NCBI RefSeq assembly: GCF_037975245.1 | Contig: NC_092569.1 | Coordinates: 35,624,668-35,688,667 of the forward strand | Direction: 5' to 3' | DNA from: Apostichopus japonicus | Taxonomy: Eukaryota; Echinodermata; Holothuroidea; Aspidochirotida; Stichopodidae | DNA length: 64,000 nucleotides | Shown here: in pieces, positions 1 to 64,000 of the stretch | How positions within the stretch are numbered: position 1 is the first letter of the stretch | Layout: each line of letters starts with the position of its first letter | Program-made: the position numbers and the translations under genes | Notes under the pieces: model-generated | What the model was told of the DNA's origin: nothing | The model's input: the letters and a program-made list of their open reading frames with translations, nothing else | Databases searched by the model: none

Positions 1-31
1 ATGTTAGATCTACTTTCCGTACTCTACTTAC

Positions 32-113
32 CAACGCTTCCCGCCATCGAAGAATAAATGCAAATACCAAGAAGGAAGCAATGAAAGATACACGAAAACT
101 GAATTGCACTCAT
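32..113 (-). CDS. Signal-peptide exon 1 of a FReD-family gene running off the left edge
   Basis: The minus strand has an ATG at 113-111, an 82-nt coding exon and a GTAAGT donor at 31-26. The peptide starts MSAIQFSCIFHCFLLG and has a hydrophobic core (CIFHCFLLGICIY), so it looks like a cleavable secretion signal. Length, phase (ends after one base of a codon), sequence and donor match exon 1 of gene A at 30914-30995, with only a few differences. The rest of the gene would lie left of base 1. Nothing in the window proves that the missing part is intact. The exon sits head-to-tail against the 5' end of a decayed gene A copy on the plus strand, so this edge is an inverted-duplication junction. 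Confidence 0.7.
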
Positions 114-525
114 CTTCTTTTATCAATGTTTAGTAGAAACTAAGATTTGTTCTGGATAATTCCTTGTCAAGCTCATCAATGTTCTCAGTTACTTTGAAAA
201 CCCTCGTGTCGCTACGCAGATACCGAAGTCTGGGGGAACACACAACCGATCACGTGATTCATGTTCAGCATTATTATTAATGTTAATATTCTACAAAAGC
301 AAAAAAGAAAACGGAAACAGCCGTGCTATTTATCGAAGGATATTGACGTCGTTTGGAATTCAATATGAAGCCTACTTCTACAGAATTATACGCAAAGACA
401 CAATATTAAAAATCTATGATATATAATCAATAAACAGACCTATTTCTTTATAATTGAATTCATTAATTTTTATCATGTCTTAAATTTGTGATTTTGGGGA
501 TCGTGATTTAAGAAAACGTGTTTTG
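114..525 (-). promoter_or_regulatory. Duplicated upstream region with TCACGTGA element
   Basis: This stretch is an inverted near-copy of 30505-30913, the region upstream of gene A. Both contain the palindrome TCACGTGA (here 250-257, there 30770-30777), with the same spacing of about 137 nt to the ATG. TCACGTGA fits E-box / MiT-TFE or USF type sites from general knowledge. No clear TATA box was assigned. Conservation may only reflect recent duplication, so regulatory function is inference. Confidence 0.4.
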
Positions 526-539
526 TTTTATTAATATTT

Positions 540-3020
540 TTTATATGAATTCTGAAGTAACTGAATCATTGTGAAACACTTTGTTTGTTATGGAAAGTTA
601 TAATGACGATACATTTACTACCAGCTTCTCTAGATATGAACCCTATTTGGCAATAAGCTCTATAGGTCATGGCCCAAATGGAAGAGAAAGAAAAGGTATC
701 AAACAAATTTGTTTTAGAATACAATTTATATATGCATATTTTCGGTTCAAACGAACCACTTAATTTTTTAGTGGCATTCGATGTTCTGTTATCTGTTTCT
801 CTAAACAGACTTACTGACATATAAAGCTTACTTTTTATATTTTTATCGTGTAAACAAATTTTATTTACTTATGTTTAGTGTTTTTATATACGTTAACGAA
901 TGGTAATAAGTCACAAGAAATGCCCGATATGAGTTTTCCTTGCTGGGTTTTATATTAGGAGCATTACATGCGAGTACTAAATTTAGATAATATTTTAATT
1001 ATAACTAATTCTTTCTAGGCAGAGTCACTGACATAAAGTTAAGTTCACCTTTACGTCCTAGTTGAAAGGTTTGAAGATTAATTTGGAAAAGCACAATTCG
1101 TTAAAGAAATACTTGAATTAATTTTATTTGTTGTTAGGTTGCATATCATCGTTACATGGATCAAACTAATTTTAACAAATTCATTCATTATAATGACTAC
1201 ATTATTTTACAACTACCATTGATGAGTCCCAAATACTATAATAATACACTACCTCAATCATGACATATACCTTGGGGGAAATATCAACACAAGGTGAAGT
1301 AAAACCGCATCAAGCTGGTTAGTTTTAAGTCTATATGCAATTTGCTATCCAAACATTCATTCGAATATTTCTAATTCTATATCTCTGACAGTTAGACGAG
1401 GTAGGTTACATGTTTTCTTAGATATTAATGTATAGGATTTAAAAAGTTAACATGCATTAGAACAAAAGAACAACATCTGACACTGATCATTTCTGTTTAC
1501 AGATGAGAGAATAAAAAAGGAAGCAACACTGGGTGGATTCAAATCAACGTGAACGCCCTCTACTGATGAAATGCGATCATTTATGTCAACCGGTAAAACG
1601 TCAACACCAACAAAAGGAACGTTGGAAACGGATATCAGTGACCGATCAACAACTGCGGCGCACTCAACAGATGGAATGCGAATATTACCATCAACTGATG
1701 AAAGGACAACGCGAATCAAGAGTTTGTTGTCAACAACAAGGATGCCTAAAACAGGTGATTTAAAAAATGTATACCATTAAGTCTAGAATTACTCCAGTTC
1801 ACAATTGGAGATACGATTTTAAGAAATAGATAGACATACGTGAATGCCCTACCGCCTGGCCTTCTCACATATCTATATAATATAACGTTCAAATGGTAAG
1901 ACACTATTGTAACTTACTTTATTTGACTAAACAGTAACATGTTTACATATTTGATAGCTTAGTTTCATCTCTCAATCAGATTATGTTCTAATAGCCAACC
2001 GATAGCGTTACCGCTCACAACATACATTCTTCCAATATGCTGAATTACCCTAGGTTTAATTGAACTTACAAATGTTAGAAACTAACTGAAGTGGTGAAAC
2101 TACAAGTAACGATTCTCTGTTGTTACTCTCATAATGATGGTTGCAATTATTTCTACAGCATTATAGAGACTTCTTCTATTTCATTTCTCGAGACTTGGAA
2201 TAACTAAAGGGATGGATTTGGTGATCTCGATTCTAGTTTCAGGCTTGGAAATGAGATATTGCATGTCATATCATCTCAGACAGATCAACAACTAAGAATT
2301 GATATTTGGTTCAACAAAACCAACGATGGCAGTGCATATCCTCAATTCAATCGGTTTCGAATTAGTTCCAAGACAACGAAATACGAAATAACTATTGAAA
2401 GTTACACAGTGAGCTTCGGTACGTGTTGTTCCTCGAAAAGCCAAAACCACTGGACAAGTTCAATTTAGTCTGATTTTGTTGACTGAATGTAAGACGTATA
2501 GTTACTTGTTTTTTAAGTTGCAGTGTATGTATCAGGTCCGCTTAGGACTTGTGGAAGAGAGAGAAGGTGAATTACTTATCTGTAAATGCTTAAACAAAGC
2601 ATCGGCAGTTACACAATCATAGGTTTAGGCCAATAATTGTTACCTTCATTCTTGAAGAGGGTAACCGAAGCCTTAGACACAATGTCTGTACCTTGTGTTC
2701 ACTTAATATGTGGGATATTAACAATGGTATTTAAAAAAATAGTATTCAACATACTATGTACGTGTCTCACATTACCTAGCTAACTATATAAAGATAATTT
2801 GGTACGTTTGACAAAAGTATTGTCATGATTTTAAAACATGCTTATTATAGCTTTCTGTTATATCAAATAGAATATGACTACATGGATTACCATCGAGATA
2901 TATCAGGACAATGACATAGCTTTACAAAGTTGTGCTAGTAATGAAAGACATTCCCGGCGGCTGGTGGTTCAATGCTTGCTATGGTTTTATGTTGAATTGA
3001 ATCTACGGTGAACCTTAGGA
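540..3020 (+). pseudogene. Decayed copy of gene A (Ser/Thr exon, FReD middle exon, FReD last exon)
   Basis: Bases 540-1500 parallel gene A intron sequence (31490-32480). The Ser/Thr-rich exon is at 1503-1754, exactly 252 nt as in gene A exon 3, but a TGG codon has become TGA at 1550-1552. Its 3' flank (from 1755) matches the intron after gene A exon 5 (33642 on), so exons 3 to 5 look collapsed into one by deletion or unequal exchange. TIL and EGF exons are absent. The FReD middle exon (about 2180-2420, with RDGFGDLDSSF and QQLRIDIWF) carries a TAA at 2205-2207. A frameshifted last FReD exon lies at about 2860-3020 (GGWWFNACYGFMLN, then a stop). Several independent lesions make it non-functional. 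Confidence 0.8.
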
Positions 3021-4224
3021 TACAAGTATATGTTTTTCATCAAATGATTACACTCGATTACAACTGTTCTGTTGTAGCAGTATATGAAAATGAAAACACT
3101 GTGAGGCTCTACTAACAGTTAGTGAAGTCACAACACCCGCGGATCATTAAAACCTTGGCTTGCTGGATGTCTTATTGCTAGGAGCAAAGAAGAGGAGGGG
3201 AGAAGATTGTGACGATTAATCTTAAAGAACATTCAATAAACTTAATAATCAGGTTATATTACATAACATAAAACACTAGAAGCTAAGATTATGAAGAAGT
3301 GAAAAGATAGGCTTATTACTCAAGGTTCCTTTCCATAAGACCACATCATGACAGGAGAATGAGGGTTGGAACTTCATTTCTTCCCAAACCAGACATTTTA
3401 CAAGGAACTTCTTTCATCTCGTAATGTGGATTAAAACTTTTTGATAAAAGCTGGTTACCTTCACTGTTATGCGATAATCCCAAAATAAAACCAACAAGGT
3501 TTGGCATCACATTGCTTTGTATTCTCTGTTATTATGAATTTTTACTCGAAATATATAAGACTTTTATTAAAACATTTTGAATTATTTTTGAATTAGTGTA
3601 TCATCGTTAAGGAAACGACTAATTATGATTCGAAAATACTTGTTGAAGGAGAGATTATGTGTACATAGGTAAGGTGCCATAATAGGAAGCTAGATTATGC
3701 CATACTTTCAATACCACATGTTCGTTTAATGTGCTAGTTCGGTCACCAAACATATTTTCAAGGTATAAGCTGGAAGACAAAGGAGGCATTTATAGAGAAT
3801 TAAAATTAATGCCAAATTATGATGTGACAGAATGCAGAATCTTAATTTACTATATCTGTGCATAAAATACCTCTAAAAACCGTGAATGACAATGAACTTT
3901 AGTATTGAAATTGTTTTTGTTGAAGAAGAGGTTCAATAAAATTGTTCTCTTTGAAAGATGTTTACACATAACTCAATTGGTTCCCTTCTTTTTCGGATTT
4001 TCTGCTTTCATCATCTTAATTTGCTGCTGCTGGAAATGCTCCAATTTTTTTCAATCTGTTAAGCCTACTGAAAAGCACTAAACGAATGAAGTAGTTTTAT
4101 CCAGGTTAAAGTAGTAGAATTTCGCTCTAAGTTATAAAATATGATGTATTTGCACTATTAAAAACACAATGATACTGATAATTGTCTTGATAAACACGAC
4201 TGGAGCATAGTCTAACGGAGTGTC
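3021..4224. other. Non-coding interval
   Basis: AT-rich sequence between the gene A pseudogene and the LINE. I see no convincing exon, RNA gene or ordered repeat in it. Confidence 0.5.
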
Positions 4225-7127
4225 CCAATTACACAAAATGGCGCCTGTTGTAATTCTAATAAGCTGAGTACGGATGAAACAGATTGCTGTGATGGGCTTC
4301 TGACGTCTGCCGAGTGTGTTGCAGCTCTGAATTCATTTTCTATTGGTAAATACCCTGGTAACGATGGACTATTAATCAATTTTCACGCTAATACTAAGTT
4401 TTAATTGTCTGCCGATCAGAAACGTGCAATTATTACCTTAATTCCAAAGCATGGCAAGGATAAGGACTTTATTTAGAACTATCGTCCAATCTCACTCCTT
4501 ACCAGATATTCGCTAAAGTATTATTAACAAGAATTAAACTTGTTCACCCCAAAGTGATTAGCAATAATCAGACAGGTATCCTTAAAAACCGCTTTATTGG
4601 GAAAAAACATCCGCTTCGTTTAAGATTTGATTGAGTATTGTAACACGAGTAACAAAATAGGTTTACTGTTCCTCGTGGACTCCGAAAAAGCATTTGACAG
4701 TGTGATATGGGAGTTTATTTTCACCTTTCTTAGATTCGTTGGTATTGGGGAAAGTTGTATTAACTGGGTAAAAACTTTGTATTCTAACAATTCCGCCAGA
4801 ATCATAAACAATGTATAGGCTACTCATTCCTTCTCACCCCGCGGGGTACGCCAAGGTTGTCCCTTAAGCCCTTATATATTTATAATATGTGCCGAGGTTC
4901 TCACACTGTGTGTTAATGATGATATTAATAATAATAATAGCGATATATAATGCGCACATATCCGCCCTGCGGGGTACTCAATGCTCAAAATAGAGAAAAC
5001 AAAAGATATGGTAAAAGAACAGAAAAACTTTAATTAAATCTAAATCACTGAAAGTTTTACGTATGAGATGAGTGTTAAGGAGTTCTTTGAAAGTCAAAAT
5101 GCTGATGAACGACTTCAGTTTAAGTGGTAGTGCATTTGAAAGACGAGGGGCAGCAACGTTAAAGACCTATCACACCATTATTGTCTGGATCTCTGTTCCC
5201 GAAGAAGAAACATGTTGCTGGAAAAAATGTTTCCGTGATGGTGAGTAAAGCTCTAGTAACTCAGAGATGTAGATTGGAACCACTTTGTTCAGTGATTTGA
5301 AAACAATGATCAGAACTTTGTAGATGATTATTAAGGAAATTAGTAGCCAATGAAGTTCTCGAAGTATAGGTGTTATATGAAAGGATTTTCTTCACAAAGT
5401 AACAATACGTGCAGCAGTACTTTGAAGGCGTTGAAGTCTGGAAAGCTGGCATTGAGGTAAACCATACACAACTGAAAAACAAACTTCCTGAATACACCTT
5501 TCCATGGTTTCAATTGATGAGTCAATGATAATATTGCTATCTATGGTATATCCCTATTTGACAACAACATTAACATTTTACAATATGCGGACGGTACGAC
5601 CATCTTTTTAGACGGTAGTTATAATACTTTAAAATAAACTGTTAGTACTTTTTAGTACTTTTGAGAAGTCGTTGAGTCTAAAAGTCAATATGGACAAATA
5701 TTCCCTTTTATTCAGTAGGTAGAAAGACTCAGAGGGGACCATGGTTCCGTAACATATTTGGGTTGCACTGGTCTAATGGTCCTGTTGCTTTATAAGGCCT
5801 CTCGTTTACCAATAACAGATCAGACCTTTTTAGTTTGAATTTCACTCCTAAGCTTTCGAGGTTCAAACGTTTACTGAGTGTCTGTTCGCAGAGGGACCTA
5901 ACTCCAATTGGAAAAGTTACCATTGTTAAAACACTCGGTCTTTCACAGTTGGTTTATCTCTTTCAAATTCTTTCAAATTCCCCACATGAGTTTATTAAAG
6001 AACTAAATGCCATTATTTTTCCGTTTCATTTGGAGTTGGAAACCCGAAAAAAATCGCCGTTCCTCTATGATTGGTACTATAAAGTTTAGGTGGACTAAAA
6101 GTCTACACATACTCATTATGTTATATATAGTCTTAAGTGCACGTGGGTGAACAGATATAACGACAGTAGCGATAACATCTGGAAACTGTTTTTCGATTTT
6201 CATTTGAAAAAGTATGGCAAATCTTTTCTTGAACTGTAGTTATAAAATAGACGACATTCATATTTATGACGTCTGTCATGCATGGTCATTGCACTCTTTC
6301 ATTAGGCCTTATTCCAATTATGGTGTATAGATAACTTGGAGCAACTCGTTGATTAAAATTAACAATAAGATGGTATTTTACAACTCAATGTTCCAAAAAA
6401 GGATCAGGCAGGTGAAGAATCTGTTTGACAATGACAATCGCCCATTGTCAATACTGCGTTTCAAAGAGAAGTATAGATTAGATTATTGTCCATTTACTGT
6501 TTACTATGGAATTATTTCCTCTATCTCTAGAGCATGGAAGGATGGACTTGTGGAGGTTAACGAGGATATTGTTGATAGCTCTAGTGATTATCCCCAGTTT
6601 ATTCCCTCTGTGTCTAGACACATTTATATTAACCTTATTTATCGTGTTAATGGTCCTCCTGCGGCTGTAGCCAAATGGAATCTTTATTTCAGTAGCACAG
6701 CCACCCAATGGGAGAATACTTTTCAAGCCCCGTTTCACTCTGTCAAAGATTCCAAGATGCAATATTTCCAATTTCGCTTCCTCCATCGCATTATTGGAAC
6801 AAACCACTACCGCCCTAAAATAGGGCAAATCGATAACCCGCGATGTCACTTTTGTGGTCGCTATGATGAGACCCTGTTACATTTGTTTTGGGATTGCCCT
6901 ATTAAATCGAAATTCACTTTACATGTGGAGAAAGCTATTTTTGGCAGTCAGTTTATATTTTCGAAGAATGACGTATGCTTCGGGCATCATTTTTCTGTGA
7001 ATCACCCACATCATTTTTTCATATTTCATCTCAAGTACTTCATCTTCAGTTAAATATTACAAACACGGAAATGAGATGGAGGAAAAGCTTTTATTTTTTA
7101 CGAGCAGTTAAAAGACTCATTTAGTAA
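4225..7127 (+). mobile_element. Degraded L1/Tx1-type LINE (reverse transcriptase and C-terminal zinc-knuckle)
   Basis: Reading through stops and frame changes gives reverse transcriptase motifs in order: LIPKHGKDKDF..NYRPISLL (about 4440-4500), FLVDSEKAFDSV (about 4670-4705), RGVRQGCPLSPYIFIICAEVL (about 4840-4910) and QYADGTT (about 5580), where the catalytic YADD box has decayed to YADG. The C-terminal part (6349-7053, open for 234 codons) has FQFRFLHRIIGTNHYRP and a CHFCG...HLFWDC zinc-knuckle-like segment typical of L1/Tx1 proteins. After 7053 the end continues in another frame (MRWRKSFYFLRAVKRLI) to about 7127. The element is 5'-truncated or its 5' part is unrecognisable, and it is split by a second LINE at 4927-5521. 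It is dead. Confidence 0.85.
4927..5521 (-). mobile_element. 5'-truncated CR1-like LINE nested in the L1/Tx1 LINE
   Basis: On the minus strand the translation across frames reads LQRLQSTAARIVT, HITPILRELHWL, IIYKVLIIVFKSLN and later VAAPRLSNALPLKLKSF. These are hallmarks of the C-terminus of CR1/L2-group reverse transcriptases. The 3' end has a (TTA)n-type tail (plus strand, taataataataatagcg near 4925-4940), as expected for CR1-like elements. The host LINE reads into 4913-4926 (ttaatgatgatatt) and resumes at 5522-5535 (tcaatgataatatt), 12 of 14 bases alike, which I take as an aged target-site duplication. About 150 codons survive, with stops. Confidence 0.8.
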
Positions 7128-10100
7128 TTGCATTATAGTGGCCTAGCCTAGGCCTTAATCCATTCGATTTCAACTAATCAAGGTTAGATTTGGCAGTTAT
7201 GAATCCATTCTGTCAAGGTAGTAATATGCGAATTTGCAGTTTTTCAAACTTGGCGAGCCTAGGCTAGGCCTGAATCGATTCAACTTTGGCCTAGCAATTT
7301 TGTATACAGGCTACTTGGGTTAAAGCTCTGACTTGTTTCCCATCATGAATCCATTAAACTTTCAAGGTCTCAAGCAACCCGCCATAAATACATTAGAAGA
7401 GACTCATAGGACTAGAAAAGGCTGGCAGCCTTCTTGATTTTCCCAGCTTATATAACAATATGCTTTATCGATTGCTCATTTCTAGCTCTAGGAAAAAACA
7501 CGCATGTTGTTTATGCTTTCATTTATAATGATCTTTTTCAATACATTCATTGTCGTTCAACATCAAGACGATCTCGTGACAATTTTAGAAATTTTAAAAG
7601 ATATACACAGCAGGCCACACTATAATCGATCGCAAAAAGTGTTCCATGTAAAAGTAACGACTTTATTATTACTTGTTATCATTGCCTATCATATAAAACC
7701 CCATTTTATAGTTCTAATTAGGATAAGTTAATATCTGAGGCACCTATCATAACATGTTTTCATTGAAAACAAAACCATTCGCACGAACTTGCAAAGGCAT
7801 TGATTCTAACAGAAGTCTCTGATCTAGCGAAGTTATATAGATGTTACCATAGGAAAGGAAAGTTTGGCCTTTCTTAACTGAGACGGTAAATGCTTTATTT
7901 CAAGTTTACTGATTTAAAATGATTAACGTTTATAGTTCTTGCTTTCGTCTTGACATTTTCTTAAATCCTACGCTAGTGGTTGGCTTTTGTAAGATAACAC
8001 AAATATAATATATTAAACTTTATCATTTAACCACTTATCATGTTTTCAAGCGAAAAAAGAAATACATTTTTGACTACGGCATGATTCGAACATGTGACCA
8101 GGGATCAAGCCCCACTTATTTACGACGGATAAGTCACCTATATCACTGGTCCAACCTGTTAGAGACATCTGTGTAATTGCTCCTTTTCAGCCTGTCTACT
8201 GTAAGTTCCAGCATTCAGTTTTCTTACCTTCATTCTGACATAAATGGGTAACATATATTAAACTTAAGCAACAATAGTGAGAATATATGTAAGGCAGTTT
8301 TACACCATAATTTTTCTATCCAACAGTTAAGTCTTCACAGAAACTAAACGTGTTAGAAGTTTGTTTTGCATTTAAATGATTTAAAATATGTTATATTCTA
8401 ACAAGTAACAACTGTTCTTAGTCTGTTACTACAGTGATTCATTTTGCAGTTAATGAACTTCACACCATTTGATTTGTAATAGTAAAGCTTTCAAATGCAC
8501 CATCTATCTCTAGGTTTGCATATCACAAGGAAGTTTAATTTAAAACTAATGAATCTTTACATTTTAAACAGCTGTGATTTACGTCGACCCTCGTAATGGC
8601 AATAAAAGTATTTTAAAGAACCCTGCCGTCTACCAATAGAATGCAACCTACGAGTTGGAACATAGAAATGTATAAGATCTTGTAGTCTGGTGCAATAGTA
8701 TTGATTGTCATCCAAGTAAAGGTCATATTTCTGTACTACATTATTCGTGGACGAAGCGGCAAACAGCTAGGTCGCAAAACTGCGTGTTGGTACTAGGGGA
8801 GAGGAAGGATCGAGGGGAGTAGTGGCCCCTGCTCTTTGAGAAAGTTCGGTTACCCGAAGGGTGCTTTGATGCAAAAAGGGGTTAGAGTAAGAGGGTTGGC
8901 AACCATTGGAGCTTGTGCCTTAGTTCTGATCAGAAATGGCCCTTGCCATTATTTATTCAAACTGACTATCAGTTCATTGCATTACAATCTCAACAATAAT
9001 TATTTTTCGAGTAGCCCTTTGAATGAGTAGTAACTGTATTTTCTCTACTAAAAATATATAAATGGTCTCAAGTATGGTAAATGGTATCAGGGTATAACCC
9101 TCAATCATAGCAATTCACGTCACAGCGGGGAAAATAATTTTTTATCACATGAAATAACCGTATTTTAAATAGAATACGTGGAATAACGAGTTTTCCTTTG
9201 ACCTTCGACGAACGTACCTTCGACTGCCGACCGGCATTTTGTCGGTATAATTGTCGCAATCATCGCCTCCGACTCGACGATTGACATGTAGCAATTAGCT
9301 TTGTAGTAGAACATATAGACGTATTTATCAGACAGCCAATGCATGCTTCTGTATAGGTTTTGGCAACAAAGGCGGTCGTTCCATATACATAAATTAAGAA
9401 AAGTTGGCGAAGACAGAGTTAGTAAGTATTGTATTTGCAGTTGCCTGGCAACAACTAGTACATAAACGACACTGGTAATGAAGATCAAAATACTTAAGAA
9501 GCTCTTGAATAATTTATTTGAGAAATATAGCATGAAAACAACAATTGACAATAAAAACCCACACAAATGGCGTTCCTACAATTCTCTCTTCAACAGTTTG
9601 ATCTGACATAAACTCCTATGAAACGTGTGGACCATTGTTTTCTTACCACAAGATAACGCTTACTGAAACTAAGAATATGCATTATTGTGTGGCTAAAGTA
9701 CATACTATTATACAAAATGTTGTCGTTATCCATGCAAGTAGCTATATTACAAGAAGATGGAAGAAATAAATTGAAGCAGTCGTCCTTTCTGCAGATTAAG
9801 TTACCAGGGACCAACCAAAAAAAAACATCATTGAACAAATCACACTGAGTAATTCATGACTCGTAATAATCTCGTAAAAAATAATTATAATCTCGTAATA
9901 AAACTCGTATCTTTTATCCATTACACTGCATAAACCGTTAGGTGATATTAATACCATGTATGACATCCTTAGTAAATCCTCTGGTTAAACTGTTCCGTTC
10001 GTTTTTATTCTTGCCCATAGACTAAATGACTCGACGTTGAGTAGTGTATACATAATGGATATTTAGTGTCAAAGCTAACTTATACAGACATAAAGACCTA

Positions 10101-10351
10101 GACGATGATTATAATAATACAGAAGTATTAAGCACGAAGTGTATTGTTGAGAGCAGATATATAATATCATATTTTTGTCACATTTATTACTACATTTAAT
10201 TTGACTTGCAAAGTCCTGCAAAAGTATTTTTATAGATTCGGGCAGTGACTTTTAATGCTGGTTGGTTTTAATGTTTCGTGACCTATTTGTCACCTTTTGC
10301 AACGAAAATTTGCCTCAATCAACAAATCACACGTATTGATGGACGTATAAT
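7128..10351. other. Non-coding interval with 'taggcctag' words
   Basis: No supported gene. The part at 7140-7300 has repeated palindromic words such as ctaggctaggcc. A stretch at 8070-8152 looks faintly tRNA-like on the minus strand. The open frame at 9165-9566 (minus, 133 codons, hydrophobic N-terminal half) has no recognisable domain, and I do not call it a gene. Confidence 0.4.
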
Positions 10352-13300
10352 TCAGAGAGGTTTGATTTTCATTTCAGTTGTAGCAATATCGCAGTCAGCA
10401 ATCATTCGTTCCCTGTCGTAAATGCACAGTCCAGCTTTCCACGGTTCGCCATACCTTCCATTGAAATTCGCCGTAGTACATGTAAAATTATCATACCCAT
10501 TGTACCACCAGCCAGCAATATGTGGTACCGTGCATTTTCGTGATGTACTGTTATCATTGTCACTGTCATATGTTGAAAACCCAACACCACGATGATATCT
10601 CATGTAGTCATATTCTGAGTACAATGAGAAGGAAAAGGTAACCAGCAAACAAAAAACATACATATTTCTTGTAATTTTTTTTTTCCAGGAAAAATCGAAA
10701 CTAAAAGAGCTCTCATCATCGTCTATTGTGACGATGGGGATGACAATGACAATGAAAATGACAATTGAAGACGAAGATGAAAACAAAGATGACGAAGATG
10801 ACGATGGCGACAATGATGACGATGTTGAGAAATTTTGATTTGATTTTTGACGTTTTTTTCTTATACGATGCTAATGCTCCTTAAATATCGAAAGTGCCAT
10901 TCGATCGTTGATCACAACAAACCAGGTTCCACACTCTATCATGAAGGTTTACAAATTTCGTTCATGGCAAATATCGTGCATTGCATTATAGGCTACGATA
11001 AAAATGTTTTACTCACCCAAGCTGCCTGTATAACTGCCGAGCTCTTCTAGTGCATAGTTGTTGACTTCTGAACCAATTCGAAAGAGATCATACTGAAGAA
11101 AGTGGGTAATGTTACTACTGCTGTTCTTAAATTCCATTCTCAGGGTGTAGTCCCGTTGGGCAGTTATGTTGGCTAATTTTTCGTTTCCTAGCCAATGTGA
11201 ATTAGAATCGCTTCTACGGATGCCATTTCTGTAATAATCCCAGTCATAAAAGAGACCATGGTGATCGACGCGGAGCTGAAAAAACTAAACAACAACAGCC
11301 AAAAAATAGGTTGATATCAGTCTGCTACTTAGTTGTGGCTCATTAAGGAAGTATTCAAGGTCCACTTGAAGCCAGATTAATCAAGAAAAGTACTTCTGTG
11401 ATGTTTGTATGGAATATATGAATGATCTATATATCAACAGGAAAAGACACTCTCCCCTCACATATCTAAGTGGATATTTGCAGCCCAGCCATATTATCAA
11501 AGTTTTTTTGCTCCTTGGAAATATATAGTTTCACTTTGTTTACATTATGTTTAACACAAAAGCACCAAATAATACTTGTTCTTCAACAATCTGTTCTTTA
11601 ACGTTGAAGTACGTAGGTAACGTAGTCCCACGTATTAAATTTCAGGGGCGGAGTATAGAAGTACAATGTGTAGTATGGTACATGTTATTTCTCTTATATA
11701 AAACGACAGCTATCATAGACATAAACTCAAAAGAAAGTCTTCTTACAGTCCATCCGTCTTTGCAATAAGCTTCGAAAGGTTCCCCTGACCATGTAAGCGG
11801 GTATATCAAGTGAAAACCTTCACTGATTACGCCATTGTCGTAAAGATCTTGGCAATCCTGTACACGTTTACATACGGTCCCATTCCCCATATAGTTCACG
11901 TTGCAATCGCACGACATAGTGCCATTATGGTTTTGGCACATCGCATGTTCACTGCATGTATAGTTTATGCATACAAGAACGTTATTCTCACATGAGCATG
12001 TTTCCGTGCAGTCCATCGTCACGATCCGCGATCGGCCATTCTTAATACAGAGAAAAGGTGAATAAATATGAATATAGTGATGCCACTTTGATGATATTAC
12101 GTAGATTACATCTCTGGAATAGTGTTCTAGTGTGTTCTCAAGGTAAAACATTACAACTTTAAGGAACTGTTTTTCATATGAGCTTCATTTAGTCCGTCCA
12201 GATATATTTGAGGGCACAGGTGTTCGATTAAGTCAGGCCGGGCGTGGACGGAGTATTACTTGGAAAGTTCTTGGCTTCACTTCTGATTGGCTCTGTGGAG
12301 CAATATGCTTGTTAATAGTTCTTTTTTTTTGGAGGTGTGTTCCACAAAATAGTTAGCAAATATGATCCCATCATCGCATAGTCTCCCTCGCACACCCCTC
12401 GCACACACTTTCGACAAATTTGGATTGATTATTGAATACGAAGGGTCTCACCATGATTTTTTACTGTTTATTGAACATGAACAGCCATTAATAATATCGT
12501 TTGATTAATCTTACATTTTTATGTTTTTAATTCAATTTCATGATTTAAGAACAGAAGGAGAGAATGAATTATCATAAGATCAACAGGTATTTTGTGTCGT
12601 CCATTGTAGATTAATTACTTTGTAAATTAATAAGATTCGTAGCTTGATCACTATCGAATCTCAAATCTGTTCAGTACATTTACCAGAACAGTAAAAGCTA
12701 CTTGTAGCATGACAATTGCAAAGAAATAGCAAAGGTGACATCATTTGTTTAATATCACCTACTATAAAGACATGTCCACTGTATCCGTCAATGAAATTCA
12801 AATATGTGACATTGGCAAGTAGAGAAACTTCCCTTTTATCTTTGTTTTGTAAAACCCTACAACTGATATTTGTTAGGATAGAGAAGACTGGTTTTGGCGG
12901 ATACGATTGTTAAGGAACGCACATGATAAATATACTAATAACAGTTTAAGAATACCGGTATGACTCCTCCCGTTTCGTGATAACACCCACAATCACTCTC
13001 CGGTATGCAATTCTGTCCGAGTAATAAAAAGCCGTCTGGACAAACACATGTTCTTCCTCCAGTACAGTTTATATGGCAGCCAAACCACCCATAAGGGTCT
13101 TCACATGTACCCTGGCATACACAGTCAGCAAAGACTTGATTCAAAGGACATTGTGGCGTGGTGGTCGCACCTGAAAATAGAATATGGAATATGTCATATT
13201 TCATCATGGTTTTGTTAAGGCAAGTTTCCCTTCGGTGTCAGCTGCTTCGATCATTCACATATTGTGGTAGTGCGATGTTGTACACGTATACTAGTAGTAA

Positions 13301-15504
13301 CAGTGAAAATGGATTTAAGTCTCACCTACTGAGTTTATACAGGAGGATAAGAAATGAGCTTAAAGTAAACACAGACCCTGGCCCTCCCGTCAACCGAACA
13401 TCATACCCAACTCGAGAAAAATGGTACCATATACTTAGTCTCACGACAATAGAGTTAAGTTCTGCAGTTCTGAATTTAAGGAAATATTCACCAAAATTCA
13501 GTCCACATATGCTTATCAATTAAACTTACTTGTCTTTTGTATGTGCTATAGTTTACAAGAAAGACAAAACTAACACTATTCAAAACGCTAGTGAGATCAG
13601 TGCTGTCATATCTAAGTGAAGCATGGAAAGTGACAAAGATAGAGGAGCAAAAGTTGGATGCTTTTCAGTTCAAGTGCATTCGAAGAATACTGAAGATACC
13701 ATGGACCGAAGTAGTTAGCAATGACAGAATTATGCAGCAAACAGGCATAAATAGAATAAGTGTAGAGATACGGAGACGCAGATGGAATTGGATTGGTCAT
13801 ATTATGTGGAAGGAGACAGGAAATCATGCAAGAGTAGCAATGGAATGGGCACCAGAAGGAAGGCGGAAGGTTGGCAGACCCAAGACTACTTGGAGAAGGA
13901 CAGTAACTAAAGAGAGAGACATGAGTGGCTGGAGAAGCTGGTCCGATGTGAGAAGATCTGCAGAAGATGACAGGGATGGAAAGAGAGCATCTTGACCTTA
14001 TGTAACAGACGTTACGGAGAAGATTAAGAGATTAAGAGTACAAACACGACTGGGACAAGCCTATAGATATGTATCATCTAACTACGGGTTGAACTGTCAA
14101 AATATATCCTTTATTAACTTGTAGTTATTAACAATTTTATCCATGTTATATGGATAGGTTATGAAAAAAAAAATTAGGAATTTAAAACATTGAAGTTATT
14201 AATAAGAGTTCACGAGGTTATTGGTTTCATTGTCAAGATGTGATGTCACACTTTACATTGAAACCTTGAAAAAAAGGAAACATAGAAGTGCAATGAATTC
14301 ACAAATGACAAAATGACAATGCCCTATTGTAACTTTTGAACAACAGTATCTCTCACACGGAAGAGGATTTTCGTTAGATTGTTGTCTGAATTGTCTATCA
14401 CAGTGATTTCTTATTCACAAGTTACATTTGACAATTGTGTTGTTTTTGCTTCATAACGTATTTATCAAGAAAAAGAATGGATAACAGATAAGTCTCATAC
14501 CAAAAACCCAGCTAAACCAATTTGAATAAATAACAGCAAAGACTGTGTAAAAGAAATAAAGTTACCACTTAATTGAGGATTCCGATGGGAGAGACCTTTC
14601 ATGTAATTCTCGAACTCGCATATGCCTGTTATTTTAAAGAACAAATGCACGTAATAAGAGAATGAAAAAAATGAAAACAAAGACTATCTATACACTAATC
14701 TTCATCACCTCTCATCACCAAAACTGCCTAATAACTCAGAGACACCCATACACACAGAGAACACAGTATCTACTATAAATCTTCAAATTTTGTACCACAG
14801 TAAAAACCGGATCGTGCTATAAATCGGTAGCATATGCTATTAGGATTACAGTGGGATCTAAGGATATGTTTAATCCCAACAAATCCAGTTAATGCAGTTT
14901 TGTGGATTACATGTATCCTCAGTTCTTACTGTAATCCTAATAGCACATGCTACCGACTTATCAGCACGGTCCGATTTTTACTGTGGTAGAAAACTTCAAC
15001 ATTTACAGTAATTACTGTAATCTCTATGTTAATCGGTTGTCAGGGAAGCTCGTTACATTTCAATCACAACAGTACATCATGAGATTGGTCTAGAATAATT
15101 TTATATCAGATATATTAGCTGTTATCATCACTGTGGTTAGGCCAGTAGCCCGTGCTCGCTGGCAGCAACATATTGGGCGAGATGTAATTCCAGATAACAA
15201 GCAACGCAATATTCAAGTGAGTGTATTTATCTGCAAGTGTACTTATGTCTCACAACTTTCATAAGAAAGTTGTTTGAGAAAGATAAACTTAAAAATCATG
15301 GTACATTAATACAAGTTATATAAGCAGACAAGTTAGCTTTAAGTTAATGGAAGATTTAGTTGATATGCCTTTTACATTATAAACCAAATGTATAAAACAA
15401 AATAAAAATAATCAAACCTTACCCATAGCAAGCGATATGTGGACGATATTAGCATAAAGTAAGACAGCAGTTATTGCACGCTTCCGATTGGCAAAGTTCG
15501 CCAT
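10352..15504 (-). CDS. Gene C: secreted TIL-EGF-FReD protein, complete five-exon model
   Basis: Exons on the minus strand: 15504-15423 (signal peptide, 82 nt, starts MANFANRKRAITAVLLY, donor gtaagg), 13170-12956 (TIL), 12040-11747 (EGF-like plus start of FReD), 11275-11017 (FReD middle), 10614-10352 (FReD end and TGA). All joins are GT-AG and phases match (1, 0, 0, 1), giving 1113 nt or about 370 aa. TIL has eleven cysteines, beginning CPLNQVFADCVCQGTC, with CVCPDGFLL and CGCYHE. EGF includes CSCENNVLVC and CDCNVNYMGNGT. FReD has NCxDLY-like CQDLYDNG, HWLGNEKL, the calcium-site run YDSDNDN, GWWYN and the terminal MKIKPL. TIL modules often inhibit proteases and FReDs bind acetylated sugars or surface ligands, so a secreted recognition protein is likely. 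The exon 1 assignment rests on phase, donor and hydrophobicity. Intron 1 contains a LINE fragment and a fold-back MITE. Confidence 0.82.
10690..10830. repeat. Degenerate GAT/GAC-rich microsatellite in gene C intron
   Basis: Repeated gatgac, gaagat and gacaatgat units lie just upstream of the acceptor of the last exon of gene C. On the gene strand this is a C/T-rich run (tcatcgtc) that may add to the polypyrimidine tract. This is simple-sequence DNA. Confidence 0.7.
13545..14070 (+). mobile_element. 3' end of an RTE-like LINE
   Basis: The plus-strand frame from 13591 to 13995 (134 codons) reads YLSEAWKVTKIEEQKLDAFQ, CIRRILKIPW, RRRRWNWIGHIMW and GRRKVGRPKTTWRRTV, and ends at a TGA. This is the C-terminal tail found after the reverse transcriptase in RTE-group non-LTR elements. 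Upstream bases 13545-13590 extend the match (KTKLTLFKTLV). Endonuclease and catalytic reverse transcriptase parts are absent, so it is a 5'-truncated insertion. It lies antisense within gene C intron 1, between the signal exon and the TIL exon. Confidence 0.85.
14752..15042. mobile_element. Fold-back MITE, copy 1
   Basis: The core 14793-14988 is an inverted repeat. It opens taccacagtaaaaaccggat and closes with the near-complement ending tttttactgtggta, with arms of about 60-70 nt (gctattaggattacagt against actgtaatcctaatagc) and a short centre containing ggatatgt...acatgtatcc. Weaker outer arms (acagagaacacagta against tactgtaatctctat) extend it to about 290 nt. A related copy lies about 2 kb away. 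There is no coding capacity. Confidence 0.8.
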
Positions 15505-16312
15505 TTCCGTGAAGTTCTGGCAATGCTTTGTTATAGAAGGAAGGTCGCTGTGCTATAAGTAATACAGGAAGAGGTTTGTGTGTTTGCAATTTTCATTATG
15601 GCAGTGAATAATCTAGTCCCAAGCTCCAAAGTTTATCCGTACCTCTATAAAACTAGAGCACTAGAAATCAAATTATGTTATATGTCAGTTTAGGCCCATA
15701 TGTACTTTAACATTAGTGTCTTGTTTTTGTATTCATGAACATTGATCGAATTTGATCTGGTTTAATGAAGAAATTGTGTTACGAAAACAAGATTTAATGA
15801 TTTTGTGGCGAACATCGCTAACATCAGACACATCATCAAGTAACCAGAAGATAAAAAAAACTGTACTAATTCTTAATAAACAATCACATATCCAAGGCAA
15901 GTTTTAAGTTGATATTGTAAAGTAGTATTTTATAATATGGAAATTAGGTTAGATATTAGTTCATTCTGATCATACTTCTGTCGATTAGATGTGTAGCTAT
16001 TGATTATTTTAAGTTTGATCTACATAATCAAATATTCCGCTATTCACTTCATGGTTGGTTAAATATTAACTTGTGTTTGTTGACTTCCGAAGCAGGCTTC
16101 CTGGTCAATTTCACGTTCATTTTTTTAATCCCTTACTAAGTTAATATGAGTGTCATTTAAAGGACAGCATGCAGTAAATACACAATTGGTTTTAATTTAT
16201 AACTCATCCTCTATGATAGTGCAATCATAGCTAACAAGCCGCCATTAAAAAAAATGAAAACAACTATGGCTGTAAACTATACTTATATGTAAGACGGATG
16301 AAATTGAAATTG

Positions 16313-16473
16313 CCTTAAAATTGCTTATTTTTACTATTAAACTTGCCATGAAAGTGCTCACTTGTACTATAAAATGTGTCATGAAAGTGCTAATTTTTAC
16401 TATAAATATGCCATGAAAGTGCTAATTTGTATTATAAAATTTGCCATGAAAGTGTTAATTTGAACTATAAAAT
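16313..16473. repeat. Tandem repeat, about 33-nt period, roughly 4.5 units
   Basis: Units start with (c/t)catgaaagtgct at 16346, 16379, 16411 and 16444, giving periods of 33, 32 and 33, each continuing as aattt(g/t)tactataaaat. A weaker unit precedes them. No open frame runs through. Confidence 0.85.
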
Positions 16474-16745
16474 GTATAGAGGATCTAGATGTATTCAATA
16501 CAATAATACATCATACTTAGTGTTATACATTTTGTAATAATGGGTTTTGTTTCAATTAATCAGGTGGAGGATTTGTAAATTACAGTGTCTCGAAGGCACA
16601 TGCAGCCAAACATTCAATTGTTACATTAATTATCGATGTAATCATTTTGTTCTGTTTTTTTTTGTGTGAAGCCTCGTCAAAAAGAGGATCACTGCTCTGG
16701 TAAATACAAGTATAACGACGCGACGATGATTGTATTCACCCGATA

Positions 16746-17046
16746 CATACAGAGAACACAGTAACTATTATTAATCTTAAATATTTGTACCAAAATAAAA
16801 ACTGGATCGTGCTATAAACCAGTAGCGTGTGCAAAAAGGTTAACAGTAAGAACTAAGGATATGTGTGATCGCAACCAATCCAGTTTGATGCATTTGTTGG
16901 GATTACACATATCCTCAGTTCTTACTGTAATGCTAACAGCACATGCCACCGATTTATCAGATTGATCACCACGATCCAGTTTTAACTGTGGTTAATTACT
17001 TTAAAATATAACAGTAGTTACTCTAATCTCTGTGTTAATCGGCTGT
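16746..17046. mobile_element. Fold-back MITE, copy 2
   Basis: Same architecture as the element at 14752-15042: outer cagagaacacagta, inner taccaaaataaaaactggatc, centre with ggatatgtgtgatc...acacatatcc, then cacgatccagttttaactgtggt and an outer end with taatctctgtgttaatcgg. One arm is more diverged (aaaaaggttaacagtaag), so the palindrome is less perfect. The two copies define a small family. Confidence 0.78.
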
Positions 17047-18129
17047 TGTGTTGATAAGAGGCGGAAACATTTTAATGTGTCAATATATTAAATTTACTAT
17101 TGAAAGGCTTTGCTACCGTTACGAATTCCCATCTTTAGTCACCCTGAAGATACGAATTTGCATGTTAATGTCTCGTTAATGAATGAGTAATTTAGCTTCT
17201 AAATTATTTCATATATTTTAACTTTTGTCAATACTCTTCAGCATCATGGGCTCTCATTCGAACGATAACTGTACTATTATTGTGATTTGATCGTTGCCGC
17301 TACGCTCGTCTGAGAAATATATTATGCATTGCTTGCAACAGACTAGAAAGTTGAAACATAGCGATTTGGTAACAAGTACCTTTACACCAAAGCGCTAACG
17401 GTGGTTAGGGCATTATCAATTAAGTCAAACTGCGTTATCAAAGATATAAACAGTTTTGATAGTTGTTTAAGTATGCAAAACATGAATGAACATCTGCTAT
17501 GGATATTCCAAAGTTCGTTTACTCGCTTTCCCTGTTGATTGATGAAAGTAATATTACAGCTGAACAAAACATTACCAAAATCAGTACTTTTATTGTAATA
17601 TATGTAGATGGCAATTTCTTCCATTGCTACATAAAAATGTTGTAATTGCGAGAGACTCAAAAAATACCAATACAATGCAATGTAACACGGATTCTTCAAG
17701 TTATTACCTTATATCGCGTAAACGGAATGAGTGTCATCCGTGAGATGAAGTCATATAGGCCTATGCATCGATAAAGCTGGTATTTTAAATTTGGCATCCA
17801 GCCCTTCTCTCATATATCCTCCCTCACTCCGATCGTCGTTACGTCTCAACGTCTAATTCACAAAGGACACACACACATCATCTAACAATATTTCTATATA
17901 CGCGCTTAAACAAATTTAATCTTATCTATTACTGCTACATGATGTTCACATCAGAAAATATATGACAAGGCGTTTCTCCTTTGTTCTCATGTTACTACAT
18001 AGTTTTCCTTATATCTAGTTATGCTGAATATAAGAGTATCACAAACTGGATATTTAAATACTTTTAATGATCACCCAAGTTAAGGAAATCAAAAAGTTTA
18101 AACTCATTTATGTTTTCTTAATGTCACAG

Positions 18130-18330
18130 AAGTGTTCATTGTTTGCTTTATCAAAAACGCATACTCCAGTTTGGTCAGATGGGTTGTAATCTCCATTCAG
18201 GTTAGTGTCGAAACAATATTTATACCACCAGCCACCAAGACAACAATTCACACATCACTGGAAGCAGCATCATTATCGTTGAGAACGGATAGCCTCTATG
18301 GTAGTCCATTGCATTGAATCCTGAATGAGC
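18130..18330 (-). pseudogene. Relic of a FReD last exon
   Basis: Minus-strand translation in shifting frames gives MDYHRGYPFST, an Asp/Asn-rich calcium-site remnant, then GGWWYKYCFDTNLNGDYN and QTGVCVFDK. These are in the order expected for the C-terminal part of a fibrinogen-related domain. Frameshifts and a stop disrupt it, and I found no partner exons nearby. It is probably a leftover of a former member of the cluster. Confidence 0.72.
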
Positions 18331-22131
<3,801 letters not shown>

Positions 22132-22799
22132 TATACTTATATATAGGCAAATATGTCACCAAAACAGAAATACACCAACATCGACCCATGTGACGGCGGT
22201 GCTGGTCCCTGGCCTGCCGACAGAAATAGGAGTTCCGACGGATCGAAAAATGTAATATTTTGTTTTCCTCGTGCATAGTATACCCAAGTACGTTCAGGCT
22301 GGTCTCGGTATGGCTTTGAAAGGCCCAGCTTTCCCAATCTCAAACATGTGTACGTCAGATACAGTTAACATATCTAGGCTAGTATAAGTTAATCTAACAC
22401 ACTCAAACCTGTTTCGAATGATATGATAAAAAGGAGTAAGTTTGATAAAAGGTCAGTAATATCACTGCTAATGGTCGCGTTGACGGTTGATGGTTGATCC
22501 GTTGTCATTTTCTTTTAGCCTCAGGAAGATGTTTTGCCTTGGAGGCGTTGCTATTTTTTATTCTCTATACCGCTCAAAGAAACCAGTGAAATCCGGGCAA
22601 GAACGGTCCGTACTTCTTTCTCTAGAGTCATTGGATTTCACCATATGACGTAAGTTGATATACATTGCACTGAACTAGCGAAATTAACTTGTAAAGGCCC
22701 ACTTGTACAGTACTTCCGAATTCGCGGCGTTGTTGTGGTGGTGGTGGTGGTGGTGGTAGTGGCGCTTTTCTTCAATAGTAACAAGAACGTTCGGTCGTT

Positions 22800-23035
22800 A
22801 CACTTGAATCGCTGATATCAACAATTGAATTGTCAACATCAACAACAATATGTACTAGTGATATGTGCAGTTCATTTGTTAATATCATTAAATAAATTAC
22901 TGTTTTCATCAATGGATTTGTTGATATCAGCAAATAATTTGTTGAATGAGAAATTTACTTTCTTTTATCAGCAATTATTTGTTGATATCAGCAGTTACTT
23001 GCAGATGTCAACAAGTAATTGGTTATAACAAATAT
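22800..23035. repeat. Word repeat of ttgttgatatcagcaa type
   Basis: Many variants of ttgttgatatcagcaa and tcaacaa recur on both strands (the word is nearly palindromic), for example near 22815, 22918, 22967 and 22985. Preceded by a (GTG)n run at 22734-22758. Confidence 0.6.
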
Positions 23036-23463
23036 TAAATAAACCATACAACCTACATTTTCTACAGTCTTTGCATCGTGTATCCCGTTTTCGTCAATTA
23101 TTTTCGGGAAGTTCTAATACTGTTTCTGCTACATTACTGGACGAACATTTCTATCAATTTTCAACCTATTAAACGTGATGCCTACTTTGACCGGAATTGG
23201 ACACTCCATTTTCAACCTTTAAGGCTTCTTCTGTAAAGAGAATTTATCAACTTTACAGTAATCGACACCCCTTCTGGAAAGCAATCTCGCCAACTTCCCA
23301 CTTGCAAAATAGCAAAAATAGCACGAGTAGCCATTGATTAGCGATCATGCTACCTCCTTTTATCACTCACTTTTACTATGTATTGATATTACAGCTAGGA
23401 GTTATTTTAATTAATATTTCAAGTATATTTCTCATCTATATTGATTCTCTTTCTCTTTCTCTT

Positions 23464-23465
<2 letters not shown>

Positions 23466-23527
<62 letters not shown>
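23466..23527. repeat. (TA)n microsatellite abutting the Penelope-like element
   Basis: About 60 nt of TA directly adjoining the left end of the inverted element. Confidence 0.95.
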
Positions 23528-23529
<2 letters not shown>

Positions 23530-24885
23530 TAAGTGATTGGAAGTAAAACAGCCAATGTTTGGTTTTTGCAGAGCTTTCGAGCAAAACTAGCTCTTCTTCA
23601 GTGCATGATCACCGAAAGTGACAAGGAGTAGCAGGAATTGAAACTGTTTTATAGAGAAGATGTCGGCATGGTTGTAAAGGCAAAGCGACTTACTGGTTTC
23701 TGCTGAATAGAGCAGAAGTTTTAGAAATTCCGATTATTTTAATCCGCGTCGGATTATTTTAATCCGATTCCGTCGTAATTGTAAAGGAATTGTTTTGGTT
23801 TATCTGGGACGGCAAATCGTTTCTGATGTTTAAACCGAATGGTGCCGTGGTCTTTAGGTTTAGTTCCCAGAAATTTTCTTTCGCTTTCCTAGATTTATCT
23901 GTCCAAGAATCGTTCTGGTCAATGGCAATAACACGCAAATTCTCAATTGAATGATTTTGGAGATTGAAGTGATTTGCAACAGGTTGGTAGATCTTTTTTG
24001 TTTTGATCGCCGATCTATGTTGTGTCATTCTCATTCTAAGAGTGTTTTTTGACTCTCCAATGTATTGTAAGTTACAAATATTGCAGTAGATGAGGTAAAT
24101 GACATTTTTGGATAGGCAGTTAATTTTGTGCCGAATTTGGAACGTGCGTTTGGTTTGGTTGCTCTGAAAGGCCCCGGTCGAATCGACAAGTAAGCACGTT
24201 TTGCAATTTTGTGTACAGGGCGATGATCCTGTAGTTTCTGTTTTGCTTTCCCCTAATGGGGTGTCATCCCGAAAGGATGCCCGAACTAAGATATCCCGTA
24301 GGTTGCTGGGTCTTTTAAAAGCGATGACAGGTAATTCTGGGAATACTGATTTCAGGCGTTCGGTGCCTTGAAGTAGGTGAAAATTCTTCTGAATGATATT
24401 AGCCAGTGGTGGGAGACCAGGGTGGAATTCAGTAACCAATGGTACCCTTTTGGAACTGGTTTGACGAGTTTTGTACGTCAATGTTTCGGTACGGGGTTTG
24501 CTTTTAGCCTTTTTGATGGCATTTTCAATAGTACCCCCGAAAATACTGTCTGTTTAGGAGGTGTTGTGACAGTTCTTTAGTGCGTGAATCAAAATCGACT
24601 TCAGAGGAGCAAATGCGTCGAATGCGCAACGCTTGACTGTACGGAATATTTCTGGTACAGTGACGTGGATGGCAACTGCTTGGTAAGAGGTAGTTGTGCT
24701 TGTTCGTGGGTTTATTGAACAAGTCTGTTTTGAGTGAACCATTTTGTAGGGTCACGGTGGTGTCCAGAAAGTGAACGCCATGTCCAGAAAAATCAGCAGT
24801 GAATTTGATAGTGTGATGAAACGAGTTTATGTCATCAATGAAGAGTTTTAGATTAGCCTCACCATGGGTCCATATCATAAAGATA
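23527..24885 (-). mobile_element. Penelope-like element, left inverted copy (RT end plus GIY-YIG)
   Basis: This is a minus-strand, 5'-truncated copy. The minus frame 24878-24525 carries the C-terminal part of the reverse transcriptase from MIWTHGEANLKLF through HFLDTTVTLQNG. Frame 24481-23759 (240 codons) carries the linker, a CTQNCKTCLL knuckle and a GIY-YIG endonuclease domain (NVIYLIYCN..., LQYIGESKNTLRMRMTQHRS). The two frames are out of register. It is almost identical, in mirror orientation, to 25548-26907, with roughly a handful of substitutions by eye. The YIDD catalytic box is not included. Confidence 0.88.
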
Positions 24886-26907
24886 TAAAGATCATAAAGA
24901 ATCCAGGATTCTGATCCAACTCAAGAAATCACACAAAACGTGAAAAGAGTCATCCAAAAGATAGTCTCTAACGGTTCCATTGACCGCAAGTTAGGCCAAA
25001 ACCTCCTGGAAAACGACCCCAAACCTGGTCGCTTTTATTTTCTGCCTAAAATTCACAAAGAAGGCAATCCCGGGAGGCCCATAATATCGGGTAATGGCAC
25101 AGCGACTGAAAAAAATTTCCAAATTCGTGGATCTCCTCATCCAACCTCTCGTTTCGGCCCTACCGTCCTATGTGCAGGACACTACGGATTTTATCCGGAA
25201 AATTGGGGAAATAAAAAATCTTCCCTTATCTTCTCTGTTAGTTACTTTGGATGTGTCTTCGTTATACACAAATATCCCTAACGAAGAGGGCATTTCGGCC
25301 TGCACAAAAGCATTCAAACCGATACGTGGCAAAACCCCCACGAAGAAAGAATTGGCCGAATTAATGCAACTTATCTTGACCAACAATAATCTGGTATTTG
25401 GCAACAAACACTACCTTCAAATTCATGGCACCGCAATGGGTACCAAAATGGCACCGTCTTTTGCCAACATCTTTATGGGAAACCTCGAGAAAGAATTTTT
25501 ATCTCGACAAAACTTGAAACCACACACGTGGTTACGTTACATTGACGATATCTTTATGATATGGACCCATGGTGAGGCTAATCTAAAACTCTTCATTGAT
25601 GACATAAACTCGTTTCATCACACTATCAAATTCACTGCTGATTTTTCTGGACATGGCGTTCACTTTCTGGACACCACCGTGACCCTACAAAATGGTTCAC
25701 TCAAAACAGACTTGTTCAATAAACCCACGAACAAGCACAACTACCTCTTACCAAGCAGTTGCCATCCACGTCACTGTACCAGAAATATTCCGTACAGTCA
25801 AGCGTTGCGCATTCGACGCATTTGCTCCTCTGAAGTCGATTTTGATTCACGCACTAAAGAACCGTCACAACACCTCCTAAACAGACAGTATTTTCGGGGG
25901 TACTATTGAAAATGCCATCAAAAAGGCTAAAAGCAAACCCCGTACCGAAACATTGACGTACAAAACTCGTCAAACCAGCTCCAAAAGGGTACCATTGGTT
26001 ACTGAATTCCACCCTGGTCTCCCACCACTGGCTAATATCATTCAGAAGAATTTTCACCTACTTCAAGGCACCGAACGCCTGAAATCAGTATTCCCAGAAT
26101 TACCTGTCATCGCTTTTAAAAGACCCAGCAACCTACGGGATATCTTAGTTCGGGCATCCTTTCGGGATGACACCCCATTAGGGGAAAGCAAAACAGAAAC
26201 TACAGGATCATCGCCCTGTACACAAAATTGCAAAACGTGCTTACTTGTCGATTCGACCGGGGCCTTTCAGAGCAACCAAACCAAACGCACGTTCCAAATT
26301 CGGCACAAAATTAACTGCCTATCCAAAAATGTCATTTACCTCATCTACTGCAATATTTGTATCTTACAATACATTGGAGAGTCAAAAAACACTCTTAGAA
26401 TGAGAATGACACAACATAGATCGGCGATCAAAACAAAAAAGATCTACCAACCTGTTGCAAATCACTTCAATCTCCAAAATCATTCAATTGAGAATTTGCG
26501 TGTTATTGCCATTGACCAGAACGATTCTTGGACAGATAAATCTAGGAAAGCGAAAGAAAATTTCTGGGAACTAAACCTAAAGACCACGGCACCATTCGGT
26601 TTAAACATCAGAAACGATTTGCCGTCCCAGATAAACCAAAACAATTCCTTTACAATTACGACGGAATCGGATTAAAATAATCCTACGCGGATTAAAATAA
26701 TCCGAATTTCTAAAACTTCTGCTCTATTCAGCAGAAATCAGTAAGTCGCTTTGCCTTTACAACCATGCCGACATCTTCTCTATAAAACAGTTTCAATTCC
26801 TGCTACTCCTTGTCACTTTCGGTGATCATGCACTGAAGAAGAGCTAGTTTTGCTCGAAAGCTCTGCAAAAACCAAACATTGGCTGTTTTACTTCCAATCA
26901 CTTACCT
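24886..26907 (+). mobile_element. Penelope-like element, right copy with longer reverse transcriptase
   Basis: Frame 24901-25110 starts in the N-terminal part of the reverse transcriptase (PGRFYFLPKIHKEGNPGRP). A run of seven A (25109-25115) appears to carry one extra base and shifts into frame 25094-25909. That frame holds motif A (LVTLDVSSLYTNIPNEEG), motif B (GTAMGTKMAPSFANIFMG) and motif C (RYIDDIFMIW). A second frame break near 25870 leads to 25953-26675, with CTQNCKTC and the GIY-YIG domain (YLIYCNIC, YIGESKNTL). The element is still 5'-truncated compared with full Penelope proteins. The 3' region repeats ggattaaaataatcc. Both arms share the break near 25870, so it predates the duplication. 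Not autonomous as it stands. Confidence 0.9.
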
Positions 26908-26985
26908 AATTCAATTATTGTATCTCACTCGAGATCCAGCCTTTCTCTAAATGCAGCATAGTTGTTTAACAGTTTTTCCGTTATT

Positions 26986-26988
<3 letters not shown>

Positions 26989-27066
<78 letters not shown>
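26989..27066. repeat. (TA)n microsatellite
   Basis: About 78 nt of TA repeats, 80 nt beyond the right end of the Penelope-like element. Confidence 0.95.
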
Positions 27067-27070
<4 letters not shown>

Positions 27071-27835
27071 AAATTTTAATTTTGGATGATAATAAGTAAT
27101 TTCCTTAACAATGGTACACCAATCCAAAAGTCCCTTTTCATAAAAGTATTACATATTTTGAGGTCAAATAAAATAAAAGAGAATAAAAAAGCTCTGTGAA
27201 TACAAAACAATTTCGTTTGATTTAGGGATATCCTATAACCGTGAAGATAATTAGCCCTATTTAAAGCGTTTTAATCCGCGAAAGTGGTTCTTTTTTATTT
27301 CATTTTACTACTGATACCAACACGTGTCCGTGCAACACAATTGATAATTCAAATTCATTATTTACATTCTCATCATCTTGTGAATAGCAGGGTTTAGTAG
27401 CTTCATCAACTACTATTTTATATTTATATAATTATTATTTGCTGGTTTCGGGTAAATTGAAGATCCAACCTTCATTCCTCTGTCACGATGTGGTCTTATA
27501 TAAACGAACCTTTAATAATAAGACTCACACTTCAGTTCTTCACAATCTAAGCTACTAGTGTTTTATTAATATGACCTGATGATCAAGTTCATTGAATGTT
27601 CGTTTAACCAAATCGTCACAATCCTGCCCCCCCCCCCTTTCTCGATCCAACCAATTAACATTAGACATCCAGCAAGCAATATTTTTAAAGTCCATGAGTT
27701 CATGACTTCATAGAAGAAATGGTTGTGAACCTCTCTAAGTACAGTCTAACAAAGGCCTAATTTTCATATCCACTGCCACAACAGAACAGTTTTTATCGCG
27801 TATAATCCTTTGAAACAAACAAATACCTGTATCTC
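27067..27835. other. Non-coding interval
   Basis: AT-rich, with a C-tract near 27627-27637. No exon or structured repeat seen. Confidence 0.45.
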
Positions 27836-28655
27836 AAGGAGCACCGTAGATTCCATTCAACATAATATCATGACAAGCATTGAACCACCAGCCGCCGGGA
27901 TGATAAGAAGTATGAGCACAATTTTGGTTGGCTAAGACATTGTCCTGATCGTAAGTTGAAAATTTCATATCTCGATGGTAATCCATTAGTCATATTCTGT
28001 TGAAAGCATAAACGAGAGAGTTTTTTTAAAAGAAGCTTCGTTTAAATTTGAAGGGAACACTGTCGTCATTCTTACCAAATATTTCCTTTTACAATATTTA
28101 GCTAAGTAATGTAAAGCACGTAAACGAAGACTAAAGGTTCCTATAACCTAAACAAGAATGAAAGTTAACAACATTGGCCTCAACTTTGGATTGTGTACTT
28201 CTCTGAGATTTTTTTAAATGTATTCTAAGAACTTCATTGACATTATCAGATTAACAAATCCCCTTCTCTCTTGCACTCGTCCTAAGCGGTCGATACATAA
28301 AGTACTTCATTAACAAAATCAATATACGTCAAAGTTCAGTCAACTGAATCACACTACTGTTCAGAGGTAGTTGCCATTCGCGGCACAATACGTACCGAAG
28401 CTCCCTGTATAGCTTCCAAGCGTTATCACGTATTGTATTGCCTCGGATCTAACTCGAAACAGGTTTTAATGAAGATATGCACTGTCATCATTGGTATTGT
28501 TGAACCAAATATCACTTCTTAGTTGATGATCTCTCTGAGCTGATATGACGTGTCATTTCTCATTTCCGAGGCAGAAACTATAACTAAGATCACCAAATCC
28601 ATCTCTGTAGTTATTCCAAGTCTCATAAAATGAAACAGATCCACCACATGCCGCT
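27836..28655 (-). pseudogene. Decayed 3' half of a gene A-like FReD gene
   Basis: Minus-strand FReD middle exon at about 28650-28395 (SVSFYETWNNYRDGFGDL) is closely related to gene A exon 36100-36367 but has stops, for example NEK followed by TGA before HVISAQ, and a stop before NLFRV. The intron matches 36400-36520 of gene A (including aatgaagttcttagaataca). The last FReD exon at about 28000-27836 (MDYHRDMKFSTYDQDN, GGWWFNACHDIMLNGIYG) ends in TGA where gene C has TGG, so the terminal part is lost. It shows what the missing last exon of gene A probably looked like. Confidence 0.8.
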
Positions 28656-28689
28656 CCTGAAACAGCTGTATAATAAGTAACCGCTAATT

Positions 28690-30504
28690 TCATAGAACTA
28701 TACTTAGTGTATAAGTCGAAGATTTTGTTGAACCATGGTTGGGATTGGGGAGGATCCTAACTCCCAAGGATTTACATTTTCGTTTCACATCATCGGATAG
28801 AATGCATATAGTTAGTTTCTTACGACGGCAAAAAGGCAACACTGTCCCGGACTTGTGATTGACAGTGAGATGTAATTTCGTAACTCTCATGATAGTAACC
28901 ATGGATAGGACATTATTTTAGAAATATCGGTTGTTTAAATTCTTTTTGTACCTACTTTTTACCCAAAATGGTGCCCTACTTTAAAAAAATGGCGCCAGAA
29001 TTTGTTTTGTAGCTCGGATCGACTTGACGCACTAAGGTTATGTCGTTTCAAGTTCCAGTTCTAACTTAACGTTATGTTTGCTATAACTTTATTAACACTG
29101 GCGGGATGGGTCAAAGGGGAGGGGTGATCGAGGAGAACTTGTGGTAAAATATGGAGGGTGCTTATATGAAAAACTTATGAACAATATTGTTCACCAGGTC
29201 TGCTTTAGATGTTGCTACGGATTACGTATGGAAATCTGATGGCGTTGTAAATTATGAGGGGATTGAAACAAGTGATCAGATTTTAATTTGTTCGGGCGAT
29301 ATGATTTGCCTTTAGAGTGTAGTTTGAGCTTTGTTTTGGAATTACAATGTCTCAATGATTTGGTCACGAATGTGTAATCATATATATTGCCCTCCAATAT
29401 ATAGGACTAGTAATATTAATCAGTTCAACATAATTGTTAAAATAGCTGTTTAAACAATTACGGTATGTTGTATATATTTATTTAATTTGGCTGCATACGT
29501 ACGTACGTGTATCATTACAATTTTAGTGATATATGTGGCATGAATTAAAAGGGAACATATATTGGTTTATGGTGGTCGCAGTGACTAATGACCTGTTTTC
29601 TTCACGGTCCACTTGATTAGGTCTCTCATCATAATTTGTCGTTGGGATTTATCTTTGTTCCTTCATTCAGCCAGTTGTTTAGTTTATACAGTAATTTTGT
29701 GCAGGGTGGTACCGTTTCTTTTCAAACGTTTACTCGGTATGCTGGGTAATCATGACTTGCTATTGCAGTTAAATGATTATTCCCCTATGTTGAATGTGAA
29801 GAATGCATAATTACTTTGCTTTTGGATACGTCCTACACAAAAGTCAATAAAAATGAATAAAATTCATACTAAAATGAAGATCATACTACTCGTTCAATAA
29901 CGGTTCGAAGTAATTTCTAGCTATATATAACCATAAGAACATTAGTGGTATCCCGTGTTTACAAACGTTTTCCAACAGTTATAAAGTATTGAATAATAGA
30001 AAAGCTGCCGTAAAGTTGTTGTTCAAACGTAATATTGTTGCTGGTTATATTGTAAACATTACATCTTGGCTAATGTGATACGTAATGACTTTGTCGGTTA
30101 AAAATTAACGTTTCAACCTCACCCGTTCACAAAAGAAGAATATTTTCCTCCTCATGTATATGTCAATTTACTGTCATTTGTAAATGCAAGTTCAGATCCT
30201 AAAGAAATGTTGTCTAATATAATCATTCATTCTGCTCATTTATTTCTTACTCTTTGTTTGCGGAAGATTTTTCTTCGTTTGCGGAAGTTCCACTAACCTA
30301 TTTTGCCAGAAATCCAAACCGTTGGTAATTTTACAAATTTGTTCATGATATATTTTAAGGTCATAAACATTAGTGATTTCGTACACAAGCAGTTACTTCT
30401 TAATCAACGCGGCGAATCTTTCCATTCAATCTAGGTCGGCTGTGAAAACAAGAGCCCTCGTTGATATTACAAACAGTGAGTTACAATATAAACAATATAA
30501 AAAA
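28690..30504. other. Non-coding interval upstream of gene A
   Basis: No supported gene. There is a short acgtacgtacgt run near 29500. Open frames here are short and without recognisable domains. Confidence 0.4.
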
Positions 30505-30913
30505 AAATACGTTTTCTCAAATAACGACCCCAAAATCACAAATATAAGACATAATAAAAATTCATTAATTCAATTATAAAGAATTAGGTCTGTTTATTGA
30601 TTATATATCATAGATTTTTAATATTGTGTCTCTGCGTATTATTCTGAACAAGTAGACTTTATATTGTATTCCTAACGACGTCAATATCTTTGGATCATAG
30701 TGTGGCTGTTTTCATTTTCTTTTGTCGCTTTTGGCGAATATTAACATTAACAATAATGCCGAACTTAAATCACGTGATCGGTTGTGTGTTCCCACAAACT
30801 TCGGTATCTGCGTAGCAACACGAGGGTTTTCAAAGTAACTTAGAACATTGATGAGCTTGACCAGGAATTATCCAGAAAAACTCTTAGTTTCTACTAAACA
30901 TTGAGAAAGGAAG
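30505..30913 (+). promoter_or_regulatory. Gene A upstream region with TCACGTGA element
   Basis: Mirror copy of 114-525. TCACGTGA is at 30770-30777, 137 nt before the gene A ATG at 30914. Function is inferred from position only. Confidence 0.4.
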
Positions 30914-33900
30914 ATGAGTGGAATTCAGTTTTCGTGTATCTTTCATTGCTTCCTTCTTGGTATTTGCATTTATTCTTCGATGGCGGGAAGCGTTGGTAAG
31001 TAGAATAACGGAAATTAGATTTAACATTTCATATCATTACTTTGACGTTTTGAATTTAAATACAAAACATTAATCAGCGGATCAGTTATTATAATTGTAG
31101 CAAATATTCGTTATGTAACTGCTCGATGATGATCTTTAAACTAACGATTCTTATGATTTCAGTTTTTTTCAAGTGCACAAAACCACACTCATATAAAGAT
31201 GCCGTTATGCCTTGTGATGGTAACTGTAACAATCAAATAGAGGTAATACCGAGTACCGGTAAGTAACAGTTGCTATTTAAGTAATCTAAGAAGTTATGAT
31301 GTAGATAAATGTAGACAAGTAATAAATGTATCAGAGTAAAATCTGACTTTTCTTTCATTGCCAAAGGAACAGTGATTTCATTTAAGGCTTCATTTACATA
31401 TTATATTCAAACGTATATGTCATATGCATAATAGTAATTCCAATGAACTGTTCGGTGAATATATAGAGAATCCCGAAATGAGCCCGAATCTTAGTTAAAC
31501 GCTTTGCTTATTCATGGAAAGTTGTAGTGATGATATATTAACAACCATCCTCTCTAAATATAAACTCTTTTTGGCATTCAGCCCTCTGAGTACTGACCCA
31601 AAGAGAAAGAAAGGAAAAGCACCAAGACATCAAATAAATCTGTTTTAGAAGGAAATATATATGCATATTTTCGGTTTAAACGCACCACTCAATGTTTTGA
31701 TGGCAGCGGATGTTCAGTTATCTGTTTCTTTAAACAGACTCACTATTATAAAATTCACTTTTTATATATAATTTCGTAAACAAGCTTGATTTACTTCCGT
31801 ATGGTGTTGCAATATATGTAAACGAATGGTAATAAGTCAAACGCAATGCCCGCTATGAGTTCCCGTTGCCGGGTTTTATATCAGGAGTATTGTATGAGAA
31901 TACTTAATTTAAGTTGTATATTACGTTTAATTCTTGTAGGCAGAGTCACCGACATAAAATTGAGTTAATCTTTAAGTCCTAGTTGAAATGTTTGAATACT
32001 AATATAGACAACATTATTTGCTTTCGTATATCGTTATGTTAACCAAATGGTAATGAGTCAAAAGATATGCTCGAAATAATTGTATATGTTTGTAGGTTGC
32101 ATATCATGATTTCATGTATCGAAGACTGATTTTAACAGAGTCATTAGTTATAATGGCTATAGTATTTTACAACTACAAAGAATGAATCCAAAATACCAGT
32201 TTAATACACCATCACACATATCATATACCGTGGGGATAATATCAACACAACGCAAAGTAAGAACGCAACAAGCTGATAAGTATTAAGAATAATTACTTTG
32301 CTATCGAAACATTCTTTCGAATATTTCTCGGCAAACATCTCTAATTCTTTATATCTGACAGTTTGACGAGGTATGTTACATTTTTTCTTAGATGGTTAGA
32401 TATTAATTTAAAGGTTATAAAGAGTTAGCCTAGCTTACATTGGAAACGATAGTAAAACATCTGACACTAATCATTTTCGTTTACAGATGAGAGAATAAAA
32501 ACGGAAACAGCACTGAGTGGAATCAAATCAACATGGATGCACTCTACTGATGAAATGCGATCATTAATGTCAACCGGTGAAACGCTAACACCATCAATAA
32601 GTTCGCTGGGAACGAAATTGAGTGACCGAACAACAACTTCGGTCCACACAACAGATGGAATGCGAATATTACCGTCAACTGATGAAATGACAACACGATC
32701 GAAAAAATTGTTGTCAACAACAGTGATGCCTACAACAGGTAACGATGTAGCATGTGGTGTACTTTTTTAAGTATTTGACTCAGTCATAACACAGATTGGT
32801 ATTCATCATTATTATGTTGACAATGTGAACGTCAAGAAGAATTTGGTTTAACACGGCTTGGACTAATTGAACATTAAGAATGTTGTGTATTAAGGTAAAT
32901 ATTTTATAATCGTATGCTAACGTCCTATCATGTGTCTATGTTTTTAATTATTACGAGACCATTGAAATAAATAGTTTTATTATTTATAGTAAATATCAAC
33001 AAATATGGTATTGAATTAATCAATCATGAGATTCAATCAATAAACTAGCAACAACACCGAGTAAATGACTAATTACAACCATGCACTCCACAGATGAAAC
33101 AACATTACTTCGGTCAACCGATAAAATGACAACCATCAACAAAAATGAATTTTCAACAACATCGATGGTCTCAACAGGTAACGTAATTGCTTTTAGTTTT
33201 GTTAAGAGCTTACATGTTTAAGTATAAAATCAACATCATATTTATCTACAACTACAGTTTTTGTCGTCTGAAACTTTGCTCTCAGGTATCTTTATCAGCT
33301 GATACATTATGAATGTTCGTTTGAGCAACTAACGGACGGCAGTATTAGTTCTTTAGTATGTATACACTTGTTCAAAGTTATTAAAGTTGATATATATTTA
33401 TCTTATTTTGAATGGGTCTAAAGAATTAACATGTATTGAAAACGATTGGACAGCAACTAACACTGATCATTTCCCTTTTCAGGTGCGAGAATTAAACAAG
33501 AAACAACAGTGGGTGAAATCAAGTCAACGTCGATGCTATCTACGGAAGAAATACGTTTATTAACGTCAACCGTTGAAACGCCATCGACAACTACAGATAC
33601 AAGTACAACTGTGCTATCAACAACACGGATGCCTACAACAGGTGATTTAAAAATGTGTACCATTATGTCTACAATTACTTCAGTTCACAATTGGAGAAAC
33701 AATTGTAAGAATTAGATAGGCATACTTGTATTCCCTACCGCCTGGCCTTCTCAAATATCTATATTATATAATACTTAGACGGTAAGACACTATTGTAACT
33801 TACTTTATTTGATTCAACAGTAACATGTTTACATATTTGATTGCTTAGTTTCGTCTCTCAATCAAAATATGTTCTAACAGCCAACCAATAACATTACCAC

Positions 33901-36367
33901 TCACAACATACATTATTCGCAATGTGCTGAATTAACCTCGGTTTAATTGACCTTTTACATGTCAGAAACAAACTGAAGTGGTAAAGCTACAAGTAACGAT
34001 ATTCTGATTGTTACTCTCATTATGATAGTTAAAATAATTCTTATAGTATTATACTTAAGGAGACCTCTTCTGGGATATAATATCTCCGTTCGGAATTTCT
34101 GTTTTTTGTAAACATTTGGCCAGGTGAGCACTTGAAATAACCGTCATGTTGTTGAATGCATAGTAAAGGGCAATTGTAACGACCGCCGACTTGAACATGT
34201 CATTTTATTTCAGAATCCTGCCCAGCAAACATGATATGGATGAACTGTTCATGCCAAACTACGTGCGATGATCCCGACGGACTCAACGGATGTTTTAAAA
34301 GCTGTGACGATGAACCAGGTTACACGTGTGTCTGTCCAGATGGATTCCTAATCAGAGATGGTGCATGCATACCGTTGTATGAATGCGGATGCTACCACTC
34401 GTCCATGGGAGTCATTTCGGTATTTCCACATAACTCGACATTTGTCATTTTTCGCATGTGTCACGTTTTTCGAAGATCTCTTTTAGAGAGTGTAAATAAC
34501 ATCAATATCAATAACTAAACGAGCGCATACATTTCTGTGTCCATACTTATTCCTATTATCAGGTTATTACTTATTCCGTTGAAAAATTTGCTTTCTTTAA
34601 CCTTTTACGAAATAGCAATAGTAAAGTATATAAGTATATATAGTATATAAGTTTTTCGAAACGTAATTGGAAGGTTATAGGTTAATCTTAGTCAGATTCG
34701 GATATCACTTATGACATCTTTAGGTTGGGCAGAAAAATTGATTCGAATATTCGTTTGAAGTTTATATATACCATTCAGAAAATGCAGTAGTCACAACATG
34801 CCGATATCCCAATTTTTTTTTTTTTTTTTTGGGGGGGGGGGCAATAACGTTCAGATTATAAAATCAAGACAACGAATATAACGTTAACGTTTCCACTAAT
34901 GTATTATATATTATTAACCGTTGAATGAAGTCTCATTTGAGCAGAGTTAACATTTTCTCTCGACTTGCTCGTATTCTTGAACATTTCTGCACAGAACGGA
35001 TCATCGCATCTTAACTTGGACTGCACAAGACATTGCACATGTGAAAATGATGTTCTCCACTGTGAAGAATACTCTTGCAGTCATCATGCAACCTGTAAGA
35101 ACCAAGGTCAAAATTCATATTGCGAGTGTAAAGAGAGCTACTGGGGAAATGGTACGACTTGTCAAGTAATCACAAACTGTCAGGATGTTTATAATGGTTT
35201 GTCCACCGAAGAAGGCATTTATTGGATAAGTCCACCTTCTTGGCCACATGAATCATTCCAAGTTTACTGCAAAGATGGTTGGATGGTAAGTTTTCTTTTG
35301 GAAACCAGCACACTTTTCATTTCACTTTTTCGCAGAACTGCAAATACGAAATTAAACTACACCTATTTAAAATGAAATATTCAAATGAGTAAATGTTTTG
35401 CGCAAATGCCTAAAATGAAAGGAATCTATAAGTTCTTTTACTTAAACTTTCATTATAAATATAAGTAAGTTCAATACTCTATCAAAATATTGATCGAACA
35501 CAATGTTAGTATTTGTGGCTGCACGCTGTAATGTCCCTGTCCTTCTCCTAAGCAAACCGTGGAGCTGCTTTTCCCCTGTGATCAGGCAACCAATGCGTTA
35601 TGAGCCATCTCTGACATTTGGAGCTTTAATTACTATCCGAAGTTGTTTCCAAAGATTACTAACAGCCATGCACTCACTTTATCAAATCTTGGCTTCCCTA
35701 ACTAACGTCAGAAGTTCATGATATCAGGCTCTGGATCATATTTTCACCAGTGTTACCTTACGATTCGTAACTTGAGTAATGATTTTAATCCTTGTTGGGC
35801 TACATGAGATATACCATCTAATTTAACGATCATGTAGGAATTGGATTGAGAAACAACGTTGTTCGAAGAAGATAAATACCATCATAGTAACATCATCGGT
35901 CTTTCCTAATTATCATTTTTGAAGTTTTCTCAAAGAAGGTATTTATCGTGGGACAAATTCATATTAAGTTGAGAAATTACATGATCTCTTCCAGACGCAA
36001 TTCTTGTTATCCGAATGAAAACTGTAGATCTTGTCAACAAAATATTCGGCTTATACACTATGTATAGTTCTATGATTATAGCGGTTACTTTTTATACAGC
36101 TGTTTCAGAAGCGGGTTGGTGGATCTGTTTCATTTTATGAGACTTGGAATAACTACAGAGATGGATTTGGTGATCTTAACTCTAGTTTCTGGCTTGGAAA
36201 TGAGAAATTACACGTCATATCAGCTCAGAGTGATCATCAACTAAGAATTGATATTTGGTTCAACAATACCAATGATGACAGTGCATATCTTCATTACAAC
36301 CTGTTTCGAGTTAGCTCCGAGGCAACACAATACCAGATAACGCTTGGAAGCTACACAGGGAGCTACG
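30914..36367 (+). CDS. Gene A: secreted Ser/Thr-rich TIL-EGF-FReD protein lacking its last FReD exon
   Basis: Exons: 30914-30995 (signal, MSGIQFSCIFHCFLLG, donor gtaagt), 31163-31258 (FKCTKPHSYKDAVMPCDGNC), 32487-32738, 33094-33177 (weak acceptor) and 33483-33641 (Ser/Thr-rich, possibly O-glycosylated, each ending in a ...TTG-type repeat), 34214-34419 (TIL, CPANMIWMNCSCQTTC, CVCPDGFLI), 34995-35285 (EGF, CTCENDVLHC, then CQDVYNG and YCKDGW of FReD), 36100-36367 (FReD middle, SVSFYETWNNYRDGFGDL, FWLGNEKL). All joins are phase-compatible and total 1438 nt, ending in phase 1. No final exon carrying the calcium site, GWWYN and terminal MKIKP-like residues was found between 36368 and gene B. A (TA)n tract and repeat R follow instead. 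So it is either truncated, or spliced to something I cannot see. Open throughout, possibly still expressed. Confidence 0.75.
34813..34841. repeat. T18-G11 homopolymer junction
   Basis: Eighteen T followed by eleven G in the gene A intron between the TIL and EGF exons. Confidence 0.9.
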
Positions 36368-36519
36368 GTACGTATTGCTCCGCGAATAGCAAATACCTCT
36401 GAACAGTAGTGTGGTTCAGTTGACTGAACGTTGAAGTATATTCATTTGTTAAGTGAAAGAGTCCAAGAGAGAGATGGGGAGTTTAATCTGATAATGCCAA
36501 TGAAGTTCTTAGAATACAT

Positions 36520-36522
<3 letters not shown>

Positions 36523-36568
<46 letters not shown>

Positions 36569-36599
36569 ATATATATAGATATATATATATATATATATA
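36523..36599. repeat. Imperfect (TA)n microsatellite at the breakpoint of gene A
   Basis: It begins exactly where similarity between gene A and the pseudogene at 27836-28655 stops (after gaatacatt). It marks the site where the 3' end of gene A was lost. Confidence 0.9.
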
Positions 36600-37964
36600 C
36601 ACATTGGTATATTTGTTTACTTCAACGCATGATAGCTGGGACTTAGGTTTACCTCGGGGACAGGTTTACCTGACACCAGGTAAACCTAAGTTTAACCTAA
36701 TGTTTTATGTATTCAATATATACAAGGCCTTAGCCACAGGGACCATAGGAATACGAACTTGGCCAACCCCCCCCCCCCTCCCATCTTCCCCTCGAAAGTT
36801 TCTATCAAATGGTTAACAAATGTTATAACACCCGAAAGCAAATGTATTTAATATATAATGAAAATGATAGCATCTTTGCTTCTAAACACCCTTACCGAGA
36901 CAAAATTCTCTCAAAGGTGAGGGGACGCTCCTCCCCTTAAGCCCCACCCCTCTCTTAAGATCTCTCCCTAGTACGGACGTCCACCTAAAATTTGAATTAA
37001 ATTTCTACAGAATTTCTACATGGCATACTGCCATTACAATGCAATTCAAGTACTCCACATTTACATTTCAATCTGTGTTTTATTGACCTTTGACTTGGAG
37101 TATATTATTTTGGTAATAACATATTGTTATAACTAACTAAACAAATCTCCTCCCTAAGTTCCCCATCTCCAAACTCCTGCAAATGCTTTGAGTAAATGTT
37201 GCATCATTTTATTCAAGAAGTTAGTGAACTAGAAGCTACAGTGATTATAATTTATGAATGGGGGTGGCTGAAAGCTTTATGCCAGAAAGAAGATGCTTAA
37301 TTAATCTACTGTACTTACCCAATGTACTGACAGGTCAAACAACTGTTTGCAGTTTGATAGTCTTAAAGGTTACAAAGTTCACATCATAATACATCTTAAT
37401 GTTAGTCATCTTTCAGATCGTTATCATAGATCGTATCATAAATATTTCCTTTTTATCATAAACCAGTTGTAAGCAACGGAAGAAGATGTTTTGGAGCGTG
37501 AGAAGCAAAGGGTAGAAGGAATCACTCCAACTGAGTGAGAAGGAGGACATAAATCAATTAAAACAGGATCTCTGACCGTTTCCATCTGAGTGAAAGAAGG
37601 TATTTCTTTCTATCTTAAAAGATCACAGAAAGCCACCAAACACACCGAGTGAATTTGTTTGAAAACGGAGCTGGATAAGTGATTGAATTCAACGTTTCAA
37701 CTTGGCCCGTTTCGCAGAATGAAAAACCATGAATAAGGGGAAAAAGTTTACTTGTTGAATTAAAAAAAAATAATAATAGGAAAATATCGACAAACGTTTC
37801 AAACGTTGGTCAAGGCTATTTATAGTACTGGTAGGTATAGTGACAATAATTGGTCCTGGCTTGTGGGCAGGTCAGCACTTTGCTTAGGCTGCGGCTATGT
37901 CGGTAGTTGCTATGGAAGCAATAGTGAAGTATATAGTGCTAGTACACGAAGAGCATACGTTATT

Positions 37965-38065
37965 CCCAGCTTACAAACTGGATTAAAAATGGTCAACTAT
38001 CTATCGTGATATTTTGCCGTGACATAGATAACCATTTTTAATCCAATTTGCAAGTTAAGGAATAA
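37965..38065. repeat. Hairpin-forming inverted repeat in repeat R copy 1
   Basis: ctggattaaaaatggt and tatctat on the left pair with atagata and accatttttaatccaa on the right around a loop containing cgtgatattttgccgtg. The same structure occurs in copy 2 at about 60610-60705. Confidence 0.75.
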
Positions 38066-38154
38066 TAGATGCCCTTCCTGTACTAATATTATTCTTTAAT
38101 ATTCCTTAGGGAAGACCGTGTCAAAGGCCATTTTAACAGTTATACAATAATTCG

Positions 38155-38525
38155 AGATATCTATCTACAATTTAAATCGAGATATTCGAAATTTAATTCG
38201 AGATATCTGCAATTAATTTCAAATATCTCAAATTAAGTTGAAAAAATCTCTAATCATTTCAGATATCTCCAATTCAACTTGAGATATCAGAAATTGCATT
38301 TTCGATATCTTGAATTTTATTTAAGATATCTCAAATTGATTTTAAGATATCAAGACTAATGAAAGATATCAAAATGGAACATTATTTAAAATCCTCGAAT
38401 TGAATTCGAGAAATCAGAATTGAATTCAAGATATCAAAAATTGAATTAGAGATATAAAAGAATTCGAATTTGAGATATTCAAAATAGAATTCAAGATATC
38501 AAGAGTTGAATTAGAGATATTGTTA
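38155..38525. repeat. gatatc word array in repeat R copy 1
   Basis: About twenty variants of (g)agatatc alternating with aattgaatt or aaattcaa at spacing near 20-25 nt, in both polarities since gatatc is its own complement. Present in copy 2 at 60765-61120. Confidence 0.75.
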
Positions 38526-39507
38526 ATGAAGTCTGCAAGTAAGGAGAAGAAAGCTAATTATAATGTCCTGGATAGCTTAAGGGGATTACAAAGCTGGGAT
38601 TACTTAGGAGTGTAAAGACTTGCTAATAGGATTAAAGGATAAAGCTAGAGATGAGGAGAGGGGTTTAGGGCAGTTGGGCTGTGGCTTTTGTGAGGTGAAG
38701 AGTTAAGGTAATAACAAGAGACAAGGAAAGGGAGAAGCCTAGGTTGTGTGAGACGATAGCGGTGATAGTGTTGGAAGGTAGCAGAGTTTGTTGATGAAGG
38801 CTGGATGTTTTGTGATTGTGAAAGGAAGCAGTGGCATTTTGTGGAGTCCGATAATAAAAGAAGAAAAGCATCGAATAACATTGTCCTTAACTTATTAAAC
38901 CAAACTACGTAATTACATGGTGGTGACGGTTTAAAAGAAGAAATGCCTCGGTGTTTGCCGACTACCATTGTGATAAATCCGCTACCAGCTAAAAGTCAAT
39001 GAGATTCAAAAAGATATAACTTTAGCCAATGTGTTAGTCATTCAGACAATTTGTTAATTTAACAGAAAATAGGAAAAAAACACAGGAAACTTGGGCGAAA
39101 CGGATGGATGGTAATCTTTTCAGAAAACATCTGAAGAAGCAAGATCCCGAAGGTATGTAACGACATCATACACCCGCATAGTGGTGGAGCTGACTGTACG
39201 GTGGAGATCATTCAACGCCCAATTATGGAGGCAGAGTTGTCCGTTTAAAAACAAGCTGTTACATAAAAATGCATATGCGTTAATCAAGGTGGAAGAAGTC
39301 ATTGTTTTTGGTGGCAAGAAGAAAGACAAATATAGAATACAGACAGCAACCAACTATGACAGCTGAGGCACTTTTATAGATTTCTTTGAGGAGTTCTTCT
39401 TGGACACTTTCTCGCTGAAACTGTGGTGGAGATCGCACATACATTAAGGTTGTAAACCGTTATTTATTGATAATTGCTATTTCATATTCTCCATTTAAGG
39501 GTGCATC

Positions 39508-39990
39508 ATGTATAATTTAAGATCAGAGAAAAGGGAATTGAAAATGAACACGACAGATAAAAGGGAGGACCAAACTTGTTCACCAGGGGTACCTGAAGGT
39601 CTTCCAAAAGAAATGCGGATAAACTACCTACTAGAGATACGTAAGATAGAAGCACACATTGAAATAGAAAAGTAAAAACCAAATCATGAAAAACAAAAAC
39701 AAAAAGTCCAAACAAGATCATGAACTGAACAAAGCTAAAGTAGAGGCAGATACAGAAGTAAAACTAAAGCAACTTCAGATAGAGAACGAAACTGCCAAAG
39801 TTCAAGTGAACCCAACGTATAAGTGGCAAGTGGTGAAAGTGTAAATTTGATGAAGGTGCCTCGTCTGCATGAGAATGAAGATGCTGATGTATATATCTAA
39901 GAGGTTTTGAAATGTTAGCAGAAACAAACAAGTGGGATAAATCACAGTGGGCAATATTTTTGGTTATTTGGTTTAATGTTAAAGAAATTT
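39508..39990 (+). pseudogene. Ty3/gypsy-like gag fragment in repeat R copy 1
   Basis: Starts MYNLRSEKRELKMNTTDKRE, followed by a charged Glu/Lys coiled-coil-like stretch broken by a TAA and frameshifts. It ends with VPRLHENEDADVY and, in another frame, FEMLAETNKWDKSQWAIFLV. The pattern of Asp-rich turn, YLxxFExxA and KWxxxxWA is typical of gag-like proteins of gypsy-type elements in animals. No zinc knuckle or pol follows. Confidence 0.6.
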
Positions 39991-41368
39991 AAAGCAACAT
40001 GATATGCTAATTTTTCAAATATCTTGGAAAAGACTTGCAATACAGGAATTGGCCTATAGTGATCTTTCATCTTTTTCTGTTAATTTATTTGTAGTCAGGA
40101 AAAGTACTTGTAATTTTAAGATCATTAGGCACATTATACTACTATTAAAACACCTGTTTACAAAATAGCTGAATGGACGAACAATAATGTAATTAAACGC
40201 TTTAACAACTTTACAATGAATATTATGATTGTCCTTGACCACCATTTTGAAGATCTTTGATATATTCCATGATAACTTCGTCATCATCGGTGGAATACAA
40301 AAACACACAATGATCATGTATACACCAGCTCTTCTTAATTTTGGAGCAACTAATACACCCTTGAAGAGGGAAATAACGGTCATATAAGAAGATACAAAAG
40401 AATAAGTTATAAGTAGAATTAGAATCATTTAATATTAGAACATCAGTCCAAACCACATGTGAAAGATCCCAATGAAATGAAGTTAAAGCACTTTGCGTCA
40501 ATTTACGGTGTAACTTTGTAGACCTTTTCCTCCTAGATATATATGCCAATCATAAGGGGTAGGGAGGGGGCAGGAGACACGTCCCCACTTCTAGAGGGTG
40601 GGGACAGGTTTGGTAACTGATTCGCGTATGCGCTGGAGTATCACCCAGACTCATCATGACTCGTGTATCCCATAGAGGGAGCTGAAACATTGTGCTACAT
40701 GAGATTAGTATGTTAATAACTTTAAATTCTCATCTGCTCGACCACCAGATGAAAAATAGAACTTTGCAACTGGGTTGAAATAAGAATTATGGTTTTCATT
40801 GTTAGCGTAAATTAAATGAGGAACCGCGCTCATATATCTCTGAGGCTATCTGCACAGGCCACTATAGATAATGAAAGCCCGAAGCATTCGCTAATCTTCT
40901 TGCAGTATATTATTAATTTTTTATAATAGTATATCGAATTTCACGTACAAGCATAACACTATATGTGTAAATAATATTGTGGGATCAGTTTAGTTAGCAA
41001 AGTCACCCAGGATAGTTTTGAAGTGTTTTTGAGCAAATTACATATATCAAACGAGATTTGAGACACATACATATATGGTGCTAAGCCTGGGTGCAAAGCT
41101 GCTAGTCATGTTGTTGTTATAACCATGTTAATCATTATACCTCAAGTTATACTTTAGAAGTTATGTACATATGTTCACAAAATATTTTGTTTGTGTTTTA
41201 GTTCACTGGTGCCAACTACAGGGCCGTAGCCTGCGGGGGTAGGGGTGGGGCAGCTGCCCCTTGAAATTTTCACTTCCTAAATGAAAGTAAGCCTACGATA
41301 ATATGAACGTCTGGACATTTTGCGAAATGTTCATATCATTTCTTTTGATTTCATTAGTCAGTAGTGTG

Positions 41369-43313
41369 CAACCTCAAGATTCTAGGCACGTGTTGTATGA
41401 ATGGCGTTCAAAGAGAACACAAGGTTTAGTTTAACCGTTTATCACGTATATGCACAATAAATGTAGAGAGCTTCTAAGATTTAACCTGCATGAACATTGT
41501 AGTAGTCTGATGTCAAACTACGGTTCATAATTATATTTATTACGTCTATGTGTCCGTCTATATCCGTCTATGTGTAGGCCTATGAGTTTTATTTTAAGCC
41601 CCTATATCAGTGCCCCAATGTTTTAACTATGAATATGGAGGCACTCAGTCACCACACACTGAGCTCAAACTCAAATATCCCCCCCCCCCCTCCCTAATAA
41701 GTCCCTTTTGGCATGTAAAACAGATAATTATAACACACATCTAACAGTTAATTTACACCTAAATTCCCCAATTGATTCCCCTTAGCATATATAGACTACG
41801 GCTACCATCAGAATGCCATATAGCGTGCTTTTATCTCTTCACTTACCTGTGTAGAAACAATGGATAACGCAGAGTTTACAAAGTAACGTAAAGATTTAAT
41901 TCTTCTTCTACAAAGTGGTTTACCGAATAAAATTTTTCCCATTAACCTTATCTGAGTGGTAAATTTTCAAAACATGAGATCTCAAAGTGTTTCGATGAAA
42001 CTGACATGGCCTGGGAAGTGCCATTTCCGGCAACCTGGAAGGCATATTTTTAAAAACATTATGGAACACGAAAAGGGAAACTTATTTCGTTGTGTAGTCT
42101 AAATTTGTTGTTGTTGAAACTAAAGTTGTTGCTGCTATTTTAATATGCTGTTGCTTAAACTGACGTTGATGTATAAACTTCCGTTGTCTAAACTTACGTC
42201 GTTGTCATCTGCGCTGTTCAACATTATTGCTCAACCACGGAAATGTTAATAATAGGTGTTTAGCACGAAATTAAACATACATCACCAGCGCAGGAGAATG
42301 CATGATACGTAGGCTGCTACCACTACAACTACTAGGCCTACTACTGTTACACCAGGGAGTTCCATAAAACGCCCTGGTTACACCTAGAGCCATATTGGAA
42401 CTCTTACTACTGCTACTAATAGACTCAACAATGAAAATAATTCTAAACAGTCTGCACTACCCACATATCCTAATTAACGACGTGCGTATTGTAAGCATAT
42501 GCAGCGCAAATTGAATTTAGTTTGAGAAGAGCTTTTATTTTTTACATCACGTGGTTGAGCAATTGTTGAACAGCGCCGATGGCAACAACTTAAGTTTAGA
42601 CAACGAATTAAGTTTGCCCTTTTCGCGTTCCATAAAACATTCTTGCTACACTCTCGCCAACCGATGGTGGCGCTCAGATAGTGTCATGATGATCCCTTTT
42701 AGGAATGGCCCACCCACTAAAAATTTCTTTAAAAGGCCCTGGTTTAACGCACCTCAAAGCATCACTGTGCAACATTTGGACGATACATAATGTTTCTCGA
42801 TGTTCCTCAACTCTGTATGGAACGCGAAAAGTAAAAAGTTTAAGAATGTTTCCATTTGGGTTTAAGTTTCAATTAACCATGATACGGCTCTAAGTCACAT
42901 CCGGATGTTAAATAGCCAAGTCTTCCTTAATTTAAGTCCAATCACTTGTCAGATGTTGACTTTTGTTAAAATTTATCTATGACTGACATATCAATCCAGG
43001 GACCAAACAGAAGCAACTTGAAGATTTATAGATGTGAGTGCCACCCCCCCCCCCCTACTTCGCGCCCGCCGAAGCTTCATACTATACCCATTTAACTATG
43101 ACTATCTAACTCGAAATCATTTGTGATTCCTAATTATTAATTTTCCACAAAAAAATTAAACATCTCCCAAATTTAGCGATAGTACCTCTGTTTTCAACAT
43201 TGCGTTATTTTAAGTTGTCTATGTACATGAGATTAACAACACCATGTGCAATCACAGAATACTTTGTCATCAGTTGACATGGCCGGTATTAGATGATTTA
43301 TTTACGGATGCTG

Positions 43314-43315
<2 letters not shown>
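41369..43315. other. Interval between repeat R and the SINE
   Basis: Holds C-tracts at 41681-41690 and 43045-43055 and otherwise AT-rich sequence. I looked here for the missing last exon of gene A (GGWWFN-like) and did not see it. Confidence 0.45.
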
Positions 43316-43355
<40 letters not shown>

Positions 43356-43474
43356 GAAAATCGTAATGAGTTGGAAAATCAAGAACAGTGAAAAAACTTT
43401 CAGCCTCCACCGGGATTCGAACCACGGGCCTCCCGCTCTGTACGCGGACACCCTAACCACTAGGCTATGGACGC
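43316..43474 (-). mobile_element. tRNA-derived SINE-like element
   Basis: Minus-strand bases 43474-43403 (72 nt) fold like a tRNA: acceptor strands GCGTCCA and TGGAGGC pair at six of seven positions, the A box is TAGCCTAGTGG, the anticodon stem TCCGC/GCGGG closes loop GTACAGA, and the B box is GGTTCGAATCC. The T stem is mismatched and there is no CCA. It continues into an unrelated body (cactgttcttgattttcc) and a (TA)n tail at 43351-43316, the layout of a tRNA-derived SINE. It could also be a tRNA pseudogene. Confidence 0.6.
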
Positions 43475-43692
43475 TGATTGTATGTCCAGAGGTTCGAAAC
43501 CGGTAAGGAAGATCGTAATTCCACTGTAGGCGTTTGTCACCTGTATCGAACAATACTAGTTCTGTTTTTGGTGACATATTTTGCCTTACTCTAGAGATCA
43601 AACATGATGCTAACCAACTCGAAAATCATTTGTGATTCCTAAAGCCGGATCTCGAAAGAGATACTTTGAACAGACTTTATGTTAATGCAATG

Positions 43693-43694
<2 letters not shown>

Positions 43695-43777
<83 letters not shown>
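43695..43777. repeat. (TA)n microsatellite
   Basis: About 80 nt of TA repeats between the SINE and gene B. A G-tract follows at 43937-43949. Confidence 0.95.
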
Positions 43778-43780
<3 letters not shown>

Positions 43781-44315
43781 GTTACCCTATGTTTTGTGAT
43801 TAGTTCGACGGCAAGCCTGATAATGACTTCATATAAATATGTAAGTATTTGAAATATGTGTGCATATGTCCTAGAAACCAAGAATCGTTAAGAATCCACT
43901 GGCAATTGTCCATTTCCAACCAACTATTAATACTTGGGGGGGGGGGGGGCGGTTGGGAGGGTGAGGGCTGATCTACGATGGATGCCACAAATTAAGGAAA
44001 ACTGCACAAGTTTACTTTGTTTTATTCCTTTATTCTTTTGTGAGACTCATGCAATAATCAATTTTCAAACTATCAAACAACAGTACGCTGGTTAATATTA
44101 ATAATTTGACATCAATTTCAATTAATATCTCCTCACTCCCTTAGAAATTAACTATTTAGTCGAATCGTCCCGTTTGTAATTTTTGTTGCTTTTCTTCTTC
44201 TTTCTTGCCTATGGCACGTCCAGCTATCCGATTCTCGAAGATCTGTATGGATATTTTCTTATTTCTAAGTAAAAACTTTTTTTTTGGACAGTGTGTTATT
44301 TATACAGTGTTTTGT

Positions 44316-47300
44316 CTACACAGGCCGTATTTTCATATCTGTGTATTGCAGGCTGCATCCGTAACCATTCAAACTATAACTTTCCCAGTACATGTGCGTT
44401 CCTCGAGTAGAGCCGTCGTAGTCTCCGTTCAGGTGAGAATAAGCGCAACTAGCGCAGCTGTCGCTGCCAACGGGAAAATAATAACAATATTAACTATAGT
44501 TGGGACAGTCAGACCGACAATAAGAAGCAGAATAATAACGTCTACAGTCCCATTGATCATAGAACCACCAGGCTCCTCGGTGTCTCTCAGCGCAGCGGTA
44601 GCTGCTCCATCCATCGTTGTCCCGGTCTTTTGTACTGAACGGTTTATTGTTGCTACCAGACATACTATCATAACCTGCAACAAACAAGAAAGAGTAAATA
44701 AACCGGTCATTTTATATACTTTGAACGAATCCAATGTCGGATGCTAGATAGAGGGCAGTGCGTTTTTGTCCTACCAACATGAAAACGTCAGTTCCGGGAA
44801 TGTTTTGTTTTTTGTGTTCAATATTCACGATACATAAGGTGGTATTTTGTCTTTGTAATGGCGTTTTTATATATTTTTGTTGTTGTTCCGTTTGAAATAC
44901 AGCACCACAACAGGAGTAGAATACAGATGGGGAAACCACTTTAACCAAATACTAGGTTTGGGTTACTAGAGTCGCTAATATCGCTCTTTATTAATATTTA
45001 TTCTTCCGCAAGTATTTACAATACTATTCATTCATTTCATTATTTGATTGTTATTTCTAAGTTCACAACTGATTAGTTTCCTACTCTGTCAAAACTGTTG
45101 TAAATTTCTTGTTTGTTGAATAATATCACCCTGTTCTACTGTTTACAGGGTATGCAGGGTGTTATAGTCATCGATTGGTCAATTCTTTAACCTATATCTA
45201 TAACACTGTGTAAGTTTTGTATCTTTCAACCTGAGCTCATACGTCGGACTATAAACGTAGATTGAAATTAAACTATACACAAATCATGAAATCAATACTT
45301 TTAAATGAAGAATAGAACCGACATTGTATGAACGGAATTTACTATTAATGTAGTAGCTAATATTCTAGGTTTCGACAAAGTAACCAAAATTCGATGTATT
45401 TACACTTATGAAAATCTTGAATGATATTGATTATCGTCTTTTTATTATTTAGTTCTTATCGACATGTACTTCTAGTCTCGTACGTATAACTTCTTTGAAC
45501 AGACTGATTGATCGATTAAAATTTATCGAATCTATACAGACGAATATTTCAAATAAATAATTTCTGATTCATCTATTTCAATGTTCTATGCATGATAAAC
45601 CCTAGATGACTTTTCACATAACATGATTAAATTTAAATAGCGCCTCAAAGTTTTCACATATGAGAATCATCGAATATACTTACCACTTAAAGTCACACTA
45701 TACAGTAACGAGAAGGCACACGTGGCATGCTTCCAGGTACTACTAATATGATATTAACCCCTTTGTAAGTTTGAAGTGATGCGAGTTTGGTAGACAACAG
45801 CGAGCGGCAAGGCAACAGACATTTACGATAATTTTCAGAATACTCGTTTAGGTTGGGATGATAGTGATGTTGAGATTTACTTTCTCTGTGTCAGAAATAC
45901 ATGGACACTGGCTAGTATTATAATATCTACTGCCATAGTTTTATATATTGTTAGGTGCTTGTTACGTGCAAACACGGCCAAGAGACTTGTGTTGCCAATG
46001 GAAAGCCGATCTTATCGTCTGCTTCTTATGTCTGTACACATTGTATACAGTCCTGAAACCTACGTGCGTTCCAGCTGTAGTTCAAACGCGTGAAAGAAAA
46101 TAGCAATGTTTGGAATTGAAAATTGCTGTGAACCTTGAAATTATATATCATTTAGCCAGGAATGCGGTAGCTATGAGATCAGGACATTAGTTGTTGCAGA
46201 ATAAACATTGAAGGAGTACTACAATAATTCATTCTATACGGGAGCACGTCACATGATCCTCCTTGGTTGACATGTTTTTTTTTTTTTTTTTTTTTTGGGG
46301 GGGGGTCTTCGCGCGTCTCCTAACTGACGTGATCGGCCCAGATTTAAGTATGCGTCAATGATTAGAACCATCAATTACTCACCTGTATTTCCCCTGTGTG
46401 ATCCAACTGATAGTCGATACTTGTCTGCTTCGTGATTAATGCTAAAAGTCGAATAGACGGCGTATTTTGATGATGAGCCGGAGTCCCTTAGATCAATTCG
46501 AAGCTGGTAAGTTTTCTGGTTGGTCATAGAGTGGATATATTTATTACCTAGCCAGTGGTCATGATTTTTATTACCGAAACCGTTCTTGTAGTCCGACCAA
46601 CCACTATAAAAGTCAACGTAGGCACTCGATCGTCGCTGGAAAACCTATGAAAAAAAAGAAAAAAAAGTGAATCCAGCTATGTAATCTAGTTATCCGTAAG
46701 AGCATAACATCCAACGCCGTTAGATAGTTAACAAAGATATGGATACTGTGAGAGGGAGATTATTTGCAAAAGTGTTTTGTTTCTTGATTTTGGTTCTTCC
46801 TTAAATGGTCAAGTTCATCTCCACGAGATCTGCAGTGCATCATTTTGAGTAAAGTAAAGTATAATGTTAGGAAGTTAAGAATTTAAATCCTAAAATGTTT
46901 GTGTAACTCACCGTCCATCCTCCTCCGTTACTTCCCATCTCACAGTAAACCTGAATGCCGCTTGGCCAACCATCAGGGTAAATGGTGTAAACACCATCAC
47001 TGCGTGTACCGGAAACATAAAGCTCGTGGCAATCTTTTGGGAGGCTTGTGCACGTCACTCCGTCCCCTTGGTAGTTTGTATTGCAGTAACATTTACGGAC
47101 ACCACTCTTCGTAGCACAGGTTGCGTGACTACTACACTGGTAACTCTCATCTACAAGCCGGTTGTTCCTACAAGTTGATTTCCGTGTACATCTTGAATTG
47201 ATGTAAAAGTGGCCCTCCTAATTTAAGATATAAAGCAAAAAGAAAATTTACAACTAAAATGAATAATGAATTTGCGGTTGTCACAGTGAAATGTACAGGA

Positions 47301-50300
47301 TTTCAACGGTAGGTGGCCAATGATAAATCCCCTCGAATGATCTAGGAATAGGTATGACCTTTATGAAAGTTTTATAAAGTGTTTGAAGCCAACTCCGATG
47401 TAGGGAGCGAAGAGATCCGCCTTTATAAAAAGTGGCTGCAAATATTGCATTCAACGGCTTATTGCGACTATATATCAGGCCTACAAATAATTCTAACCGC
47501 AAGACTGTGAAAAAAAAGTATCTATGGATGTTTGTGTCAGGCGTATGAGTGGATGCAGACTTGTAGGGAGTGGCCTCGTGATTCCCGACTAAACGTAATA
47601 GTTCCCTCGACTGACAGTTTTGACTGATCTGGAGACCCCCCAAAAAATGGGTAAACGGCCCCTCCCCAACCAGGATGCACGCCACTCGAGTATCTGTAAA
47701 TGTAATGTTTTTATCGACAAGTGGTCTTTGAAGCCAACTCCGATGTAGGGGTCCACGGGGTTTGACATGAAAAGGTAGCATGTTGCATTTTTTGTCAAAT
47801 GTTGCATTAAAACGGCCTATCGCGACTATACATTAGGCCAACAATTGGTTTTCACCATAAAACTATCGTTAGTAGTATCCAAGCATTTTTGTGTGTCAGG
47901 TTTATAAGGGAATGACATCTGTAGGAGTAGTCTTGTGCTTCCTGACTAAATGTAAGTAAAATATTTGCTTCTTATTATGTGAAAAAGTCATTAAGAGCAA
48001 AGCACTTAAAATGAAAGAACCGTACTGACCATTAGTACACCTCCTTTGTCAGCAACGAAGCAGTTGCATTGGTTGAGAGGGATGCATTGTTCTTGCTGTC
48101 TCAGATAATCACCGACACAAACACATTGCTCTGATTTTGTGCGAGAGGTAGCTGAGATGCAAGTCTCAGGGTCGTCACAAGTCCTCTCACAGGTCTCATC
48201 GCTAAATATCTCATTGGCTGGACACCATTCAGGGATTGTTTCTAGAGAACAGGAAAGAAAAAGAAATGAAAATAATAGTAACCTGGTACAGTCACGACAA
48301 ATATGACATGTGGCATAGAATAGTCTGTCTTCATTACTTAAATACGTAATTGTCAGAAGGTTAAAGGAAAGGAACATACACTCAGAAGCTGCTCGAATAA
48401 ATGTAGAACATTTTAAATAGGTAGTGGCCGTTCCCTAGTCACATTAATGTTTCTATTCATTCTGATAACGAGATAAAATACACCATCATTTGTTGTGCAG
48501 TTAGTCTGAAACCAGGTAGTCATGGCTTGTTTCTGTTTCCGAGTTCTCTCGGTGTAAGTATACTGCTTTCTGACAACAATGATAATTACTAACAACATTA
48601 AATTTCTTTTCGTTGGTTGTTCTGATCAAACTGGGAGATGAACCTCGTATAATTGTAAACGTTCTGTTGTACTAACGTTAGGAACGGTTCCTAGTTCAGA
48701 GCCACGGTTGGTTTGAGTACGAAGCAGTCTTGTAGTGAGTGCGTAATCACACCGTTTGGCTAATGAAGGCATTTTGGAATTCTAGTATGGACACTGATGC
48801 AAGATTAAGTGTTTAAACTCGCACTAAAAGCTTTTACTTGCACTCATATCATATCATATTGTAATTGCTACGATATGTCTTGTAGCGCCGTTGTACTAGC
48901 TGATATACTATATGTATACTCGTACTATAAATATTGTAGCAGTTTCTTCAAAACATATTTGACATGTCAAATTTACTTCCAAAAGATATCTTCGTTTTCA
49001 GATTAAACCTTTCATTTTCTGCACGTTAACGTTTGACATTAATGAATGGTCACGATTTTTTTTATTTTTCTCTGCTTTATATTTAATAATAATGTAAAAG
49101 ACACTTACCATCTGATCTTTCGAATGTTCCTAAACTAGATATATAATAATCCCCCGATTCATCTGAGATACGAAACTCGTCGTATGTTACATGGTAAGTT
49201 TCTCCAGCAACGTTCTCAAAGTCCATTCGCAGTTGGTATCGCTTTTGATTTGTTAAGACGGCAATTTTCTCATTTCCGATCCAAAACTCACTCCCTAGAA
49301 AGCCAAAGCCATTTCTAAAGTCTTTCCAACTTCTACTAAAATTTACAGAATCTGATCCTCGTCGCTGTAATACCTTCAAAGAATATCAAAGAAATTAAGC
49401 GCTAACTAGGACGTGATTGAATTATTATTATTTGTTCCCTACTGCAATGCGATTTGTTGCTAACAGCTATAACACACATATTTTAACTTATATTTCTAAC
49501 ATCAGTTTTTAGTTTGGGCTAGATGTTTGCAGTTTCCTTGGAAGAAGAACTACACTGTACATAAGTACAATCTGGTGCTTAAATTCCACAATATTAAAAT
49601 AATTGATTCAAACTTTCGTTTCGATAAAAAAGCTAGATTCTATTTGAAATAATGACTTTGTATTACATCGCTATATATTGCTGCAATCAGAATCTGAAGG
49701 AAATTTGTACAAAACTATTTAAAGTTGAAAAGAAAACATCAAGTAATCAGCCATACCGTCCATCCACCAGTATCAAGATCATTATTACAGTAAGCCTCAA
49801 ACGGTTCCGGATGGCCATCTGGTTTAATACGATACACTCCAGATGTATTGTGGGTAGAGTAACATGCATTCGATACTTCTTTGCAATCTCTCGGATACGC
49901 AGGTTGTTGAAAAACAAAGTATGAAGAACCTGGATGGAAAGTAAAACAAAGTTATCATTTATTGTGACTGTAAAATCATTTTAGCTAACAAAAAATCGCC
50001 TAAGATGCTTTATCTCAATTTCTTCTCTCCACCCAGGGGTTAAATAGGTACATGTGAGGTAACTTGTCATTAGGCGCAATATATAGCTGCAGCTGTCTGG
50101 TTGGATTGTCTCTGGGCCAGGATATCATTGAACAGGGGTAATATAACGTCTGTAAAGCTCTTTGAAACCTATCGCTATTTAAAAGCGCTACATTAACCGA
50201 ATGTTATTAATATTATTATTTTTACGATAAGACTTTTTAGTTAATTGTAAGAGAACTGGTTTTGTTACTAAGCGAATTAAGGCAATACATCAGTTTAAAT

Positions 50301-53300
50301 ATCAACTACTACTCAACTACCATATAGTCGAAGATATCACGACTAACATCTAATGAGGTAATCGTTATTGAATTATCGATGTAACTGTTTCGAAGCATTA
50401 TATGTGATTAGTTTTCAGCCTGCAATGGAAATTCAAAGACCAAGTAAATTGAATTTCTTTTTAACCAAGCTTCCGTAGTTATCAATCATACCCAAGTGAA
50501 ATTAAAAGACTTACGAAAACAGGCAAATCCCTTTTGTTTAAATGTACCTGAGAAAATATCGATGTGGGACGTAGGATAAAAAAGATCGAAAGTATACTAC
50601 TCAGTGGAAATCAACCTCGAAATAGATATTCGGAAATAGTTACACGATTGAAAACACAAAACGTCAAGAGCGACCATTACAAAGCTAACATTTCCAGCCA
50701 TTCAAGTTGTCAAACTGAGGTGTTAACGTTATAATACATAAGTGATATAACTTACAGAGGTTAACTCTTATTATAAGATAAATCATTAATATAAATATTA
50801 CACCTACCTGAAGATCTTCCCTCGGCACTGACGATTATCTGTGTAATAAAATATATTGACTGAATACATTACAAGACATACAGACTATTGCAGTCAACGG
50901 AAAGTAGGACAGATTCAATCTAATGTTAACCAAACCAGTTTGAGGGAAAGAACTTTTCGCAAACTGGTCCAAAATATGTTAGTTTAAGAGTAAAGTCGAT
51001 TTTTACTTTGGTCAATTCTCTGGATCACCACTTTCAATGATGTTTTTCTTTTGTCTATATTTCATATAGAATGCACAGGTCAATGATCACTTAGAGAGTA
51101 CAACTTTCTTCCATGAAACAGTATATTACTGACATTTTTCCGGTTTTACAGCCACACTGGCACATGATACGTACGTGAAGAACAAAGGCAGCTACCTGGC
51201 TGCTTCCCTAAACAGCTGTGTTGCAATTGCCTAATGCAGACATATGTTCTTTGTTCAAGTTATATTTTGACATTAAAACATTCTTTTGAAAAGTGTCATT
51301 TTACTTGTAAGGTAAGTTCATATCCAGTGTTGTATTTCTAGTGTTGTGCCGATATTGCCAATATCGGACCTGGCCGATATCCGATATTTCAATCTCAATA
51401 TCGGCCCTATACCGAAACCTACAATTTCTAAACAGACAGTTTGAATGTCAAATCGCACTATAAATCATACTTTAATACATAAAGTATCAGAAATATAGTC
51501 GCCTATCGTAAAATATTATATTGCACAACTCATAAACAGTAACCACTTGACAATTCCTTTGTGCCTATTCTATAACATTAGCCCTAACCTCTTTTTAACT
51601 GAATGATCATAGTCCCCATCAAGATGGCAACCGTTTGCTAGCATTTTGTTCTTGGAAAAACACAAGTCCATTCTTCCTCTTACTTCTGTTGAACGATTCG
51701 TTACTCTGTTTGACCCACTACGCTAACAATTTAAGCTGCAAGTCTTATACAAAATGTCGTCACATAGAGCCACGAATTTCTTAGCAAAATATGACATCGA
51801 GTTATGAATAAGACTGACTTCATGAAGAAAAGACATGAGCGTATCCTAGCTAAGAACTTTCACTACTCTTAGTGATTAACAGAACCAAAACCACAATAGT
51901 TTCTTTATTTTTTTTAACTTCCGTAAAAAGTATATTCTACCATTGGACGGCTATACTGACAACTAAGCTTAGCCAAAATTAGCATTAATCGTTAACCAAC
52001 CGAAAACAAATTGTGATACACAAACTTGATTCTCAAAATACAATCTTTTCAACAGTTATGTTCTAACAAAATGCATCTATGATACTCCTTGCAGCTTCTT
52101 AAAAGATACACAATTTTTCGAATGATCCAGTAGGGGGTGTCCAGGTGTTATAAATGTTATTCTCAGCTGAGGACTCAGATGCACTGTGCAAGTTAGTGTG
52201 ATAAGCTACTACTGTATTTATATACATAAAGTCACATAGACTTGTAAAATTTACTTTAAAGCGCTACAAAGACTGCTAAATACGTAGCGTTAGGTAGCCT
52301 GACTGGTATGCTTACAGATTATTATATCATATGAGCGGTAAATATTTTCAGAACTTGCGCCATGCTAGTTTGACCAGCTAGACAAGTTTCATAAATCACA
52401 GCAATAAACATGAAGTGGCTTTGTTGTGGGAAAGACGAAGCAAATGATCAATATCGGTTTGCCGTTATTGGCAATGAGGCTAAATTCTACCGATACAAAT
52501 ATGCAGCCGATATTGCAAATATCGGCTGATTCCGATATCAGAAACGATTATCGGCGCAACATTAGTTTTAATTGGCACTTAAGATCAGTTTATCCATTTT
52601 TTTGTTTGAAAGATATGTCATAGGCAGGATAACGATGTCAATTCCTTTCCTCCTATCCCTTATTTTTCTTGCCTTATGCTCCTTCTTATAGCATACATAG
52701 TTCTTTATAATGATGGAAAGTTGAATTTCTTCAAAGTGAAAACACTGTCACGAGCTTACTATGTACAATAGATCGTTGTACTTATTGCTAGGAATAAACT
52801 ATGCTCCATTGCAAGACAAAGAACCAACAGCATTGCACTTCGTAGTTTATGTTCATGCAGTGATAGAACGAAAACGTAAAAAAAATATATATTCCTCTGA
52901 TAAACCTGGTAAATGTTGTGGATATCACGTTTGAACTGTGCTGACCCAAAATTGCTCACGAAAATTGTTCACATACCATAATATAACGACCTTAAACTTC
53001 TTACAATCGACGAAGCACAGAAAAACGATTAAGAGCAGAAATCGGAATTGGCTCCAACAATATAGGTTATTTTCACACGTATTACACACACAAACGGTGA
53101 AAAAGGTCAAATTGGAAATCTAAAGTCCTTTTACAGAGAATAAGATCGAACTAGATTGAACTTGATCGAGTCTCCCACGGGTGGAAATTTAAGATGGAAA
53201 CTTAAGATGGAAGACATTTTGCTACTCACATTAAAACGCATGTTGTTCATGAATACTTAAATATTGGCAAAACAAATAACATGATCATTGCATATGATTG

Positions 53301-56300
53301 TGGCCCACATTTCATTATAACTGAAATCTTTACAGAAGCCCTCGAACCCTCACATGACGACAAAAATATTCTTCCTGTATATTTTTGGTTCACAGCCATT
53401 CAAACTTATATCTACGATGCAAAATGGTAGAAGTACGTTATTGCACAGCGAATGTAAGACACGCTTATTAACGCTACCTCGACAAATCTACGTAGTACAA
53501 TAAGAAGAATAGACGTTTAGCATTAAACTTGTATCTTTTATAATATGATGATCATGATAATGATGAAAATTGCAACAGAAAGGAAAGAGAAAAAGAGGAA
53601 GTTAAGGAAGAAACGAGGAATTTAATATTTCAGACCTAGTCATTCATGACCAAAATTCCATAATGTGATATTGCTCTGCCATAGGGGATAAAAATAAATA
53701 AATACTCGGCTTAAATGTGTAAAAGTATGAAGGATCGGAAGCAGCCAAAACAAATGCATTTCTGTCTTGTTTGTTAATTTCGAATAATTATGATATAAAC
53801 ATGTTAGAACAGCCGAGCATATGAATGTTCAAAGTTTATGAAATGACAATGTTTTCTGTCAAGACAAAAACACATTGTATAGCATTTCCAGTAGTGAAAT
53901 AGACAATTCTCTGAATAAACCAGGAAAAAAGCATAAGATCATTCCTGCAATTTTTGCAGTTCTCTGTTTTTTTTTTGTCTTCATCAAATTTGTGAAAATG
54001 TTTCAAAACATAGCTTGCACATGGGCGATATTATCAATAGTTTTAACACGTCTAACATGTCAAGAGTTACTTTTTGGCACGAGTTTTTATCCTTCTAGAA
54101 GAATATGGTCCTTGGGTACAGAAAATGGTATCACACTTACCTCAAGTCATAAGAAATTAAAATCTACATTTTATACTTTGCTGTTGCCAACAAAGTAAAG
54201 TACACAGTATAGTACTATCTCAACAAAGATATTGAAGCGGTCAAGGCGATTTGTTTGGGATATATCCAAGGTTTTTTGTTGTCGTCGATAAAGTTATCCA
54301 GGAAGCACAGACGTTGTGCGACGTTATTGTTGTATCTGTATGAACAATTGTGTTTATTTTAACCAAATGCTGAGTATCACATACCAATTGTTCCCTTGAA
54401 TATAATGCTCGTTCGAAAGCCACAAATTATATGATATGAAGGAATTTAATTAGATATTCTTCAACATATAAAGCGAATTATTACCATACATGGAGTAGTA
54501 ATAAATGTTATGATAATACTTTCTAGTTTTTGCAACGTGTTAGAAAAGAGACCTTTAAATAAAGTGTTATGTATTTTATGTTGTTTAATTTGTTAAAGTC
54601 TATAATCGATGTTGTTAAAGTAAAGGGAGAGTTTCCTTTGTATACTGAATTATATTACATATTACATGTAAACGATATAAGAAATGTTAAGTTATATACT
54701 ACACCAAATAGCCACATCACGAAGGGAGGGTGTGAGTCGGGTATAGGAGGGAGTCATTGAGGGCAGAGAAGAATTGTTGAATTCAAATTGAGACTATTAA
54801 ACGTTACAAGGAAGTTTACATGATCAACAACTGGTGTGGAAATCAAAGTAAACTACAATATTTGTGATTAGAGAATTAACAGATAACTTAAAGGATCATG
54901 AATGTCTTTCTTTCTCGTAGTAGTTTATTTCCAGGTTGAACAGTTGTTTTTGTATTACTTTGAGTACACAAATACTAATGAAACATCTTACTACTCTCTA
55001 TTTTTAGTATGATTTTATAACGTCTATTCTATTGGAAAGAGCCTTCCAATCCACTTAATCTTCTAGTTTATTAAATTAAGGATCGTGTAATAACATTATC
55101 ATTTGAGAACAAGCTCTTACAATACTATCAGTTGTAATTATTTCACTAAATTGCTAATGCTTTCTAGACGTAAACGTCATTGCACATTTTATTATAATAA
55201 AGCGACAGTTAAATTCGAAATACTCAGTTAAACATATCGCACACATTCGACAAACAATACGATTCTTTACAGGTGTTTCATTTTAACTCACAAGAATCAA
55301 AACAGAAGTTAAAACAGTGTGCAATGTTCATAAAAGTAACTTAAACGAAAAGTTATTTTATTGCTTCTTAAATTAATTAATTAAATGCCATATGAGCATA
55401 TTTAGGGATGTGCACATTTTTTGTTGCTGTTTTAGTTAGCTAACGATATATAAAAAATATCTCAATTTAGTTCCCCATTCACAATAAAAATCGTATTTCT
55501 TCCTTTCAATTAACGTATTATCTTGGCATTGTAAAACGACATTAAACTCTGAGTCGGTATCAAGGATTTACGTTTAGTCAAGTTATATTACTTCTCGAAA
55601 AAATAATTGGGGAAATCAATATTATTTAACTGTCGCTTTAAAAGGCTTGTGACTGAGATTTTTCTTTACAAACTTTATCATTTTAAATAAAATTAATGAA
55701 CATGTCTTACATTTATTCTGCTCTAATATCCATCATATTTAAACAACGGAGTGTTGGGATTAAATTCCCTAGGAATATCTAACAATATATAGCCTAACTG
55801 AAGGAAATGAAAACACGAAAAGAGAGCAAAAAATGGAAGCTAGCCACTAAAATCGCCGGAGAAATTTTCATGATCGCGTATATCATACCATTCTTTTCAG
55901 TGCCTGCAAAATAGCATTTGTTATTTTCTTCTAGTCCTTTATCTTTGATTATTCGTTCTGAAATAAATCCGTGTAACTTAATTTTTTTTATTTTCAGCAT
56001 TACTTTTGTACATTTCACTTTTTTTAGTTTCCATGGATTAGTTTTAAATTAGATTGACGTGTACACCAGTTGGATTTATTGTTATTCAACTTTGTGTCCT
56101 TGAATATGTACATGTACAAGAATCGTGATCTTAATATGATATTTTCAAAATACATTTCAAAGTACCTTTATTTTTTGTTGCAGACTGTTTGTTTAAACTT
56201 TGGCACACATATAACAATATATTTTAAAGATATCTCTATGAACATGTGAAGGAAGTAAATATTTAGGTGCTCTTTAGAAATTTAAATCTGAAAAGGTCAC

Positions 56301-57656
56301 GTTTTGATGATTGTTTGCAACAATATAATCAAACTTAAAAATGAGTATTTTTTTCATATTTGATTAAACCTGAACCACCCTTTCAAGTAATAGATATCTT
56401 ATTTAAAGGATGTACCTTGTCATGATAGTTTTGTTCAATGTATATATTTACCCAACTGTTCACTATTTGAAATGGAAGTTAATAAAGCATCTTTGTGACT
56501 GGATTATCATATAGAAATATTTTGGTTTTGATTCGTTAACGCAGATGTTGCTTTAATGTATATATAAGGATAACTTGAACAAAGACGAGAAATAAAATGT
56601 CTGTTCGGAAATCATATCAAAATAACAGAGCTGAAAAAGGAAGTTGCCTTTATGAAGGTGAAAAGTCAAATTATTCGTATGTAATTTATATCAAAAAATA
56701 AAAACAAGGCATTATAACAAATGAAAACAAATGATTGAAAACATTTAACGATACACAAAGTACCGAATATTGCTCTGTATAAAGAGGGAATCTCATGATT
56801 GGATTTTTAACAAGGAGAAAATTTAACTCATGAATCTAACAATAAAAAAAAAAAATTAAAGTTTAGTTTTCAGTATCGCTGAAATAAATGAATTTCTGTT
56901 TTTAGTTATCGTACTCGTAGCCCAAATTATGGAGTATAAACTTATGAACTAGAATTATCTACAAGTGTATTTTAGCTCACTAATTCATAATATGAATTGG
57001 GTGCTGTAACGTGTTGGTATGTATCTGTGAAAGGTGGGGTTAGCTATTGGAGGGAAACCTTGTAAACTGACGTGCTGTAAAATATATGTGGGGAGCGATA
57101 TGCTCATAAATTTGAAAAGAGATTACTTTTTCCTGGCCATATCACGAAACTTAATTGACTTTTAAAAATTGGTGTGTAACGAAAACACGTTTGAGATGTA
57201 TTAATTAGCTTTTCTTTTAAGGATTTTATATGTGGACAAATTTTTAAGAATACTGTATTTAATCAAAGAAGAACCGATTAGATGTAATCTTTTGTTTTTA
57301 TTCCAATATATGTGGTTAAATTAAAGACGTTTTGTTATTTTTCGAAACACTGCTGTCCTTTCTCGAAGTTAACATTTCTGAATATTTTAAATTGATAGTC
57401 TTCTAACTGAAATTTATCAGGATTTTTTATCGATACATTCCTCATTCTTCGAAGACACTTCACTTTGTCACATAATTCAATATCAACAGAGTTAGCTCAA
57501 TAACACATTGACGCAACTTATTTTAATTTCGAAACAGAAGATATTCAATAGAGTAATAAATAAAGTATATTGAATAAAAGAAACACTTACCATTTCTGTT
57601 GCAAACGAGCTCCAAATCGTCAAAACAGTCAAAAAAACGTTGAAACACTTCTCCAT
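44316..57656 (-). CDS. Gene B: chimeric half-FReD / TIL / EGF / FReD secreted protein, with one in-frame TAA
   Basis: Minus-strand exons: 57656-57591 (signal, [18 protein letters not shown]), 50838-50808 (31 nt), 49929-49757 (FReD start, [19 protein letters not shown]), 49373-49109 (FReD middle, [20 protein letters not shown]), 48241-48030 ([19 protein letters not shown]), 47217-46912 (EGF then CHELYVSG...GGGWT), 46644-46383 ([23 protein letters not shown]), 44674-44316 (last FReD exon). Phases match at every join and the sum is 1674 nt, 557 aa. The first FReD lacks its C-terminal exon and runs straight into TIL. The last exon has the calcium-site run KDRDNDG, RGAWWF, LNGDYDG and terminal [10 protein letters not shown], but a TAA at 44492-44490 interrupts it. 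See findings for a possible small intron. Intron 1 spans 6.75 kb. Confidence 0.78.
46275..46305. repeat. T22-G9 homopolymer junction
   Basis: Twenty-two T then nine G in the intron before the last exon of gene B. Same form as 34813-34841. Confidence 0.9.
47382..47960. repeat. Two-unit diverged tandem repeat in gene B intron
   Basis: tttgaagccaactccgatgt occurs at 47382 and again at 47726, a period of 344 nt. After each copy follow ttgca..., cggc(c)tat(t)cgcgactata, atcaggcc/attaggcc, gtgtcaggcgtatgag/gtgtcaggtttataag and a cctgactaa-type end. No coding frame is shared. Confidence 0.75.
50050..50220 (+). mobile_element. SINE or LINE tail with CR1/L2-type 3' end
   Basis: The segment ends ctgtaaagctctttgaaacc, then cgctatttaaaagcgctacatt and a (TTA)n-like tail. 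This is the widespread 3' end shared by CR1/L2-group LINEs and their SINEs. It sits in gene B intron 2, between the 31-nt exon and the first FReD exon. The upstream boundary is uncertain. Confidence 0.5.
51339..52564. mobile_element. Non-autonomous hAT-like DNA transposon candidate
   Basis: Ends tagtgttgtgccgata on the left and tatcggcgcaacatta on the right are imperfect inverted repeats. Sub-terminal regions are packed with the palindromic words gccgatat and atatcggc, which is common in hAT-type elements. Flanks (tgtatttc and gttttaat) are only a weak 8-nt duplication. No transposase frame was seen inside 1.2 kb. Confidence 0.6.
52565..57590. other. Remainder of the long first intron of gene B
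   Basis: AT-rich. Open frames such as 53875-54198 show no domain and I do not support them. No further exon recognised. Confidence 0.45.
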
Positions 57657-59339
57657 GATTTCGAGTTTGTATAAATGACATGCGAAAATATATTCGATGA
57701 AGTGCAAGATGGCAAATGACACAGGGTATCTATTCAGGGGGTGTCCAACACCTTATTGAAGTGACCGTAGTAGTATGGATGTCCATTAATGCCATCATTT
57801 TATTTAAAATATGATTTGGTGAACAGCTTTTACAAATGTGCTGCACATCTATAGTATTATTGGCTTGTGTGTAAAGAAGACTATTCGACATGCGCAATCC
57901 AACTTATTTTTCTTTGTACAGCTATTTATATCTTGAATTTCAGTCAATACTGCAGTAAGCTTCAGTTGCATAATGTTGAATTGTCCTTGTTCCGATCACT
58001 ACAGCATAAAACCAACTGTATACTTATTGACTATCGTGCTACTACTTCCAATGACAGCAACGGTATTGTAATTCAATACATGTAAATTTATGTGGTTTTT
58101 AAAACGAATATCAATTACGATGATCACTTTTAATCTATAATACATTTAGTGTGGTTCATGTTAAAGGTTCTGTAGTTGTGTGTCCAAAGACGTCAATGCT
58201 ACTAAGCTGATGAAATTAACAGGAATGTTGATTTACTTGTTCTGGTTAAGCTGCGATTATCGATATTTTTAAGAAACATTTATGAGTGATTATTTTTGCT
58301 AAGTTACTTCGCTTTTGGTTGGAAGGCAAAATTAAAGCACCATCGAAAGGACAGGAAGTGATACTTTTAATTAGCACTATATTACATGCATGAACTAGTA
58401 CAAAACATCTTATATACCGTGAAATGTACGGTATGATCTGTGCTACACTATTAATATGTATGTATTAATATCTTATGAATACAGTTTGGAACATTCGAAG
58501 TTTGTCAGTGGTATGCTATATGAACAATACTTCCTTGTTTATGATGTCTACGTCACAACCTGTTTGCGGAATCAAATATCCTCACATCTGATTGAATAAA
58601 CATGTCAGCTGTTTCACTGGACCTTGACTAATTTGTTTATTAACTGTAAGAATTACAACAATAATGACTGTAAATTATAAAGAAACTCTTTTTTATTTAA
58701 AGGAGCTTGTTTTGACCTATGAAAAGGTAAACATTTTAAATGAAATTTATATCTGTTAACCAGCAGAGACGTAGCTAGAGTTTATTTGGATGCGTAGAGC
58801 TATTTTATATAGGTGTAGGCATAAGTGCTTAATTTTACAGTGACACCCATTTCTCAGGGGCCCGGGGGTTGGCTACCAGCAGTTTCAGCCAACGGAGACA
58901 CTGCCAGTAATGATTTACATGAATAAATATATTAGTACCAGTATGCCTACGCCATTCTATTATTCAGCTGACAGTGGCATAGCAAGAGGTAGAGGAAAAG
59001 CTGTCCCTGCCACACACACAAAACATTTCATGGACGAAAACTGGGACGGCAAAGAAAATTAACCAAATAAATATAAATAGCTATCATATACGATACTGGA
59101 TAGGTTACTTTATGTTACAGCACGGTGTTAAGTGCTTCTAAGAAGGCTTCTCTCTTTAGCGATATGCCTTATAAGCATATAAAGAGGTTTCTCTTAACAG
59201 GTTAACTTTGAGTCAGTAATTGATACTTCTAGACAAAGTTCCGTGAGTCGAACTACAATGGATTTTCGTCTTTAATAAAAGGTCACTGAGAAAGGAGATA
59301 CATGCCAATCCCCGCCTTCATGTCCAATTATATGTTTTA
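57657..59339. other. Upstream flank of gene B up to repeat R
   Basis: Presumed promoter region of gene B next to 57656, without an obvious TATA box. The word cagagacgtagctagagt at about 58764-58782 resembles the ends of common MITEs. Nothing else was identified. Confidence 0.35.
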
Positions 59340-62300
59340 AATGTTTTATGTATTCAATATATTCAAGGCCTTAGCCACAGGGACCATAGGAATACGAACT
59401 TGGCCAACCCCCCCCCCCCCCATCTTCCCCTCGAAAGTTTCTAGCAAATGGTTAACAAATGTTATAACACCCGAAAGCAAATGTATTTAATATATAATGA
59501 AAATGATAGCATCTTTGCTTCTAAACACCCTTACCGAGACAAAATTCTCTCAAAGGTGAGGGGACGCTCCTCCCCTTAAGCCCCACCCCTCTCTTAAGAT
59601 CTCTCCCTAGTACGGACGTCCACCTAAAATTTGAATTAAATTTCTACAGAATATATACATGGCATACTGCCATTACAATGCAATTCAAGTACTCCACATT
59701 TACATTTCAATCTGTGTTTTATTGACCTTTGACTTGGAGTACATTATTTTGGTAATGACATATTGTTATAACTAACTAAACAAATCTCCTCCCTAAGTTC
59801 CCCAACTCCAAACTCCTGCAAATGTTTTGAGTAAATGTTGCATCATTTTATTCAAGAAGTTAGTGAACTAGAAGCTACAGTGATTATAATTTATGAATGG
59901 GGGTGGCTGAAAGCTTTATGCCAGAAAGAAGATGCTTAATTAATCTACTGTACTTACCCAATGTACTGGCAGGTAAAACAACTGTTTGCAGTTTGATAGT
60001 CTTATAGGTTACAAAGTTCACATCATTTATAATACATCTTAATGTTAGTCATCTTTCAGATCGTTATCATAGATCGTATCATAAATATTTCCTTTTTATC
60101 ATAAACCAGTTGTAAGCAACGGAAGAAGATGTTTTGGAGCGTGAGAAGCAAAGGGTAGAAGGAATCACTCCAACTGAGTGAGAAGGAAGGCATAAATCAA
60201 TTAAAACAGGATCTCTGACCGTTTCCATCTGAGTGAAAGAAGGTATTTCTTTCTATCTTAAAAGATCACAGAAAGCCAGCAAACACACCGAGTGAATTTG
60301 TTTGAAGACGGAGCTGGATAAGTGATTGAATTCAACGTTTCAACTTGGCCCGTTTCGCAGAATGAAAAACCATGAATAAGGGGAAAAAATTTACTTGTTG
60401 AATTAAAAAAAATAATAATAATAGGAAAATATCGACAAACGTTTCAAACGTTGGTCAAGGCTATTTATAGTACTGGTAGGTATAGTGACAATAATTGGTC
60501 CTGGCTTGTGGGCAGGTCAGCACTTTGCTTAGGCTGCGGCTATGTCGGTAGTTGCTATGGAAGCAATAGTGAAGTATATAGTGCTAGTACACGAAGAGCA
60601 TACGTTATTCCCAGCTTACAAACTGGATTGAAAATGGTCACCTATCTATCGTGATATCTTGCCGTGACATAGGTAACCATTTTTAATCCAATTTGCAAGT
60701 TAAGGAATAATAGATGCCCTTCGTGTACTAATATTATTCTTTAATATTCCTTGTATATCTATATACAATTTAAATCGAGATATTCGAAATTTAACTCGAG
60801 ATATCTGCAATTAATTTCAAATATCTCAAATTAAGTTGAAGAAATCTCTAATCATTTCAGATATCTCCAATTCAACTTGAGATATCAGAAATTGCATTTT
60901 CGATATCTTGAATTTTATTTAAGATATCTCAAATTGATTTTAAGATATCAAGGCTAATGAAAGATATCAAAATGGAACATTATTTAAAATCCTCGAATTG
61001 AATTCGAGAAATCAGAATTGAATTCAAGATATCAAAAATTGAATTAGAGATATAAAAGAATTCGAATTTGAGATATCCAAAATACAATTCAAGATATCAA
61101 GAGTTGAATTAGAGATATTGTTAATGAAGTCTGCAAGTAAGGATAAGAAAGCTAAGTATAATGTCCTGGATAGCTTAAGGGGATTACAAAGCTGGGATTA
61201 CTTAGACGAGTAAAGACTTGCTAATAGGATTAAAGGATGAAGCTAGAGATGAGGAGAGGGGTTTAGGGCAGTTGGGCTGTGGCTTTTGTGAGGTGAAGAG
61301 CGAAGGTATTAACGAGAGACAAGGAAAGGGAGAAGCCGAGGTAGTGTGAGACGATAACGGTGATAAGGTTTGAAGGTAGCAGAGTTTGTTGATGAAGGCT
61401 GGATGTTTTGTGATTATGAAAGGAAGCAGTGGCATTTTGTGGAGTCCGATAAAAAAAGAAGAAAAGCATCGAATAACATTGTCCTTAACTTATTAAACCA
61501 AACTACGTAATTACATGGTGGTGCCGGTTTAAAAGAAGAAATGCCTCGGTGTTTGCCGACTGCCATTGTGATAAATCCGCTACCAGCTAAAAGTCAATGA
61601 CATTCAAAAAGATATAACTTTAGCTAATGTGTTAGTCATTCAGACAATTTGTTAATTTAACAGAAAATAGGTAAAAACACAGGAAACTTGGGCGAAACGG
61701 ATGGATGGTAATCTTTTCAGAAAACATCTGAAGAAGCAAGATCCCGAAGGTATGTAACGACATCATACAACCGCATAGTGGTGGAGCTGATTGTACGGTG
61801 GAGATCATTCAATGCCCAATTATGGAGGCAGAGTTGTCCGTTTAAAAACAAGCTGTTACATAAATATGCATATGCATATCAAGGTGGAAGAAGTCATTGT
61901 TTTTGGTGGCAAGAAGAAGAAAGAAAAATATAGAATACAGACAGCAACCAACTATGACAGCTGAGGCACTTTTATAGATTTCTTTGAGGAGTTCTTCTTG
62001 GACACTTTCTCGCTGAAACTGTGGTGGAGATCGCACATACATTAAGGTTGTAAACCGTTATTTATTGATAATTGCTATTTCATATTCTCCATTTAAGGGT
62101 GCATCATGTATAATTTAAGATCAGAGAAAAGTGAATTGAAAATGAACACGACAGATAAAAGGGAGGACCAAACTTGTCCACCAGGGATACCTGAAGGTCT
62201 TCCAAAAGAAATGTGGATAAACTACTTACTAGAGATGCGTAAGGTAGAAGCACAAATTGAAATAGAAAAATGTAAACAAAATCATGAAATAGAAAACAAA

Positions 62301-64000
62301 AGTCCGAACAAGACCATGAACTGAACAAGGCTAAAGTAGAGGCAGATACAGAAGTAAAACTAAAGCAACTTCAGATAGAGAACGAAACTGCCAAAGTTCA
62401 AGTGAACCCAACGTATAAGTGGCAAGTGGTGAAAGTGTAAATTTGATGAAGGTGCCTCGTCTGCATGAGAATGAAGATGCTGATGTATATATCTTAGAGG
62501 TTTTGAAATGTTAGCAGAAACAAACAAGTGGGATAAATCACAGTGGGTAATATTTTTGGTTATTTGGTTTTCATACATTATGCTATGATGTGAAAGAAAT
62601 TTAAAGCAACATGATATGCTAATTTTTCAAATATTTCGGAAAAGACTTGCAATACAGGAATTAGCTTATAGTTATCTTTCACCTTTTTCTGTTACTTTAA
62701 TTTTGTAGTCAGGAACAGCAAGTGTAATCTTAAGATCATTAGGCACATTGTACTTCTATTAAAAAACTTGTTTACAAGATGGCTGAATGGACGAACAATA
62801 ATGTAATTAAATGCTTTAACAACTTTACAATGAATATAATAATTGTCCTTGACTACCATTGTGAAGATCTTTGATACATTCCATAATTTCGTCATCATCG
62901 GTGAAATACAAAAACATACAGTGATCATGTATACACCAGCTCTTCTTAATTTTGGAGCGACTACTTCACCCTTGAAGAGGGAAATAACGTTCGTACAAAT
63001 GAATACGTTTTAAGCAGAATTATAATCATTTACTATTAGAACAACAGTCCAAACCACCTGTGAAAGATCCTGATGAAATGAAGTTATAGCACTTTGCGTC
63101 AATTTACGGTGTAACTTTGTAGACCTATTCCTTAAAGATGTATAGGAAGAAGAGGCGTCAATCATAGGAGGGGGAGGGGGAACAGTGTGACACAGGGTGA
63201 CACAGGGTGACCTCTAAATGGTGGGGACAGGTTTGGTAACTGATTCTCGTAGGCGCTGGAGTATCATTCAGACTCACAATGACTCGTGTATCCCATATAG
63301 ATGGAGCTGAAACATTGTGCTACATGAGATTAGTATGTCATTATTTTTTAATTCTCGTCTGCTCGACACCAGATGAAAAATAGAACTTTGCAACTGAGTT
63401 GAAATAAGAATTATGGATTTCATTGATAGCGTAAATTAAATGAGGAACCGCGCCGATATACCTCTGAGGCTATCTGCACAGGCCACTAGATAACGAAAGC
63501 CCGAAGCACTCGCTAATCTCCTTGCAGTATATTATAATTATTTTTATATTATAGTATATGGTATTTCACGTAAAATCAATATAACACAAATGTGTAAATA
63601 ATATTGTGCAATCAGTTTAGTTAGCAAAGTCACCCAGGATAGTTTTGAAGTGTTTTTGAGCAAATTACATATATCAAATGAGATTTGAGACAGATACATA
63701 TATGGTGCTAAGCCTGGGTGCTAAGCTGCTAGTCATGTTGTTGTTATAACCATGTTAGTCATTATATCTCAAGTTCTTGTTTAGTAGTTCTGTATATATG
63801 TTCACAAAATATTTATTTCAAGTTCACTGGTGCTTCCTACAGGGCCGTAGCCAGCGGGGGTGGGGGGTGGGTGCGGTGTGGGGCAGCTGCCCCTTGAAAA
63901 TTCCACTTCCTAAATGAAAGTAGGCCTACGATAATATGAACGTCTGGACAGTTGCGAAATGTTTATATCATTTCTTCTGATATCATTAGTCAGTAGTGTG
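59340..64000. repeat. Repeat R, copy 2 (runs off the window)
   Basis: Same order of landmarks as copy 1: atgttttatgtattcaatat start, C-tract, 67-codon frame (60451-60654), hairpin (60610-60705), gatatc array (60765-61120), gag remains, and a gccgtagccag word near 63844. It leaves the window at 64000 with similarity still running. Confidence 0.85.
62106..62572 (+). pseudogene. Ty3/gypsy-like gag fragment in repeat R copy 2
   Basis: Opens MYNLRSEKSELKMNTTDKRE and stays open to a TGA after 72 codons (MRKVEAQIEIEKCKQNHEIE). It resumes in other frames with KVEADTEVKLKQLQIENE, VPRLHENEDADVY and FEMLAETNKWDKSQW. It is better preserved than copy 1 in the first part, but still broken by at least two frameshifts. 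Confidence 0.6.

Follow-up and report, generated by a model that had tools for sequence, protein, structure and literature searches.

What kind of gene family occupies this stretch of the genome of the sea cucumber Apostichopus japonicus, and what might its proteins do? The window, the whole stretch of 64,000 nucleotides that was analyzed, is probably part of a large array of genes for fibrinogen-related proteins (FREPs). Three genes had been claimed in it by the first-pass annotation, at 30914-36367 (gene A), 57656-44316 (gene B), and 15504-10352 (gene C). All of their exon coordinates proved exact and every intron is GT-AG, but A and B are damaged: in spliced models from the DNA, only C is intact, whereas A is cut short and B carries an in-frame stop. 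Splicing was deduced from DNA only, through open frames, splice signals, and paralogues. Gene C is a complete open frame of 373 amino acids in five exons, with a FReD closest to that of angiopoietin-1:

15423..15504, minus strand: signal exon, 82 nt, phase 0-1 (open frame; signal peptide judged by eye)
12956..13170, minus strand: TIL and first part of TILa, phase 1-0 (Pfam and open frame)
11747..12040, minus strand: second part of TILa, EGF, and FReD start, phase 0-0 (Pfam and open frame)
11017..11284, minus strand: FReD middle exon, phase 0-1 (open frame)
10352..10614, minus strand: last FReD exon (P subdomain) with stop codon (Pfam and open frame)

The exons of gene A, as those of C, read without a stop or frame break:

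30914..30995, plus strand: signal exon, 82 nt, phase 0-1 (open frame)
31163..31258, plus strand: short Cys-containing exon, phase 1-1 (open frame)
32487..32738, plus strand: Ser/Thr-rich exon, phase 1-1 (open frame)
33483..33641, plus strand: Ser/Thr-rich exon, phase 1-1 (open frame)
34214..34419, plus strand: TIL and first part of TILa, phase 1-0 (Pfam and open frame)
34995..35285, plus strand: second part of TILa, EGF, and FReD start, phase 0-0 (Pfam and open frame)
36100..36367, plus strand: FReD middle exon, phase 0-1, the final exon in the window (open frame)

The window has no plus-strand last FReD exon for gene A. A tblastn search with four last-exon probes was empty on the plus strand past 36367, and an overlooked exon was therefore rejected. 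A 4.7-kb repeat starts about 330 bases downstream of the FReD middle exon.

Gene B, whose FReD is closest to those of FIBCD1 and ficolin-1, has an additional pair of FReD start and middle exons upstream of TIL:

57591..57656, minus strand: signal exon, 66 nt, phase 0-0 (conserved in paralogue L036)
50808..50838, minus strand: 31-nt exon, phase 0-1 (conserved in L036)
49757..49929, minus strand: start of the FReD that lacks a last exon, phase 1-0 (open frame)
49109..49373, minus strand: middle of the FReD that lacks a last exon, phase 0-1 (open frame)
48030..48241, minus strand: TIL with two cysteines lost and first part of TILa, phase 1-0 (Pfam)
46912..47217, minus strand: second part of TILa, EGF, and FReD start, phase 0-0 (Pfam)
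46383..46644, minus strand: FReD middle exon, phase 0-1 (open frame)
44316..44674, minus strand: last FReD exon with a 43-residue Tyr/Cys/Ser-rich pocket insert and an in-frame TAA

The 66-nt signal exon and the 31-nt exon recur in the flank of L036, matching at 60 of 66 and at 30 of 31 bases. The in-frame TAA interrupts the last exon, and the gene is probably disabled. Removal of the stop by a 51-bp intron at 44464-44514 was considered and dropped; L029, L031, and L037 read through the equivalent segment as open frame with neither stop nor intron, and a true stop in B is therefore the simpler explanation. In B-type genes, a FReD without its pocket exon is fused onto TIL, and the extra start and middle exons of B can, as computed from the DNA, join the shared last exon in phase. 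The paralogue L029 is a full open frame of 975 amino acids in 14 exons with all phases matching, and among the neighbours and copies read, frame breaks occur in L038 and L040.

Around these genes lie duplicated pieces. The separate signal exon proposed at about 32-113 was substantiated by a 96% protein match to that of A over 27 residues, and the proposed relics are indeed fragments or stop-bearing copies:

32..113, minus strand: copy of A's signal exon, within a duplicate of the 5' region of A in inverted orientation
1502..3033, plus strand: A-like gene relic without TIL and EGF exons, its exons carrying stops
18099..18309, minus strand: last FReD exon relic
20049..20209, minus strand: TIL exon relic
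27750..28645, minus strand: stop-bearing relic of an A-like copy, comprising its FReD middle and last exons

Exon HMMs gave 23 matches in the window and none in 20 shuffled versions of it generated with a first-order Markov model. As these HMMs were made largely from the window's own exons, Pfam was taken as the independent test. On spliced models, Pfam returned TIL, TILa, EGF_3, and Fibrinogen_C, correcting the module order from TIL-EGF-FReD to TIL-TILa-EGF-FReD; the missed TILa domain spans a phase-0 intron and is coded by the TIL exon together with the next exon. With B entered without 51 nt around its stop and A as an early model three residues short, Fibrinogen_C (PF00147) was found in all three genes (93 bits in A, 177 in B, and 102 in C; cut-off 22), and TIL was found in A and C but fell below the cut-off in B (16.7 against 24.5). 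TILa is above the cut-off in A and C and scores 25.0 in B, where the cut-off is 27. With its last exon missing, A matches Fibrinogen_C over profile positions 3-131 only. Among the paralogues, L042 has both TIL and TILa over the cut-off, and L029 has TILa, with TIL absent from its match list.

The exon grammar proposed for the family holds in A and C, in which the signal exon is in phase 0-1, the TIL exon in 1-0, the EGF and FReD start exon in 0-0, and the FReD middle exon in 0-1, with three 1-1 exons added in A. In B, however, the signal exon ends in phase 0, and the 31-nt phase 0-1 exon restores phase 1. This grammar explains how modules can be added without breaking the frame. Such gain and loss, as had been suggested, is live: two loci that share 98.8% identity across a 6.8-kb block differ in their number of TILa-EGF units, with 7 in one and 6 in the other.

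The presence of TILa bears on the earlier suggestion that TIL inhibits a protease and the FReD targets TIL to a ligand. The TIL domains of A and C retain the ten-cysteine pattern. Their C5-C6 loops are FKS and HIN, respectively, and that of L042 is NRD; in a trypsin inhibitor, a basic residue in this loop would presumably serve as the P1 site. However, TIL is followed directly by TILa in A, C, and L042, as in the TIL-E modules of FCGBP and von Willebrand-type proteins, and FCGBP chains, not inhibitors, are the closest PDB sequences to the TIL-TILa-EGF of A (9e-17). Furthermore, A-type TIL is conserved rather than diversified (dN/dS 0.09-0.41, three copies compared), and the cysteine pattern is broken in B and L029/L031, the B-type TIL lacking cysteines 2 and 6, which form a bonded pair in known inhibitors. 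Protease inhibition is thus unsupported and highly improbable, though for A it may yet hold. Unlike FCGBP and VWF proteins, the window models lack VWD and C8 and join these modules to EGF and FReD; Pfam found no VWD, C8, or collagen domain in the scanned spliced models, the lack of collagen also distinguishing them from ficolins.

Beyond the window, the order claimed for this tandem family is strongly supported, and the family is far larger than had been claimed. Among the 150 scored TIL matches listed, 105 have the fused TILa-EGF-FReD-start exon within 5 kb downstream, compared with control counts, again among 150 matches listed, of 2 upstream and 2 on the opposite strand; 45 of the 150 TIL matches and 44 of the 150 EGF exons have no partner among the matches listed. 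A long-type last exon lies within 6 kb downstream of 46 of these 105 pairs and, among the matches listed, downstream of 56 of 150 EGF exons and upstream of none of the 150. TIL was found in only 2 of 20 loci taken around high-scoring Fibrinogen_C matches. Parts of the array at 34.6-35.7 Mb recur with a spacing of 0.57-0.68 Mb, a repetition that could be an assembly artefact.

The long-type last exon alters the FReD at its acetyl pocket, the place at which related proteins bind sugars. In all five B-like last exons read, a Tyr/Cys/Ser-rich insert is found there, and the loop from GAWW to NLNG is 34-43 residues long, compared with 7-11 in the ordinary FReDs of this genome; the length was taken from these five copies, the others being judged from end-to-end matches. 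In the alignment of B's FReD with FIBCD1, the insert takes the position of Cys414-His415, the acetyl site of FIBCD1 (PMC3908420). As in FIBCD1, ficolins, and tachylectin-5A, a calcium-site motif (kept, by eye) and a C-terminal pocket are present; unlike in those proteins, the Cys-His loop after GAWW is swapped for the insert in the long type. Of 150 scored matches listed to one long-type exon, 132 align end to end, which is a minimum number and not a share of the family because the query was itself long-type.

Alternatively, most copies could be decaying by-products of unequal crossing over, with long loops of relaxed low-complexity sequence: two of the three genes in the window are damaged, frame breaks interrupt L038 and L040, and the Tyr-Ser codon repeats resemble slippage. 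In addition, pN/pS in the long loops is below 1 in every pair that differs, and so gives no demonstration of positive selection there. However, the end-to-end matches, an internal stop in only 14 of the 150 matches listed (our own count), the 5-6 cysteines that the insert keeps in the five copies read, and the constraint on the FReD start (dN/dS 0.14 between gene C and L038, on 5 changes) make decay an unlikely account. Comparison of two C-type classes of last exon gives a pN/pS of 1.3, and among the sets compared by segment only these two classes exceed 1 across the exon; the middle exon of L038, a member of the C-type set, contains a frame break. A few individual exon pairs reach 1.1, each on fewer than 12 changes. 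The idea of a diversifying recognition locus thus gains from the long variable pocket insert and the C-type ratio but not from the pN/pS of the long loops, and a recognition function is putative.

Published work on sea cucumbers bears on what that function may be. A 2017 paper reported the expansion of FREPs in A. japonicus, with clustering chiefly on one linkage group; its available text describes the family by copy number, clustering, phylogeny, and expression (PMC5638244). These FREPs rise in mRNA and protein during visceral regeneration (PMC5638244), an FREP of Holothuria glaberrima is induced by LPS (PMC2702171), and FREPs are present in the coelomic fluid of H. tubulosa (PMC12119288). 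The rise during regeneration, together with stalk modules of extracellular-matrix and mucin type, would suit matricellular or clotting-like proteins of wound repair and regeneration rather than microbial recognition. This role is possible but the less probable one, as the variation of the pocket exon in length and sequence exceeds what a structural role seems to need, and the H. glaberrima protein responds to LPS. The two roles can coexist.

Taken as a whole, the locus is best explained, with reasonable though far from full confidence, as an FREP array whose proteins would act as a germline-encoded soluble recognition repertoire of the coelomic fluid. The proteins are probably secreted, given their hydrophobic N-termini (judged by eye) and the complete frames of C and L029. 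The TIL-TILa-EGF stalk may space chains or join them. Remodelled from one gene to the next, the FReD pocket may bind different acetylated or other surface ligands, in which case the family would work as a germline recognition repertoire, serving in aggregation, opsonization, and perhaps wound repair. More tentatively, the genome may hold well over a hundred germline FReD lectins whose acetyl pocket has been rebuilt by long variable Tyr/Ser/Cys-rich loops, comparable in kind to the ultralong CDR3 loops of antibodies, and a B-type gene could yield two recognition domains that surround one pocket with different frames.

The family shares a C-terminal FReD with other sea cucumber FREPs, including FREP-A of Parastichopus parvimensis (P19477), and clustered expansion with the A. 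japonicus family as described. The TIL, TILa, EGF, long pocket loop, and exon-unit repeats found here do not appear in the available text of the published sea cucumber descriptions. Similarly, though the expansion in this species is already known, the TIL-TILa-EGF-FReD architecture was found in none of the literature searched, nor was TIL (PF01826) with Fibrinogen_C, echinoderm FREPs included, in partial texts searched by term from which subscription papers were mostly absent. Mollusc FREPs, likewise a large diversified FReD family, carry Ig-type domains; unlike in those, no Ig-type family was found in Pfam scans of A and L029 from the first methionine. The available text of a review from 2026 attributes FREP diversification to molluscs and treats echinoderms in a general way, as having large germline-encoded families (PMC13428168).

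These genes would constitute a family of secreted FReD proteins on a mucin-type TIL-TILa-EGF stalk and, judging from their sequences, a candidate germline recognition repertoire. A substantial share of the FREP family now has a domain architecture, an exon grammar, and a specific site of difference, the pocket exon, and germline-encoded diversified recognition in an echinoderm becomes directly testable.

The arrangement in which a TIL exon lies upstream of EGF and a fibrinogen-related domain (FReD; Fibrinogen_C), proposed for a tandem family by the first-pass annotation, recurs across the genome of Apostichopus japonicus (671,581,487 bases, 35 contigs). Among the TIL matches listed (150 scored of 565 candidates), at least 105 of 150 have a fused TILa-EGF-FReD-start exon (150 scored of 1208 candidates) within 5 kb downstream on the same strand, at a median gap of 378 bases, as against 2 of 150 for a partner upstream and 2 of 150 for one on the opposite strand, counts from both lists being lower bounds. 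No partner accompanies 45 of 150 TIL and 44 of 150 EGF exons among the matches listed, and at least 133 of the 150 TIL and 136 of the 150 TILa-EGF-FReD-start exons listed are on C9 (NC_092569.1). In four loci picked from the TIL list (L039-L042), the TIL, EGF/FReD-start, middle and last exons follow in order in every case, with the frame of the L040 last exon lost near its end. Among 20 ten-kb loci retrieved at high-scoring Fibrinogen_C matches, only L029 and L031 contain a TIL exon; TIL therefore characterizes only some members of the FReD family.

Three genes with FReD exons are found in the window (C9:35,624,668-35,688,667), with GT-AG borders at every intron, and their exons would be spliced as modelled:

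30914-36367, plus strand: gene A, seven exons, without the last FReD exon
57656-44316, minus strand: gene B, eight exons, the last with one in-frame TAA
15504-10352, minus strand: gene C, complete, 373 aa from five exons, stop present

The lost last exon of gene A may be explained by a 4.7-kb direct repeat (36699-41368 and 59340-64000, 92.7% identical, the second copy extending to the window's end), whose copy at 36699 begins about 330 bases past A's FReD middle exon. Within the window, A-like last exons are confined to two relics, near 2.9 kb and 27.8 kb, and stop-free copies of B's last-exon type are present in the related loci L029, L031 and L037. The first phase 1-1 exon of gene A (31163-31258) encodes a short Cys-containing stretch for which the Pfam scan gave no match. 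Just upstream of the window, L038 (C9:35616001-35624800) carries a C-type gene (1472-3157, minus strand) whose FReD middle exon contains a frame break.

Other elements were also observed. An inverted 1.36-kb pair (23526-24886 and 25548-26908, 99.6% identical) carries in each copy a 264-aa frame that resembles a Penelope-type GIY-YIG endonuclease, and a 0.3-kb repeat (14743-15040 and 16737-17046, about 79% identical, matching inverted too) is perhaps a small palindromic mobile element. C29 has COX1-like pieces with TGA codons at about 14.7-31.2 kb (L010, L011), representing either a nuclear mitochondrial copy or a second mitochondrial assembly. C35 is the mitochondrial genome (16,099 bases; cox1 by Pfam, other genes named by eye from frames), with the order cox1-nad4L-cox2-atp6-cox3-nad3-nad4-nad5-nad6(-)-cob, a tRNA-rich stretch and nad1-nad2, presumably the echinoid/holothuroid order.

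The domains initially assigned to the window genes were upheld in part by Pfam. Fibrinogen_C exceeds its cut-off in all three genes, as do TIL and TILa in A and C, whereas EGF_3 falls slightly under in A and C (26.2 and 26.8; cut-off 28.5); in B, EGF_3 passes, but TILa (25.0; cut-off 27) and TIL (16.7; cut-off 24.5) do not. In L042, at 17.2 Mb, TIL, TILa and EGF_3 are all over cut-off. TILa was overlooked in exon-by-exon reading because the phase-0 intron that separates the TIL exon from its downstream neighbour splits this domain. The top PDB sequence match to the TIL-TILa-EGF region of A is FCGBP (9e-17), followed weakly by LDL receptor, NELL1 and VWF; no VWD, C8, collagen or Ig domains were found in the spliced models scanned with Pfam.

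Known TIL inhibitors have their reactive site in the C5-C6 loop, where A has FKS, C has HIN and L042 has NRD. Cysteines 2 and 6 are missing from B-type TILs, and A-type TIL exons are conserved across three copies (dN/dS 0.09-0.41). Together with the presence of TILa, these sequence features favour a structural stalk, putatively formed by TIL-TILa-EGF, rather than the protease inhibition first suggested.

The order of gene B, with FReD start and middle exons lacking a last exon, then TIL, TILa-EGF units and a full FReD, is also found in L029 (C9:35.39 Mb) and L031 (C9:34.71 Mb). The first FReD-start exon of L029 sits within the fetched locus L036, and the L029 flank, covered by the comparison, repeats B's signal exon and 31-nt exon. 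Proteins of the family would be secreted. The L029 model comprises 975 aa from 14 exons with every phase matching, including six 210-nt 0-0 exons that each join the end of one TILa to the start of the next, and Pfam lists 7 TILa, 7 EGF_3 and 2 Fibrinogen_C stretches but no TIL in it. The anticipated gain and loss of modules is borne out by this pair, since L029 has seven TILa-EGF units and L031 six, the two loci being 98.8% identical over a 6.8-kb block and the extra unit having as its closest relative another unit of the array (94%). Repeated blocks with near-identical exons, 0.57-0.68 Mb apart (L029/L031; C9:35.01-35.09 and 35.58-35.66 Mb), reflect either recent duplication or the assembly of two haplotypes in tandem.

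A tree built from 33 middle exons places the extra one of B-type genes with those of L019, L022 and L032 (support 0.91), apart from the main FReD middle of the same genes, which suggests that B-type genes arose by fusion between portions of two FREP genes. TIL is absent from the 10 kb fetched for L019, L022 and L032, and phase is preserved when the extra middle exon is computationally joined directly to the last exon. Just upstream of its TIL, L042 has a weak match (13 bits) to a middle exon; the fusion may therefore be older than the 35-Mb array.

The last, or pocket, exon is distinguished by its length between GAWW and NLNG: 7 to 11 residues in ordinary FReDs of this genome, 12-13 in the C-type, and 34-43 in the five long-type copies read (window B, L029, L031, L037 and L042), where Tyr, Cys or Ser make up 47-62% of the loop. 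In FIBCD1, the acetyl oxygen is bound by the main chain of Cys414-His415, which lies in this stretch (PMC3908420). The FReDs of the family would bind ligands. With the L042 last exon as query, which favours long-type matches, 132 of the 150 matches listed (scored of 604 candidates) align near full length, with net lengths, judged from alignments rather than residues, that fall up to 16 short of the query's 104 or exceed it by up to 15, the shortest overlapping ordinary last exons in length (80-88 aa). Identity among window B, L029 and L037 is 36-71% in the loop and 82-85% in the segment after it, and pN is 0.13-0.41 in the loop and 0.07-0.09 after it, with loop pS also high and pN/pS below 1. 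C-type last exons, obtained from eight of nine fetches (L051 yielded a middle exon and was dropped), fall into two classes. Comparisons across the two classes (24 pairs, 11 sequences) give a pN/pS of 1.31 for the whole last exon and, by segment, of 1.30-1.47 in the first three and 0.81 in the last, compared with 0.31 and 0.65 within classes. Comparison of window gene C with L038 gives dN/dS values of 1.35 for the last exon and 0.14 for the FReD start, on small counts and with the L038 middle exon frame-broken.

The genomic sequence itself shows the architecture and order, the phases and the copy number, the gain or loss of exons, the extra FReD part and the pocket insert. FREP expansion and regeneration-linked expression in A. 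japonicus are already described in an earlier publication (PMC5638244). The kind of family is thus known, while its architecture, pocket loop and fusion are new as far as literature searches reach; the family may have an immune role.
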